From: Leptolyngbya sp. FACHB-8 | GTDB taxonomy: Bacteria; Cyanobacteriota; Cyanobacteriia; Elainellales; Elainellaceae | Reading direction: 5' to 3' | NCBI RefSeq assembly: GCF_014695575.1 | Contig: NZ_JACJOO010000070.1 | Coordinates: 1-54,628, forward strand | Length of the DNA: 54,628 nt | Part shown: one piece after another, positions 1-54,628 of the stretch | How positions within the stretch are numbered: the stretch's first letter is position 1 | How the letters are laid out: each line of letters begins with the position of its first letter | Position numbers and translations under genes: made by a program | The notes under the pieces: model-generated | The model's input: only the letters and a program-made list of their open reading frames with translations | Told to the model about the DNA's origin: nothing | Databases searched by the model: none

Positions 1-25
1 CCCAAATCAAAACTGTTGAAGTCAT

Positions 26-94
26 CAAATAGGTGGATGGGTGTGGTGAAAGAGGCACGAAGTGCCTCTTTCACCACACCCATCCACCTATTTG
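26..94. repeat. Perfect 33-bp palindrome with GAA triloop
   Basis: Two perfectly complementary 33-base arms (26-58 and 62-94) enclose the loop GAA at 59-61. The core reads GGCACGAAGTGCC. It lies downstream of the 3' end of the minus-strand M16 peptidase gene, so it could end transcription, but there is no T-tract. No target duplication is visible. It resembles the other triloop palindromes of this window in design but not in arm sequence. Confidence 0.85.
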
Positions 95-156
95 AAACAT
101 GAAAGACAGAAATAGACGTAATGCATTGCACTACGCCTATTTTTTGGGCAATCGTC

Positions 157-1464
157 CTATTCAGGACGCAGGGTGACAATGCCGTAGGCACCGGGCGTCA
201 GGTATTGCTGGGCTGCTACCTGAAGATCTTCTAGTTCGATGGACTGAATCAGGTCAGGGTAGGTAATTGCAGCTTTCAAATCCCCCACAACTGACTGATA
301 GTAGCCATACAAACCAGCGCGATCGCTCGGTGTCTCATTGGCAAAGACAAAGCGATTTGCCACCAGCGTCCGAATCCGCTGAAGTTCAGCTTCCGTTGCT
401 GGAGAGGAGTGAAGTTGCTCGATATGTTGAGTGATCGCCTCCTCCACAATCTCCAAATTCTCCGCAGGCAGTGTTGCCGACAGGTAGAACAACCCCTGGT
501 GGCGATAGGTCACATTGCTGACCGAAATGCTGTTGACCAGCTGCCGATTTTCCCTTAAATCCCGCACCAGGCGAGATGTCCGTCCACGGCCCAATACCGA
601 AGCCAGCACATCTAAAGAATGGGTTTGCTCTAACTGCAACAGACCAGGCACCCGCCACAGCATCACCAAGCGAGCCTGCTGAAGGGTAGGGTCGACGTAG
701 CTGCGACGCTCAATCCCAGAGAACTGAGCTTCTGGTTGATAAGACAGGGGTTGAAGGGGCAGGGAATCCACTTCAAATTCAAAGCAGCGACGGGCGATCG
801 CCTGATCAAATCCCTCAGTGACGACCTGAATCAATTGCTCCACAGGTAGATTCCCCACTACTACAGCTGTAATAGATTGGGGGTTGTACCAGGTGCGATG
901 AAACTGCCGCATCTGATGGGGAGTGAAGTTTTGAATATTTTCGATTGGTCCTAAGACAGCTCGCCGATAGGGCAGCTCATCAAAGGCCAGTTCCATAGAG
1001 CGGTAGAATGTGCGGCGTTGGGGGCTATCCTGCGATCGCCGGATCTCCTCCATAACCACGAGCCGTTCCCGTTCAAAAGCTTCATCAGGAATGGCTGCAT
1101 TCAATACCACTTCAATCTGATGAGGAGCTAGTGCCGCAAAATCTTGCGGGGCTGTGGTGATGTAGTACTGGGTGTAATCTTGACTGGTTGCTGCATTGGT
1201 TACAGCTCCCCTTTGTTCCACATACCGTTCAAATTCACCGCTTTGAAGGTGCTCGGTGCCTTTGAAAATCATGTGTTCTAAGAAATGAGCCATACCATTG
1301 ATGGAGTTGGCCTCGGCAGCAGACCCAACCCCTAACCAGAGGCTCAGGTTTACCGCATCAATGGGCAGCTGCTCTGCAATGATGGTCAGTCCGTTGGGGA
1401 GGCGATGGACGTGAGGAGCGTTAAGGCGACGGGGGAGGGTCGGTTCTAGAAGAGTTTGGGCCAT
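157..1464 (-). CDS. M16 family zinc peptidase (processing-peptidase-like)
   Basis: A 435-residue protein of the pitrilysin/insulinase M16 family. The inverted zinc motif HFLEH is seen near residues 60-64 in the context GMAHFLEHMIFKGT, and a downstream acidic segment (VMEEIRRSQDSP) fits the position of the third zinc ligand. The length fits a bacterial M16B half-enzyme, of the kind related to mitochondrial processing peptidase and often annotated in cyanobacteria as a processing protease. The N-terminal half is catalytic; the C-terminal half (Y-rich, RGRTSRLVRDLRE segment) is the usual inactive M16 fold. I chose the ATG at 1464; an in-frame GTG at 1476 would add four residues, and neither has a clear Shine-Dalgarno. 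Substrate is unknown. It stands alone on this strand, divergent from crtD. Confidence 0.9.
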   Translation of the reverse strand: MAQTLLEPTLPRRLNAPHVHRLPNGLTIIAEQLPIDAVNLSLWLGVGSAAEANSINGMAHFLEHMIFKGTEHLQSGEFERYVEQRGAVTNAATSQDYTQYYITTAPQDFAALAPHQIEVVLNAAIPDEAFERERLVVMEEIRRSQDSPQRRTFYRSMELAFDELPYRRAVLGPIENIQNFTPHQMRQFHRTWYNPQSITAVVVGNLPVEQLIQVVTEGFDQAIARRCFEFEVDSLPLQPLSYQPEAQFSGIERRSYVDPTLQQARLVMLWRVPGLLQLEQTHSLDVLASVLGRGRTSRLVRDLRENRQLVNSISVSNVTYRHQGLFYLSATLPAENLEIVEEAITQHIEQLHSSPATEAELQRIRTLVANRFVFANETPSDRAGLYGYYQSVVGDLKAAITYPDLIQSIELEDLQVAAQQYLTPGAYGIVTLRPE

Positions 1465-1710
1465 GAAAACAGACACGCGCTTTTAAACTATCTTAATGGT
1501 CAATCCAGGAAGCTGGCCGGATCTATCTCCGTATCTTCATGATCCAGCCGCAATATCAGGGAAACCTGACGTTCTTTTACAGAACCCTGGGGAGCAGTTT
1601 TTTCTAGCATTCTAGGCTCAGAGTGCCCAACCATCATTCTATTCATACATATCATTGTGATTTCGTAATGACTCCGCTTAAGATAGAAGTATTAAGCTTT
1701 ATTAAGTAGT

Positions 1711-3231
1711 GTGAGTAAACCCATGGTCCATGGGGCTGACCCTTGCAGGGTTGTCGTAGTTGGTGCGGGTATCGGTGGTTTAACGGCGGCAGCTTTGCTG
1801 GCTCACCGGGGCTATCGTGTGCAGTTGTTTGATCAGGCGCTGGTGCCGGGGGGATGTGCTTCAACCTTCCGGCGGCGGGGCTTTACCTTTGATGTAGGGG
1901 CAACTCAGGTAGCAGGGTTAGAGCCTGGAGGTATTCACCATCGCATCTTTTCGGAGCTGGGTATAGACCTGCCGCCAGCGGTACCCTGTGACCCCGCCTG
2001 TGCCGTCTATCTCCCAGATGAGTCAGAACCTATTCGGGTTTGGCGCGACCCTGTAAAATGGCAGGCCGAGCGGCAACGGCAGTTTCCAGGCAGCGAACCC
2101 TTCTGGCAACTCATGGCCGATCTGTTTCAGGCGAGCTGGGCTTTTCAATCGCGCGATCCGGTGCTACCACCTCGCAACCTGTGGGATCTAGGGCAACTGG
2201 TGCAAGCGCTACGGCCAGGAACATTGGTAACGGTGCCCCATACGTTTTCCACGGTTGGGCAAGTCCTACGCTGGTATGGCTTAGGGAGCGATCGCCGTCT
2301 TCGCACGTTCCTCGATCTACAACTCAAGCTGTATTCGCAGGTCGATGCTGAGGAAACAGCGCTCCTCTACGCGGCGACGGCTTTAGCCGTTTCGCAGGAG
2401 CCTCACGGCCTGTTTCATTTACAGGGCAGCATGCAGGTATTGAGCGATCGCCTCGTGACCTCTTTGGAACGGGACGGAGGGCAACTCCATCTCCGCCATA
2501 CCGTTGAACAAATCCACGTTGAGAACGGCCGCCCTACAGGGGTTACTGTCAGGAATCAAAAAACAGGAAACACCTGGGTTGAATCCGCTGATCACGTAGT
2601 CGCCAATGTTACGGCACAGGATTTGGTGCGGTTGCTCGGAGATGCAGCCCCTCAGGGCTACGGGCAGCGGGTAGAAAAGCTACCCCCGTCTTCCGGGGCG
2701 TTTGTCGTATACCTGGGGGTCACACAGGATGCAATCCCAGAAGACTGCCCGCCTCATCTGCAATTTCTCTATGACTACGACGGCCCCATCGGCGAAAATA
2801 ACTCCCTCTTTGTATCCGTTAGCCATCCGGGAGACGGGCGCGCACCCCAGGGCTGTGCTACGGTCATTGCTTCCTCCTTTACGGACCCAGATGCCTGGGG
2901 GAAAACGTCAGACTACGAGGGCTTAAAGCAGGAATATACGGAGGTGGCGATCGCCCGTCTTTCCCGGTATTTTCGCCTCACGCCCGAAACAATCTGCTAT
3001 CAAGAGGCCGCTACCCCACGTACGTTTGCTCGCTTTACGGCGCGCGATCGCGGCATTGTTGGAGGGATTGGACAACGGGTTTCTACCTTTGGTCCTTTTG
3101 GTTTTGCCAATCGAACACCGGTTCCAGGAGTATGGTTGGTGGGTGACTCGACTCACCCTGGGGAAGGAACCGCTGGGGTAAGTTATTCAGCTCTTACCGT
3201 TGTTCGGCAGATTGAGCAGCAGACGAGATAG
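1711..3231 (+). CDS. crtD: CrtD-like carotenoid C-3',4' desaturase (FAD-dependent)
   Basis: A 506-residue FAD-dependent oxidoreductase of the phytoene-desaturase/CrtISO superfamily. The Rossmann dinucleotide motif VVGAGIGGLTAAALLAHRG lies near residues 16-34, followed by PGGCASTFRRRGFTFDVGATQ, typical of CrtD-type desaturases. The C-terminal FAD signature is VWLVGDSTHPGEGTAG. The family introduces 3,4 double bonds during myxoxanthophyll synthesis; the specific reaction is inferred from overall resemblance, not from a test of substrate residues. The start is GTG at 1711; an ATG at 1723 is a possible alternative. Base composition and HIP1 sites match the neighbours. The gene is monocistronic as far as seen; hairpins at 3332 and 3387 follow it. 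A CrtH isomerase assignment is less likely. Confidence 0.82.
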   Translation: MSKPMVHGADPCRVVVVGAGIGGLTAAALLAHRGYRVQLFDQALVPGGCASTFRRRGFTFDVGATQVAGLEPGGIHHRIFSELGIDLPPAVPCDPACAVYLPDESEPIRVWRDPVKWQAERQRQFPGSEPFWQLMADLFQASWAFQSRDPVLPPRNLWDLGQLVQALRPGTLVTVPHTFSTVGQVLRWYGLGSDRRLRTFLDLQLKLYSQVDAEETALLYAATALAVSQEPHGLFHLQGSMQVLSDRLVTSLERDGGQLHLRHTVEQIHVENGRPTGVTVRNQKTGNTWVESADHVVANVTAQDLVRLLGDAAPQGYGQRVEKLPPSSGAFVVYLGVTQDAIPEDCPPHLQFLYDYDGPIGENNSLFVSVSHPGDGRAPQGCATVIASSFTDPDAWGKTSDYEGLKQEYTEVAIARLSRYFRLTPETICYQEAATPRTFARFTARDRGIVGGIGQRVSTFGPFGFANRTPVPGVWLVGDSTHPGEGTAGVSYSALTVVRQIEQQTR

Positions 3232-3331
3232 CTTATCCAGGACTGACGCATTCTTGTTGGTGGTGTGCTTCGAATGCCATATACAGTGAAGCACGCGAAA
3301 TATAACGGGCTTGCTTAAGTTCTACGATCTA

Positions 3332-3376
3332 CAGCCAAAGTTAGGGCAGTACAATGCACTGCCCTAACTTTGGCTG
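3332..3376. repeat. Perfect 19-bp inverted repeat
   Basis: Perfect arms of 19 bases (3332-3350 and 3358-3376) separated by seven bases. It lies 100 bases downstream of crtD, immediately before a second hairpin. No target duplication is visible. Confidence 0.8.
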
Positions 3377-3386
3377 AAAAACGAGA

Positions 3387-3413
3387 AAGGGTGAAGGTAT
3401 AGCCTTCACCCTT
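3387..3413 (+). terminator. Hairpin with short T-run downstream of crtD
   Basis: An 11-bp stem (AAGGGTGAAGG with its complement) with a 5-base loop is followed by CTTTT. This is a plausible intrinsic terminator on the plus strand, although it is 155 bases past the crtD stop. Confidence 0.5.
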
Positions 3414-3529
3414 CTTTTAAACTGGCAATCGCATAGCGAGGAAAAACAAAGAAGCTGTTTGAAATTGTTTAGAGCGAGTTGAATTTTTTGATTGGATACA
3501 AAAATCGTGTTTTCTAAAGGCCTTAGGAC

Positions 3530-3718
3530 TTAAGAACGGCTCATGGAGCAGCTTTTGTTTTTCTGTATCTTAGTAGCCATACTATGGGCGTCATTCCACC
3601 CCTTCATATAAGCGTCATCGTATGCTAGCCGGGGAGCCGGCATGAAGTCATAGTCTGTAAATCCGACAGCTTCCCGTCCTGCTGGATGCAGGGCAATTAG
3701 CCAGCTTAAATCATCCAT
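3530..3718 (-). CDS. Small hypothetical protein (62 aa)
   Basis: A 62-residue reading frame with ATG start in an otherwise gene-free stretch. The product starts MDDLSWLIALHPAGREAV, contains acidic and aromatic residues (FTDYDFMPAP, AYMKGWNDAHS) and ends in a basic tail. Composition looks protein-like and it is not the shadow of another gene. No Shine-Dalgarno is evident and I recognise no domain. It could be a real conserved small protein or a chance frame; only homologues would decide. Confidence 0.4.
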   Translation of the reverse strand: MDDLSWLIALHPAGREAVGFTDYDFMPAPRLAYDDAYMKGWNDAHSMATKIQKNKSCSMSRS

Positions 3719-4238
3719 CTAAGTAGGTATTTTGAAAGAGCGTGAAATGATCATAATTGTCTCAGACGAAATTGCAAACCCGAAATTTCCCACAATTTTT
3801 CTAAAAGAATGTTTAGAAAACGTTATTTTACGGAAATAGCTTATAGCGATCATCAGTCATACGATTGTCTCTATTGTTCAGATATCCGGTCAGTAAGCGG
3901 ACGAGGGATCCATAACACGGGTGAACTCTGAAGCCGAAATTCATATAAGAAGAAACAACTTCCAAAATAAAAAATACGGAATTTACGTGCTGAAGAGGTG
4001 ATGTTTTTTGCCGAAAGTCTTATGCAACAGCAATATCACTGAAGAAAATAAGGAAATATCAGGCCCCGAAGACGGTACTGCTGTGGGCCAACCCGCATGA
4101 GCATTTTTGTTGTGCGTGCTGTACGAAGCCCATTACACACAACAAAAATGCGTAAGTTCTATTCAGAATAATTGTTTAAGGAAAAATGAAATGAGTGTAA
4201 GCAAGAGGCATTGCCTACACTCATTTCATTCCCTATTT
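3719..4238. other. Gene-free stretch with two hairpins
   Basis: No convincing reading frame. It holds a hairpin at 4101-4151 (stem GCATTTTTGTTGTG with complement, right side followed by GCGTAAGTTCT, which resembles a decayed end of repeat family C) and a near-perfect palindrome at 4185-4230 (18-base arms). The rest shows nothing I can name. Confidence 0.5.
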
Positions 4239-4362
4239 AACCTCAGTTTGGGTTAAGGGCTTTTTCGAGTGCCGCGCAACGCGCGGCACTCGAAAAAGCT
4301 CATTGTTGCGTGCGCTTCGCGCACGCAACAATGAGCTTTTGGGCTTATCCCGAACTGAGGTT
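4239..4362. mobile_element. Palindromic MITE-like element, family A copy 1
   Basis: A 124-bp element beginning AACCTCAG and ending CTGAGGTT, with longer imperfect terminal inverted repeats (about 20 bases). It is flanked on both sides by the 4-bp duplication ATTT (4235-4238 and 4363-4366). Inside are two hairpins in tandem: GAGTGCCGCG with its complement, and a second stem ending in GCGTGCGC/GCGCACGC with loop TTC. The ends pair outside these, giving a three-way-junction fold. It lies 14 bases past the duplication from the 3' end of the MFS gene. There is no coding capacity. Confidence 0.88.
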
Positions 4363-4380
4363 ATTTAGCAACACCAAAAT

Positions 4381-5613
4381 TTAGTATCGAAGCATTCGGG
4401 ATAATACAAGCATGATGGCAGCTGCTAGCCACGCGCCCACCACAATGCTCAAGATACCCGCATCGAAGCTGCCCGTTACAGCCACAATCGAGCCTGGGAT
4501 GAGCGATCCGCCTACTCCACCCAACAGTACGGATAACCCGTTATAAAAGCCTGTTCCTGCTCCCACCCGCTCCACAGGAAGAAGGTGTTGTACGATGGCA
4601 TATTCTTGGGCCCCGTAGGCACTTTGGCAGAAGACGGCGATCGCAAAACACAGCACGACCAGCCCTATCTGGGTTGTGGTGGATGCTAAATAAACCATGG
4701 CTCCTGCCATCAAGAACCCAACTCCAGCCACCTGAGTGCGCCGTTGTAACAGGTCACCGAGATAAGCCATCAATGCCATACCCATGATTCCTGCCGCAAA
4801 TACCAGAGCTAAAGGCCATCCCAACTGTTCAAAATCAATTCCTCTAGCCCGGTTGAAATACGTTGGCAACCAGTTCAGGAGCCCGAATGCGCAAAAAGCA
4901 TTCAGGCTGCCCCCGGCAACGGTTAGCCAAAAACGAAAATCGCGACGATATCTAGGGGAAGCTGTGACTTTCGGCTCAAGGGTGGTGATGGTCTCTGAGG
5001 AATCCGTCTCTTCAGCTACATCATTGGGAATGAGGAAGTAAACCAGGGGAATGGAGAGGAGCATTCCTCCAAAACCCAGAACCGTAAAGGTGGATCGCCA
5101 TCCCCAAAATTGAATGAGGGGAACCACAAGTAGCGGGGCGATCGCCGTAGACACCAGAATGCCGCTTCCCCAAATAGCATTGGCGCGTGATCGCTCTTCC
5201 GGCATGAACCAGCGGCTGGTAATCGCACTCGACATGGGGATATGTACGCCTTCTCCTAACCCTAAAAGCAATCGCAGGAGTACCAATGCGCCGAAGGAGT
5301 ATCCCAACGGCCCACTCAAAAGTGTGACGAGAGAGAAGGCTGCGATCGCCCCCATCACACTTCGTTTAGGCCCGAATCGCTCTGCTAACGGGCTGAGCAG
5401 CATATTTGAGACGGCGTAGGAGAGAAAAAAAGCGGCTAATAAGAGTTCGCCCTTGGAGCCAATTTCGCGATCGCTCCATCCAAAATCCTGAGCTATACGC
5501 GGAATAGCTAGCGCTAAATTATTACGATCTAAATAGTTGACAAAAATCGTGATGGCAAGAACACCCGGAATTTGCCAGCGGGTTCTGGGGGTAGGACGGC
5601 TGAGCGTTGGCAT
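4381..5613 (-). CDS. Major facilitator superfamily transporter
   Basis: A 410-residue membrane protein with about twelve hydrophobic segments, the normal length for MFS. The N-terminal half has the pattern VNYLDRNNLALAIPRIAQDFG, like anion:cation symporter (ACS, glucarate/phthalate-type) carriers. The loop between segments 2 and 3 reads LAERFGPKRSV, close to the MFS signature GxxxDRxGRR. A cytoplasmic hinge (about residues 195-220, with a polar stretch ETDSSETITTLEPK) divides the halves. Substrate is unknown. The gene is co-directional with the thioesterase upstream, with a gap of about 100 bases. Family A copy 1 sits just past its stop codon. Confidence 0.9.
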   Translation of the reverse strand: MPTLSRPTPRTRWQIPGVLAITIFVNYLDRNNLALAIPRIAQDFGWSDREIGSKGELLLAAFFLSYAVSNMLLSPLAERFGPKRSVMGAIAAFSLVTLLSGPLGYSFGALVLLRLLLGLGEGVHIPMSSAITSRWFMPEERSRANAIWGSGILVSTAIAPLLVVPLIQFWGWRSTFTVLGFGGMLLSIPLVYFLIPNDVAEETDSSETITTLEPKVTASPRYRRDFRFWLTVAGGSLNAFCAFGLLNWLPTYFNRARGIDFEQLGWPLALVFAAGIMGMALMAYLGDLLQRRTQVAGVGFLMAGAMVYLASTTTQIGLVVLCFAIAVFCQSAYGAQEYAIVQHLLPVERVGAGTGFYNGLSVLLGGVGGSLIPGSIVAVTGSFDAGILSIVVGAWLAAAIMLVLSRMLRY

Positions 5614-5712
5614 TCAATATCCTCAATAACCCCTGTCGGGGGCAGGCCATTGTTTGGACATACAACCTGTAGCCCTCGAAAATGACCTTACCCGAACTCA
5701 AGGTCAAGCGGA

Positions 5713-6183
5713 TCAGGTTGCTAACCGCATTAGCGCATTTTTGACGCTTGGGGGCAACTGACGCATAATCTTGCCCTTCTCACGATCAACAGCTACGAGT
5801 GTTACCTGGGCACTGACATAGAGATCCTGAGCATCCAGGGAAAGAACTTGATAATCCCACACCAGACGTACCCCTTCTACACCACTGGTTCGCGCTTTCA
5901 AAACAGCGGAGTCACCCATGCGTAGAGAGCGATGATAGCGAATAGACAAATCGACAACGGGTAACTCGCAACCTAGAGCCACTAGATCGGCATATTGAAT
6001 ACCCAGGGTTTGTAGATAGGCAACCCGAGCCTCTTCCATCCAGGCAACATAGGCTCCGTGCCAGGCAATGCCTCCGTAGTCTGTGTGGTGGGGGTAGACG
6101 TGGATGGGATATTCGAACCAACCGTCGTCTGTGACCTGAAACGCCCGTTGGATGGCCGCAGTGGAGTTGAGTGTCGGCTCCAT
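5713..6183 (-). CDS. Hotdog-fold acyl-CoA thioesterase (4HBT/YbgC-like)
   Basis: A 156-residue hotdog protein. The core reads YPIHVYPHHTDYGGIAWHG followed by YVAWMEEARVAYLQ, the 4-hydroxybenzoyl-CoA thioesterase helix and active-site region with the conserved Asp in HTDYGG. Related cyanobacterial proteins hydrolyse DHNA-CoA in phylloquinone synthesis, but I cannot separate that from a general acyl-CoA thioesterase. I chose the ATG at 6183, preceded by AGG about nine bases upstream; an in-frame GTG at 6231 would add 16 residues. It probably shares a transcript with the MFS gene downstream. Confidence 0.85.
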   Translation of the reverse strand: MEPTLNSTAAIQRAFQVTDDGWFEYPIHVYPHHTDYGGIAWHGAYVAWMEEARVAYLQTLGIQYADLVALGCELPVVDLSIRYHRSLRMGDSAVLKARTSGVEGVRLVWDYQVLSLDAQDLYVSAQVTLVAVDREKGKIMRQLPPSVKNALMRLAT

Positions 6184-6467
6184 AAAATGACCTGAAATAT
6201 TACTAAACGTTGCAAGGGGTGGATTTTCCACATCAATTTTTACATCATTTGTGCGTCACCTCAGGGTCTTCGCGTAAGCTGGAAATCGTGCCTATGAAGG
6301 CTTTCATGCGTGTTGAGTAATGTTTTGGTGCGGGCTCTGCCGTTTAACGGTGGCTCAGAGTGCCAGAATCATCTCCTTTACTCCCACGCGGTTCCTTTGC
6401 GATTAGCAAAACGTTTTAGACCTTACGGCTTAAGGCTTTTCCAAGATACTTATTTGCGAGAGGAATT

Positions 6468-7322
6468 ATGCTAGAGCGGATTGAAAAGATCTTGTTGGCC
6501 GATTCAGGGACGGGCCAGACGGAAGAAGTGCTCAAGATGCTAATGGAAATCCCCAGTGTGCAGGCGGCATCCGTAACCGTTTTGCATGTGGTTCCTCCTC
6601 AGGTAACCACCGAGGGAATGACCAATCGGCTTGAGGAAGGAGGCAAGATCCTCTCCAGCGCTGTTCAGAATTTGGGTTTAGATCCTCAGCGTGTGGATCC
6701 CGTTCTTCGCCAGGGTGACCCTAAAGATATTGTGGTGCGGGTTGCTGATGAAATTGGAGCTGATCTGATCATTATGGGATCTCGAGGTCTCAAGCGGATT
6801 CAGTCCATTCTGGAAAACTCTGTGAGCCAGTATGTATTCCAGTTGGCCTCTCGCCCCATGCTGCTGGTGAAGGACGACATTTATGTTAAAAAGATCAACC
6901 GGATCATGGTCGCCCTGGATAAATCTGACTCCTCTAAGGACACCTTCAAAGTCGCACTCAATCTAATTAAAGACACCAAAGGCGGACAGTTGGTGCTGGT
7001 TCACACGAACCCAGAAATGAAGAAGACAGGCGATATCCTCCCCAACCCCGAACAGGACCCGGTATTGCTTCCGGCGATCGCCGAAGCCAAACGTTTGGGC
7101 GTGAGCTATAAAGCGGTTGCTCCCGAAGGCAAGCCTGGTGAGCGTATTTGTCAGATTGCCGAAGAATTGAATGTAGACCTGCTGGTGCTGGGTTCTCCTG
7201 ATCGCCGCCCTTCTATTGCTAAAGGTCTACCTGACCTGGATCGGCTCTTGGGCCAATCCCTCTCAGACTATGTGCGGGTCTATGCCAACTGCCCGGTGCT
7301 GCTAGTTCGTGACCCCTCCTAA
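6468..7322 (+). CDS. Tandem universal stress protein (two UspA domains)
   Basis: A 284-residue cytoplasmic protein with two UspA domains, about residues 1-140 and 143-284. Domain 1 carries IIMGSRGLKRIQSILENSVS, close to the ATP-binding pattern G-2x-G-9x-G(S/T), though Asn replaces the third Gly. Domain 2 has LLVLGSPDRRP and ends CPVLLVRD, the typical last strand. The ATG at 6468 follows GAGAGGAATT, a good Shine-Dalgarno. The partner or signal is unknown. Three palindromes, including family A copy 2, follow in tandem. Confidence 0.92.
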   Translation: MLERIEKILLADSGTGQTEEVLKMLMEIPSVQAASVTVLHVVPPQVTTEGMTNRLEEGGKILSSAVQNLGLDPQRVDPVLRQGDPKDIVVRVADEIGADLIIMGSRGLKRIQSILENSVSQYVFQLASRPMLLVKDDIYVKKINRIMVALDKSDSSKDTFKVALNLIKDTKGGQLVLVHTNPEMKKTGDILPNPEQDPVLLPAIAEAKRLGVSYKAVAPEGKPGERICQIAEELNVDLLVLGSPDRRPSIAKGLPDLDRLLGQSLSDYVRVYANCPVLLVRDPS

Positions 7323-7327
7323 CCCAA

Positions 7328-7358
7328 AATTTTTCGTGGGTTTGCCCCACGAAAAATT
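7328..7358 (+). terminator. Hairpin just after the universal stress gene
   Basis: A 13-bp perfect stem (AATTTTTCGTGGG with complement) around a 5-base loop, starting six bases past the stop codon. The AT-rich base of the stem supplies a weak U-run, so it probably ends transcription. Confidence 0.55.
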
Positions 7359-7366
7359 ACTCCAAT

Positions 7367-7409
7367 ATGTGGGGGGAGAGATGGATCGAATTCGTCTCTC
7401 CCCCCACAT
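7367..7409. repeat. G-rich 15-bp inverted repeat
   Basis: Perfect 15-base arms (ATGTGGGGGGAGAGA with complement) and a 13-base spacer, between the terminator-like hairpin and family A copy 2. Confidence 0.75.
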
Positions 7410-7423
7410 GTTCTCCATTAGGT

Positions 7424-7547
7424 AACCTGAGTTTGGGTTAAGGGCGTTTTCGAGTGCCGCGCAACGCGCGGCACTCGAAAACGCTTATTTTGGCGTGCGC
7501 TTTGCGCACGCCAAAATAAGCACTGCAGCTTATCCCGAACTGAGGTT
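7424..7547. mobile_element. Palindromic MITE-like element, family A copy 2
   Basis: A 124-bp element with ends AACCTGAG and CTGAGGTT, flanked by the 4-bp duplication AGGT (7420-7423 and 7548-7551). The first internal hairpin matches copy 1. The second has different arm bases from copy 1, but both arms changed together, and its loop is TTT. There is no coding capacity. It lies between the universal stress gene and the DedA gene. Confidence 0.88.
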
Positions 7548-7777
7548 AGGTACAGGCTTTCTCTAGCACCATCATTGCCATCCGGGCTCAACCTTCTATC
7601 CAGTGGCTCATCAATAGATCTGGCGATCGCTGTAGGATAGTAATAGGAAACTTCTTTCTACGTGTCAGATCCTTGGGGATCATCTTTATGGGACGCTCAT
7701 AGCAATCCGTTGACACAATTCTTAGAATAGAGGGATGATCGGGTTACGTTCCTTAACTTTTGTGGTCACGGCACCCC

Positions 7778-8407
7778 ATGGCATTTGAGCTTATTTCCCT
7801 GGAGACCGTCCAGGAGTTGGTCCACGAATACGGTTACTGGACAGTTTTTGTCGGAATTCTGCTAGAAAATACAGGGCTTCCAATCCCTGGTGAAACTATT
7901 ACCGTCGTAGGCGGTTTTTTAGCAGGCAATGGGGATTTAACCTACCGGGGTGTACTGCTCTGTGCGATCGCCGGAGCCGTTTTGGGAGATAACTTTGGCT
8001 ATTGGCTGGGGGTAGCAGGTGGCTGGCCCCTGGTAATGCGCATCGGTCACCTATTTCGTATCAGTGACGAAAAGTTATTAGAAGCCAAGACAAAATTTAG
8101 CGAAAATGCTGCAAAAGCAGTTTTTCTTGGGCGGTTCATTGCTTTGCTGCGGATTTTCGCGGGTCCTCTAGCAGGCATCACGGGTATGCCCTATGTTGAG
8201 TTCTTCTTCTGCAATTTAGCGGGAGCCATGATCTGGGGGTTTGTTACTATCTCCGTGTCTTACTTCGTTGGGCAAATGGTGCCTCTGCAGAGGTTGCTCG
8301 CATTAATGACCCAATTTGGGCTTGTAGCAGCCGTTGTGCTGGTGGCGGCGATCGCGCTTCCCATTTGGCTAGAAAGCCGTACCCAGCAGCAACCTAGCGA
8401 AGACTAA
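7778..8407 (+). CDS. DedA/VTT-domain membrane protein
   Basis: A 209-residue integral membrane protein of the DedA family (SNARE-associated/VTT fold), which are probable lipid scramblases or polyprenyl-phosphate transporters. The N-terminal motif is ENTGLPIPGETITVVGGFLA, and the second is FLGRFIALLRIFAGPLAGITGM, with the arginines and glycines typical of DedA re-entrant loops. Four to six hydrophobic segments are visible. I chose the ATG at 7778; the longer frame begins with TTG at 7760. The gene ends just before a strong terminator. The 7552-7777 stretch upstream holds a HIP1 site and probably its promoter. Confidence 0.9.
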   Translation: MAFELISLETVQELVHEYGYWTVFVGILLENTGLPIPGETITVVGGFLAGNGDLTYRGVLLCAIAGAVLGDNFGYWLGVAGGWPLVMRIGHLFRISDEKLLEAKTKFSENAAKAVFLGRFIALLRIFAGPLAGITGMPYVEFFFCNLAGAMIWGFVTISVSYFVGQMVPLQRLLALMTQFGLVAAVVLVAAIALPIWLESRTQQQPSED

Positions 8408-8421
8408 TCAACTGTTTATAT

Positions 8422-8458
8422 AAAAAGAAGGTGGATGCTTTGCATCCACCTTCTTTTT
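8422..8458 (+). terminator. Intrinsic terminator of the DedA gene
   Basis: A 17-bp perfect stem with a TTT loop ending in six T residues, 14 bases past the stop codon. A family B element has inserted at the end of this T-tract; the duplicated target CTTTTTTGT includes the whole T-run. Confidence 0.8.
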
Positions 8459-8461
8459 TGT

Positions 8462-8544
8462 CAGCAATTCTCAGCTTTGAAACCCGAAAATAGCCCGCCG
8501 AAGGCAGGCTATTTTCGGGTTGGATTCCAAAATGAGAATTGCTG
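8462..8544. mobile_element. Palindromic MITE-like element, family B copy 1
   Basis: An 83-bp element with ends CAGCAATTCTCA and TGAGAATTGCTG, enclosing one hairpin (AACCCGAAAATAGCC with complement, loop GAA). It is flanked by the 9-bp direct repeat CTTTTTTGT (8453-8461 and 8545-8553). The same element, almost base for base, is at 25930. It lies between the DedA gene and the SRPBCC gene. Confidence 0.9.
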
Positions 8545-8605
8545 CTTTTTTGTAAGAGAACTTCAAAACCCAGCTTTTGTGATGTATTGAGATATGCGGG
8601 ATAAC

Positions 8606-9061
8606 CTAAGGTTGCGCATTTTCATAAGCGCTCTGTGCGTAAGTGCGGAAGCGCTCCAGGTCTGCATGGATGGTGGATTCGACTACCCGTCCTAAAAACA
8701 GGTTATCCATCAGCTTGCCCAGGATGCCGGGAATACCATACGAAATGGTGAGCTTAACGATGCTGCGATCGCTTCCCCGGTCATAGAAGCGAATGGCTCC
8801 TCGATTAGGCAAGCCATCTACGGATTCCCATTGAATGATTTGATACTTTGTCAGTTTAGTAATGCGAGAGAGCCAACTAAACTCAAATCCGCCCGAGGCC
8901 AGCTTCCACCGGGAAAGGCTGGGGTCCTCTTCTAACACTTTGACCGAGTCAATCCACTTCATCCAACGGGGCATCTGCTCCAGATCTGACCACAACTCCC
9001 AGACTTGCTGCACAGGAGTTTCCACTTCGATCTGTACGGTGTGTTCGAGCCAGTCAGTCAT
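8606..9061 (-). CDS. SRPBCC-fold (polyketide cyclase/dehydrase-like) protein
   Basis: A 151-residue single-domain SRPBCC (START-like) protein. The opening EHTVQIEVETPVQQVWELWSD and the following MPRWMKWIDSVKVLEE are typical of the cyclase/dehydrase family, and the C-terminal helix begins about residue 115. These proteins bind hydrophobic ligands in a deep cavity. It follows crtQ by about 125 bases on the same strand; a similar neighbour beside the zeta-carotene desaturase gene is, from memory, found in Synechocystis (slr0940/slr0941). A carotenoid-binding or delivery role is my inference; no catalytic residues can be named. Confidence 0.82.
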   Translation of the reverse strand: MTDWLEHTVQIEVETPVQQVWELWSDLEQMPRWMKWIDSVKVLEEDPSLSRWKLASGGFEFSWLSRITKLTKYQIIQWESVDGLPNRGAIRFYDRGSDRSIVKLTISYGIPGILGKLMDNLFLGRVVESTIHADLERFRTYAQSAYENAQP

Positions 9062-9186
9062 GGGAAACAGCGGGTAGAGGTGGATGAATGAAGGTAATGT
9101 CTGGAAAAAACACCTGAAAAATTAACCTCTAAAGTAAAGGGAGGTTGCCACTTCCTGCATGGAGCGCTGAAATGGCAACTTAAATC

Positions 9187-10656
9187 CTAATATCGGAACA
9201 GCCCTTCTCCCTGAACCTGGTAACCAGTCGGCTCCAAAATAGCCGCTGCTGCCTGCTTACCGGAGATTGTGGCCCCCTCCATACTATCGATGTAGTCCTG
9301 AGCTGTGTAACTTCCCGCCAGGAAAAAGTTGGGGATCGGTGTTTTTTGAGATGGGCGGTAAGGCTCCATCCCGGGTTGTTCCCGGTAAAGGGATTGGGCC
9401 AGCTTCACCACATTGAACCAGGTCATGGTGAGCTCACGGGATGAGGGGAATAGATCATGAATCTGCTTGAGCGCATGCTGAGCAATGTCCTCATTACTCA
9501 TTTTGATGAAGGGATCGCCGGGGGTTAGCACGACCTGCATCAGTGAACCCTGTCCCTCGCGGTAATAGTTCTTCGGGCTAGAGAGCGCCAAATCGGAGAA
9601 ACAGGAGAAATCTGCATCAGCACTATAGAGCAGGTTATCAATCCCTGCCGCATGGTTCACTTGCTTGCGCTGCTCATCGTCCTCCATTTCAGTCACCCAG
9701 CCATCAAAGCGTAGCTGAACAGTTACCACAGGAACGGCTTCTAACTTATAAATGTTGTCAAATTGAGGCCACTGTCGCCACTCCGAAGGGAGGAGCCGAT
9801 GAATGCCCGGTACGTCACAGGCTGCCAGGTAAGCGTCAGCGGTGACAATTTCTTCAGAGTCACCGTTGGCGATCGCCAACCCTGTCACCCGCGTCTCACC
9901 GTTCTGCTCCTCAAACAGGATGCGTCGGGTTTGGCGGCGGGTATGAACTTTCGCGCCCCGTTCTTGAATGTAGTTCAGGATGGGCTTGTGCAAATACTCA
10001 TCCGGGGAACCTGCCAGCATATTCAGCCGGGATGCTTCTGTTTTGGCAGCAAACATCATAAAAATGGTGAGCATACACCGGGCAGAAATGTTCTCGGTAT
10101 CAATAAATCCGAGAGCAAGGGCAATGGGATCCCACATGCGCTTGAGGCTGTGCTGAGATCCTCCATGCTGCCGGAACCAGTCAGCAAAGCTAATATCGTC
10201 CAGCGCCCGGATCAGTTTCATGGCCAGGTCATAGTTGAGCAGGCCTGGAACGATGGGACTGGTCCCGAGGGCGATCGCATTCTGAATCTTGTCTTGAAGA
10301 GTTAACTGGCCTGTGGTGAAGAAGGCTTTCAGGCCGTGGAAAGGAGCCCCAATCAGGAAGCGAAAATCGAGGGTGCCAATATCACCGCCACGATTAATAA
10401 AGGTGTGGACATGCTCCTTGGGCAGCAGGTTTTCAAAAGCACCGACCCGCTGCATCAGAGCAAACAGGTTGTAGTAGTTGTTGAAAAAGACATGCAGCCC
10501 CATTTCAATATGGTTGCCGTCTCCATCAACCCAACTGCCCACCTTACCGCCAATGAAGGTGCGAGCCTCAAAAATCTCGACCTCATGGCCTGCATCGGAT
10601 AGTTCTACCGCTGCGGCCAACCCCGCCAACCCCGCGCCTACGATTGCAACACGCAT
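9187..10656 (-). CDS. crtQ: Zeta-carotene desaturase
   Basis: A 489-residue FAD-dependent plant-type zeta-carotene desaturase, which converts zeta-carotene through neurosporene to lycopene at the membrane. The Rossmann motif [21 protein letters not shown] opens the protein. [26 protein letters not shown] and the C-terminal [18 protein letters not shown] with SGKQAA are family signatures. I placed the start at the ATG at 10656, preceded by AAAGGGA; the open frame continues upstream to 10779, but those 41 residues include translation of a palindrome. It is followed by the SRPBCC gene on the same strand. Confidence 0.93.
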
Positions 10657-10746
10657 CGAATCAATTGTCCCTTTCAGATTCTTTACGTATTGTAATGGAG
10701 CGATCGCCCCTTTTATTCCCATGCCATTGACTATTGCTATGACCGG

Positions 10747-10811
10747 GTTAGTTAGGACGTTAGAGGCTATTGAATGCATTGCCTACCATAGCTTCTAACG
10801 TCCTAACTAAC
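10747..10811. repeat. 23-bp inverted repeat upstream of crtQ
   Basis: Arms GTTAGTTAGGACGTTAGA and complement, 23 bases with one mismatch, and a 19-base spacer. It lies between the adenylate cyclase stop and the crtQ start, so it could separate the two transcription units. No target duplication is visible. Confidence 0.75.
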
Positions 10812-10916
10812 TATAGAGCGCGCTTTAAAGCTTGCTGGAAGGGCCTTTTCTTCGTACGCGAGGCCCACGAAAAAACTTTTCAGGGATAGGCCATCAATTT
10901 CCCGTTCTGCGATCGC

Positions 10917-12230
10917 TCAATTACGCCGAAAGATCGCGGAGTTGCGATTTTGGGTCTTCCCTTTCAGCAGATAGACTCGCATGCTGCCCTTTCCCTTAAC
11001 GCTGATTTCTCCCCGTTCTTCCAGGTCATAGCGCTTCTTAAGCCGCTGATAGACAGACTCTGTGACCTGGATACCGCCGGGCACACTGTAGGCTTCCATG
11101 CGGCTGGCGGTGTTCACAGTATCACCCCACAGGTCATAGATAAACTTTTTGACCCCAATAACTCCAGCAACCACAGGCCCCGAGTTGATCCCAATCCGCA
11201 TCTGAAAAGGACGGTCCGTGATCTCGCTGAAACGAACGATCGCCTGCTGCATATCCAGAGCCATATCGGCGATCGCCTCTAAGTGATCTGCCCGCTCAAT
11301 GGGTAACCCTCCTACGACCATGTAGGAGTCTCCAATGGTTTTGATTTTTTCTAAGCCATGGGTCTCTGCCAGAAAGTCAAACTCCGAAAAAATCTGATTG
11401 AGTAGATTGACAATCTCGACAGGCGGACGACCCGCTGACATTTCTGTGAACCCTACAATGTCTGCAAACAGTACGGAGACTTCGGAAAATTGCTCTGCGA
11501 TGGTGCGTTGGTCCTGCTTCAGTTGTTGCGCGACGGCTTCAGGCAGGATGTTGAGCAGCAACCGCTCAGACTTTTCCCGCTCAGCTTCCAGCTCTTTGAG
11601 AGCACGAAACTCAGCACGTTGTAGTCGTTCATAGAGAAAAACCGAAATATTGCAGATACTACAGAACCAAAACAGATATAACCAGAGTGAAATATTCCAG
11701 TCAGAACCGCTTATCTGCTTGAAATTCAGTACTCCATTGACTACCACATAGTAAGTCAGCACCCCTAGCTGAGCGAGTAGATGCAGCGGCCAGCGCACTG
11801 GCATCAACGTCGCCTGCGTAAGAAATACTAACGTCCACGAAAAAATCCCTGGAAAGGCTACTCCTTGCAAGGTGGCCCACAGCTGCTCAGTCAGGGTGAT
11901 TGACCAGGAAGCTCCCAGAAAGGTGACAGCCGGATAACTCCACCCCAAGCGACTGTTATGGAAAGCCAGCAACCCTGATAGGCACCCAAGAGATGCCGTT
12001 GCCATGATCAACCAGGCCAGCCCCTCGTCTGGACGAAAGTTGCTGGGGACTAACCGCAGCATAATAAAGGTAAGGTAGGCTGTGATGGCAATTTTTAACG
12101 TTAACCCCAGCCGCCGTCGAAGAAACTGCTGTCGCCAAATTACGTAGTCCTTCTGTTCCACAGGAAACAGCATTTTCATGGCCTGTTCCCAGAGCACCCG
12201 AATTCGTTGAATCAACGGTTTTACCTTCAC
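10917..12230 (-). CDS. Membrane-anchored class III adenylate cyclase
   Basis: A 437-residue protein. About six transmembrane segments occupy residues 30-205. A charged coiled-coil (LKELEAEREKSERLLLNILP) then leads to a class III cyclase domain (about 245-430). Metal-binding acidic residues are in LFADIVGFTEM and KTIGDSYMVVGG; the Lys in KTIGD and the Asp in YDLWGDTVNTASRM are the residues that select ATP over GTP, so cAMP is the expected product. The RMEA Arg fits the transition-state residue. The start is GTG at 12230. It has the single-domain layout of bacterial integral-membrane cyclases. The stimulus is unknown. It may be co-transcribed with the CCB gene upstream. Confidence 0.9.
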   Translation of the reverse strand: MKVKPLIQRIRVLWEQAMKMLFPVEQKDYVIWRQQFLRRRLGLTLKIAITAYLTFIMLRLVPSNFRPDEGLAWLIMATASLGCLSGLLAFHNSRLGWSYPAVTFLGASWSITLTEQLWATLQGVAFPGIFSWTLVFLTQATLMPVRWPLHLLAQLGVLTYYVVVNGVLNFKQISGSDWNISLWLYLFWFCSICNISVFLYERLQRAEFRALKELEAEREKSERLLLNILPEAVAQQLKQDQRTIAEQFSEVSVLFADIVGFTEMSAGRPPVEIVNLLNQIFSEFDFLAETHGLEKIKTIGDSYMVVGGLPIERADHLEAIADMALDMQQAIVRFSEITDRPFQMRIGINSGPVVAGVIGVKKFIYDLWGDTVNTASRMEAYSVPGGIQVTESVYQRLKKRYDLEERGEISVKGKGSMRVYLLKGKTQNRNSAIFRRN

Positions 12231-12408
12231 GAGTACCCTTCCGCAGTTTTAGAAGAACAGGGATGAACCTGTCTTTACAATAGCGATAGCTGATCCAGAA
12301 TCAATAGAAAAAAATAACTATCCCTGCTTCCGTCATTTTCATTAGCCTTGGGGTGGTTCTCGACGTTTAAAGGGGTAGGGTTTCAACCCCCGCCCTCCTT
12401 GAGCTTCA

Positions 12409-12957
12409 TTAGGCCTGGGGTGGTTCTGGATAAGGTGATAGGTTGAGCGATCGCTGAAGTTGTATCAACTCATCTCGGTGCGCTTTAACGGTCAAAACAT
12501 TCACCAGAGAGGAGGCATCTGTCTGAACTGCTTCTACCTGAAGGGCTACCCGTTCCCGCCGCCCGGCCTGTTTCCAGTAAAATACTCCTGCTACTGGCGC
12601 TAATAACGTGAGCCCTGGCAACACTAACCGTGCTGACGGAAATAGAATGGCCAGAACAAGCGTCAGACAAAGCAACCCCACTCCTGCTAAGGCACTCAGG
12701 AAAATCGCTAGAAACCAACTGGGGCGTACGGTTCCTTCGTAAATCACTTGATTCGTAGCTGCATCTACTGTGGCAATCTGATAGGCCCGCTCCGTGAAAT
12801 ACTGCTGTAAGGTTTCTAGAAAAGAAGTTTGCTCCCCTTCGGCTATGAGCTTGACCACTTCTGTTCGGTCTTTGACTGAAGCCCGAATGAAAAAGAATAG
12901 CCCTACGGCAAGCAGCAGGGTTAGCAGTACTGTTGAGGCAAGGACAGGAATATCCAT
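12409..12957 (-). CDS. Cofactor assembly of complex C subunit B (CCB-like)
   Basis: A 182-residue membrane protein with an N-terminal helix (VLASTVLLTLLLAVGLFFFIRAS), a soluble stretch, and two adjacent helices around residues 82-130. The order and the segment ASVKDRTEVVKL match what I know as the CCB (cofactor assembly of complex C subunit B) family, needed in chloroplasts and cyanobacteria to attach haem c-i to cytochrome b6. Whether it corresponds to CCB2 or CCB4 I cannot tell. The start is ATG at 12957. It is 178 bases upstream of the cyclase gene on the same strand; no functional link is implied. Confidence 0.72.
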   Translation of the reverse strand: MDIPVLASTVLLTLLLAVGLFFFIRASVKDRTEVVKLIAEGEQTSFLETLQQYFTERAYQIATVDAATNQVIYEGTVRPSWFLAIFLSALAGVGLLCLTLVLAILFPSARLVLPGLTLLAPVAGVFYWKQAGRRERVALQVEAVQTDASSLVNVLTVKAHRDELIQLQRSLNLSPYPEPPQA

Positions 12958-13659
12958 TGGTAGGAAGCCGAGGCACTAAAGGTATTTGGTAATAATCTGG
13001 CCTAACTTGAGGCTAGTTCTCTTTACCGCACATCCCTACTTTACGAGATTTTGCCAACTTCCTCATGTCCTCAGCCTTTTATTTTATGCCAATAAAGTAA
13101 AAGGCAGCTCGATGATAAAGCTAAGATATTTCTCCTTTAAATCCAGAAGTCATTCTACATTCTAGGCGCTTGCATCTCTCTTAAGGGAGATTTCTGTCTC
13201 AAGTTGTATACTTTTGTTTATGGAGTATGGTAATTTTGCATATATTGCTGTTGTTTAACTTCTATTTCTGAAATGGAAGTTAAGCATTCCTGGGATTGTC
13301 TGGTTCGAATGCTTCGATATGAATCAGTACATTCGTCTTTGAGAACAACCTTGATTAAATGCATGCGTAAAATGCATGCTTTTTGAATTCAAATTGGCAA
13401 TAGTAAGGGGGTAGAGACTATGTTCGCCTCTCTACCCCCGGAATAAGTCACACATTGCTACAAGTGTGCCGTTCAGTTTTTTGAAGTCAGCATTAAGAGC
13501 GGCGATTTTTATCTATCTTTCGGTAGACTTTCGCCATCCTGTTGGTTTAAGAACGGCATGACTTTAATAGACAATGAGCCCGTGGTCATAAAGATATCCA
13601 CGAAGAGCTGTTTTATCTTTTGCCTTGATTCTCAAGAAAAGTTGAGTTACTCCGACGGT
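12958..13659. other. Gene-free stretch, 700 bases
   Basis: AT-rich region with no convincing frame. It contains an 11-bp stem at 13407-13439 (GGGGGTAGAGA and complement). It probably carries the promoter of the CCB gene near 12960-13050 and the 3' untranslated region of the PadR gene. I see no RNA gene. Confidence 0.5.
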
Positions 13660-14025
13660 TTATGAGCTGACGAGTTGGTTATCTTTTTTTTTGGCGTAAT
13701 CACTCCATAGTGACGCCAACTCTTGAGCTTTTTGTCTCCAACTGGATGTGATTTGGTACATCCGCCGAGGTCGTCCTCGACCTTCAACCTTTTTCCAGTA
13801 ACCCGTGATGGCGTCAGCGTCTTCAAGGAACTTTAATGCGCTGTAGAGAACAGTATCCGAAAGACGGTAACTAGGATACTCTGTCTCCAGTAACTGAATC
13901 AGTTCTGTCCCATAAGAGTCATGCTCCAGCAATACAGCGAGAACATAACACACAGCAAGTTCTTTATTGAGGTAGAACGGCGGTGGGTTTTGGAAGAATC
14001 GATAGATTTGATCCAATGTAGTCAT
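13660..14025 (-). CDS. PadR-family transcriptional regulator
   Basis: A 121-residue winged-helix protein of the PadR family. The helix-turn-helix is in KELAVCYVLAVLLEHDSYG through DTVLYSALKFLEDADAITG, followed by the wing GRGRPRRMYQIT, which is very typical (GRPRKYY-like). The C-terminal part is one short helix, so it lacks the long dimerisation helices of full PadR proteins and resembles the short cyanobacterial forms, including the clock-related Pex group, although that identity is not shown. I chose ATG at 14025 over TTG at 14031. Target genes and ligand are unknown. Confidence 0.85.
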   Translation of the reverse strand: MTTLDQIYRFFQNPPPFYLNKELAVCYVLAVLLEHDSYGTELIQLLETEYPSYRLSDTVLYSALKFLEDADAITGYWKKVEGRGRPRRMYQITSSWRQKAQELASLWSDYAKKKDNQLVSS

Positions 14026-14697
14026 AACCAATGTGTCCAGGATGGCTCACTCAGAATTGACAGTCCCAAGGGGGCATTTTGAAAATGGGATTTTGCCGTT
14101 GAAGATCAACGACGAAGGGAGATACTAAGGAGAAAGACCTTAGGTAGCGCTTACAGGGTGGGGGCTTCCTGAAGCCTTAGGCTCAAACAGATGTCATTGT
14201 AGTAACTTAAAGCCTACAACTGCGTACCGTGTGAAATTCACAAACCAGTGGTTTTCACAGGGTGGCCGTATTGATTACTGGCTCTACGAGGCGATTACAT
14301 CCCCTCATCAGGTGAATTAGAACACTCGACTAGGAAAACACGTTTAAGTCGTTTTCCGGGATGACGCCGACTAGCATTCATTTCGATTCTAATCCCTGGA
14401 CAAATTTTCGTCTGTCAAACCCAAGGCATATTTTCTGGCTTCTGTCAGATTTTCGAACTGGGAAACGGCTGGTAACACGCGAACCCTCATATTAAAGTAA
14501 ATCTTTGACAAAAGGATTTATAGTGTGACAATTTCTTCAGTGTCGCTTAAGTGAACGAACTGCTCTGTCCTTGACATAACTGATGCAGGCCTAATAGCAA
14601 AGATAAGGGTGAGCATTTGCTCATGAAATACTACGAATGAGAGTCCTAAAACGTGACGTGCTCATCGCTATTTCTTAAAACATTCAGTAGAAGGGCT
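14026..14697. other. Gene-free stretch, 670 bases
   Basis: No protein frame of interest on either strand. It presumably contains the PadR promoter close to 14040-14150 and the untranslated 3' region of the response-regulator gene. No strong inverted repeat was found. Confidence 0.45.
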
Positions 14698-15354
14698 TTA
14701 AACCAACCCGGCGCGTAATGCAACAACAGCTGCCTGAACGCGATCGTCTACGGCTAATTTATTCATGATGCCACGCACATGGGTTTTTACAGTGTTAGGG
14801 CTGAGATAAAGTTCGGCAGCGATTTCAGGGTTGCTACGCCCTTCAACCATCAGCTTGAGCACTTCCACTTCCCGTTGAGAAAGTTGGGCGATCGCCGCTG
14901 AATCCACTTCCTGGCTCGGAGTTTTCAGGTGCTCAACCACCAAACGGGCAACGGCCGGGTCGAGATAACTGGCACCATCTCGAGCGGCATCAATGGCTGT
15001 TAGCAGACGTTCTACCGTTGTGCCTTTGACGCAATAAGCGTCAGCTCCACTGGAGAGAGCTGCAATTACTTCATTCTCTGTTGTATGAGACGTCAGCATA
15101 ACTACTCGGGTGTTGGGCAGTTCAGCTTTAATCCGCTCAGTGGCGGCGATGCCATCCAAACGGGGTAAGCCGATGTCCATTACCACAATGTCAGGCTTCA
15201 GTTTTTTGGCTTCTTCTACGGCCAGGTAGCCATCATCAGCACGACCAACGACCTCTAAATGGGGCTGGCTTGTGAGGGATTGCTCCAGGCCCAATTGCAT
15301 CATTGGGTCATCTTCAACAATTAAAACTCGGAGAACCTGGGCCGAATCGCTCAT
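14698..15354 (-). CDS. NarL/LuxR-type response regulator
   Basis: A 218-residue two-domain response regulator. The receiver domain (about 8-125) has the acidic pair EDD, phospho-acceptor Asp near residue 60 in VVMDIGLPRLDG, the switch Thr in MLTSH and the conserved Lys in YCVKGTT. The DNA-binding domain (about 155-212) has the LuxR signature LSQREVEVLKLMVEGRSNPEIA followed by LSPNTVKTHVRGIMNKL. It resembles the cyanobacterial Rre1/Ycf29 group, which is linked to stress and light signalling, but that assignment is a resemblance only. No histidine kinase is adjacent, so it is an orphan regulator here. Confidence 0.92.
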   Translation of the reverse strand: MSDSAQVLRVLIVEDDPMMQLGLEQSLTSQPHLEVVGRADDGYLAVEEAKKLKPDIVVMDIGLPRLDGIAATERIKAELPNTRVVMLTSHTTENEVIAALSSGADAYCVKGTTVERLLTAIDAARDGASYLDPAVARLVVEHLKTPSQEVDSAAIAQLSQREVEVLKLMVEGRSNPEIAAELYLSPNTVKTHVRGIMNKLAVDDRVQAAVVALRAGLV

Positions 15355-15593
15355 TATGTACTCCCCTAAAGAGCAGACAGAAACCAGTTTTGATTGTAGA
15401 GTCAGAACGCAGAACAGGATAGGGGGCGTCTAGGGTAGAAGGAATAGGGGGAGGGGGCTTCTGGGTAGAACGCTTGTGCTGAAGGACTTGTCAGTCTATC
15501 CCAATGATTTTTCCTCACAACTATTTTTATGAAGCCAACGTTAGGCAGTACGACCCAAAGTGTTCACCTGTGTTTGCATGTCATACATATGAA

Positions 15594-15664
15594 CAGGACT
15601 TACGCATTTGTGTTGTGGGTGGGGTGCTTTGCACCCCACCCACAACACAAATGCGTAAGTCCTG
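15594..15664. mobile_element. Palindromic MITE-like element, family C copy 1
   Basis: A 71-bp perfect palindrome starting CAGGACTTACGC and ending GCGTAAGTCCTG, with loop TTT. It is flanked by the 5-bp direct repeat ATGAA (15589-15593 and 15665-15669). It lies 240 bases upstream of the response-regulator start. Confidence 0.88.
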
Positions 15665-15857
15665 ATGAATAAGAACATAGCCGAAGATGCGTATTACACG
15701 TCTGACGTCAACTCATACAAACTGCGTTTGTGATGGATCGGTGAGCATGATTAAACACAAGACCCAAGATGTTTTGCCGTTAGCCTCGCGAGCAATACAA
15801 TATCTTAGGTTTGATGTCTAATGCTTGCTTTAAAGCACGCGTGAGTATCTTGGGTTG

Positions 15858-15917
15858 TAAGTTGAGATAGGGTTGAGCAGGCTAAGTGCTCAGCCTGCTC
15901 AACCCTATCTCAACTTA
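15858..15917. repeat. Perfect 26-bp inverted repeat
   Basis: Arms of 26 bases (TAAGTTGAGATAGGGTTGAG and on) with an 8-base loop, abutting family D copy 1 on its right. The right arm base overlaps the first bases of that element. Confidence 0.8.
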
Positions 15918-16021
15918 GGAGATTTCCAGTAATGAAATTACCCCCAGAATGTTGGTGCTTTGCCCGCGAAGCGGGCAAAGCACCAACATTCTGGGTAAAT
16001 TCTTATGCAGAAACCTCCTTA
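15915..16021. mobile_element. Palindromic element, family D copy 1
   Basis: About 107 bp, ending TTAGGAGATTTCC on the left and AAACCTCCTTA on the right, with a perfect inner hairpin of 25-base arms (CCCAGAATGTTGGTGC..., loop GAA inside GCGAAGC). CAAC occurs on both sides (15911-15914 and 16022-16025), a possible 4-bp duplication that the other copies do not confirm. Further copies are at 46100 and 54414. The repeat itself is open in one frame, which creates spurious small proteins. Confidence 0.8.
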
Positions 16022-16132
16022 CAACTGATTGAACGAGTGAGATGTTACGCAAATTTCGTATCTTCGCCCACATCAAGCTGCGGCATGTTGCTGCCATTTG
16101 AATAGGCTTTCCATTACTTTCTAACAACGTAC

Positions 16133-16879
16133 CTAAGGGCTCAGAAGCAAGGCTAATTGATAGACCAATGGGGCAATAAGGGGAGCAGGTAAAAAAGATG
16201 CCACCCGAATTTTACTAATCTCTAATAGGTTTAGACCGATAGAGAGAATCATCAGCCCTCCAACTCCTGTCATCAACAAAACGGGTGGAGAGCTAGCTGG
16301 GTCGGGCAGCGACTGCGCTAGCCCTCCAGCGGCCAGGGACAGGCCTCCCTGATACACCAAAATTGAAAGACTGGAAAAGCCTACGCCGATTCCATAACTG
16401 CTCGTAAGGGCAATGGAGGCCAGACCATCCATGGCCGCCTTTAGCACCAGCAAAGTGTTATCTTGCAGCAGACCGTTGTTGAGGCTACCCAATAACGCTA
16501 AGGGGCCAACACAAAATAGGAGACTGGCTGCTACAAAACCTTCTGTAAACTTTCCCTGACCCTTAAAGCGATATTTCAACCAATTACCTAGAACGGTCAG
16601 TTTATCCTCAAGCTGCAGCCATTCTCCTAGAAGCCCTCCTAACACCAGAGTCATCAGACCAAGAATGACGCCATCGACAACCCCAGCACTGGAGCGAGTC
16701 AGGCTTTGAGCCATTTGAACACCAATGAACAGGGTGGTTAGCCCTAAGCCCTGAGTGATAATGCGTTGCATGGGAAGTGGAAGGCGATCGCGCAATACAA
16801 CTCCCACCAAAGTCCCCAAGCAAATCGTAAAAATGTTAATCCAGGTGCCGCTAGTCTTTGCCCACAGATCAAAAGTCAC
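16133..16879 (-). CDS. DUF554 family membrane protein
   Basis: A 248-residue protein with about six or seven hydrophobic segments. The N-terminus INIFTICLGTLVGVVLRDRLP and the motifs GLTTLFIGVQMA and GMTLVLGGLLGEW-like LMTLVLGGLLGEWLQLE are characteristic of DUF554 (YqgA/YdfK-like) proteins, as is the GSLNNGLLQDNTLLVLKAAMDG segment. Function is unknown; transport has been suggested for the fold but not shown. The start is ATG at 16879. It is divergent from the CDF exporter gene. Confidence 0.88.
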   Translation of the reverse strand: MTFDLWAKTSGTWINIFTICLGTLVGVVLRDRLPLPMQRIITQGLGLTTLFIGVQMAQSLTRSSAGVVDGVILGLMTLVLGGLLGEWLQLEDKLTVLGNWLKYRFKGQGKFTEGFVAASLLFCVGPLALLGSLNNGLLQDNTLLVLKAAMDGLASIALTSSYGIGVGFSSLSILVYQGGLSLAAGGLAQSLPDPASSPPVLLMTGVGGLMILSIGLNLLEISKIRVASFLPAPLIAPLVYQLALLLSP

Positions 16880-17115
16880 GCAATTAATGAGTTGTGAATA
16901 GTGCGAAGGGCATCATATCAGGTTGTAGAGAAGCACGATTCCTCCGATCAGGCTACGAGGCCATGTTGGCGAGAAGAGGGGGCGATCGCCAGTCATAAGT
17001 CAGTCCTGTTGCAGCGGACGGTGCTGGAAAGCGCGGTGGAACTCGATCTCTCTTTTTGCGTCCGAAGGCTCAGAGACTAGAGAATAGATACAGGTTTCGA
17101 TTCATTGGCTTTCCC

Positions 17116-18105
17116 ATGACCATGTTGCTAACAACTCACCGCAGCTGTGACCCTCGGCACTGCCGTGTCAAAGCGGACTCAGCGACCAAACAGCGATTAC
17201 TCTGGACCGCGTTACTTTTGCTGTGTGGGTTTTCAGTAGTTGAGTTTGCAGTCAGCGTGAGTAGCCATAGCCTGGCGCTGTTAGCCGAAGCAGGGCACTT
17301 ACTTTCTGATGGAATGGCTCTAGGAGTGGCTTTACTGGCAACGGTGCTGGCCCGTAAGCCTGCCTCAGAACGAGCTCCCTTTGGGTATGGCCGTTTGGAA
17401 ATTCTGGCGGCATTGGTGCAGGGCTTGGGGTTGGTCGCGATCGCCCTCTGGGTCGCCTGGGAGGCGATTGAGCGGCTACAAAGTCCCGCAGTCGACATTC
17501 TGGGTATTCCCATGTTGATTACGGCCATAGCAGGGTTTGCAGTGAGTGCCCTGAATGCAACCTTGCTCCATGACCATAGTCATCACGATTTGAATTTGCG
17601 GGGAGCCTTTCTCCACATGGTGGCCGATGCCCTGAGTGCTGTGGGAGTCATGCTGGCAGCACTGGCGGTTTGGGCGTTTCAGTGGAATTGGGCGGATGGG
17701 GTAATTAGTTTGGGGGTCGCGGTGCTCATTGGTTTTGGTGCTATCCCCTTAATTCGAGACAGTCTGAGCATTTTACTTGAGCAAACTCCGGCCTATCGTG
17801 ACCTGGATGAACTGGAGACTTTTTTGCTCAGTCAGGAGGGGGTGTTACGGGTGGAGAAGCTGCGGGTGTGGGCGATCGCCCCTGGCCATGATAACCTCAA
17901 CGCTTATTTGGTCGTGAACCTACTGCACGGAGCCGATCGCGATCGCCTTCTATTGCAATTGCAATCTGCATTGCAGGAACAGTTTGGCTTTACCGATATT
18001 TGCCTGCAATTGATGGCTCCGGTTCTGACGGCCCCAATCAATTTGTCGCAACCACCCTCCTTGGCTGCATTGGTGGTTGCTCCCCCATCTGAGGATCGTC
18101 TATAG
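17116..18105 (+). CDS. Cation diffusion facilitator (Zn/Co/Cd exporter-like)
   Basis: A 329-residue CDF protein with about six membrane helices and a cytoplasmic C-terminal domain (about residues 235-300). The metal-site motifs are HLLSD (AEAGHLLSDGMA, helix 2) and HMVAD (LHMVADALSA, helix 5), the HxxxD pattern of Zn2+-type carriers such as ZitB/CzcD. The short HDHSHHDL-like loop between helices 4 and 5 (LLHDHSHHDLNLRG) is His-rich. I chose ATG at 17116; the longer frame begins with TTG at 17056. Metal specificity cannot be read. No metal regulator is adjacent. Confidence 0.9.
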   Translation: MTMLLTTHRSCDPRHCRVKADSATKQRLLWTALLLLCGFSVVEFAVSVSSHSLALLAEAGHLLSDGMALGVALLATVLARKPASERAPFGYGRLEILAALVQGLGLVAIALWVAWEAIERLQSPAVDILGIPMLITAIAGFAVSALNATLLHDHSHHDLNLRGAFLHMVADALSAVGVMLAALAVWAFQWNWADGVISLGVAVLIGFGAIPLIRDSLSILLEQTPAYRDLDELETFLLSQEGVLRVEKLRVWAIAPGHDNLNAYLVVNLLHGADRDRLLLQLQSALQEQFGFTDICLQLMAPVLTAPINLSQPPSLAALVVAPPSEDRL

Positions 18106-18259
18106 ATGGGCTATATTCTATAATTCGATGCTACTCAGCCATTTGTGCGTAGGGAACTGTGAGTTTAGGGGAATCGCGATCGCCTATTCTAGAGAACGGG
18201 TTGAAGGTCTCCCGTGGAACCGCCTTTTTCCCTGCACGAACCCTTGAAGAACGGCTGCT

Positions 18260-19051
18260 ATGAAAATTGCCACCTGGAATGTCAACTCTGTCCGCACTCG
18301 ACTCGCTCACGTCACGCAGTGGCTGACGGACAACCCGGTTGATGTGCTATGTCTGCAAGAAACAAAAGTCGTGGATGCAGACTTTCCACTGGCTCCGTTT
18401 ACTGATTTGGGATATCACAGCTATATCTACGGCCAGAAATCGTACAACGGAGTGGCACTCCTCAGCCGGGAACCTTTAGAAGATGTGGCCACAGGCTTTG
18501 GAGCCATCTTGCCCTCCGTCGACGCTGACCTGGAAGAACAAAAACGGGTCATCGCGGGTACCTGTCGGGGAGTGCGGATTGTTAATCTGTACGTTCCCAA
18601 TGGCTCTTCTGTCAGCAGTGATAAATATGCTTACAAGCTCCGTTGGTTGGGCGTTTTGCAACAATATCTGGCCGGTCTTTTAGCGCAAACACCTCAAGTG
18701 CTGGTTTGCGGTGACTTCAACATTGCTCCAGAAGATCGAGATATTCACGACCCGAAGGGGCGCGAAAAGGAAGTGATGGCAACGGATGCTGAACGGCAAG
18801 CACTTCAGGCTGTCTTAGATCTGGGTTTTGATGATGCCTTCCGTAAATTTAATCAGGAGGATGGACAGTTTAGCTGGTGGGATTATCGGGCTGCGGCCTT
18901 CCGGCGGAACTTGGGCTGGCGCATTGATTTGCACTATCTCTCTCCAACGGTGTATGAACGAGCGATCGCCTGCACTATCGATAAGACACCTCGTAAACTG
19001 GAGAAACCGAGCGATCATGCCCCCGTTATTGTGGAATTAGCCGAGGGCTGA
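18260..19051 (+). CDS. xthA: Exodeoxyribonuclease III (AP endonuclease)
   Basis: A 263-residue EEP-fold nuclease. Motifs in order: IATWNVNSVRTRL (metal-binding Asn), CLQETK (catalytic Glu), the YGQKSYNGVALLSR strand, VCGDFNIAPEDRDIHDP (Asp/Asn), and the C-terminal SDHAPV (Asp-His). This is the full XthA set. It cleaves DNA at abasic sites and has 3' repair activity. The SRAP gene follows 30 bases downstream on the same strand, making an AP-site-handling pair. The start is ATG at 18260. Confidence 0.95.
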   Translation: MKIATWNVNSVRTRLAHVTQWLTDNPVDVLCLQETKVVDADFPLAPFTDLGYHSYIYGQKSYNGVALLSREPLEDVATGFGAILPSVDADLEEQKRVIAGTCRGVRIVNLYVPNGSSVSSDKYAYKLRWLGVLQQYLAGLLAQTPQVLVCGDFNIAPEDRDIHDPKGREKEVMATDAERQALQAVLDLGFDDAFRKFNQEDGQFSWWDYRAAAFRRNLGWRIDLHYLSPTVYERAIACTIDKTPRKLEKPSDHAPVIVELAEG

Positions 19052-19081
19052 GGCCGGACGCCCCTTCTCGGATACCGAACT

Positions 19082-19759
19082 ATGTGTGGTCGATTCACCC
19101 AGAGCCAACCCGCAGAAAAGATTGCCCGTCAGTTTGGGTTGGAGACGGTACCAACCTTGCCAGCCCGTTACAATATTGCCCCGACTCAAGATGTGCCTGT
19201 TGTTCTAGGTTCATCACAAGAGCGGCAGTTCGCCCAGTTGTATTGGGGACTGATTCCTTCCTGGTCAAAAGACCCAAAGATGGGAAGTCGGATGATCAAT
19301 GCTCGTTCTGAGACCGTCACCGAAAAACCTTCCTTCCGCACGGCGTTTCGTAAGCGGCGATGTTTGGTAGTGGCCGACGGCTTTTACGAATGGCAGCGCA
19401 CTAACGGGAGCAAGCAAGCTCACTTCTTCTACCTACCCGATGGGGAGGGAGAGCGATCGCCCTTTGCCTTTGCGGGGCTCTGGGAACATTGGGAGTCCCC
19501 TGATGGCGATGTGATTCGCTCCTGTACTATCCTCACCACCGAAGCCAACGAGGCTCTACGTCCCATTCATGAGCGGATGCCTGTTATTTTGCCTTCTGAT
19601 GCTTACGAGGCATGGCTTCAACCCAACCAGAAAGAGGATATTTTGTTATCCTTGCTACGCCCCTACGCAGATGATGCGATGGCAGAATTTCCGGTTGGTC
19701 CTGAGGTCAATAGCCCCCGAAATGATAGTCCTGAATTGCTGGTATTGAATTCCAAGTAA
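19082..19759 (+). CDS. SRAP (HMCES/YedK-like) abasic-site protein
   Basis: A 225-residue SOS response-associated peptidase domain protein. The start MCGRFTQ puts the catalytic Cys at position 2 once Met is removed; ARYNIAPTQ contains the conserved Asn, DGFYEWQR the conserved Glu, and PIHERMPVIL the conserved His. HMCES/YedK proteins form a stable thiazolidine crosslink with abasic sites in single-stranded DNA and shield them from nucleases. The gene is 30 bases after xthA and probably co-transcribed. The hairpin at 19772 follows it. No LexA box was identified by eye. Confidence 0.95.
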   Translation: MCGRFTQSQPAEKIARQFGLETVPTLPARYNIAPTQDVPVVLGSSQERQFAQLYWGLIPSWSKDPKMGSRMINARSETVTEKPSFRTAFRKRRCLVVADGFYEWQRTNGSKQAHFFYLPDGEGERSPFAFAGLWEHWESPDGDVIRSCTILTTEANEALRPIHERMPVILPSDAYEAWLQPNQKEDILLSLLRPYADDAMAEFPVGPEVNSPRNDSPELLVLNSK

Positions 19760-19771
19760 AACCTCGTAAAT

Positions 19772-19814
19772 TTAGGGGTGAACGTGTAGGGACCGCTCAT
19801 ACGTTCACCCCTAA
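19772..19814 (+). terminator. Hairpin after the SRAP gene
   Basis: A 14-bp stem (TTAGGGGTGAACGT with complement) with a 15-base loop, twelve bases past the stop codon and followed by ATTTT. It is a likely terminator for the xthA-SRAP transcript. Confidence 0.55.
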
Positions 19815-19844
19815 TATTTTGAAGGCATCAAACCTGAGTATGAA

Positions 19845-19905
19845 CAGGGCATATGTGTTTTTGTTAGATGTGTTTCACGCACCTAACAAAAATACATATG
19901 CCCTG
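19845..19905. repeat. Long imperfect palindrome CAGGGCATATGT
   Basis: Arms of about 23 bases with one mismatch, beginning CAGGGCATATGT and ending ACATATGCCCTG. It has the look of the MITE-like elements of this window, but no target duplication is visible. Confidence 0.65.
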
Positions 19906-20043
19906 ATTCCTTTTGCAGCTTTTGGGCGCACTGCATTTAACAGCTGCAAAGTCTACTGGGGCAAAATGCGTTGTGCCAATTCATGAAAACCGAATTACAA
20001 ATGACACATAATCCTACACTCTGGGTGAGAAGACATTAGGGAA

Positions 20044-22083
20044 TTGGCATTACCGCAATCGCTAAAAGCAATTCAGCATTGGTATCGGGCGATCGCCCCT
20101 CAGCTCCAAGAGGCCGCGCCTGAAATTCCTCCTGTTCGGCTTGAGCGAGGGCTATGTCTATTGGCCCTGGTGATGATGAGCCTGCCCCTCTGTGTGGATG
20201 GGGGGCTACTGGATTCATCGGTACTGGAGATCTGGGAAGCAGAATCAGACCGGGGTGACAGGCTCTGCGGGAAGGTGCGATCGCTATTGCACAGCCTGAA
20301 CCAACGCTATCATCTGGGTTTTCCGCTAAAACACTTGCCAGTATCCCTTCCTCTCTCGGTTGCTGCTATGGAGGAACTGCATCGAAAACTGAAGACTGCC
20401 CCTATTTTGATTGAAGAATTGGGCACAGCTTACGAACTGCTGATGGCGATTGGGAACGAGGGAGCCCAAGCCCGTAAGATTCAGGGAGCTTACTTTACCC
20501 CCTGGAAGTTGACCTGCTCGATGGTGCACCAGATCTTAGAACCTTTGCCTGATAAAGGGGCTACGATTCTCGATCCGGCTTGTGGAGGAGGTGCCTTTTT
20601 GCTGGCAGCCTATGAGCAACTGCTGCAACGCGAAGGGCCACTCGATGATGTAGAGCGTTGCCGGTTTCTAGAGCAACATATTTTTGGCATTGATTGGGAC
20701 CCTCTAGCGGTAGCCGTCACACGGCTTTCCCTGCTACTGAAGTTGCGGCAGGGAGGCTGGGGTTCTGGCCTGGCAGCCCCGGATTTACGACAATCCATTC
20801 ACTGTGGTAATAGCCTGGTGGAACTTGACGGTTCCTCCAGGGCCTATCGCTTAAAGGGGCAGTATTGGCAAAGGCGCTTTTCGGTCATCTTGGACCGGGG
20901 TGGATTTGATGGAGTAATCGGTAACCCACCTTACCTGGATGCGGAGGGAATGACTCGTCATCAGACCCTACTACGCCGGTATTGCACAGAACATTATCGT
21001 ACTGCCAAGGGTAATTGGGATTTGTTCTGTGTCTTTATTGAACGGGCGCTGTCATTATGTCGTGTTGGGGGGTGGCACAGCTTTATCGTGCCAAACAAAC
21101 TCCTGTCGGTGCCCTATGGGGCAGCGGTGCGATCGCTCTTAGCTACTGAAAATCGCCTAGTTCACATACGCGACTACTCCCGCATCCCGCTGTTTTCGGC
21201 AGCGGTATATCCCATTACTTACCGGGTTCAACATATACCTCCTAAGACCACCACAACGCCTCTATGCTATGAACACATGGCTAGTTTAGAGCGTATAGAA
21301 CGACAGACCTGGCTAGCGTACTCGACATTTCAGCGGGGCGATCGCCCCTGGCAGGTGTTTCAGAGTACGGGGCAGCAGAAGGCGATCGCCTCCTTGCAAG
21401 ACCTCAGTCCTCTTAGCCAATGGGCCACTGTGACGGATGCTGCCACCGTTGCTGAAGCCTATGCCATTCAATCCCTTGTCCAGGAAGCTCAGGAGGGAGA
21501 ACCCGGCTTTTCGTTCGTGAACAGTGGCACTCTCGACCGCTACCATATGCTCTGGGGCAAAAAGCCTCTACGTTATTTGGGTACTACTTATAATCGTCCG
21601 GTTATTCCTGCGGCATTCTGGGAGCAACTGCCATCTCGACGGTTATACCAGGCTCAACAACCGAAGATTCTGGTCGCCAGCATGACTCGCCACCTGGAAG
21701 CCTTTCTGGATGAGACGGGGGGCATTTTGGCAGGTAAGTCTACAACGGTTATTCTGCCGCGCCTCAACCCTTACTGGTTGTTGGGCTTGCTCAATAGTCA
21801 GCTAATCCATGTCTGGTTTCAGCAAACCTTTGGCGGGCATCGTCTCCATGGCGGGTACTTGCGGGTGGGCGCAGCTCAAGTGCGACAGATTCCCATCCGA
21901 TTACCTGAGGGGAAGTTGGGCGATCGCCTGACAAACCTGGTACGGCAACGAATCGCCCTGGCTCAGCATTTGCCTGGTAGCCCTGCTGAGTTGCAGGCCG
22001 TTGAGGCCGAAATTGATGCGCTTGTTTATCAGATTTACGGTCTTAACACTGACGATATTCAAGCAGTAGCCACCCATGGCTAA
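20044..22083 (+). CDS. Eco57I/TaqI-like N6-adenine DNA methyltransferase
   Basis: A 679-residue class I gamma-type DNA methylase. GAYFTPWKLTCSMV and the SAM-binding motif LDPACGGGAFLLAAYE (about residues 175-190) are followed by the catalytic motif IV NPPYLD near residue 294. The C-terminal third (from about 480) has a TaqI-like specificity region (SRRLYQAQQPKILVASMTR, GKSTTVILPRLNPYWLLGLLNS). The N-terminal 130 residues are helical with no nuclease motif that I recognise, so this is a solitary methylase or the M subunit of a decayed system. It starts with TTG at 20044 because a stop codon lies just upstream and no ATG is near; AGGGA precedes it at short spacing. The recognition site is unknown. 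Confidence 0.87.
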   Translation: MALPQSLKAIQHWYRAIAPQLQEAAPEIPPVRLERGLCLLALVMMSLPLCVDGGLLDSSVLEIWEAESDRGDRLCGKVRSLLHSLNQRYHLGFPLKHLPVSLPLSVAAMEELHRKLKTAPILIEELGTAYELLMAIGNEGAQARKIQGAYFTPWKLTCSMVHQILEPLPDKGATILDPACGGGAFLLAAYEQLLQREGPLDDVERCRFLEQHIFGIDWDPLAVAVTRLSLLLKLRQGGWGSGLAAPDLRQSIHCGNSLVELDGSSRAYRLKGQYWQRRFSVILDRGGFDGVIGNPPYLDAEGMTRHQTLLRRYCTEHYRTAKGNWDLFCVFIERALSLCRVGGWHSFIVPNKLLSVPYGAAVRSLLATENRLVHIRDYSRIPLFSAAVYPITYRVQHIPPKTTTTPLCYEHMASLERIERQTWLAYSTFQRGDRPWQVFQSTGQQKAIASLQDLSPLSQWATVTDAATVAEAYAIQSLVQEAQEGEPGFSFVNSGTLDRYHMLWGKKPLRYLGTTYNRPVIPAAFWEQLPSRRLYQAQQPKILVASMTRHLEAFLDETGGILAGKSTTVILPRLNPYWLLGLLNSQLIHVWFQQTFGGHRLHGGYLRVGAAQVRQIPIRLPEGKLGDRLTNLVRQRIALAQHLPGSPAELQAVEAEIDALVYQIYGLNTDDIQAVATHG

Positions 22084-22087
22084 ACGT

Positions 22088-22160
22088 TCGCAGGTTCCCA
22101 TAGAGTTGAGGAGGCTGAGTGTTCAACACTCGGTCTCCTTAACCCTATGGGAACCTGCGA
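22088..22160. terminator. Bidirectional hairpin between methylase and ssb
   Basis: Outer arms TCGCAGGTTCCCATAG with complement and an imperfect inner stem, lying between two converging genes (stops at 22083 and 22176). The position fits a shared terminator; no T-tract is evident. Confidence 0.55.
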
Positions 22161-22175
22161 CTGACTGAATTTGCC

Positions 22176-22661
22176 TTAAAACGGGATGTCGTCGTAGTCG
22201 ATGTCGTTAGCCGCTGCTACAGGTTGTGGGGCGGGTTTGCTCTTGGCAGCGGGAGCTGCGGTACGAGGGGCAGTAGTAGCCCGAGGGGCGGGAGCCTCAG
22301 CGGTGCGAGGGGCAGCAGCAGCAGGCTGTGCAACAGTACTGCTGGTGAGGCCACCTTCAGCAGTTACTTTGTGGATACGGGCTGCTGTCAACTCGGCCCG
22401 CTTTTCCTTGAAGCCTTCAGGGCGATCAACGGAGTTCATGCCAAGGCGGCCTTCAATAATGACGCGATCGCCTACCCGATATTGATCTTGAATTTCCTGA
22501 GCGAGATTGCCCCAGCCCACTACCTTTACTACAGCCGGTCGGTCTTCCTCACGAATTCCTGGGAACTGTACCATCATCTCAGCGATGGGTGTTTGGGTGT
22601 CGGAGGTATATCGTAGCTGCGGATCCTGAACGATCTCGGCCATCACAATAAAACTGTTCAT
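22176..22661 (-). CDS. ssb: Single-stranded DNA-binding protein
   Basis: A 161-residue SSB. The OB-fold occupies residues 1-105 (MNSFIVMAEIVQDPQLRYTSD, VVKVVGWGNLAQEIQ, YRVGDRVIIEGRL). A linker rich in Ala, Pro and Thr runs from about 115 to 145. The acidic tail ends DIDYDDIPF, the peptide that recruits repair and replication partners. This form is the usual cyanobacterial SSB, with MNSF at the start. It converges on the methylase gene. Confidence 0.95.
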   Translation of the reverse strand: MNSFIVMAEIVQDPQLRYTSDTQTPIAEMMVQFPGIREEDRPAVVKVVGWGNLAQEIQDQYRVGDRVIIEGRLGMNSVDRPEGFKEKRAELTAARIHKVTAEGGLTSSTVAQPAAAAPRTAEAPAPRATTAPRTAAPAAKSKPAPQPVAAANDIDYDDIPF

Positions 22662-22886
22662 CTGACTGTCTCCTGGCTGCTGGGGATGGCGCGTTCAAAA
22701 ATAATAGTACGCATGAACCATCCAGTTCTATACTAACAGGGGGTTGGGTTTACTCTAAATCAAAATTTGTCGGCAAACCATTGGGCACTTTCCGCAGGAA
22801 CGGTAAAGCCCACCTCTGGAGGCTGGGACAACCCAGTACTCCAATGTACAGGACTCTACCGCGAATGCCCTACGTAGGGGGATATC

Positions 22887-25454
22887 TCAAGCAAAATCCG
22901 CTGCTAGAGCTATATCCTCCAGCCCTAACTCCTGCTCGACAAACTCCTGAACAAAGCTGCGGTACTCCCGCAAGGTCTCATCGACCCAGCCGCGATCGTG
23001 GCTGTCGGCGTAAAGATGCACCAGAGGTTCGCCCGCATCGGGCAGAATCAGAATCCAGCTATCCCGGGCAGGGCTGAAAATTTTCACCCCGTCAATCAAT
23101 TCCAGGGATTCTGTATTGTGGGTTTCTACCAGATGCCGCATCAGGCCGCCCTTGACGGTCCAGGGGCATCGCACCGTCAGTGCTCGATGGCAAACCCGAG
23201 GCAACTCTGTCCGAATTTGAGCGAGGGTGCGGCGATCGTGACGATAGGGTGGCTGCTCTTGTAACGAGAGCATTTCCACCAGCTTTGCGATGCAGAACAT
23301 GGCATCAAAGCCAGGGTGCAGTTGGGGTAAAATGAAGCCCATTTCGCCACTGCCGCCTAGCACGACGCCAGGAATGGTATGACAGGCCTCCATTAAGGCG
23401 GTGGGGTTGGCCTTGGTGCGAACCACGTGGCCTCCGTGGCGACGAGCAATATGCTCGACAGCACTGGCAGCGTTGACGGGTACTACCACGGTTCCACCCG
23501 TATGCTGGGCCAAGATCATGTGAACCATTAAGGCTGTTAGTACTTCGCCACGGATGGGGCTGCCCGATTCATCGACCAGCACCAGTTGTTCACCATTGGC
23601 AGATACCTGCACGCCAAAGGTTGCTTTGAGGGCTTCGACGACATGGCCCAACTGGCTCAACAGGGCCTCACGGTCAGCCATTGTTGGGGCCGTTGGAGTG
23701 AGACTAGCGTTTAACACTACAGCATCGCAGCCGAACTTGGCCAGCATCTGGGGCAACACAGCTCCCGACACCGCATAGGCGTAGTCGATGACAAGTTTCG
23801 GGCTGCTATGACGAATCGCATCAACATGCAGCAGACGTTCAAAGCTGGTGCAGTAGATTTCGTTGGCCTGGGTCACGTAGGTAATGTTGCCAATTTCCTG
23901 CACCTGAGCCCGCCGGAAGTCTTCTTTGAAGAAAGCGCCTTCAATCTTCTTCTCGCGGGATTTGGTTAGGTTTATCCCTTTAGAGTCGAAAAACTCGATC
24001 AAGATGTGGTCAGAGCGCTCAGGGTGTACCCGGACGTGGATACCGCCAGCCACACCTCGGGAAGGAGCCACAGTTCGAGCGACTGGGATAGCAGTGGCTT
24101 CCAGATTGTAGATATGGACGCCCACAGACATCAGGCCCGAAATGAGCGATCGCGACACCATACGCGAAATATTACGCTGGTCGCGTGACACACTGACATA
24201 AGAGCCGGGCTTGAGAGTTGAGCCAAAGGCCGCTCCCAGGCGCACAGCAAATTCGGGGGTGATGTCCACATTGGCCAAACCCGAAACACCCCGTTGCCCA
24301 AATAGGTTACGGTGGGCCGCATGGCCCCAAATCAGGTTCATGTTGACGATGGCCCCCGGATCAATGCGTTTGCTCGGCCAAATTCGCACATCCGGGTTGA
24401 TGACAGATTCCTCTCCCACCACGGAGAGAGAGCCAACGATCGCCCCTTCCAATACATGGGCGCGCCGATCGATGCGTGTGCCTCGTGCTGCCACACAGGC
24501 TCTCAAGTGGGCTTCATCGCCAATGGTGCCCCCATTCCAGATGATGGGCCGCTTCAGGTCGGCATCGCTGCCAATCGTGACGTTGTCACCAATGACGGTG
24601 CCTGCTTCGATTTCGACTCGGGGGCCAATCCGGCAATTACTGCCGATCAGGGCCGGAGCCGAGATCCGTACGCTAGGGTCAATATAGGTGTTTTGTCCAA
24701 TCCAGAGGCCGGGCGATCGCTCCTCGTAGGCCACATCTAGCTTCACCTTGCGTTGCAGGGCCGCATACTGGGCATCACGGTAGGCATCCAGGTGACCCAC
24801 ATCGCACCAATACCCATTGGCTACATAGCCATAGATGGGCATGTTCTTCTCCAGCATCAGTGGAAAGAGATCCTTGGAAAAGTCGGCTTCCCGATTGGGC
24901 AGTAGTAGAGACAGGACATCCGCTTCCAGAATGTAGGTGCCTGTATTCACCGTGTCAGAGAAGATTTCGCTGCTAGAAGGTTTTTCAAGGAAGCGACGGA
25001 TGCGCTGTTGCTCATCCATAATCACAACGCCGAAATCTAGCGGGTTCGGCACAGAGGCCAGCACCAGGGTAGCTTTCCCGCCCTTTTCCCGATGGAAGCG
25101 GATGGCGTCAGTCAGATTAATATCGGTAATGCTGTCGCCACTAATGACTAGAAACGTCTCATCCAATAACTCCGCAACGTTGCGAACACAACCTGCCGTA
25201 CCCAGAGGTTGTTCCTCCTCCACGGCATAGGTCAGCTGCACGCCAAATTCTGCCCCATCGTGAAAGTAGTCACGCATCACGTCAGGTAGATAGTGCAGCG
25301 TTGCAATGATTTCGGTGATATGGTGACGTTTCAGCAGATCGATAATGTGTTGAGCAATGGGGCGATTGAGAATCGGCACCATCGGCTTGGGCAGGTCACA
25401 GGTCAAGGGTCTTAGCCGCGTCCCCGACCCTCCGGCCATTAGCACTGCTCGCAT
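22887..25454 (-). CDS. GDP-mannose pyrophosphorylase-like / degenerate phosphomannomutase fusion
   Basis: An 855-residue three-part protein. Residues 1-235 are a nucleotidyltransferase (MRAVLMAGGSGTRLRPLT, with PLGTAGCVRN, ISGDSITDIN). Residues 250-365 are a left-handed beta-helix of hexapeptide repeats. From about 385 it is a phosphohexomutase fold (RMVSRSLISGLMSVGVHIYN). In the mutase part the catalytic serine loop (usually TxSHNP) reads VRVHPERSD near residue 475, and the metal loop (usually DGDGDR) reads SANGEQ near 620, so mutase activity looks lost. The C-terminal GEMGFILPQ segment remains. It probably makes or regulates NDP-sugar for surface polysaccharide. It is monocistronic here, with ssb downstream on the same strand. 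Confidence 0.88.
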   Translation of the reverse strand: MRAVLMAGGSGTRLRPLTCDLPKPMVPILNRPIAQHIIDLLKRHHITEIIATLHYLPDVMRDYFHDGAEFGVQLTYAVEEEQPLGTAGCVRNVAELLDETFLVISGDSITDINLTDAIRFHREKGGKATLVLASVPNPLDFGVVIMDEQQRIRRFLEKPSSSEIFSDTVNTGTYILEADVLSLLLPNREADFSKDLFPLMLEKNMPIYGYVANGYWCDVGHLDAYRDAQYAALQRKVKLDVAYEERSPGLWIGQNTYIDPSVRISAPALIGSNCRIGPRVEIEAGTVIGDNVTIGSDADLKRPIIWNGGTIGDEAHLRACVAARGTRIDRRAHVLEGAIVGSLSVVGEESVINPDVRIWPSKRIDPGAIVNMNLIWGHAAHRNLFGQRGVSGLANVDITPEFAVRLGAAFGSTLKPGSYVSVSRDQRNISRMVSRSLISGLMSVGVHIYNLEATAIPVARTVAPSRGVAGGIHVRVHPERSDHILIEFFDSKGINLTKSREKKIEGAFFKEDFRRAQVQEIGNITYVTQANEIYCTSFERLLHVDAIRHSSPKLVIDYAYAVSGAVLPQMLAKFGCDAVVLNASLTPTAPTMADREALLSQLGHVVEALKATFGVQVSANGEQLVLVDESGSPIRGEVLTALMVHMILAQHTGGTVVVPVNAASAVEHIARRHGGHVVRTKANPTALMEACHTIPGVVLGGSGEMGFILPQLHPGFDAMFCIAKLVEMLSLQEQPPYRHDRRTLAQIRTELPRVCHRALTVRCPWTVKGGLMRHLVETHNTESLELIDGVKIFSPARDSWILILPDAGEPLVHLYADSHDRGWVDETLREYRSFVQEFVEQELGLEDIALAADFA

Positions 25455-25859
25455 ACGCCCTCCCCTTTGCCTGTGTTTGGTTCAACTATCACGCTGCATA
25501 CACCTTAAAAAGAGGGATGTTCTCAATCGGAAAATCCCTGGTTCTTGTTCCAATCTAGCCATTCGAGAAGGGGAATGGCTACGCCACAGGTCGACCCGTG
25601 AATCTACTTCAACTGTGACAGAAATCCCCGATCTCGACAGGGTTGTAATTTTTTTTTGCATGGCAAATGGTTCCATGCATCAATTTTGTAGCTTTGAAAT
25701 CAAAATCTACAGATACAGAATGATGCAGGGTGTTATTTGTGCCAAGTTGAACGTGCCAGAAATAACGTCTACGCCCTTACATTCCTTTCCCATCCAATGA
25801 GGTATGGGAGGGGAGTGTGAGATCTCCCGCAGTCCCTTCCCATATAGCCCATATAGCAA
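25455..25859. other. Gene-free stretch with one hairpin
   Basis: No convincing gene. A hairpin at 25803-25844 (TATGGGA... and complement, imperfect) marks its right end. The rest may carry the promoter of the fusion gene. Confidence 0.4.
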
Positions 25860-25925
25860 TTATGGCAAAGACTGAGAGTAGGAACCTTAGCATGCAATGT
25901 TCCCACCCTCAAGTCTTTGCCATAA
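25860..25925. repeat. Imperfect palindrome TTATGGCAAAGACT
   Basis: Arms of about 27 bases with several mismatches (TTATGGCAAAGACT and complement at the outside). The right base of the palindrome is part of the target duplicated by family B copy 2, so this repeat was there first. Confidence 0.65.
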
Positions 25926-25929
25926 GCAA

Positions 25930-26012
25930 CAGCAATTCTCAGCTTTGAAGCCCGAAAATAGCCCGCCGAAGGCGGGCTATTTTCGGGTTGGATTCCAAAA
26001 TGAGAATTGCTG
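25930..26012. mobile_element. Palindromic MITE-like element, family B copy 2
   Basis: An 83-bp copy nearly identical to that at 8462, with ends CAGCAATTCTCA and TGAGAATTGCTG and a GAA-loop hairpin. It is flanked by the 9-bp direct repeat CATAAGCAA (25921-25929 and 26013-26021). It lies upstream of the 59-aa small gene. Confidence 0.92.
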
Positions 26013-26178
26013 CATAAGCAATCTTTCGACTGCTGTAGCTGACTTGATTGGAAAATGCTGCAGGAACGTTACATCGGAGTTACAGAATCGGTTGACGAAA
26101 GACCATTTTGAGAGCCCTCCTTTACACTGAGGGGTAGAGACATTTTCATGGGTTATCCCTGAATTAAGGAGATGAATT

Positions 26179-26358
26179 GTGGCAGTACTTATTACTATTC
26201 TCGTCCTGGGAGTCTATAGCGGCGGAATGTACAAATTTTGGAAAGGCTTCAATCGCACCAACTTTAGCCAGAATCGTTTAATGCTGACTTTGTGTTGGCC
26301 TGTGTTTATTTTTAACCCGTCCTACCGGCAAAACTTTACTCGGGCTCTAAAAGGTTAA
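26179..26358 (+). CDS. 59-residue membrane-like small protein
   Basis: A GTG-initiated frame of 59 residues beginning AVLITILVLGVYSGGMYKFW after the start, with a hydrophobic N-terminal helix, a basic middle (KGFNRTNFSQNR), a second hydrophobic stretch (LMLTLCWPVFIFNPSY) and a basic end. The Shine-Dalgarno AAGGAGA sits at optimal distance (26166-26172), which strongly supports translation. A hairpin follows at 26354. I recognise no family; it looks like a small, membrane-associated, conserved-type protein. Only 81 bases separate it from the methyltransferase downstream. Confidence 0.78.
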   Translation: MAVLITILVLGVYSGGMYKFWKGFNRTNFSQNRLMLTLCWPVFIFNPSYRQNFTRALKG

Positions 26359-26390
26359 TGATTGTGGGGCTTAGCGCCCCAATCATTAAC
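26354..26390 (+). terminator. Hairpin at the end of the 59-aa gene
   Basis: Stem GTTAATGATT-GGGGC with complement, one bulge, overlapping the stop codon. It lacks a T-run. It may be a terminator or an attenuating structure before the methyltransferase. Confidence 0.5.
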
Positions 26391-26439
26391 TATTTCTGGT
26401 GTTTATCGTTCAATCCTCTGTTTTTTGCCGAGCCTCCCC

Positions 26440-27198
26440 ATGTCTAGCTCGTCTGACCGTTCTTCAGCCTCTCAAAATTTGACAAACTTTCTAGCGAATG
26501 CCCAAGCGAAGCATCACCGGACCGATGGTTGGCAACCGATGATGGCGGCGATCGCCCAACGGTTCAACCGAGAATATCAGCGTCACCCCTTTGAGGTGCC
26601 TGACGAGGTCAAAGAGATGCCCGTTTACCAGGAATGGAAAGCTGGGTTATTGGCAGATAAAACCGTATCGCCTTTCTGGGAGTTGGCTCAACCTCGCAAG
26701 CAACAACGCTGTCTTGATATTGGTTGCGGGGTGAGTTTCCTGATTTACCCCTGGCGTGACTGGCAGTCTCTCTTCTTCGGGCAGGACATTAGCACATTTG
26801 CTTGTGAAACTCTTAACTCCCGTGGCCCTCAGCTCAACTCCAAGCTGTTTAAGGGGGTGAAGCTGGGGGGAGCGCACGAGTTGCAGTACGAGGGGGACCA
26901 GTTTGATCTGGCGATCGCCACTGGCTTCAGTTGCTACTACCCTCTGGACTACTGGTCGGCCGTGCTGGCAGAAGTGCGACGGGTTCTGAAACCCGATGGT
27001 CTGTTTGTGTTTGATGTGGTGGATACAGAACTACCCACAGCTGAGAACTGGGCTATTTTGGAAACCTATCTGGGAGCCGAGGTTTTTCTAGAAAGCCAGA
27101 ACCATTGGCGGCAACTGTTGGAAAGCCAGAATGCCGAGGTGCTAAAGCAGCGGCCGGGAGAAATCTTTCGATTGTTTAAGGTGCGATTCCGCCGGTAG
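26440..27198 (+). CDS. Class I SAM-dependent methyltransferase
   Basis: A 252-residue methyltransferase. The SAM motif is RCLDIGCGVSFLIYPW (about residues 94-110), the acidic strand-2 residue follows in FGQDIS, and motif-like LAIATGFSCYYPLDYW and EVRRVLKPDGLFVFDVVD complete the Rossmann core. The N-terminal ~90 residues are helical and polar (ANAQAKHHRTDGWQPMM). I chose ATG at 26440; a longer frame starts at 26362 but crosses the hairpin. Substrate is unknown. Confidence 0.85.
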   Translation: MSSSSDRSSASQNLTNFLANAQAKHHRTDGWQPMMAAIAQRFNREYQRHPFEVPDEVKEMPVYQEWKAGLLADKTVSPFWELAQPRKQQRCLDIGCGVSFLIYPWRDWQSLFFGQDISTFACETLNSRGPQLNSKLFKGVKLGGAHELQYEGDQFDLAIATGFSCYYPLDYWSAVLAEVRRVLKPDGLFVFDVVDTELPTAENWAILETYLGAEVFLESQNHWRQLLESQNAEVLKQRPGEIFRLFKVRFRR

Positions 27199-27250
27199 CC
27201 TGTCAGTGCTGAACGTGCACCCTGCACCTGTCCCAGGTTAAACTCTGAAG

Positions 27251-27295
27251 TTCAAACCAAAAGAGTAGGGCTTAGCCCTACTCTTTTGGTTTGAA
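27251..27295 (+). terminator. Perfect 22-bp hairpin after the methyltransferase
   Basis: Arms TTCAAACCAAAAGAGTAGGG and complement, 22 bases each, very short loop. It lies 50 bases past the stop and may terminate transcription; another 13-bp hairpin (AAATGTCTGACCT with complement) lies at 27327-27365. Confidence 0.55.
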
Positions 27296-27365
27296 TCAGA
27301 CCTTTATTCAGTTGGTTTAAAAAGAAAAATGTCTGACCTCATAAGCCCCCAAAGGTCAGACATTT

Positions 27366-27642
27366 CACCTGTAAGGACGCTTTCCTAACCAGAAAAGCCG
27401 ATCGACTTGATTGCCCCCTAGTCTTCACGACCTTTCTGAATGCGTTCTCCAGAAGTGATCTCATTGTGCATGGTTTAGCAGCTTTTTCACGTCCAGACAT
27501 ATACGGAATTTGTAACTTTTACCTCCAGCAATCCCTGAACCCACTCCGTGATTCCCGTAGTCTCCACTATTTCAGCAAACTCAAGCTGGAGTCTTCCTGT
27601 TACGGCTAGTGACAAATCTAAGCGTTAATCAGGATGAGTGGC
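27366..27642. other. Gene-free stretch before family B copy 3
   Basis: Nothing I can name on either strand; possible frames are short and lack a ribosome site. Confidence 0.4.
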
Positions 27643-27774
27643 CAGCAATTCTTATTTTGAAATCAGGCCCAAAAACCGCGAGCCTTTGGCTCACGGTTTT
27701 TGGGCATCAAAGCCAAGAGTTCATGCCCTACGGGCATGAACTCTTGGCTTTGATGCCCATACTGAGAATTGCTG
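27643..27774. mobile_element. Palindromic MITE-like element, family B copy 3 (different interior)
   Basis: A 132-bp element with the family B ends CAGCAATTCT and TGAGAATTGCTG, flanked by the 9-bp direct repeat ATGAGTGGC (27634-27642 and 27775-27783). The interior is unrelated to copies 1 and 2: it holds two hairpins, one CCCAAAAACCG with complement and one CATCAAAGCCAAGAGTTCAT with complement. It lies 74 bases upstream of the next gene. Confidence 0.9.
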
Positions 27775-27856
27775 ATGAGTGGCTCTACCATTTGGCGAGG
27801 ACGTTTTGGAGTGTTAGTCTCAAAGGACGTGCTAATGCGCTTTTTACCCTAATCCT

Positions 27857-28555
27857 ATGCTAATTCCGCTAACCCGCGCTAAATTTGAGGAACTCGTTCC
27901 CCGTTTCGCTACAGGAGAGCAATATCGCTACGCATCCGGGAAACTACCAGACTTCCTGAGACGCTTACTCATTTCCGTGGTGGGGTTACTGGTGGCATTT
28001 TTTTTCCGGGCCATCCTACCTGAAAGCTTTGCCATTTTGGAGTTTTTGTTGGGAATTACGACGGGCCTCTATTGGCTCTGGAGTCCTATCTACTGGGCCA
28101 GCCGTCGCAATGCTGAGATACGCCGTTATCCCTACGCAGGATTTTTGCAAGGAGAGGTGCTGGATGCTTTCCCAAGCGAGGAAGTGATTGGTACTGAGGA
28201 GACAGTGAACAAACGGGGGGAGTTGGTTGTTATCGAGAACCGAGAACGGCGGCTCAATTTAGAAATTGGAGATGAGGAGGGGTTTACAACCTTTTTGCAG
28301 GTCCCTCTACAACAGGCGCATCGAGCTATTCGACCGGGCGATCGCGCTGAACTGCTTGTAGTGTCCTACCGCCCTGACCTGAGCCGTATTGAGATGGTGT
28401 CAGATGTTTATCTGTCGGATTACAGTTTGTGGGTTAGCGATTATCCTTATGTCCGGCGTGACATGTTCGTTGAAGTCAGCCATCGTCTCGATCAGGAGTA
28501 CGCACCACCACCGCCACCGCCCCGCCGTCGTCGCCGTAGCCAAAGTCGCCGCTGA
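27857..28555 (+). CDS. Conserved cyanobacterial-type membrane protein (unknown function)
   Basis: A 232-residue protein with two adjacent hydrophobic helices (about residues 38-78: LLISVVGLLVAFFFRAIL, LLGITTGLYWLWSPIYW), then a soluble beta-rich domain (about 95-205) and a tail of six Pro followed by a run of Arg (PPPPPPRRRRRSQSRR). I know similar cyanobacterial proteins, sometimes mislabelled as a phosphate transport permease, but no function. The tail could interact with membrane surface or nucleic acid. The ATG at 27857 has no obvious Shine-Dalgarno. The hairpin at 28586 follows. Confidence 0.75.
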   Translation: MLIPLTRAKFEELVPRFATGEQYRYASGKLPDFLRRLLISVVGLLVAFFFRAILPESFAILEFLLGITTGLYWLWSPIYWASRRNAEIRRYPYAGFLQGEVLDAFPSEEVIGTEETVNKRGELVVIENRERRLNLEIGDEEGFTTFLQVPLQQAHRAIRPGDRAELLVVSYRPDLSRIEMVSDVYLSDYSLWVSDYPYVRRDMFVEVSHRLDQEYAPPPPPPRRRRRSQSRR

Positions 28556-28585
28556 TGCTAGTCCTACGTGACCGAAATCAACCCC

Positions 28586-28626
28586 TTTGAAAGAGAGTGG
28601 GTGCGAAGCACTCACCCTCTTTCAAA
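28586..28626 (+). terminator. Hairpin with GAA triloop
   Basis: Arms of 19 bases (TTTGAAAGAGAGTGGGTGC), with two mismatches, and a GAA loop in the context GTGCGAAGCAC. It lies 30 bases past the stop at 28555, so it may terminate the transcript. Confidence 0.55.
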
Positions 28627-28699
28627 TATAGGATTAAGCCGTCGAGTATTTGGGTATAGCCTGACGTAGTCTGATTCTGAGCGTACAGCACTATAGAAG

Positions 28700-28728
28700 C
28701 AAGGGTTGGAGTTTCACTCCAACCCTTG
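28700..28728. repeat. Perfect 13-bp inverted repeat with TTC loop
   Basis: Arms CAAGGGTTGGAGT and complement with loop TTC (GAA on the other strand). Confidence 0.75.
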
Positions 28729-28751
28729 TCTTTGGGCCTCATGTAAGTGCT

Positions 28752-28846
28752 TATAGCAATGTGCAAGTGCGTTAAGCATAGCAATGGTGGTGTGGGGCAC
28801 GAAGTGCCCCACACCACCTTACTTAATCAACGTGCACAGCGCTATA
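28752..28846. mobile_element. Palindromic element, family E copy 1
   Basis: About 95 bp. The right end reads GTGCACAGCGCTATA and the core GGTGGTGTGGGGCAC with complement, loop GAA. The left end is diverged (TATAGCAATGTGCA). It shares its ends and core style with the copy at 49072. No duplication is visible. It sits just past the 3' end of the next minus-strand gene. Confidence 0.65.
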
Positions 28847-28862
28847 GGACTGCAGTCTGTGC

Positions 28863-29603
28863 CTATCGGCGGCGAACTGCAATGGTGTAAGAGGGACGCT
28901 GCTTGGCTTCCCGCTGGGTCTTCACTAGACGGAAGTCATGATCCACATACACGTGCTCAAACAGCGGAGTTGCTCGGTAAGTCTTTTCAAAACGTTTGCG
29001 AGCATTGGAATCTAGTTTTTGCAGTTCCAACTCTCCATCAGACTCAGCCTTCTCTAGAATCTCTTGCAGACGTGTTTCGACGACGTTGTCAAACCACTCT
29101 TCAGCCCGGTCAATAGTGAGGGGAATAATGCGGCGGCGGAATGCCTGCTCAATTCCGATGTTTTTGATGCACCACTGTCCATCTTCCACGGCGAAGGATT
29201 GCATCACCATAAAATCATAGGCTGCTAGCAATGCCGAGAAGCGATTAAGGAACGAGAACTGGTTACCGGGGGCGTAGCGGGCAATATTAGCGTAATAACC
29301 ATGCTCTCGGAAGATTTGATACGACTGGTGGTGAACTCGGCCAGGCAGCGTATCGTGGAACGGAATGGTAGACCATACAGGCGACCAGACGCCCAATACC
29401 ACTGGAATTTGATCTTCAGGAACGGGGAATGGATTGCGCCGCTGCAACTCTTCGGCATAGGGCGTCAGTACATCTTTGAAGAAAGCGACTTTCTCCTTCA
29501 GAGGCTCAGCATCTCGACCGTTGATTAACTCCAGCACCTCTTGCTTTAGCTCATCAGTGGTGCGATCGCTTAGCTTATTGGGGCTAACAACAATTCCAAC
29601 CAT
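28863..29603 (-). CDS. Conserved protein, possibly PAP/fibrillin-like
   Basis: A 246-residue soluble protein without signal peptide or helices. The central segment VVLGVWSPVWSTIPFHDTLPG followed by QSYQIFREHGYYANIARYAPG resembles proteins I associate loosely with the plastid lipid-associated (PAP/fibrillin) group, but I am not certain. The N-terminal part (DRTTDELKQEVLELINGRD) is helical and the C-terminus ends in basic residues (YTIAVRRR). I chose ATG at 29603, preceded by CTGGAGT; the longer frame begins with TTG. It follows the hydrolase gene on the same strand by about 100 bases, so a common transcript is possible. A lipid-related role is inference. Confidence 0.6.
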   Translation of the reverse strand: MVGIVVSPNKLSDRTTDELKQEVLELINGRDAEPLKEKVAFFKDVLTPYAEELQRRNPFPVPEDQIPVVLGVWSPVWSTIPFHDTLPGRVHHQSYQIFREHGYYANIARYAPGNQFSFLNRFSALLAAYDFMVMQSFAVEDGQWCIKNIGIEQAFRRRIIPLTIDRAEEWFDNVVETRLQEILEKAESDGELELQKLDSNARKRFEKTYRATPLFEHVYVDHDFRLVKTQREAKQRPSYTIAVRRR

Positions 29604-29701
29604 GGTGGTACTCCAGAGTGATTTAGATACGAGATGGATGCGTTGAAAAGAGAGTGGTAATCTTACGAGCGCTGCTCGCAACAGTTACCGGTTTGAAAAC
29701 T

Positions 29702-30979
29702 TCAGGAGACGGTGGCTAGCATGACTTCTTGCCGAATCCAGTTCAGTAGTTCGCCGTTAACCCGTTCAGGGCACTCGTCATGAGCACAGTGCCCGGCGTC
29801 TTCCAATTCAATGAGTTTCAAGGTGGGGTTGTATTGCAGATAGCGGCGGGCCAGCTGGCTAGGAACCATGCGATCGCACTTGCCCCACAGTAGGAGTGAT
29901 GGAATCTTGAGCTGACTCAGAATCACGGGAATGTTGAGATGACATTGGGGGCTCAAAATCGCTTTGAGAATGGCGCAAAAGGCTCGGGCAGAATCCTTTT
30001 CTCGTGCAGGTTTGAGCAGAATCTCTAGCAATTCATCGGTGATAGCTTCCCCACAGGCATAGGCAACCTTGGCCCATTGGCGCACGATCCAGGGTTGCCG
30101 CAGAACATGAAAGAGGGGTTCCAGAATAACAGGGGAGAGAATGCACTGGTGAATCTTGGCGATCGCCCACTGCACCAGCTGCGGAATGGATTCTTGTTGT
30201 AAGGAGGTGTCAGGCAGGCTAATCATGGCAATCCCACGCACCATTTCTGGATACTTAGAAGCCAGTGCCAGACAGGTTAGAGACCCCAAAGAGTTACCTA
30301 CCAGAACCACAGGGACCTTAACGACTGATTTCCAAAACTCATAAACTTGCTCGGCCCACAAATCGAGCGAGTAGGAAACATCCGGTTTGTCCGATGCACC
30401 AAAGCCCAGCAGATCAATTGCATAGACACTATGGTGTTGACCTAAAACCGACATGTTTTGCCGCCAGTGTCCAATTGACCCACCAAAGCCATGAATCAGA
30501 ATCATAGGCACTTCGCTCTGTTCATTCAGCACAGCCGCATGGTGAATATTCCAGCCTTGCCAGGTCAAACTCTGCTGTTGTTTCCATCCTTCCAAAGGTT
30601 CTAGAACGACTTCTTCGGTAATGGTGATAGTGTTTGGCCGTATATCAGAGAGCTGCCCAACAGCATCAGAAAACTCATTCGTGTTGTTATTCAACTCAGC
30701 GACCCATTGCTCTAGCTCACCTCGCTCAGTCACTACAGCAGCGAAAGGCAAGCCCGCGACTAAACAAGCAACCTGCACCCATAGGAAAAAGCCCATTGCC
30801 TCATTTTGGCCAATCGCAACACCCACAAGAAACAAGGAAAAGGGAATTGCAGTGACTGCTAAAACAAGATAAGCTTTTACACCTTTTCCATAGGATTCTA
30901 AGGTTTCATTTAGCTGTTCAATGTCCCGTCTGAGAGATTCCCAAAATCCAAGAATCTCTACAGTCTGCTCGCTGCCCAT
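29702..30979 (-). CDS. Alpha/beta hydrolase with N-terminal membrane domain
   Basis: A 425-residue protein. An N-terminal domain (about 1-130) has two hydrophobic helices (AYLVLAVTAIPFSLFLVGVA, GFFLWVQVACLVAGLPFAA) and a charged segment, then an alpha/beta hydrolase domain (about 155-415). IHGFGGSIGHWR is the oxyanion region, VLVGNSLGSLTC holds the nucleophile Ser, LLWGKCDRMVP the acid Asp and DAGHCAHDE the catalytic His. The fused membrane anchor is uncommon for this fold. Substrate is unknown. ATG at 30979 is the start. It lies upstream of the PAP-like gene on the same strand. Confidence 0.85.
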   Translation of the reverse strand: MGSEQTVEILGFWESLRRDIEQLNETLESYGKGVKAYLVLAVTAIPFSLFLVGVAIGQNEAMGFFLWVQVACLVAGLPFAAVVTERGELEQWVAELNNNTNEFSDAVGQLSDIRPNTITITEEVVLEPLEGWKQQQSLTWQGWNIHHAAVLNEQSEVPMILIHGFGGSIGHWRQNMSVLGQHHSVYAIDLLGFGASDKPDVSYSLDLWAEQVYEFWKSVVKVPVVLVGNSLGSLTCLALASKYPEMVRGIAMISLPDTSLQQESIPQLVQWAIAKIHQCILSPVILEPLFHVLRQPWIVRQWAKVAYACGEAITDELLEILLKPAREKDSARAFCAILKAILSPQCHLNIPVILSQLKIPSLLLWGKCDRMVPSQLARRYLQYNPTLKLIELEDAGHCAHDECPERVNGELLNWIRQEVMLATVS

Positions 30980-31727
30980 GATGTCCTTGCCTTGCTTTTT
31001 GATGCGTAGTTAAGAGCTAAAAGAAGTGAATTAGGGAACTTAATTAACACTTCTTTGGAAGCGAAAAAAACAGAGTTCGGTGAATGCGAAAAAAAATATA
31101 ACCCTGTTATTAAGAATCTTGTACTTAATTCAGTTGAATAACCTCTTCCTGCGGGGATATGTGGCGATCACCCATTCAGGGTAAGCTCCGAAGAGCCCTA
31201 GTAGTAGGCCTTTCAGTAACTAGCTTGTCTGCCATTTTATATAATCCATTGTCTATAGTTGAAAAACTAAAAGTGATAGAAAAGCACTCTTCAAATCAAC
31301 CTTGAGAGTTAGAAAAGTATTAGAAGTACGGCTATAGCTGTAAAGCTTGTAACAAAAGGGGAGAGGGAAGCAAAGTTTTCCTTTCCTTTCATTCAACTAT
31401 TTAGGTCGATCGGAATAGGCCTTTCTATTACATCGCAATCTTTAGTATTCTTTGGCAGATGAAGTGAAATGCGTCTGTCCTTTTCTCCAGACAACATTTA
31501 CAAACTAAACAAGAACGCTATAACGACGTTGATTGATCAGTAGGCGACATAATTCAATATGGAGCCAAAATGCTGAGCTACTCGTGCAGAGAACGGTACA
31601 GCATCTTAGGTTTTATGGTGATTTGAGGTGGGCCGCTTACCGAAAGGAGAGAGGTAGCGGACAACACGGTTCTTCTCCTTTCAACACAAGTGCGTGGTAA
31701 CCGCCAGAGCATTCTGCGTTTACAGCA
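30980..31727. other. Gene-free stretch, about 750 bases
   Basis: AT-rich and without convincing frames. It presumably includes the hydrolase promoter. Small frames at 31637 and beyond on the minus strand overlap the hairpins that follow and are not believable. Confidence 0.45.
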
Positions 31728-31777
31728 CTGATTATTTCTGAAGAGCCTTTGGAGTAAAGCTTTTCAGAAATAATCAG
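31728..31777. repeat. Perfect 15-bp inverted repeat CTGATTATTTCTGAA
   Basis: Arms CTGATTATTTCTGAA and complement with a 20-base spacer, 20 bases left of the next palindrome. No duplication is visible. Confidence 0.75.
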
Positions 31778-31797
31778 TTTTAACTCAGCATTAGTTC

Positions 31798-31872
31798 GGA
31801 CAGTTTTTCTGAAACCCTTGATTTTGCGTGCGCTTCGCGCACGCAAAATCAAGGGTTTCGGAAAAACTGTCC
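31798..31872. repeat. Perfect 75-bp palindrome with TTC loop
   Basis: Ends GGACAGTTTTTCTGAAACCC and complement (one mismatch); core GCGTGCGC-TTC-GCGCACGC, identical to the core of the second hairpin in family A copy 1. No target duplication is visible. The shared core and different arms point to exchange of hairpin cores between families. Confidence 0.85.
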
Positions 31873-32018
31873 AGAGTATTGCTCAGGTGAAACCGCAACA
31901 TCCTACCTGCCAGAATTTGGCAGCCTGTCAAAATTGATAGGGTGAACTGCTAGATTCCTAAGACTTATGGCATCCGATGTGGCTTTGAATGTTTAAGGTT
32001 GTTGCTTGGGCCAGCTGC

Positions 32019-32648
32019 CTACAGCACATTACTCGCTTCCTTCCCATAGGCTTGCCAGGCCAAATCGACTAGACCGTTGACAATGGCAGCCGCTACGACT
32101 GAGTTGCCCTTACGGCCTTCAATTCGAATGTGGGGAATGAGAGAGTTAGTTAGGCGCTCTAAAGCTGCATCCACACCAACAAATCCAGCCGGAGTCCCAA
32201 TCACGAGTGCGGGTTTGATTTCTTCCGTTTCGATCAGTTCCACCAGGGTCGTGAGGGCGGTTTGCGCCTGCCCTACTACGAAAATGGCTTCTGGGTAGCG
32301 CCGTGCCAGGGTTTCGATGCCCCACGCGGCACGGGCTTTTTCTCTCTGGGGACGGGTTAGGGCATCGAGGCTACAGTAGACAGGATTTGCAAAGGTGCTT
32401 TGCGTCGTCGGCGTAATCCCGACCTGCACCATAGGAACGTCGACAACAATGGTGCTACGGGCTGCAAGAGCAGCAGCACCCGCTTGAAGGGCACTGTCAG
32501 AGAATCGGATCAAGTTTTTGTAATCAAAATCTGCAGTGGCATAAATTACCCGTCGAACAATTTCGTACTCCGACGGGGAAAAGGTATGGGCTCCAATCTC
32601 GCGATCGATGATCTGAAGGCTTTGAGCGTCCGTGACGTGCCACTCCAT
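32019..32648 (-). CDS. cobH: Precorrin-8X/cobalt-precorrin-8 methylmutase
   Basis: A 209-residue single-domain CobH/CbiC. The N-terminal part (MEWHVTDAQSLQIIDREIG) and the core segments ATADFDYKNLIRFSD, TIVVDVPMVQVGI and ALVIGTPAGFVGVDAALE are characteristic, and GRKGNSVVAAAIVNGLVDLA closes the protein. It moves the methyl group from C-11 to C-12 on the way to hydrogenobyrinic acid/cobyrinic acid in corrin synthesis. Only this cobalamin gene is in the window, consistent with dispersed cyanobacterial cob genes. The start is ATG at 32648. Confidence 0.93.
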   Translation of the reverse strand: MEWHVTDAQSLQIIDREIGAHTFSPSEYEIVRRVIYATADFDYKNLIRFSDSALQAGAAALAARSTIVVDVPMVQVGITPTTQSTFANPVYCSLDALTRPQREKARAAWGIETLARRYPEAIFVVGQAQTALTTLVELIETEEIKPALVIGTPAGFVGVDAALERLTNSLIPHIRIEGRKGNSVVAAAIVNGLVDLAWQAYGKEASNVL

Positions 32649-32883
32649 GATAAAACTCAGGTACTCAGGTGATGGGTCAATGAAGGCATATTGACCTTCA
32701 ATGTTACATAGTTTTGAGGCAGAGCCTGGCGAGTTTCTACAAAACTATGAATTTTGTATGGCTGCTGGGACCTGAGCAGGAAAATCTAAAATTTACATTG
32801 ACTGCTGCCTTGCAACCGCAAATAATGATTTCAGCTACGTTTGATAGACTAACGCTCCTAATTTTTACTTGCTGAGTGAAGCT

Positions 32884-32925
32884 ATGAAATGGGATGTGGA
32901 ACTGCGTTTCTACATCCCATTTCAT
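32884..32925. repeat. 14-bp inverted repeat ATGAAATGGGATGT
   Basis: Arms of 14 bases with a 14-base spacer, upstream of cobH. Confidence 0.65.
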
Positions 32926-32936
32926 GGGAAAAATTG

Positions 32937-32979
32937 AACATAAAAATTGCGTAGCACTGCGCTACGCAATTTTTATGTT
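32937..32979. terminator. 19-bp palindrome between psb32 and cobH
   Basis: Arms AACATAAAAATTGCGTAGC with complement and a 5-base loop, 20 bases past the stop codon of psb32 on the minus strand. The A/T-rich stem base supplies a T-run for either strand. Likely terminator. Confidence 0.6.
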
Positions 32980-32998
32980 TGAGCAATAGGGGAATTCT

Positions 32999-33808
32999 CT
33001 AATTTTCGGACGAAGCCGATGGATTCAGCATGGGAGACAGGTAAGCAACCAGAAAACCCATCAAGAAGCCGGCCACGTTACGCGCTAGAGGAAGCCAATC
33101 AGAAGTTCGGGTAATCACAGGAGCAATTCCAAACGCAATGAACAGAATGCCCCAGAGAGGTGAGAAAATCAGTGCCCATTGCCACGCGACAATCTGGCCT
33201 GACTCACGAGGCTGCGCCGCGAAGCCGCAAATGATACCGCCTAGCACTGAGGTGATTAGCGTTAAAATCCACTGCTCTTTGGGAAGGCCAGGAACAACAT
33301 TACAGCCACCCTGTCGAAGGCACTCCTCGACTGACGTTAATGCGCCAAGAATAGAACCGTCTTCCCCTTGCTCCCGGACAAAGAACTGATTGCCGTAGCG
33401 GGTTTGAAGCTCAATCCAAAAGGTGCGGGGAAGTAACTCGTAAAACGCGTCTCCCACACTGAAATTCAGCAAATTACCACCCCGTGGGTCGGCAACGAGG
33501 AGTAAGCTTTTTTCGTCAAGCTTCCAAAAATCCTTAACAGCACGACCCGGCGTGCGATCGAACTGGGTTAGCACGCGTAGCTTCCAGCCCGTTTCCTGCT
33601 CAAACTCATCCAGATGGCGGTCGAGATCTTCCTGCTGAATAGAAGTTAAGGAGTCCGCCAGGTCGATGATGTTGGTGGGATTGTCAGGTAACAACTCAGG
33701 GTTATCGTAGGCCCAGGCAGCGGGAGCGATCGCCCAACTCAACGCTACCAAAGCAACTATCACCACACCTTTAAGCACTTTGTTGAACTGCGATCGCACC
33801 GATATCAT
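32999..33808 (-). CDS. psb32: Psb32/TLP18.3-like TPM-domain protein
   Basis: A 269-residue protein with an N-terminal signal (VIVALVALSWAIAPAAWA, cleavage after AWA), a TPM domain (about 40-160: NIIDLADSLTSIQQEDLDRHL, ETGWKLRVLTQFD, LLLVADPRGGNLLNFSVG) and two C-terminal transmembrane segments (about 180-265). This is the layout of Psb32/TLP18.3, which supports PSII repair and D1 turnover in light stress on the lumenal side. The start is ATG at 33808; the frame extends by two codons to a TTG. The palindrome at 32937 follows the gene. Confidence 0.87.
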   Translation of the reverse strand: MISVRSQFNKVLKGVVIVALVALSWAIAPAAWAYDNPELLPDNPTNIIDLADSLTSIQQEDLDRHLDEFEQETGWKLRVLTQFDRTPGRAVKDFWKLDEKSLLLVADPRGGNLLNFSVGDAFYELLPRTFWIELQTRYGNQFFVREQGEDGSILGALTSVEECLRQGGCNVVPGLPKEQWILTLITSVLGGIICGFAAQPRESGQIVAWQWALIFSPLWGILFIAFGIAPVITRTSDWLPLARNVAGFLMGFLVAYLSPMLNPSASSEN

Positions 33809-34380
33809 ATTCAACCCGGCCTCGAACTATTGGATCGATATACTAAACCCGAATTCTAAGTCACGACAAATCATGAAGAAGAAATGCCAGTTATTTACAA
33901 TTCGTAACTCTAATTTAATATAAAATCGAGGTTTATGGCTATGGGGCAAGCATCTTCATGGGGTCAAATGGCCCTTGTTGAGCATGAATTAAGGCCAAAG
34001 TTCCTCTGTACCAAGGGCTACGAGATTTTTGTAAATCTCGTACTTAACGTTCGTTAAACTTTAGGGCTAGGTTTCCAACCGTACACAAGGCATTAGGTGT
34101 GAAATATTCTATACCTTATGTACTGAACCCATTTGTGCACTGCTGTAGTACCCCATTTGGGTTATGGTATGGCCTTATGAAAAAATCTGGGCTTGCGATC
34201 GCCTCTCGAATGCCAGCGATCGCAAGCCCAGTTCTGAAACATTAGTAGCGGCCGTGTTTCTTGGAAAATGGTACTTTGTTCCTGGGGTGGGCCATGACCA
34301 TTTGACCTTCAACACTTTATACGGCTCGCCTTTGCGAAGGCTGATGCCATATTGTCTGTTCTTACAAAAGCCCTGCGCTG
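33809..34380. other. Gene-free stretch with two hairpins
   Basis: A small hairpin at 34019-34042 (TACGAGATTT and complement) and a 16-bp perfect stem at 34187-34231 (CTGGGCTTGCGATCGC with complement), which includes two HIP1 sites. The latter could end transcription of the DUF948 gene. Nothing else can be named. Confidence 0.5.
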
Positions 34381-34965
34381 TTATACAGAGTCGGCGTTCT
34401 GCGATCGCCCTCGATGCCCAGGTCGTTCTGGGTTGCCATAAGATGGCTCCTCGAAGTCTTCATCGTAGGCGGCGAGCTCTTCGGCGTCATAGTCTTCGTA
34501 GTCGTAGTCGTCTGACAAATCCTCAATGGCATGGGTCGTACTGGCAGGAAGCTGATCATAAACCCGTTCCGCTTCTTCGTTCCAGGCAGTGTTGCCATTG
34601 GGAGATTGGGTAAACGACTGCCAAGCCGCGCGAAAGCCGACCATAAAGCTGCGTGTTGTCTTTTGGGCTTTTTGGGCTCTTTGCCGTACCGAGGTGACGC
34701 TACGATCGACCTGCCGAACAATACGTCCGGCACTCTGAACACCTTCGCTGACTTCATCCGTCAGGTCCGTAATTTCTAACCCCGTTAAGCGAATCGCCTC
34801 CAGCGTTGGGGGCAGTTCGCGGTTGAGTGTGTCAAACAATTTTTCGGCACTACGGGCGGCCCGTGCCAATTCTCTCAAGGCCGGAAGGGCCGCCATCAAC
34901 ACTGCAGTGAGGGAAACGGCCACCAGGAGGAGTGATAGTCCCAGCCAAAATAGGGGGTCAACCAC
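34381..34965 (-). CDS. DUF948-like membrane-anchored coiled-coil protein
   Basis: A 194-residue protein. An N-terminal helix (LFWLGLSLLLVAVSLTAVLMAALPAL) anchors it, then coiled-coil residues (ELARAARSAEKLFDTLNREL through QVDRSVTSVRQRAQKAQ) of the DUF948 type, and a very acidic tail (DLSDDYDYEDYDAEELAAYDEDFEE) followed by a short basic end. Function is unknown; DUF948 and YtxH proteins are stress-associated envelope proteins. It lies 13 bases downstream of the YtxH-like gene on the same strand, an operon. Confidence 0.8.
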   Translation of the reverse strand: MVDPLFWLGLSLLLVAVSLTAVLMAALPALRELARAARSAEKLFDTLNRELPPTLEAIRLTGLEITDLTDEVSEGVQSAGRIVRQVDRSVTSVRQRAQKAQKTTRSFMVGFRAAWQSFTQSPNGNTAWNEEAERVYDQLPASTTHAIEDLSDDYDYEDYDAEELAAYDEDFEEPSYGNPERPGHRGRSQNADSV

Positions 34966-34978
34966 GGCGCTTGCTCAA

Positions 34979-35320
34979 TTACGCAGGGTCACGGGGATGG
35001 GAGGCAACCTCAGTTGCCTCAGCCTGAGGGCGTTCACGTTGGCTGGCTTCAACCCCAACGGCGATCGCCTGCTTCAGACGTGTTAAGGTGCCATCCCAGT
35101 TCTGAACGGCTTTGCCCGACAATCGACCCGCCTGAAGTTGGACGGAAGAGGAGAGATCCTCTGCCAGTTCAGGCAGTGCATCCGCTGACTTTTTGAGCAG
35201 TTTTCGGGTTTCACGACCCGAACGGGGGGCTAGCATCAGCCCGGTTACGGCACCCGCTGCCGCACCTAATAACATACCCACGACAAATGCTCCGCTTGCT
35301 CCTGAACGATTGTCTGCCAT
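34979..35320 (-). CDS. YtxH-domain protein
   Basis: A 113-residue protein with the glycine-rich N-terminal helix of YtxH: GAFVVGMLLGAAAGAVTGLMLAP-RSGRETRKLLKK. The soluble part has a helical, acidic middle and a hydrophilic tail (QRERPQAEATEV). Such proteins are anchored by the first helix and respond to envelope stress; the mechanism is unknown. It is the first gene of an apparent pair with the DUF948 protein (gap 13 bases). The start is ATG at 35320. Confidence 0.87.
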   Translation of the reverse strand: MADNRSGASGAFVVGMLLGAAAGAVTGLMLAPRSGRETRKLLKKSADALPELAEDLSSSVQLQAGRLSGKAVQNWDGTLTRLKQAIAVGVEASQRERPQAEATEVASHPRDPA

Positions 35321-35506
35321 GCCTCGCTATCTTGCTCCTGCCAATGGTTGGGCCAGTCAGGCGGCCTTGCGCTTTAAGCTTAACATTCACTGGCTCCAAA
35401 TGACTGAAAGCAGCGCCCTGGGCCATTAATTCTCATTTTTGTGTTGCAGTATCACTCATTTTGGTGGGTAGAACTTATGATTTTGTCCCCTACTATTGAC
35501 CTGCTA

Positions 35507-35872
35507 TCAAGACCGTTTTGAGAAACGGCGATCGCGTCTCTTCTGGCGAACCCCCTTTCCCCCAGTCTCCCGCTGCCAAGGTAAGCCACCCCGCCAGAGC
35601 GTCAGCCCTAGATTGACAACGGTTAGTGCCTGGCGTACTTGCTGAAGTTGCGGAATCAGTTGTTGATAACGTTGCCGTAACTGAGCCACGCCCAGTTGCC
35701 CCTGAAAAATTGCCTCAGGTGCTCCATATAGCACCTGGTGGGTATTTTGCTCAGCGTTGCTCAGCACGTTGGCTGCATGGGATAGAACCTGGCTAAACCG
35801 CCAAATCCGCCAGGCCGCATAGAGACATAGCAGAGACAGGACAATGTTCGCCAGCACAACAATCGTCAACAT
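35507..35872 (-). CDS. Single-helix hypothetical protein
   Basis: A 121-residue protein with an N-terminal hydrophobic helix (IVVLANIVLSLLCLYAAWRIW), a middle helical section (NAEQNTHQVLYGAPEAIFQG, RQRYQQLIPQLQQVRQAL) and a basic, charged C-terminus (KGVRQKRRDRRFSKRS). I chose ATG at 35872; TTG at 35899 is possible. It is about 185 bases upstream of the YtxH gene on the same strand. No family recognised. Confidence 0.65.
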   Translation of the reverse strand: MLTIVVLANIVLSLLCLYAAWRIWRFSQVLSHAANVLSNAEQNTHQVLYGAPEAIFQGQLGVAQLRQRYQQLIPQLQQVRQALTVVNLGLTLWRGGLPWQRETGGKGVRQKRRDRRFSKRS

Positions 35873-36092
35873 GGAGCAGGGGAAAGCAATGAATACCAAG
35901 CAGTGCTTAATCTTCCTTCAATCATCTCATATTCATTTATTCATTTTGTTAGGACAGTAGGAGATTGCCAGCACAGGCTATCTGGAATAGAACTCCTCTA
36001 AACTGAAGCCTAACAGACAGGCGTGAGCTACCAGGTCAGGTTCGAGAACCGTAAAACAGCATTTTCCTTGTAAAAACCTGAGGATACCGCCT

Positions 36093-37469
36093 ATGTTGGT
36101 CAACCGTGGGGCCCGCTGGAAAACCTGGATTCCTCGATGGCGGCGATGGTCATCGCTCCTTGTCTTAGGGGTGTGCGTTCTGTTGGGTGTGATGTTAGCG
36201 ATCGCCCCATCCCTCCAGGCGCAAACCGACGAGATGGCTGTCGATGCAAGCATTATCGACATGGAGCGACGACTGGAAGGAGAGTTTGAACAGTACTTTG
36301 ATCGGGATCTTCCAGCTGATCAACAGAATCCTGATCAAATTGCAGCTACTCTGACACGCATCGGGCAGGAGACGGGAACCCACCCGGCCGTGCTCTGGGT
36401 AACGCCCAAGCCTGATAGCCTGCGTTTGGTACTGATTACTTCTGGGCACCGTCCCGTTGTGGTGGAATCCAGTGAAGTACCACAAGCCCTGCTTCAGGAG
36501 ACGGTGCGGTCTTTTCAACGAGACATGACTCGGGGGAACCGTCGTGTTTCCCTGGACAATGCCCAGCAACTGCACCGCTGGATCATTGAGCCGTTTGAAT
36601 CGGAATATCTGCGGCCCCAGGGCATTGATAGCTTGCTGTTTTGTTTGAGTGATGGAGCTCGAGGGTTAACGCTGGCGGCTCTCCATGATGGACAGCAGTT
36701 TTTACTTGAAAAGTACGCGCTGACGCGTATTCCGGCTTTTAATCTAATCCATACAAATGTCACCAATATCCAGCAGGGCGAGTTGCTGGCGATGGGAGCT
36801 TCCGAATTTCAGCAGCTCAATCCGTTGCCAGCGGTTCCGGTCGAGCTCTCGACAATTACAGCGCAAATGGAGTCTGTGCCCGGGACTAACATCACCTGGG
36901 ATGCCCAAACTTTCTTGAATGAGGAATTCACTCTGGATAATTTCCAGGCCAAGTTGGCAGAGCGACCCTATGATATTGTGCACCTGGCGACCCATGCGGA
37001 GTTTCAGCCTGGTAAGCCCGATCGCTCCTTCATCCAATTTTGGGATGCTCGACTGACCCTGGAGCAGATGGGCGTCATGGATTGGCATACAGATCAACTG
37101 GAATTGCTGGTGCTAAGTGCCTGTCGTACGGCTGTGGGAGATGCTCAAGCAGAGTTAGGCTTTGCAGGGTTGGCCTTGCAATCGAATGTGAAAAGTGCCC
37201 TTGCCAGCTTGTGGTATGTCAGCGATGCCGGAACGTTGGCTTTGATGACGGAGTTTTATCGACAATTGGCGATCGCCCCCACCCGTGCCGAAGCCCTACG
37301 CCAAGCCCAACTGCGCCTGCTACGAGGGGATGTACGATTTGAGGGAGACCAACTTCTGATGTCTCGGGGGGCCATTCCTCTTCCCAAGCCCCTTGCCTTT
37401 CGTACGGAAAGGGATTTATCTCACCCCATTTACTGGGCTGGTTTCTCCTTAATTAGTAGCCCGTGGTAG
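36093..37469 (+). CDS. Exported CHAT-domain protein (caspase-like)
   Basis: A 458-residue protein. After a Trp/Arg-rich start comes a hydrophobic signal (SSLLVLGVCVLLGVMLAIAPSLQAQ), so it is likely exported. The CHAT domain occupies about 150-455; the His is in YDIVHLATHAEF (residue 301) and the Cys in LVLSACRTAVGD (residue 344), the caspase-type dyad. The usual N-terminal TPR array is missing; residues 50-150 are unlike any family I know. Substrate is unknown. Family C copy 2 lies in the 3' region before the next gene. Confidence 0.88.
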   Translation: MLVNRGARWKTWIPRWRRWSSLLVLGVCVLLGVMLAIAPSLQAQTDEMAVDASIIDMERRLEGEFEQYFDRDLPADQQNPDQIAATLTRIGQETGTHPAVLWVTPKPDSLRLVLITSGHRPVVVESSEVPQALLQETVRSFQRDMTRGNRRVSLDNAQQLHRWIIEPFESEYLRPQGIDSLLFCLSDGARGLTLAALHDGQQFLLEKYALTRIPAFNLIHTNVTNIQQGELLAMGASEFQQLNPLPAVPVELSTITAQMESVPGTNITWDAQTFLNEEFTLDNFQAKLAERPYDIVHLATHAEFQPGKPDRSFIQFWDARLTLEQMGVMDWHTDQLELLVLSACRTAVGDAQAELGFAGLALQSNVKSALASLWYVSDAGTLALMTEFYRQLAIAPTRAEALRQAQLRLLRGDVRFEGDQLLMSRGAIPLPKPLAFRTERDLSHPIYWAGFSLISSPW

Positions 37470-37558
37470 GCCAATCCGGTAAGGGACGGGAGACGGATGT
37501 GAGACGCAGTCCCACACCCATCTCTCGTTTCTCACTAGATCCGAAAGAGTTATAAATT

Positions 37559-37646
37559 CTGGACTTACGCATTTGTGTTGTGGGTGGGGTGCTTAGCACC
37601 CCACCCACAACACAAATATACGGATAGCGGACTTGCGTAAGTCCTG
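37559..37646. mobile_element. Palindromic MITE-like element, family C copy 2
   Basis: An 88-bp element from CTGGACTTACGC to GCGTAAGTCCTG, flanked by the 5-bp direct repeat AAATT (37554-37558 and 37647-37651). Its hairpin core is nearly that of copy 1 with loop TTA, but the right arm carries an extra stretch of about 17 bases. It lies between the CHAT gene and the 3' end of the hydrolase gene. Confidence 0.87.
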
Positions 37647-37665
37647 AAATTGCGTAAGCTATGCC

Positions 37666-38718
37666 TTATAGCGAATGGCATTGGTAATTGATCCATTCCA
37701 GAATGCGGTTCCAGGCCCACCAGGGATCGGGATCTTGGGCCTGGCGCTGGCCAGCTTTGCTGCTGAAGTACCCCACATGGCCACCGTGGGGAGTCAGCAT
37801 GAGATCGATGGCCGTATTACCCGTGCAGGCAGCCTTTAAATCGGATACGAGAGTAGGGTCGAATAAAGGATCGTCAGCAGCGTAAAGAATAAGAGTTGGT
37901 TTCGTCAGTTGGGGTAACAGCGGTAGGGGACTGCTGGCTTTATAGTAGGCCTCGACTGAGGGGAAGCCCAGGCGACCGATCACCAATTCCCGGTCGAAAG
38001 CCCAGATGCTATCCACCCGTTCGATGGCGGCCCGATCGATCGCCTCCGGGTAATAGGTATGAAGCTGCCAGGCTAACTGCTTCAGTTGTTGAGTGATGGA
38101 TTGCTCCAGGCGGCGACCGAAGGGATGGGTCGTTAGATAGGTGAGCGATCGCACCGAATCCAAGCTGGGGCAGATTACCGCCCCACCTCCGATGTCAGCC
38201 TCAGCTAGCCTTAAAGTATCCGGCGGTGATTGCCCTGCCTTGATGCCCCACAGCGCTAGCTGCCCCCCCAGAGAAAAACCAGTGAACCAGAAGGGAGCGG
38301 GGCATCCCAAATCCTTGGCGATCGCTGCAATATGGACAAAATCTTCCCCTTCGTACAACCCATCGGAGGTGAGTGTAGGGGATAGCTCCGCCGTTTTGCC
38401 ATGAGCCCGCCAGTCGAAGAGTACTACGGCAAATCCCTGAGCGACTGCCTTACGCCCCAGCAGTTTGAGATACCACTGATTTTCCAGGTTGCCTGTGATG
38501 CCATAAGTACCTACCAGTGTTGCCTTCGGGCGATCGGGTATGGCAACTAGGCCATATAACGGTACACCTCCCGCACCCGAGAAAATGTGAGGGTGGTAGT
38601 CAGGCTCTGGTTCTGCAAGGGTTTTCTCCCAACTCCGGCTGGCCCATAGGGCGGTGTAGAGAGTCATGGGTAACCCCTGGCGAATAGCCCAGGGTGGGCA
38701 ATAGGGAATCGGACGCAT
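37666..38718 (-). CDS. YheT-like alpha/beta hydrolase
   Basis: A 350-residue hydrolase of the YheT/ABHD1-3 type. The start YCPPWAIRQGLPMTLYTALW, the segment VGTYGITGNLENQWYLKLLG, the nucleophile Ser in FWFTGFSLGGQLAL, the Asp in ILYAADDPLFDPTLV and the His in LTPHGGHVGYF form the complete triad and family signature. Substrate is probably a lipid ester, by analogy. It starts three bases after the SDR stop, so both are translated from one transcript. Confidence 0.88.
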   Translation of the reverse strand: MRPIPYCPPWAIRQGLPMTLYTALWASRSWEKTLAEPEPDYHPHIFSGAGGVPLYGLVAIPDRPKATLVGTYGITGNLENQWYLKLLGRKAVAQGFAVVLFDWRAHGKTAELSPTLTSDGLYEGEDFVHIAAIAKDLGCPAPFWFTGFSLGGQLALWGIKAGQSPPDTLRLAEADIGGGAVICPSLDSVRSLTYLTTHPFGRRLEQSITQQLKQLAWQLHTYYPEAIDRAAIERVDSIWAFDRELVIGRLGFPSVEAYYKASSPLPLLPQLTKPTLILYAADDPLFDPTLVSDLKAACTGNTAIDLMLTPHGGHVGYFSSKAGQRQAQDPDPWWAWNRILEWINYQCHSL

Positions 38719-38721
38719 CGT

Positions 38722-39441
38722 TCAAGACGGAACACCAGATTTTGAGAATAACTGGAAGTAGAGCGACTGAGATACTTCTTTCAGTGGAAAAGCGAGATAC
38801 GTGAGCGGATTAATCGTCACAATAATGTTGCGAAATCCACGCTTTGCCAGGAATACGATCGCCCGTCCCACCCAGTCCGCTGACATCACCCCAATGGGGT
38901 TGAGATTACTTTTAAAGGGGCCCAAAATCAGCTTTCGGATAACGCAAGGGGCATCCAGGCGGCGCAGGGTGATGAGATGACCCAGAGTCCGCTTGGAGAG
39001 TTCATAGAGGGGGCTAATGGCTGGGCCTACTTCCGCTTCAGACGTATTAATCCACAATTCCTTTAATGTGTCGGAATCAGCCGGATCGACCGTGCTGAGA
39101 AAAAGCTCTGCTAGGTTCCATGCCGAAAAGGTATTGACCTGGAACGATTTTTGGATGGCAGCAGGGGAGCGATCGCCATGCACATTAATTCCATGATTAA
39201 TGATGAGAATGTTGATGGATTGCAGGCGATCGCGCAGTTCCTCCTCCTGCCCGGCTTGCCAGCACACCACCTCGACTCCCTCCTGGAAACTACTGTTCTG
39301 AGATGTCGTCAGGGCAAGCACCTTCGCTCCTTCTTGGAGGAGGGTACGGGTGAGCGATCGCCCCAGAGTACCGGATGCGCCCGTGATGGCAACCACTTGC
39401 CCTGCCAGCCACTGATGCGTTGATGATGCCTGATGATTCAT
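38722..39441 (-). CDS. Short-chain dehydrogenase/reductase
   Basis: A 239-residue SDR. GASGTLGRSL is the NAD(P) glycine motif, NILIINHGINVHG matches the NNAG-like structural motif, INTSEAE and YELSKRTL contain the catalytic Ser and YxxxK. It resembles the dehydrogenase half of cyanobacterial sterol desaturase/SDR fusions. Substrate is unknown. It is the first gene of a pair with the YheT-like hydrolase, with three bases between stop and start. Confidence 0.85.
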   Translation of the reverse strand: MNHQASSTHQWLAGQVVAITGASGTLGRSLTRTLLQEGAKVLALTTSQNSSFQEGVEVVCWQAGQEEELRDRLQSINILIINHGINVHGDRSPAAIQKSFQVNTFSAWNLAELFLSTVDPADSDTLKELWINTSEAEVGPAISPLYELSKRTLGHLITLRRLDAPCVIRKLILGPFKSNLNPIGVMSADWVGRAIVFLAKRGFRNIIVTINPLTYLAFPLKEVSQSLYFQLFSKSGVPS

Positions 39442-39623
39442 ACGCCTTCTGCTGATAAATCGGGTGTCGTGAGCCTTCCGTCACAACTTCTAAGGATTCG
39501 TTAGGATGAACCCAAGGACGGCCCAAACCGTTAGTCTAATGTACTGTGACCGTTCACAAACCGACGTTCTGGCGTTTGATTTGGGACTCTAAACTGTTGA
39601 TCTTTATAGATGAGGAGTAGCCT

Positions 39624-40508
39624 ATGTATCTCGTCACAGGAGCAACCGGAGGACTGGGGCGGCGCATTGTGCAGGTGCTGCGAGAACAAGGTAGCTCCGT
39701 GCGAGCCTTTGTGCGGCTTACCTCGAAATACAGCAGCCTGGAACAGCGCGGAGCCGAAGTCTTTATTGGCGATCTACAACAAGAGCGAGATCTTCAAAAA
39801 GCTTGCCAGGGTGTAGATTACATCATCAGTGCTCACGGCTCTAATGAAGTGAGTGGTAGTGCGCAAGCCCTTGATTATCGCGCCAACATTGAATTGATTG
39901 ATCAAGCGAAAGCGAACGGTGTGAAGCACTTCGTGTTCATCTCTGTGCTGGGGGCCGATCGCAACTATGAAGATGCCCCGGTTTTTAAGGCAAAGCGAGC
40001 TGTAGAGCGGTATCTCGAAAATAGCGGCGTTCCTTATACAATTTTGCGGCCCTCTGGTTTTGCTTCTAATCTACTGCCTCTAGCAGAACGCTTTCAGCAA
40101 ACCGGAATTTACGTGCTAATTGGCGATCCCCTTTCCCGCTCGTCTATTGTTAGTACCGATGATTTGGCCCGCATTGCGGCGGCTTCTCCAACGACCGAAG
40201 GGGCGCGCAATCAAGTATTTGCTGTCGGTGGGCCTGAAGTTTTAGAGCGGGGTGAGATTCCTAAAATATTTGGGCGCATTTTCAAAAAAGAGCCCATTCT
40301 GCTCAATCCGCCTCTCCTGGCTGTAGATGGCATTCGTTCTCTTGTCGGTGTCTTCAATCCAGGAGCGAAAGCTGCTCTCGGCACCTTCCGCACTCTACTC
40401 GCCCATGAGTTTTATACCACCCCTGCTGAAGTAGAGCGGCTAGAGTCGGTCTATGGTTTCAAGCTAGAAAGCCTGGAGAGTTTTGTGCGCCGTTATATGG
40501 GGTTATGA
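39624..40508 (+). CDS. NmrA-like atypical SDR (NAD(P)-binding)
   Basis: A 294-residue atypical SDR. The N-terminal motif is MYLVTGATGGLGRRI with the glycine pattern of NmrA/Ycf39-like proteins, then EVFIGDLQQERDLQKAC and FVFISVLGADRNYEDA, and the active-site-like PYTILRPSGFASNL. The usual YxxxK is absent, as is normal here. Such proteins act in photosystem assembly or as reductases; no direct evidence separates these. The ATG at 39624 is preceded by GAGGAGT. It is divergent from the SDR-hydrolase pair. Confidence 0.8.
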   Translation: MYLVTGATGGLGRRIVQVLREQGSSVRAFVRLTSKYSSLEQRGAEVFIGDLQQERDLQKACQGVDYIISAHGSNEVSGSAQALDYRANIELIDQAKANGVKHFVFISVLGADRNYEDAPVFKAKRAVERYLENSGVPYTILRPSGFASNLLPLAERFQQTGIYVLIGDPLSRSSIVSTDDLARIAAASPTTEGARNQVFAVGGPEVLERGEIPKIFGRIFKKEPILLNPPLLAVDGIRSLVGVFNPGAKAALGTFRTLLAHEFYTTPAEVERLESVYGFKLESLESFVRRYMGL

Positions 40509-40624
40509 GTGTAGAACACTGGCGTGGCTATATGCCATGTGATTGAAGACTGCTCTGGCTTTGAGGGGATGAATTGGGCTGAATCTGAAGCCTAGACTGG
40601 GATGTCATTTTCCAGTTAAAGCCT

Positions 40625-41845
40625 GTGCAATACATTCCTTTACTCCTGACCGTGGGGTTACTCCTCCTCTTAATTACCCTGGGTTCGGGGTGGATTGTGC
40701 GGTTACCCCTATCCTATGCACTGATTAATTTGATTGTGGGGATCGCCTTGGGTCCCCATGGGATGAGTTGGATTCAACTCCGACCGAATGCCGAGTTTGT
40801 GGAACGTCTGGCCGAATTGGTGGTGATTATCTCAGTCTTTAGCTGCGGTCTCAAAATGCATCGCCCTCTAAAACTGGGAGCCTGGCAAACCACCATTCGG
40901 TTGATCGGCTTTCTGATGCCATTGTCGATTCTGGCGATCGCCGCAGTCGCTCATTGGCTCGTGGGGCTCGACTGGGGAACCTCTGTTCTATTGGGTGCAA
41001 TTTTGTCGCCCACAGACCCAGTGTTAGCATCGGAAGTTCAACTCTACCACCCCCATGACAATGATGAAGTTCGCTTTGGCCTGACCTCTGAAGGGGGGCT
41101 GAATGATGCTCTGGCCTTTCCCTTTGTTTACTTTGGGCTGTACGCCCTAACCAAAGGGTCGTGGGACAACTGGTTTCGGGAATGGGTCGCGGTGGACCTT
41201 CTGTGGGCGATCGCCGCTGGTCTCGTGATGGGCTACATCGTTGCCCAAGGAATTTTATGGTTAAACAGACGCCTGCCCCGCCACCAGCAGGAGGAAGGGG
41301 AAATGGAACTGCTGGCCCTCAGCATTGTGTTCATCACCTATACGCTGACCGAAATTGTTAATGGATATGGATTTTTGGCTGTATTCGTTGCAGGGGTTAC
41401 CATTCGCAAGAGCTACTCCTACGACTCAGAAAAACGCATGGCTCAGCTCTATTTCACGGAGCAAATTGAAAAACTTCTAGAAGTGGGCACCATCCTAATC
41501 CTGGGGGCGATGCTTCAATTTACGTCCATTGCAGAAAATTTTTGGGCCGAATTTGTGATGGTTGTGGCGGTGCTGTTTATTGTGCGACCCCTGGGCACGT
41601 GGCTCAGTCTTCTCGGCAGTGGATTGCCTCGCACCAGCCAATGGCTCATGGGTTGGTTTGGCATCCGTGGTGTGGGTTCTATTTACTATTTGGCCTACGC
41701 CATGGGGAAAGGGTTTGAAGGCCCGCTAGCCGAAAAAACAGCCTGGATTGTTTATAGCGTTATTCTGGTTTCCGTTGTGCTACATGGTATTAGCGCTACT
41801 CCTTTGATGCAATGGTACGAAAGCAAGCAGGGGGTGCAGGAGTAA
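40625..41845 (+). CDS. Na+/H+ antiporter, CPA1 (NhaP-type)
   Basis: A 406-residue protein with about twelve helices. The CPA signature is GAILSPTDPVLASEVQ, with the paired Asp residue in the ion site in the context SEGGLNDALAFPFVYFG. GFLAVFVAGVTIRK is the following conserved helix. The C-terminal tail is short. It exports Na+ or K+ in exchange for H+; cyanobacteria use several such genes in salt and pH adaptation. The start is GTG at 40625. It lies 116 bases downstream of the NmrA-like gene and may be co-transcribed. Confidence 0.92.
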   Translation: MQYIPLLLTVGLLLLLITLGSGWIVRLPLSYALINLIVGIALGPHGMSWIQLRPNAEFVERLAELVVIISVFSCGLKMHRPLKLGAWQTTIRLIGFLMPLSILAIAAVAHWLVGLDWGTSVLLGAILSPTDPVLASEVQLYHPHDNDEVRFGLTSEGGLNDALAFPFVYFGLYALTKGSWDNWFREWVAVDLLWAIAAGLVMGYIVAQGILWLNRRLPRHQQEEGEMELLALSIVFITYTLTEIVNGYGFLAVFVAGVTIRKSYSYDSEKRMAQLYFTEQIEKLLEVGTILILGAMLQFTSIAENFWAEFVMVVAVLFIVRPLGTWLSLLGSGLPRTSQWLMGWFGIRGVGSIYYLAYAMGKGFEGPLAEKTAWIVYSVILVSVVLHGISATPLMQWYESKQGVQE

Positions 41846-42271
41846 GTAGGCGATCGCTAAACCGAATTCATCGCATGGAGTTGGCCTCCCATCGTCAGGG
41901 CTGGTCAACTCCATAGTGTCTAGAGTCTATGACTTAAGGGGTATCTCTTAAGATTGGCCCCCTAAAAAAATCATTTATAGAGAATTACGACTGGCGGCAT
42001 AGTACGAAAGGAGGAGTACCATTCCCCTCGTCTTCAAACCTTTGATAGAACTACAGGCCCACTTAGGGACAGAGGAGCGTGTAAATAACTGGTATAGACA
42101 CGCCCATGCAATACCTGTATTGTTTGCTGTCAAAGCATTTCAGAGCTTTAAAAGTGGCATTTTGCCATTCCCAGACTCCCGCTCAAGAAATATATCTCAA
42201 TAGATATTCAAAATCTGTTCTGAAAAGGTTTTGATCTATCTCATTCAGGCAAGTTGTTGGGAGTGAAAACC
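41846..42271. other. Gene-free stretch
   Basis: No convincing frame; it ends with the Shine-Dalgarno (GGGAG) of the small gene that follows. Confidence 0.45.
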
Positions 42272-42457
42272 ATGATCACCGTAGAGAAAGTATTAGAAGT
42301 TGCTGCCAGTGCTGGTTACCAGTTTCTGGGAGGAGTTTCTAGTAGTCGAGGTGGATATGCTCTAGCGCACCTGAATGCAGAACAGCCTATCGCTATCTGC
42401 AAAACCCTGGATGAGGCACTAGAGTTTCTGTTAGCGCACAGTCAGAGCAGTTCGTAA
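42272..42457 (+). CDS. Small hypothetical protein (61 aa)
   Basis: A 61-residue protein MITVEKVLEVAASAGYQFLGG... with Gly-rich middle and a helical, acidic end (KTLDEALEFLLAHSQ). Good Shine-Dalgarno (GGGAG) nine bases upstream of the ATG at 42272. I recognise no family; composition looks real. Confidence 0.6.
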   Translation: MITVEKVLEVAASAGYQFLGGVSSSRGGYALAHLNAEQPIAICKTLDEALEFLLAHSQSSS

Positions 42458-42505
42458 TAGAGTTATTTTTTGTTCACCTTAAGGGGGCGCATCTCAAGGG
42501 AAAGA

Positions 42506-42757
42506 TTATTCCATGGCTAGGTCTTGTTCGATTGCACTTAAAGCAGCCTCAACTTCAGGAGAGGGCGATCGCCCCCATTCCATTTCCCGAATCTGTGCCC
42601 GATTAATACCCATCGCCAATTCAATCTGGCTTTGTACCGTCTCAATTCTGTCGTACTGGTAATAAAACTCTGGCCCAGGTTTAATGTGCAATGCCAGTTC
42701 ATCTAAAGCGGCAATCAGTAGGGCTGCGTCTTGATAGGACAGGAAGAGGTTATTCAT
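42506..42757 (-). CDS. Small hypothetical protein (83 aa)
   Basis: An 83-residue soluble protein, helical (ALLIAALDELALHIKPG, EVEAALSAIEQDLAME) and acidic, with ATG start. It converges on the preceding small gene. Composition looks protein-like; no family recognised. Confidence 0.55.
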   Translation of the reverse strand: MNNLFLSYQDAALLIAALDELALHIKPGPEFYYQYDRIETVQSQIELAMGINRAQIREMEWGRSPSPEVEAALSAIEQDLAME

Positions 42758-42878
42758 AGGTTGGGTGTCAAGGGGATAGCGGATTCAGCCAGTGGGGTCA
42801 ATTGAAATTCTCTTAATTGTATTGGAACAAAAAAATGTGAGGATTTTGTGAGGATGGAATTTAGAACAGGCACTAAGC

Positions 42879-42939
42879 AAAACTTAGAACCCTAATTGTG
42901 TCACTGCTTTGCCGCGGTACAATTAGGGTTCCAAGTTTT
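42879..42939. terminator. Inverted repeat downstream of a hypothetical gene
   Basis: Arms of 21 bases with one mismatch (AAAACTTAGAACCCTAATTGT and complement), separated by 19 bases. It lies 40 bases beyond the stop at 42980 of the minus-strand gene and could end its transcript. Confidence 0.5.
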
Positions 42940-42979
42940 GGTACAGGTAAGTGTCAAATAAAATACCAAAGCATCACCA

Positions 42980-43555
42980 TCATCCTGGATTTTTCAAGCT
43001 CCAGGTTTTACGCTCAATGTCCCAGGAATTTTGCAGTACTTCAGCGGTTAAGCGAGTTCTGCGTTGACCCAGTTCCGAGATTACAAGCGCCTTAAACCCA
43101 TAGTCTCCCAATTCGCTGAACCAGAGCGCAATCCCAGTCGCTCGTTCAAAGTCGTCTGGGTTGCTGACATAAATGTAAATTTGCCCCTGTACCGTCAACA
43201 CCCGAGAAGCGGCAAGCGATTCCTGAATCGCTTCGGGCAACGTTGATAGCACTAGATTAAACCGTAGGCGCTCATCCTCACGCTTCAATAGATCATCCTG
43301 TAAGCGCTGACAACAACGCCGGGAGTAATCCCGGCTGTACGAGCGTCCATCAGTAATCTCCAGGCGATCGCAACACAAAGCCTCCAGGGCTGGAGCAACC
43401 CAGCGAGCCAGGCGGCAGGTGCGCTTAGCCAGTTTGGCAGTATTAGCAGTAATGGTGAGCGATCGACCCCATCGCTCAATGCGGCGGCCATCCAGCAGGT
43501 AATGAAGGGATTCGGGCAGGTTCTCGTGGAGGATTGCCAGCAACGTACTTTTCAT
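42980..43555 (-). CDS. Hypothetical protein (191 aa)
   Basis: A 191-residue, basic, soluble protein. The N-terminus is MKSTLLAILHENLPESLHYL; several Arg-rich and Cys residues follow (KRTCRLARWVAPALEALCCD), and a beta-rich C-terminal part (VLTVQGQIYIYVSNPDDFERA). No domain recognised, but the frame, ATG start and composition are convincing. Confidence 0.65.
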   Translation of the reverse strand: MKSTLLAILHENLPESLHYLLDGRRIERWGRSLTITANTAKLAKRTCRLARWVAPALEALCCDRLEITDGRSYSRDYSRRCCQRLQDDLLKREDERLRFNLVLSTLPEAIQESLAASRVLTVQGQIYIYVSNPDDFERATGIALWFSELGDYGFKALVISELGQRRTRLTAEVLQNSWDIERKTWSLKNPG

Positions 43556-44003
43556 CGCGGTGTGGATCAGGGGAGTAAATAGCCAATTTTTGCATGCTCT
43601 AGCCTATCTTTCCCAAATTGACCTCAATAATTAGGTAGAGACGAGGCCACTTGTAACTAAATTAAATATTCTGCTCAAAAGCATAAGGAGCCGACGTTCC
43701 AGAGGCTGGAGTACAAATATTTGTAACCCTAAAAAGTTTTAGGCAAATAATGCGTTAGTGTAGATCTAGGGGAAGAGAAGGTCAGTGGGGGTCAATCGCT
43801 GGCAATTCATCCCCTTTTTTTATGAATGCAGCTTGTGTAAGTTCCTATATGAAGCATGAATGTCAGGTGTGGCGGGTTTACGTTTTTACACCTGACGTTA
43901 ATACGTGAATCCTGCAATGTTCTGAAACCCCTAATTGCGAGCATTTTGTGTACTCAACAAGGGTTTTGGGAAATGTACAAAATGTGGGTGTTTGGGCAAA
44001 AAG
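43556..44003. other. Gene-free stretch with one hairpin
   Basis: A palindromic segment lies at 43860-43898 (ATGTCAGGTGT with complement). The remainder has no gene; the plus-strand frame at 43856 covers this hairpin and is probably spurious. Confidence 0.4.
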
Positions 44004-44855
44004 TTAGCTGCGCAATTGGATTTTCTCGATTATTATTCCCGCACTGCCCACCAAGGCAGCGATCCCGGCCAGGATTAGCAGTGTAATCAGGGCTAGACGA
44101 AGCAGCGGTAGAAGATCCCGGTTACCCTTGCCATTTGGACGCGCATCTTCTGCCAGTTCGCTGAGAGAAACCCCACGCTTGCTGCGAAACAGGCAGAAGG
44201 CGATCGCTTGCACTATTCCACCTAAGCCCGGAATCAAAATAGGGGTTGCGAAGCGAATGGGCAAGTTGGTCTTAGAACCCAACAATCCCGTGAAGATGTA
44301 AAACACTATAGAGAGGAGGGTTACTGCAAACGGAGTCAGCACCCAGGCATACGCTCTTTGAAGATAGCGGCGTAGCACAAGCCATTGAAAAAACAGCAGG
44401 GGTAACGTTCCCGCGATTGCCAGGGGCAGCGGCATGGCATAGTTTCCCCCAAAAGTTTCTAGAAAAGCTGTGGGGTCTTTCTGGGATTGAGCAATCAAGT
44501 AATTGGTCCACAGCTCATTCCCCAAATTAATGACTATTTGCCCTAGGGCATTGGCTGCAATCCAATGCCAGGTAGGGATGTAGCGGCGTAACACCAGCCA
44601 TTGTCCCAGTCCGACTGTTGCTCCTGTCAGCAACCCCTGAACTAACCCCTTCACCATGTCGTCACTCAGGGGAATTGCCCGAAGCGGAAGAGGCCAGAGA
44701 TAACGGGCAATTAGCCACGAAATAATTGTGACGGCCACATACCCAAGGACAAAGCGTCGTCGTGAAGAAAGTTCGATCAGAAGGGGGCGGGTGCCATCTC
44801 CAGGGGAATCACTCGTTGCCGCTATAGGGTTTAGATCAGAGGGGTCAGAGGTCAT
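44004..44855 (-). CDS. Membrane protein with repeated WLVLRR motif
   Basis: A 283-residue protein with about eight hydrophobic segments. A short internal repeat recurs twice: GQWLVLRRYIPTWHWI (about residues 84-100) and FQWLVLRRYLQRAYAWV (about 155-171), suggesting an ancient duplication of a two-helix unit. I know this arrangement from cyanobacterial proteins of unknown function. A hydrophilic N-terminal stretch of 30 residues precedes the first helix. Function unknown. Confidence 0.7.
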   Translation of the reverse strand: MTSDPSDLNPIAATSDSPGDGTRPLLIELSSRRRFVLGYVAVTIISWLIARYLWPLPLRAIPLSDDMVKGLVQGLLTGATVGLGQWLVLRRYIPTWHWIAANALGQIVINLGNELWTNYLIAQSQKDPTAFLETFGGNYAMPLPLAIAGTLPLLFFQWLVLRRYLQRAYAWVLTPFAVTLLSIVFYIFTGLLGSKTNLPIRFATPILIPGLGGIVQAIAFCLFRSKRGVSLSELAEDARPNGKGNRDLLPLLRLALITLLILAGIAALVGSAGIIIEKIQLRS

Positions 44856-45372
44856 ACGTTACAAATAGACATGGCGATTTCATCCATCTCAGTCTAGGCG
44901 CTCTCTCTTAGGTGGTAGATCAGCCACACAAAACATTACAAAATCTTCTCAAGCTATTTTTCCCACATCCAAAACCGTTGTTCTAAAACCTTTTTGGAGT
45001 TCCTTCGGTGAGTTGAAGTGAACTCCTTTCGATTCCCACTGATCCGTCTTTCCAGATGTTGGGAGCGCGCTAAATCTGTATGCACAGAGAAAAGACACTT
45101 GTACCTTTTCCCACTTCAAAAGGATCGTTTAAGGTATTGAAATCTGTAGAACCTGTTGAATTGTTTATTTGTTGTGCTGTATACGTTGCATGAGTTAAGC
45201 ATGAGACACAATATTTTGTACGGAATCTATTTATGTAAATTCAATTGTTGTTTGTTATATGGTCTGTATTAGTAATTACTTAAAATTGTATGAATGTGAA
45301 TCAAGTTTCTGAATGCGCTGCGATCGCCCAAGGTTAACACAAGAGATCAACTTATGTTTAAAAGTGAACTGA
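44856..45372. other. Gene-free stretch
   Basis: AT-rich. No gene seen; it presumably holds the promoter of the membrane-protein gene. Confidence 0.4.
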
Positions 45373-45460
45373 CTTAGGCCGTGTTTTAAAACTAGCTGAA
45401 AGAGTTATTTTTTTGCGCTAAATGCACAAAAAATAACTCTTAAAACAGATCTTAGGCCGT
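45373..45460. repeat. Hairpin flanked by direct repeats CTTAGGCCGT
   Basis: The 10-bp direct repeat CTTAGGCCGT occurs at 45373-45382 and 45451-45460. Between them is an imperfect inverted repeat (GTTTTAA outer, AGAGTTATTTTTT inner, with complements). This could be another small element with a 10-bp target duplication, but the ends are not clearly defined. Confidence 0.55.
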
Positions 45461-45615
45461 CGAATACGAGTTGATCCAAACTGACGTTACATATGAGTCG
45501 GCAGAGAATGGCAGCCTCTGCGAGAATAGAGAACGGATGCCGGGTGCATTCTCTTTCGATATCGCCTTAGTGCTACACCCATCAGGCTTCCTCTATTTGC
45601 CACGGAGACCCAATC

Positions 45616-46083
45616 ATGCCTGTTACCGCCCTTTTCAAAAGGCTTAACCTGAAGGAGCAAACCGAGGTTCTGGTTCTCGATGCCCCCGACAGCTTTGAGG
45701 CTGAAGTGGAGGCTCTGGATGACGTTCCTGTCTACGATGATGTGCGAGATATCGATGAGATTGCTTTCGCCCTAGTCTTTGTGATGTCGGAGGCCCAGGT
45801 GGAAGCTGCTGCTGAGGCGATCGCCCCCAAAGCCCAGGCAGATGCCATTATCTGGTTTGCCTATCCCAAAATCACTTCAAAACGCTATCGCTGTGACTTT
45901 GACCGCGACACCGGCTGGGCCGCCCTCGGTGAATTGGGTTTCGAAGGTGTACGCCAAGTGGCGCTCGACGCCGATTGGTCAGCTCTGCGTTTTCGCCGCG
46001 TCAATTACACCAAGACTGTGAAGCGCGATCCGAATCAAGCGCAAACGCAGCAGCGAAAGGCGAGGGTTGAGAAGAAGAGTTAA
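45616..46083 (+). CDS. DUF3052-like protein
   Basis: A 155-residue soluble protein. ALVFVMSEAQVEAAAEAIAP and IIWFAYPKITSKRYRCDFD, then WAALGELGFEGVRQVALDADWSALRFRRV, match what I recall of the DUF3052 pattern, which ends with an invariant W-ALRFR. A basic tail (QRKARVEKKS) follows. Function unknown. ATG at 45616. Confidence 0.65.
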   Translation: MPVTALFKRLNLKEQTEVLVLDAPDSFEAEVEALDDVPVYDDVRDIDEIAFALVFVMSEAQVEAAAEAIAPKAQADAIIWFAYPKITSKRYRCDFDRDTGWAALGELGFEGVRQVALDADWSALRFRRVNYTKTVKRDPNQAQTQQRKARVEKKS

Positions 46084-46099
46084 TACAATATCTTCTAAT

Positions 46100-46207
46100 T
46101 TAGGAGATTTCCAACAATGAAATTACCCCCAGGATGTTGGTGCTTTGCCCGCGAAGCGGGCAAAGCACCAACATCCTGGGTAGATTCTTATGCAGAAACC
46201 TCCTTAG
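46100..46207. mobile_element. Palindromic element, family D copy 2
   Basis: About 108 bp, the same element as at 15915, with ends TTAGGAGATTTCC and AAACCTCCTTA. In the inner hairpin, A has become G in the left arm (CCCAGGATG) and the matching T has become C in the right arm, so pairing is maintained. No target duplication is visible. Confidence 0.83.
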
Positions 46208-46272
46208 TGAGGCATGGGAGAGGAGTGTGGGACAACGATTCACACCCCTCTCCCATACCTCTACTCTTTAGG

Positions 46273-46319
46273 CAGGACTTACGCCTGTGTGTGGTGTACT
46301 ACACACAGGCGTAAGTCCT
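46273..46319. repeat. Palindromic element, family C copy 3 (short)
   Basis: A 47-bp perfect palindrome beginning CAGGACTTACGC and ending GCGTAAGTCCT, with a different, shorter core (CTGTGTGTGGTGT, loop ACT) than copies 1 and 2. No duplication is visible. It lies in the short convergent gap before the TIGR02588-like gene. Confidence 0.75.
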
Positions 46320-46344
46320 ATGAACTGGCAAGGGGTCTAAGAGC

Positions 46345-46773
46345 TTAAGGCAATTTGTACCCTGTCACTCGCAACGTTAACTCCCCTGATCGCGGATTCT
46401 TAGAAAATACAAACGCCCCTTCTTCACTCTCATTGCCAGAGAGAAAGTCAAATTCTTGTTCGCCAGACTCAGCGACCTGACCATTGATGCGCAGCTCGGC
46501 CAGAACTCGCACAGACTCAGCAGTGCCGCCGCCTGTATTGGTGAGTTCGAAAGGGACATAATACTGGCCGTTGGCTTCTCGAATATCTTCGGGACGTTCT
46601 AATGAGAGTTCGGGAGGGCGATCGCCTTCCTTATTAACCCAGAGGTAAATCACCAGGCCGACGATGCTGGCCAGAATGGTGAGAGCAATGCCGAAGCTCA
46701 CCCGCTCAGGGAGAGAGCGATCGCCCTGCGTGTTTTTCTGTTCTGCCTGAGTTGTCTCCGTTGTCTGGCTCAT
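46345..46773 (-). CDS. TIGR02588-family protein
   Basis: A 142-residue protein with a single membrane helix (ALTILASIVGLVIYLWV, about 29-46) and a soluble beta domain after it (YYVPFELTNTGGGTAESVRVLAELRING), the size and layout of TIGR02588 proteins. I chose the ATG at 46773, which overlaps the stop codon of the upstream gene (ATGA), so the two are translationally coupled. Function unknown. Confidence 0.78.
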   Translation of the reverse strand: MSQTTETTQAEQKNTQGDRSLPERVSFGIALTILASIVGLVIYLWVNKEGDRPPELSLERPEDIREANGQYYVPFELTNTGGGTAESVRVLAELRINGQVAESGEQEFDFLSGNESEEGAFVFSKNPRSGELTLRVTGYKLP

Positions 46774-47687
46774 ATTGCTAGCCTCCCGGCAGCGCCGCCG
46801 ATGGTGGCAGGCAGTCCTAAAACAAGGGTATAGCGTAGCCATACACTCCAGGGGTCGCTAAACTGCAGTTGTTGAAAGAACCACAGCATAACGGCGGCGG
46901 CGGCCAAGGAGATCAGATAAGCCGCGATGGTTTCGCCTAAGGGGCGTTGAAAGATTCCTTTCTGCTGCATCCGTTGTTGCTGCTTGGCAAAGCCCGCTTC
47001 AAACACGATGCCGTAGGAGATCAGCAGCGAAATGACAATAATGCCCAACAACCAGGGGATTGGTATTGCGGCTGCTAGCATCGGTACTTCATCGGTGGGA
47101 GCAATGTTAAAGGCAATGATGGTACTGCCAATCAGAGTTGCACCAATGTCTGAGAAGGTTGCATACAGTTCACCGGAAGGTTGAGCGGTGCTAGCCGGGG
47201 TGTTGGAGTTAGATTCAGTATTACGATCGCCCCGCAAAAATTGATTGGCCAGGGCTATTCCCAAGGTGAAGGGTAGGCTTTCATAGACCAATTTCCCTAA
47301 TGCCTCGTCCATTGGGGTTCGCAGGGTAATCTCCTGCAGTAGCACCAGAATTAATGCCGTACAAAGCAGGCCTAGAGCGATCGCCTCCACACTATCGATA
47401 GCAGCCTGCCGAGAGCCATTGCCCTGCACATGTCGAAAACCTTCTGTGCGGTTGAGCAGAAATACCACGATATAGGTTACGACCAGGGCACCCAGTATCA
47501 TGGGCGGGCTTACGAATGACCCGATCCACCACATCTCCATGGTGTAGAGCAGTGGAATCCCAAACAGAAAACCCCCACATGCTCCGCGTACCAGGTCTTC
47601 CGCTTCGGCTTTCCACGCCTGCCGTCGCCGTCGCCGTGCGATCGCTATCGGCATTTCCCCCTCCCTTACAAGACCTAGCCGACTCAT
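46770..47687 (-). CDS. TIGR02587-family membrane protein
   Basis: A 305-residue integral membrane protein with about eight hydrophobic segments and an Arg-rich N-terminus (IAIARRRRRQAWKAEAED). The segment DLVRGACGGFLFGIPLLYTMEMWWIG matches the TIGR02587 signature I know, and the pairing with TIGR02588 is its usual context. The two genes overlap by four bases (ATGA). Function unknown; the pair probably forms one membrane complex. ATG at 47687. Confidence 0.8.
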   Translation of the reverse strand: MSRLGLVREGEMPIAIARRRRRQAWKAEAEDLVRGACGGFLFGIPLLYTMEMWWIGSFVSPPMILGALVVTYIVVFLLNRTEGFRHVQGNGSRQAAIDSVEAIALGLLCTALILVLLQEITLRTPMDEALGKLVYESLPFTLGIALANQFLRGDRNTESNSNTPASTAQPSGELYATFSDIGATLIGSTIIAFNIAPTDEVPMLAAAIPIPWLLGIIVISLLISYGIVFEAGFAKQQQRMQQKGIFQRPLGETIAAYLISLAAAAVMLWFFQQLQFSDPWSVWLRYTLVLGLPATIGGAAGRLAI

Positions 47688-48353
47688 CCGTAATCTTTTA
47701 GGAATGATAGCTATATCATGTCTAAGAAATTTGGATGTCTAAGCATTGCTCAGAGGTATAACAGCCCACATCTACAGCAGGATGGATCTTTACCTTGGGC
47801 TAACGCAACTCGCTCCTGATGTCCTGAAGTTTTTTTGAGGGACGCGCAAAGCGCCCCTCAAAAAAACTTTTGGCGTGCTCTCTGCACACGCCGAAATGGG
47901 CTCTTGGGCTTATCCAAAATTGAGGCTAACTAACACAACAAAGGCTATAGAAGCAGTAGTTATGGGAACAGCACAACTCCTGGCTAATGGTGTTACTCGT
48001 ATACCGCGTAATTGACTCGTTTTGTGTAAGGGTTGATGTCATGCGGGCATACCTAACCTCTCACAGAGCTGCGCTCAATCAAGTTATAGGGCCTCCAATC
48101 GAAGGGCTATACCCAGGGGGGATGGCATGGTGCTAAAGGCCACACCATTTCTGATGACAGCTCCCCCATCGGAGAGGAATATTAAAGTCATAACGACTAC
48201 AAAGAGTGTCTTCCTGTGATATAGTCGTAACAGTTCGTAAGAATTCTGGTCGTAGTTGCCGGAGCTTTGCTGTGCAAGGTTCTGGGCGATTGCCAGTGTT
48301 CCACATTGACACAGTTGTTGCAGCTTTGCAGACCCTTTAGGAGTGTAGATTTT
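47688..48353. other. Gene-free stretch with decayed element
   Basis: At 47827-47869 lies a stem (AAGTTTTTTTGAGG with complement); next to it is a weaker hairpin (GGCGTG/CACGCC) and then TTATCC...TGAGG, which resembles a worn family A end. GGCTAAC occurs on both sides (47798 and 47924). It may be a decayed relative of family A. The last part holds the peroxiredoxin promoter. Confidence 0.5.
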
Positions 48354-48953
48354 ATGACTCATCACGATTGCCTGCGCGTTGGGCAAGCGGCTCCCGAATT
48401 TACCGCTGAAGCCGTTGTGGATCAAGAATTCAAGACTATTAAGCTGTCGGACTACCGTGGCAAGTATGTGGTGCTGTTCTTCTACCCGCTAGACTTCACC
48501 TTTGTGTGCCCCACAGAGATTACTGCCTTTAGCGATCGCTACGAAGAGTTTAAGGCTATCAACACCGAAGTTCTGGGTGTTTCTGTGGATAGTGTTTTCT
48601 CTCACCTGGCTTGGATTCAGACCGACCGCAAGAGTGGTGGCGTGGGTGACTTGGCCTATCCTCTAGTAGCTGACATCAAGAAAGAAGTTAGCTCTGCCTA
48701 TAACGTTCTCGATCCCGAAGCTGGTATTGCCCTGCGTGGTCTGTTCATCATCGACAAAGATGGTGTGATTCAGCATGCCACCATTAACAACCTGGCCTTC
48801 GGTCGTAGCGTTGATGAAACTCTGCGGGTACTGCAAGCTATCCAGTATGTACAGTCTCACCCCGATGAGGTGTGCCCCGCTGGTTGGCAGCCCGGTGATA
48901 AGACTATGAACCCTGACCCTGTGAAGTCTAAAGAGTTCTTCGCGGCTGTGTAA
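48354..48953 (+). CDS. 2-Cys peroxiredoxin
   Basis: A 199-residue typical 2-Cys peroxiredoxin. The peroxidatic Cys is in [17 protein letters not shown] (about residue 53) and the resolving Cys in VCPAGWQPG (about residue 170). The conserved Arg is in [12 protein letters not shown] and the [13 protein letters not shown]-like [14 protein letters not shown] is present. It reduces H2O2 and alkyl peroxides, coupled to thioredoxins; in cyanobacteria it defends against photosynthetic oxidants. ATG at 48354 with AGGAG upstream; a longer frame from 48267 is not used. A terminator follows at 49039. Confidence 0.95.
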
Positions 48954-49038
48954 ATGGTATATTCAGGTTTTTTTGCAAACTAAAGAGGGTGCAAAAAATC
49001 TTGGAATTATAGCTCTGTAACAGATTTCCAACGTACTT

Positions 49039-49065
49039 AAGGGGAGCTTCAGCTCCCTTTTTTTT
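49039..49065 (+). terminator. Intrinsic terminator of the peroxiredoxin gene
   Basis: A 10-bp stem (AAGGGGAGCT with complement) and loop TC, followed by a run of eight T residues, 85 bases past the stop. A textbook Rho-independent terminator. Confidence 0.8.
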
Positions 49066-49071
49066 GACGTT

Positions 49072-49158
49072 ATAGCGCTGTGCACATTGATTAAGTACAG
49101 TGGTGTGGAGCCCGAAGTGCGCCACACCACTGTACTTAATCAATGTGCACAGCGCTAT
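49072..49158. mobile_element. Palindromic element, family E copy 2
   Basis: An 87-bp element with perfect ends ATAGCGCTGTGCAC and GTGCACAGCGCTAT, core CAGTGGTGTGGAG with complement (one mismatch) and GAA in the loop. It is flanked by the 4-bp direct repeat CGTT (49068-49071 and 49159-49162). It lies just past the peroxiredoxin terminator. Confidence 0.82.
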
Positions 49159-49306
49159 CGTTTGGCTTAAAGGTGTTTCCGATTGCCGTGCAACATCAGC
49201 ACCCGGAAGCCGTTCCGTGGGCAAGTTCACCCAACGGTAGGAAGAATGTGATAGGAGCGATCGCTATCCTCTTGCTCTTATCTAGTCCTCGTTGCCGGAG
49301 CTGCTT

Positions 49307-50587
49307 ATGATTCCTTCTCTGACTCAGTTTGGTGAGCAGATGTCTTGCTTGACAGGCGTTCGTGCCATCATGAAAGACATTCGAGAGACCTTGGGTGAAG
49401 CAGCGGGGCAGGAATTTATTAACTTGAGCGCTGGCAATCCGGTGATTCTACCGGAGGTAGACCAACTGTGGCGGGATTGTACTCAAGAGCTTCTGGCCAG
49501 TACCGAGTTTAGCGAGGTGGTGTGCCGTTATGGTTCCAGTCGGGGTTATGAACCGCTGATGGAGGCGGTTCTGGCCGATTACAACCAGCGTTATGGGTTG
49601 AACCTGACGGAGCGCAATATTTTGGTGACACCGGGGAGCCAATCGCTTTACTTTCTCGTAGCGAACGCTTTAGGTGGCTATACCAAGACGGGTGTGTTGA
49701 AAAAGATCCTGCTGCCCCTCTGCCCGGATTACACAGGCTATGGTGGCGTAACGCTAATTCCCGAATCCCTGTCGGCTTGTAAGCCACAATTGAACATTGA
49801 TGCCGCTGCTCATCGCTTTAAGTATCGGCCTGATCTCGATCATTTAACGATTGGTGAGCAAACGGGATTTGTGCTGTTTTCGCGGCCCTGTAACCCGACG
49901 GGAAATGTGGTGTCGGATGAGGATGTGAAGGCGATCGCCCACCTCGCTGCTGCTCATAACGTGCCCGTATTCGTAGATTCGGCCTACGCACCCCCCTTTC
50001 CCAGCCTCAACTTTACTGAGATGACTCCCATTTTTGGCCCCAACATCGTGCACTGCCTCAGCCTTTCTAAGGTAGGGTTGCCCGGTGAGCGGGTGGGCAT
50101 TGCGCTGGGAGATGCGGCTGTGATTCAGGTATTAGAGGGTTTTTTGACAAATCTTTGTCTGCATTCTTCACGCTATGGGCAGGCGATCGCGGCTCGTGCT
50201 ATTCGCTCGGGCCGCTTAGCTGAGATTTCTGAGCGGGTCATCCGTCCCCACTATCAGAACAAATTTCATTTACTTGAGAATGCTCTGGATGCAGCTATGC
50301 CAGAATCGTTGCCCTGGTTCTTGCACCGTGGCGAGGGGGCTATCTTTGCCTGGTTGTGGTTGAAGGATTTGCCTATCAGCGACTGGGATTTTTACCAGGA
50401 ATTGAAGCAGGCGGGTGTGATAGTGGTTCCCGGCAGTGCCTTCTTCCCTGGCTTACAGGAACCCTGGCAGCATACTCGGGAGTGTTTCCGTATCAGCTTA
50501 ACAGCGAGTGATAACGAGTTGACGACTGCAATGGAACGCCTTGCAGAGGTGGTCGAAAGGGTCTATCAGCAGTCAGTGCAGGGTTAA
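49307..50587 (+). CDS. avtA: Valine-pyruvate aminotransferase (AvtA-like)
   Basis: A 426-residue fold-type I aminotransferase. The PLP Lys is in LSLSKVGLPGERVG (residue 255). Further conserved segments: LSAGNPVILPEV, ITPGSQSLYFLVAN-like LVTPGSQSLYFLVA, SRPCNPTGNV, and EGAIFAWLWLKDLPI near the end. These match E. coli AvtA closely by eye, more than the aspartate/LL-DAP groups. It converts valine and pyruvate to 2-ketoisovalerate and alanine. ATG at 49307. Confidence 0.9.
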   Translation: MIPSLTQFGEQMSCLTGVRAIMKDIRETLGEAAGQEFINLSAGNPVILPEVDQLWRDCTQELLASTEFSEVVCRYGSSRGYEPLMEAVLADYNQRYGLNLTERNILVTPGSQSLYFLVANALGGYTKTGVLKKILLPLCPDYTGYGGVTLIPESLSACKPQLNIDAAAHRFKYRPDLDHLTIGEQTGFVLFSRPCNPTGNVVSDEDVKAIAHLAAAHNVPVFVDSAYAPPFPSLNFTEMTPIFGPNIVHCLSLSKVGLPGERVGIALGDAAVIQVLEGFLTNLCLHSSRYGQAIAARAIRSGRLAEISERVIRPHYQNKFHLLENALDAAMPESLPWFLHRGEGAIFAWLWLKDLPISDWDFYQELKQAGVIVVPGSAFFPGLQEPWQHTRECFRISLTASDNELTTAMERLAEVVERVYQQSVQG

Positions 50588-50680
50588 GTTAGTTTTTCGC
50601 ATCAATAGCTCAATCCTGTTCATAACGGAATTTTTTTGGTTTATTGTTGAGGTGGTTTTTGGTGTGCGTGGAGGAAACTT

Positions 50681-51079
50681 ATGATCCAACGGTACGCGAT
50701 CGCCTGTATAACTCTCGTTGCGGTAGCTTTACCGCAGGTGGCTCTGGCTATTCCACTGCAAGCGGGCACCTATAGTAACCGCAACCGCATTATTGACATT
50801 CGGTCGCAGGGCGATCGCCTCTGTTTTCAAAGCTTCTCTAACAACCGTTTGGTGACGGCATCCATATCGCGCGATCGCAGCAATAATGACTTTTATAAAG
50901 TTAACGAAACCGAGGAGCGGCTCTATCAGGAGGAACTGGGCAGAATTTTGGCCGGACCACTGCACCAGCTTCAGCCATACGCCCTCAGCAACGACTATTC
51001 TGGTAATGTGAACCCCCTCATGCGGGAATGTCTGGATGACAATGGCCGATACTACGAAGAAGTCCAAACCGTTGGTTAA
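50681..51079 (+). CDS. Secreted hypothetical protein
   Basis: A 132-residue protein with a clear signal peptide (IACITLVAVALPQVALA, cleavage after ALA) and a mature part of about 105 residues with several polar repeats. Good Shine-Dalgarno (GGAGG) upstream of ATG. No family recognised. Its last 44 bases overlap the start of rimM in another frame. Confidence 0.7.
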   Translation: MIQRYAIACITLVAVALPQVALAIPLQAGTYSNRNRIIDIRSQGDRLCFQSFSNNRLVTASISRDRSNNDFYKVNETEERLYQEELGRILAGPLHQLQPYALSNDYSGNVNPLMRECLDDNGRYYEEVQTVG

Positions 51080-51629
51080 ACAACTTCCGGTACCTCCGGA
51101 GGGCTGGCTGGAAATTGGCACCATTGTCGGTGCCCATGGTCTACGAGGGGAGGTGCGCGTTTATCCCACCTCAGATTTTCCAGAACGATTTTTGGAAGCA
51201 GGACAGCGTTGGCTTCAGCGCCCCGGTAGCGATACACCAACCCCCATTCAACTGGAGGAGGGCTGGCTGCAACCGGGTAAGGGTAATTTTGTCGTCAAAC
51301 TCGAAGGCATCAATGATCGCGATGATGCTGAAGCCCTACGGGATTGTCTGCTGTTGGTTCCTGAGAGCGATCGCCCGTCCCTGGAAGAGGGCGAATTCCA
51401 TGTGGCTGATCTCATTGGCCTGCGGGTAATTGACCAATCAACCCAAGCTCAAGTTGGGGTTGTGACCAACGTCCTCCCGGCTGGTAATGACCTGCTTCAG
51501 GTAAAGCTAGACACGCCTCGGGACAAAACAACGGATGTGCTGATTCCCTTTGTAGAGGCGATCGTGCCTGTAGTGGCGATCGATCGTGGCATTGTGGAAA
51601 TTACGCCCCCTGCCGGATTAATTGACTAA
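51036..51629 (+). CDS. rimM: Ribosome maturation factor RimM
   Basis: A 197-residue RimM. The N-terminal domain has WLEIGTIVGAHGLRGEVRVYP, and the second (PRC-barrel) has GEFHVADLIGLRVIDQ and DVLIPFVEAIVPVV, matching 30S subunit assembly factor RimM. It acts in processing the 16S rRNA 3' region with the 30S head. ATG at 51036 (or 51042) lies inside the preceding gene, so the two may be coupled. The palindrome at 51643 follows it. Confidence 0.94.
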   Translation: MTMADTTKKSKPLVKQLPVPPEGWLEIGTIVGAHGLRGEVRVYPTSDFPERFLEAGQRWLQRPGSDTPTPIQLEEGWLQPGKGNFVVKLEGINDRDDAEALRDCLLLVPESDRPSLEEGEFHVADLIGLRVIDQSTQAQVGVVTNVLPAGNDLLQVKLDTPRDKTTDVLIPFVEAIVPVVAIDRGIVEITPPAGLID

Positions 51630-51642
51630 CGCTTCTCACTCA

Positions 51643-51704
51643 AAATGAGGTATAAAAATAGCCCATGAAACTTACGTTCCATGGGCTATTTTTATACCTC
51701 ATTT
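51643..51704 (+). terminator. Perfect 25-bp hairpin after rimM
   Basis: Arms AAATGAGGTATAAAAATAGC and complement, 25 bases each, with a 12-base loop, fourteen bases beyond the stop. Probable terminator; T-rich base. Confidence 0.65.
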
Positions 51705-51739
51705 GTTAATGCCAAATTTGGGTTCCGGCATTCTCGTAT

Positions 51740-51856
51740 AGTTTGTGATACCAATTTAAAAACCAAACTAGGCAGATGTTTGTAAGGAAATGGCTCGTCG
51801 AGCCATTTCCTTACAAACACCTGCACTGGGTTCCGTTCAAATGGGTATGAAACAGG
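51740..51856. repeat. Nested palindrome after rimM
   Basis: Inner perfect stem GTTTGTAAGGAAATGGCTCG and complement (51773-51823), with a broader, imperfect pairing outside (GTGATACCAATTT against its complement near 51840). It looks like an older MITE-like element. No duplication identified. Confidence 0.6.
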
Positions 51857-51925
51857 TTTTGAAAGGTGAAATAAGTACAGCCCATTGCTACTTTTCAAAA
51901 ATAATCTGTCCCAGCTTAATTATCT

Positions 51926-52049
51926 AACTTCAGTTCGGGATAAGCTGAAGTGCTTATTTTGGCGTGTGCTTTGCGCACGCCAAAATAAGCGTTTTCGAGT
52001 GCCGCGCAACACGCGGCACTCGAAAACGCCCTTAACCCGAACTCAGGTT
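51926..52049. mobile_element. Palindromic MITE-like element, family A copy 3
   Basis: A 124-bp element in reverse orientation relative to copies 1 and 2, ends AACTTCAG and CTCAGGTT, flanked by the 4-bp duplication ATCT (51922-51925 and 52050-52053). It contains both hairpins of the family. The right duplication ends only ten bases before the ATG at 52064, so the element lies directly upstream of the next gene's Shine-Dalgarno. Confidence 0.9.
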
Positions 52050-52063
52050 ATCTAAGGCTGTAT

Positions 52064-52558
52064 ATGTCTCACATTCTCATCGGTGTAATGGGGCCAGGAG
52101 ATGCTGCTACAGCAGAACAGTACCAGGATGCCTATAACTTAGGCTTCCAGGTTGCCCAGGCAGAATGGGTGGTGTTGACGGGAGGGCGTAATGTAGGGGT
52201 GATGGATGCAGCCTGCCGGGGCGCAAAGGCTGCGCAGGGTCTGACGATTGGAATCCTGCCGGATAGCGAAGAGAGGCGAACTTCGCCGTACGTGGACATC
52301 CCTATCTACACAGGGATGGGCCATGCCCGCAATGTCATCAATATATTGTCCAGCCGGGTAGTAGTGGCCTGTGGCATGGGAGCCGGTACTGCTTCAGAAG
52401 TGGCGATCGCCCTCAAAACCGGAAAGCCTATCATCCTCCTGAAGCCAGACGCCGAGAGTGAGGCGTTCTTTTATAGTCTAGGTACCGAGCACCTGTATTC
52501 TGTGCACCAACCAGAGGAAGCGATCGGACGCATTCGGGAGATTCTAGAAATTGCCTGA
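52064..52558 (+). CDS. SLOG/TIGR00725-family nucleotide-binding protein
   Basis: A 164-residue Rossmann-like SLOG protein. LIGVMGPGDAATAEQYQDAY, WVVLTGGRNVGVMDAACRGAK and ARNVINILSSRVVVACGMGAGTASEVAIAL are the phosphate-binding and glycine-rich segments of the TIGR00725 group, related to LOG and DprA folds. Function uncertain (possible nucleotide sensing). Its ATG follows AAGG, just after family A copy 3, so expression must come from within or beyond that element. Confidence 0.85.
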   Translation: MSHILIGVMGPGDAATAEQYQDAYNLGFQVAQAEWVVLTGGRNVGVMDAACRGAKAAQGLTIGILPDSEERRTSPYVDIPIYTGMGHARNVINILSSRVVVACGMGAGTASEVAIALKTGKPIILLKPDAESEAFFYSLGTEHLYSVHQPEEAIGRIREILEIA

Positions 52559-52878
52559 TCTTGGTGTTGCACTGGTCATCTTTGTAATTTAAGGCTCAAT
52601 TTCTGCAGATTCAGGTAATCCTTAAAAGAAACCTGATATTTATTCAAAAAATGCCCTTGAGAAGACATTTTTTCGCATTACTAATTGCATAGAAAAATGT
52701 GATATTTCTTCCGTTTAAGGGGCCTGTGCAATAATAGAACTAAATCCTGTGTTTCCTGATTTGAGGGGCCAACGGTCTTATAAAAGCCCAATTAAAAAGT
52801 GAGGTCCCAGGCATGCTGATAGGTCTAAAGGCCGCGATCCAATCACTAGACAAAAATTGGCATTAAAGAGGAACAGTT
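52559..52878. other. Gene-free stretch
   Basis: No gene seen. The end holds GAGGAAC just before the ATG at 52879, the ribosome site for the next gene; the promoter is probably within this stretch. Confidence 0.45.
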
Positions 52879-53433
52879 ATGGTTTTTCCCCTCCACCATT
52901 TAAACCCTCAAGCATTAACCGTAAATCCTATTGCAAAGTTATCCATCACCCTGTTGGCCTTAGTCAGTTTGGGTCTGGTTCCAGAAAGGGCGACTGCAAA
53001 TCCTGTTCCTGTAGCATCTGATGCTGCGGGAGCGATCGCCCAAGCCACCCCTGATATTGACACCTCCGTTACTCGGGAATACGAGCCTGCCATCATTTAT
53101 GTCCCCGATCCGGCAACCCAAGAGCTGGTACCTCAGTCAGTGTTGGTTACCTCTGACACCCCCGCAGTAATGGCAGTTGGGCAAATTGTCGAAGCTTACG
53201 AGGGGCAGGATGTAGGCATCACAGGCTACGAAGTCAGCGTGAATCCCCAAGCACGGGAAGCTGAAGTGAACTTTGAACTGGAACCTAACCAAAGCAGCGA
53301 AGTTTTCCAAAGCCTCAGCAGTGCGAATCAATACAGCCTGTTTGAAGCAATCCGAGAAACCTTGCTGACCCAGCCAATGTATGGGGTGGATGAAGTTATT
53401 TTCCAGGCAAACGACTCGGCCTTTGATATCTAG
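52879..53433 (+). CDS. Exported hypothetical protein (possible GerMN-like)
   Basis: A 184-residue protein with an N-terminal hydrophobic stretch (KLSITLLALVSLGLVPERATAN), so probably exported. The mature part (about 55-180) has an acidic, beta-rich region beginning EYEPAIIYVPDPATQELVPQS and later REAEVNFELEPNQ, FEAIRETLLT. The order faintly resembles the GerMN/sporulation-type domain of cyanobacterial proteins, but this is weak. Its stop codon lies inside the left end of a palindromic element (53430). Confidence 0.65.
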   Translation: MVFPLHHLNPQALTVNPIAKLSITLLALVSLGLVPERATANPVPVASDAAGAIAQATPDIDTSVTREYEPAIIYVPDPATQELVPQSVLVTSDTPAVMAVGQIVEAYEGQDVGITGYEVSVNPQAREAEVNFELEPNQSSEVFQSLSSANQYSLFEAIRETLLTQPMYGVDEVIFQANDSAFDI

Positions 53434-53529
53434 TAGGTTGCGGCCTAAGTTCGCAACCTATGTTTTTGTGTAGGGTGCGAAGCACCCTACACAAAAACAT
53501 AGGTGATGGATTTCCCCTCAACCTACTAG
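53430..53529. repeat. Nested palindrome reaching into a gene's 3' end
   Basis: Outer arms CTAGTAGGTTG and complement (53430-53440, 53519-53529) enclose an inner perfect 22-bp hairpin (53457-53503) with loop GAA in the context GTGCGAAGCAC. The left arm contains the TAG stop of the upstream gene. Confidence 0.75.
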
Positions 53530-53976
53530 GCTAATTGGACGTAGGTAAGTAAACCGTTGAACTTCACTCAACATCAGAGCTTGAGCAGGTGTAGGGCATG
53601 AGCCCCTCACGGTAGGGAACCGTGAAATGGGTTCTCACGGGGAAATATGAGAGAAACAGGAGTGTTTCTTAACGTCAGGCAATAAGACAATGAAGGATGA
53701 AGGTGGTCAGAACCATTTAATTCTATTAGATGAAATTCGGCTCCTACCTCGTAGTTAGTCTATAGTTGCTGAAGGGTATTGTGGCGATCCCTACAGAAGA
53801 GCGCTTCTTCGGCATTCTTGGGGTAGAAGTCACGCTCAAAAAGTTGGTGTGCTCTCTTGGGCTGTGTGGCCGTTACTTCTATGAGAGAGGTATGGTGAGA
53901 ATAGAGATGGATGAGCTCAGAGGCTCGCTCATTTGAGTGTGCCAAGTTTGCTAGATTCGTACCGGAGGTGGTCGTT
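53530..53976. other. Gene-free stretch
   Basis: No reliable gene. A minus-strand frame of 61 residues (53760-53945) begins with TTG and has no ribosome site. The right end contains the strong Shine-Dalgarno GGAGG (53964-53968) of the next gene. Confidence 0.4.
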
Positions 53977-54255
53977 TTGGAACAGTCGTCTCAACCTGAA
54001 AAAAATCAATTTCTTTATCCGGCCGGTCACTACCGGGGTGAATTTTCGTTGGAGAACGTTACGTTCAACGCGAATCTGCAAGAGTTTGCCCAACGTGTTG
54101 GGTTTGTCTGCAATCTTGAAACGGGTGGCAAGCTAAGTCCCGAGCAAGCCTACGAAGAGATTCGTACTCTTTGGGATCGCCTACGGGAATCTAAGAAAAA
54201 CTTGTTAGATCATCCTGAGTATCCCAAACCGGAGCTGCCGCCCGATACAGAGTGA
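53977..54255 (+). CDS. DUF7219-like small protein
   Basis: A 92-residue soluble protein. NQFLYPAGHYRGEFSLENVTFNANLQEFAQRV, then LETGGKLSPEQAYEEIRTLWDRLRESKK, fits a cyanobacterial family I believe is DUF7219. I placed the start at TTG 53977 because a strong GGAGG lies eight bases upstream; the longer frame begins with ATG at 53911 with no ribosome site. A terminator follows at 54308. Confidence 0.7.
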   Translation: MEQSSQPEKNQFLYPAGHYRGEFSLENVTFNANLQEFAQRVGFVCNLETGGKLSPEQAYEEIRTLWDRLRESKKNLLDHPEYPKPELPPDTE

Positions 54256-54307
54256 GCCCTTCAATGAGGGATAATTCCCTGATCTAAGCAAAGTTGCCAG
54301 CTACTAG

Positions 54308-54337
54308 AAACCCGGTGTTTTCCAAAACACCGGGTTT
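54308..54337 (+). terminator. Intrinsic terminator
   Basis: A 14-bp perfect stem (AAACCCGGTGTTTT with complement) with a 2-base loop and T-rich downstream bases (TGTGTTTTT), 50 bases past the DUF7219-like gene. Confidence 0.75.
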
Positions 54338-54413
54338 TGTGTTTTTCCCAGCGTTTTAAGTCACTACTATGCTGGGCTGTATAAATAAAAGGTGTAGTGG
54401 AAGGGGCACGGCC

Positions 54414-54518
54414 TAAGGAGGTTTCTGCATAAGAATTTACCCAGAATGTTGGTGCTTTGCCCGCGAAGCGGGCAAAGCACCAACATTCTGGGGGTAATTT
54501 CATTACTGGAAATTTGGC
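54414..54518. mobile_element. Palindromic element, family D copy 3 (inverted)
   Basis: A further copy of the family D element, in reverse orientation: starts TAAGGAGGTTTCTGC and runs to about GGAAAT, with the same hairpin as copy 1 (loop in GCGAAGC). The right terminus is truncated or diverged (the expected CTCCTAA is missing). The window ends 110 bases later with nothing else visible. Confidence 0.8.
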
Positions 54519-54628
54519 GTTGCACAGTAGAGAATGATTTAAGTAAATACTGGAATCCGATGATGCTTGAGATAGTAAATGAGTAACTGGACTGAGAGGG
54601 TTAACATCTCGACCGACTTGGAGTAACA

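Follow-up and report, generated by a model that had tools for sequence, protein, structure and literature searches.

A 54,628-nucleotide stretch of Leptolyngbya sp. FACHB-8 DNA (contig NZ_JACJOO010000070.1, positions 1 to 54,628; hereafter the window) carries three short elements with common ends, which raises the question of whether one mobile element was remodelled internally or fixed ends carried different interiors. The original prediction placed the elements at 8462-8544, 25930-26012 and 27643-27774, took them for transposed units defined by their ends, and gave each its own perfect 9-bp duplication; direct reading confirmed the coordinates, ends and duplications alike. The 12-bp ends are CAGCAATTCTYA/TGAGAATTGCTG, and the duplications, perfect at all three copies, each have their own sequence. 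Copy 1 is an 83-bp one-hairpin MITE (8462..8544, strand -) with perfect 12-bp terminal inverted repeats (8462-8473 and 8533-8544), and its target duplication CTTTTTTGT, read directly, lies at 8453..8461 on the left and 8545..8553 on the right. Its hairpin 1 (8482..8520; arms 8482-8499 and 8503-8520, loop GAA) contains one mismatched pair as judged by eye. Copy 2 is likewise an 83-bp one-hairpin MITE (25930..26012, strand -) between duplications CATAAGCAA at 25921..25929 and 26013..26021, with hairpin 1 at 25950..25988 and loop GAA at 25968-25970. Copy 3 (27643..27774, strand +; left end CAGCAATTCTTA, right end TGAGAATTGCTG) is a 132-bp full-length two-hairpin MITE flanked by ATGAGTGGC at 27634..27642 and 27775..27783, and was placed in subfamily A, the subfamily names being labels of this analysis. 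None of the ORFs of at least 100 aa in a program-made list overlaps any of the three copies.

Copies 1 and 2 proved nearly identical, as had been claimed (81/83 bases), and both lie opposite in orientation to copy 3. The claim that copy 3 holds two unrelated hairpins, and thus a different interior, did not survive alignment: copy 2, when reversed, aligned with copy 3 over all 83 bases, 65 of them identical, with a single 49-bp gap. Hairpin 1 of copy 3 (27668..27704, loop TTT at 27685-27687) is homologous to the single hairpin of copies 1 and 2, and hairpin 2 (27701..27759; arms 27701-27728 and 27732-27759, loop TAC) is missing from them. In addition, copy 2 matches the full-length copy L009 (1501-1632) at 83/83 bases outside one 49-bp gap, and this gap holds a hairpin. 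Copies 1 and 2 are the full-length element, reversed and with one hairpin missing, so the window offers no case of swapped cargo.

In the draft genome CAGCAATTCTNA was counted 142+135 times. Extraction of copies by their ends, which the original prediction had proposed, yielded 150 distinct copies, and the family has at least this size; the census captured 228 of 277 exact ends and 198 of 224 18-base ends, so that some copies are missing from it. The full element of 132 bp is laid out as end, hairpin 1, hairpin 2, end. Exactly 132 bp was found in 103 of the 150 copies, 140 are no longer than this, and the longest reach 260 bp. For nine of the 150 copies the duplication had counted towards admission, and duplication statistics were therefore restricted to the 141 copies chosen on ends alone; the 9-bp duplication is exact in 90 of these 141, and in 117 the flanking 9-mers agree at no fewer than 8 of 9 bases, compared with 0-2 at eight neighbouring offsets. 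The two outcomes that the original prediction had set against transposition, a lack of 9-bp duplications in further copies and one ancestral segment duplication, were therefore not what we found. A single ancestral duplication of a segment does not account for copies that differ in their duplications and flanks; a backward-read control pattern occurred only 1+1 times, and nothing was found to suggest that the copies derive from one duplicated stretch of chromosome or form a palindrome family by chance, a reading whose probability we regard as negligible.

A single one of 56 tested insertions interrupts a stop-free frame of at least 150 codons, the sample being those of the 150 copies that have at least 390 bp of neighbouring sequence at either end and no more than two duplication mismatches. 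The short form occupies eight places in the census, with a ninth, C69:24432, outside these eight, and most short-form copies lie between duplications of their own. A same-genus genome (G001) matches pieces of the region at 69-88%; the surroundings of copy 3 aligned there to DNA without the MITE, in an alignment too diverged to give an exact empty site.

The search for an insertion sequence with matching ends, also suggested by the original prediction, was successful in a related genome (G023), which holds an intact insertion sequence of 1,420 bp with ends CAGCAATTCTCAGTATGG and CAGCAATTCTCATTTTGG, a 435-aa DDE-like transposase, and 9-bp duplications CATCGCCAG, CCTACTGTC and AAACCTGCC. The MITE ends CAGCAATTCTCA and the 9-bp duplications are those of this 1.42-kb element, which, unlike the MITE, encodes a transposase. 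Two relatives of 1,420 bp (G018, G015) had no 9-bp duplication in the scan, and one end of the relative in G010 is irregular. As for its class, the transposase gives weak IS4/ISAs1-like signals, scoring 17.4 bits against PF13808 (cut-off 32.3) and 21.6 bits against PF01609 (cut-off 23). A weak PF13808 match was seen in 5/5 transposase members and one to PF01609 in 2/5, an N-terminal PF13808 domain with a PF01609 DDE domain being what we take to be the marks of the ISAs1 family. NCBIfam equivalog scores for IS4/IS701 membership were below threshold (IS701_3, 20.6 bits vs 170; IS4_2, 20.5 vs 152), and a search of solved structures returned nothing relevant. A homologue on a plasmid of Gloeothece verrucosa PCC 7822, 48% identical to the G023 transposase, is named 'ISNCY family transposase', ISNCY standing for 'not classified yet'; this label appears on 1 of 16 plasmid records with a transposase homologue, 11 of which are from Nostoc, Calothrix, Anabaena or Gloeothece. 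The surroundings of the Gloeothece gene yielded no pair of ends with a 9-bp duplication.

The transposase was present in 24 of 60 genomes, our own genome being among the 36 without it. The draft genome gave 0 transposase matches at E<=0.001, and a 5-row transposase profile reached at best E 0.35 over 22 positions. With no transposase match in the draft genome, the MITE copies look orphaned there, and the missing insertion sequence could also be a gap in the draft assembly. A parent within the same genome was sought through PF01609 and rejected: at none of the 7 matching loci did a sequence come as close as 1 mismatch to the MITE end, the best candidate having 2 mismatches and being unpaired.

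The idea that the interior is replaceable cargo stood only in part. It fails in the window, where the interiors are homologous, and holds in other genomes, where the same ends with perfect 9-bp duplications surround unrelated interiors (L040, L046, L048, L054, L060, L214, L221, L222, L223, L224), judged so by eye and by a comparison scoring no more than 14 candidates per genome. Two elements of G013 (L041, L219) were left off this list because their hairpin may be related to hairpin 2. These foreign interiors are what fixed ends with modular, replaceable palindromic cargo would produce, but as an account of copy 3 as a cargo swap this reading is highly improbable: 128 of the 150 copies in the same genome are full length (125-142 bp), copy 2 is an exact shortened form of a full-length copy, and we saw no swap event in that genome. 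Two 260-bp copies there appear, by eye, to carry another element nested inside them, not a replaced interior. A named-organism scan, which may omit our own genome and its closest neighbours, returned 2 records. One is an Anaerolineae MAG, whose matched site is itself without the 9-bp duplication, although another element in it (L228:479-589) combines end-like repeats with a perfect 9-bp duplication; the other, a Ruminococcaceae record, showed no pair of ends accompanied by a duplication and could be a chance match. A class-wide pattern tally of 8/145 worked with gap limits that exclude 132-bp copies and is not an estimate of MITE spread. The string of the end sequence also occurs in two Salmonella papers.

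Stems and loops were counted in the 103 of 150 copies that are exactly 132 bp long, 98 of which were chosen on ends alone. In these, 4016 of 4120 stem cells were paired (97.5%), compared with a mean of 84.5% and a largest value of 85.7% in 200 shuffles, and with 16-35% when the stems were slid by 1-3 columns. Pairing was often kept by changes in both arms, and 14 of 40 pair columns carry two or more Watson-Crick types, each in at least 5 copies. Each common 3-nt loop was present in both orientations at about 1:1 (AAA 23/TTT 26, GAA 19/TTC 26; GTA 31/TAC 26, GAC 8/GTC 11, GAA 9/TTC 10), a pattern suggesting that arms are copied from their partners. Among seven groups of copies identical outside the loops, four contained both orientations of a loop and three showed no flip; there was no sign of joint flipping of the two hairpins (Fisher p 0.40). 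A second, unrelated hairpin MITE family in the window, with 8 copies found in the DNA examined, behaved alike: all 8 have perfect 25-bp stems, including paired changes, and loops GAA 5/TTC 3. On the other side of the account, all 40 pairs are perfect in only 40 of the 103 copies, and a minimum spanning tree of these copies, which ignores recombination, held more one-sided (123) than two-sided (66) stem changes over 41 pair columns. The one-sided changes and few perfect copies speak against arm correction, unless it lags behind decay or is concentrated in copies that are still moving.

Pairing of this kind might instead be kept by selection on folded RNA or cruciform DNA, serving as a terminator, an mRNA stabiliser or a structure that helps the transposase. 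Such selection fits the very stable folds (whole-copy z -11.2, -11.2 and -13.7 for copies 1, 2 and 3), the covariation in 14 of 40 pair columns, and the two-hairpin layout of 131 bp in genus g12 (L240, L241), where the stems have diverged. However, it predicts neither the 1:1 loop orientations nor the stem of L144, a perfect 26-bp stem extended by 5 bases beyond the usual length with sequence complementary to the other flank. The common one-sided decay, the persistence of same-ended MITEs with other interiors in other genomes, and the lack of any Rfam family at threshold in the window also tell against it, and we consider RNA or cruciform selection unlikely.

Loop flips and paired changes might also come from recombination or gene conversion between copies in alternative palindrome registers. 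Copies do recombine with one another, and this could turn loops around as well: L179 is a tandem pair sharing a thrice-repeated 9-bp site, its second member being, by eye, a chimera of type B on the left and type A on the right. However, hairpin 2 of this chimera joins arms of different types, the reverse of homogenisation; the same flips are seen in the second MITE family, with its 8 copies in the DNA examined, and the stem extension in L144 needs no second copy. We regard recombination as an unlikely source of these patterns.

The reading we prefer, with a probability of roughly 75%, is an IS-mobilised MITE in which template switching has homogenised the palindromes, flipped their loops, and lengthened or shortened them. 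The transposase would have come from an insertion sequence that has since been lost or was present only in passing, perhaps on a plasmid; this enzyme would have cut at the MITE ends and placed each copy into a staggered cut of 9 bp. The short form probably arose by deletion from the two-hairpin form, because the latter also occurs in another genus, and it is probably mobile itself, because the majority of short copies carry duplications of their own. If template switching takes place at the palindromes while DNA is replicated, it would copy an arm from its partner and carry the loop across inverted; it would also explain the copied stem extension, a whole-element palindrome such as the 89-bp element at L156:10712 (palindromic at 86/89 positions, the exceptions being the central 3, and flanked by a perfect duplication), and perhaps hairpin loss.

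As a mobile element, the MITE family is ordinary. It has 12-bp terminal inverted repeats, a 9-bp duplication, no transposase gene and ends common with the G023 insertion sequence; the draft genome yielded no autonomous partner, which to our knowledge is not a strict requirement for MITEs. It resembles other bacterial MITEs (RUP, NEMIS, Nezha, MITEAba12 and others) in being short and non-coding, with terminal inverted repeats, a target duplication, ends common with an insertion sequence, a location mostly outside long frames and strong folding. It differs from bacterial MITEs generally in that no autonomous partner was detected in the same genome, and in the roughly 1:1 loop orientation and paired stem changes measured over 103 copies. 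REP/BIME elements, which are moved by RAYT, are not known to have a target duplication. Their palindromes carry GTAG/CGTC tags in the passages available (PMC3733652); the present MITE, with 9-bp duplications and ends CAGCAATTCT, does not belong with them. Passages citing Zhou et al. 2008 describe Nezha as a cyanobacterial MITE (PMC3733652, PMC10969869, PMC3049150), proposed to be moved by an ISNpu3-like insertion sequence sharing its ends (PMC3049150); our family is like Nezha in being a cyanobacterial MITE with IS-shared ends. A limited library of literature on MITEs, cyanobacteria, loop inversion, template switching and covarying palindromes contained nothing recognised as this MITE family.

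Template switching as a mechanism is already described, in the passages available, for yeast genes (PMC8604942) and rRNA genes (PMC8794818), with loop inversion and arm homogenisation. These cases bear the same two marks as the MITE, identical arms and an inverted spacer, and the yeast ones include TTC/GAA spacers; the ten spacer inversions reported there lie in coding genes (PMC8604942), whereas here both loop orientations run throughout one repeat family in one genome.

More than 100 similar two-hairpin copies in one genome, with their fixed ends, provide an outside reference frame, and with such a data set counts of loop inversion, arm correction, stem extension and hairpin loss can be set beside those of point mutation. 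Selected RNA structure is commonly considered proven by covarying stems, and these MITE repeats make it possible to test directly how frequently a covariation signal results from template switching by itself. A bolder proposal, which we put forward tentatively and at less than even odds, is that arms are overwritten by their partners often enough to randomise loop orientation across this family and in the second, unrelated one; in that case perfect covarying stems would arise as a side effect of replication or mobilisation and would not indicate RNA function, and covariation-based RNA detection could be misled. With about 150 copies and a transposase undetected in the genome, the family is also a candidate case of hit-and-run mobilisation.

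A derivation of hairpin 2 from a tandem junction (right end-9 bp-left end) is not claimed, since by eye the copies of subfamilies A and C and those of genus g12 resemble the end less. Its appeal was that one subfamily B version of hairpin 2, made up of CTGAGAGTTCCTG, 9 nt and its complement, agrees with the end at 11/13 bases, and that junctions of this tandem kind do exist, as in L179.

The three family B elements of the window (copy 1, 8462-8544; copy 2, 25930-26012; copy 3, 27643-27774) carry the positions, ends and three differing perfect 9-bp duplications that had been attributed to them, as read in the sequence. The original prediction had also given copy 3 a completely different interior, but this is actually a matter of orientation and one absent hairpin. 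Copy 3 is the full-length form of the MITE (end, hairpin 1, hairpin 2, end; 132 bp), and copies 1 and 2 lie in the opposite orientation and are without 49 bp containing hairpin 2; when reversed, copy 2 is identical to the full-length copy L009 at 83/83 bases outside the gap. In close relatives of L009, e.g. L204:9704, a CTGAGA repeat can be read at both ends of the 49-bp stretch. The short form accounts for 8 census copies and seems able to move, because six of these have a perfect duplication and one a duplication with 2 mismatches. Since it is rare and two-hairpin copies are present in another genus, the short form appears to be derived rather than ancestral. None of the listed ORFs of at least 100 aa is overlapped by the window copies, and no Rfam family was found in the window at threshold.

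Family B is real and is explained as a mobile element. Searching the 6.93-Mb draft genome for the end motif CAGCAATTCTNA gave 142 forward and 135 reverse matches, against 1 and 1 for the reversed-pattern control. From 106 genome stretches and further loci we took 150 distinct copies, making up 0.28% of the assembly in a partial census (49 of the 277 exact ends fall outside this set); 103 are exactly 132 bp long, 128 are 125-142 bp, 18 are shorter than 100 bp and 4 have other lengths. The predicted 9-bp duplication extends to these further copies: among 141 picked on their ends alone it is exact in 90, and the flanking 9-mers differ at no more than one base in 117, compared with 0-2 of 141 at each of eight neighbouring offsets. 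A stop-free frame of at least 150 codons is interrupted by 1 of the 56 copies with sufficient flank versus 1,375 of 2,000 random positions; with the limit lowered to 100 codons, the counts are 17/56 and 1,663/2,000. Each of four contigs of the draft genome (C14, C32, C48 and C51) begins within a family B copy, at a distance of 112-113 bp from its far end, indicating that the assembly breaks at this repeat. A different hairpin-bearing element is apparently nested within family B copies at L210:401 and L193:401 (260 bp each).

Stems and loops were counted in the 103 full-length copies over 40 stem column pairs. Watson-Crick pairs occupy 4,016 of 4,120 positions, compared with 84.5% on average (maximum 85.7% among 200) when the 3' letters were reshuffled and 16-35% when the register was slid by 1-3 columns, and 14 of the 40 column pairs show two or more Watson-Crick types, each in at least 5 copies. 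Selection on structure accounts for this pairing, but it leaves unexplained the flips of the 3-nt loop that lies outside the stem at each hairpin centre. Oriented by the ends of the element, loop 1 reads AAA 23 / TTT 26 and GAA 19 / TTC 26 (other, 9), and loop 2 reads GTA 31 / TAC 26, GAC 8 / GTC 11 and GAA 9 / TTC 10 (other, 8), giving orientation totals of 42:52 and 48:47. Both orientations of a loop occur in four of seven groups identical apart from their loops, and flips in the two hairpins showed no evident association (p 0.40). Along a spanning tree linking the copies, 23 flips fall on each loop, next to 19 and 23 loop changes of other kinds; the mean for an unpaired column is 2.7 changes (120 over 44 columns).

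The mechanism that best fits the family B hairpins is template switching, in which one arm would be copied from the other, so that the arms match and the loop inverts. Template switching between inverted-repeat arms is described in PMC8604942 as making the arms identical and inverting the spacer, with ten spacer inversions in yeast genes, some of them TTC/GAA. For rRNA histories, PMC8794818 gives multiple compensatory changes and loop inversions as enriched, and single compensatory changes and both kinds combined as not enriched. One-sided stem changes outnumber two-sided ones on the tree (123 versus 66) and one or more stem positions are unpaired in 63/103 copies, both of which count against a strong correction process. 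Recombination between copies, the other alternative, seems to happen in this genome: L179:401-673 holds two tandem copies with the 9-bp site ACACTACAA present three times, and the second copy reads as a chimera with a left part of subfamily B and a right part of subfamily A. A distance of 9 bp likewise separates two other MITEs bearing these ends in the genome G161. The part worth keeping is the symmetry of loop orientation, a mark of arm copying that can be counted across more than 100 sister hairpins.

Rare forms of family B and a second MITE family agree with the same arm-copying process. In L144 (137 bp) hairpin 1 is a perfect 26-bp stem, longer because the right arm has five added bases complementary to the left flank, and L156:10712 (89 bp, perfect duplication) is a palindrome except for its central 3 nt. 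The window also has three copies of another palindromic MITE, unrelated to family B, at 15943-15995 (+), 46128-46180 (+) and 54440-54492 (-); all 8 copies found in the fetched DNA have perfect 25-bp stems with paired arm changes between copies, and their loops, in the frame of the flanks, read GAA in 5 and TTC in 3.

The likely parent insertion sequence (IS) was found outside this genome. The 18-base ends are present in 27/60 genomes, the own genome included, and the search for an IS with matching ends, proposed with the original prediction, led to G023, where end pairs 1,420 bp apart enclose an element with a 435-aa open frame and CATCGCCAG on each side. Two more copies there have the duplications CCTACTGTC and AAACCTGCC, and the ends CAGCAATTCTCAGTATGG and CAGCAATTCTCATTTTGG resemble the two MITE ends. 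Relatives occur in G010 (72% identity, duplication GAGGAGAGG, one end irregular), G043 (51% identity, 1,515 bp, duplications CTAACCCTG and TTCAGGGTA, ends less similar) and a plasmid of Anabaena cylindrica PCC 7122 (1,876 bp between ends, duplication GGCAACGAC). The ends are likewise 1,420 bp apart in G018 and G015; scans found no matching duplication around these two elements and none around a Gloeothece transposase gene. From D127, D216/D217 and E336, common to five transposases, we infer a DDE triad like that of IS4/ISAs1 enzymes. We do not file the parent in any named IS family, because all Pfam and NCBIfam matches of the G023 transposase were below cut-offs and one homologue is labelled ISNCY.

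The transposase search gave a match in 24/60 genomes, with none in the own genome or in the same-genus genome G001, and a five-relative profile returned from the own genome a single 22-position match (E 0.35). A multi-copy IS collapsed in the assembly should have left traces, since in G007, whose contigs are broken within its IS, the same search still picks up fragments at contig ends. In G001 neither the 18-base ends nor a match to the MITE was found. Homologous copies occur in two genomes of another genus, g12 (7 places in G012, 5 in G025, counted from match rows), so the family is probably older than the copies in this genome; L240 and L241 from that genus are 131 bp long with two hairpins and perfect duplications. 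Either the family arrived or multiplied in this genome once the G001 lineage had separated, or G001 has lost it.

The general idea that movement needs the ends only fits elements of 111-398 bp from other genomes, in which seemingly unrelated interiors lie between the same or closely similar ends, each element having a perfect 9-bp duplication (L040, L046, L048, L054, L060, L214, L221-L224 and L228). The IS ends are also shared by another class of MITE, 132-154 bp long and with a subterminal motif like TGAGAAYNNTTCTCA, which was seen at L214, L224, L223, L046, L059, L261 and L263 in genomes G023, G007, G033, G030, G059, G073 and G066, spanning three families of the taxonomic class. L228:479-589 (111 bp), which has repeats resembling the ends and the perfect 9-bp duplication GACGCCGAC, sits in a record titled Anaerolineae (MAG contig PMCF01000427.1), hinting that the IS family extends past cyanobacteria. 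The window contains 38 long inverted-repeat pairs, and further ones among the 25 longest listed (25-95, 15594-15664, 22088-22160, 31777-31893 and 49072-49158) are perhaps other hairpin MITE families.
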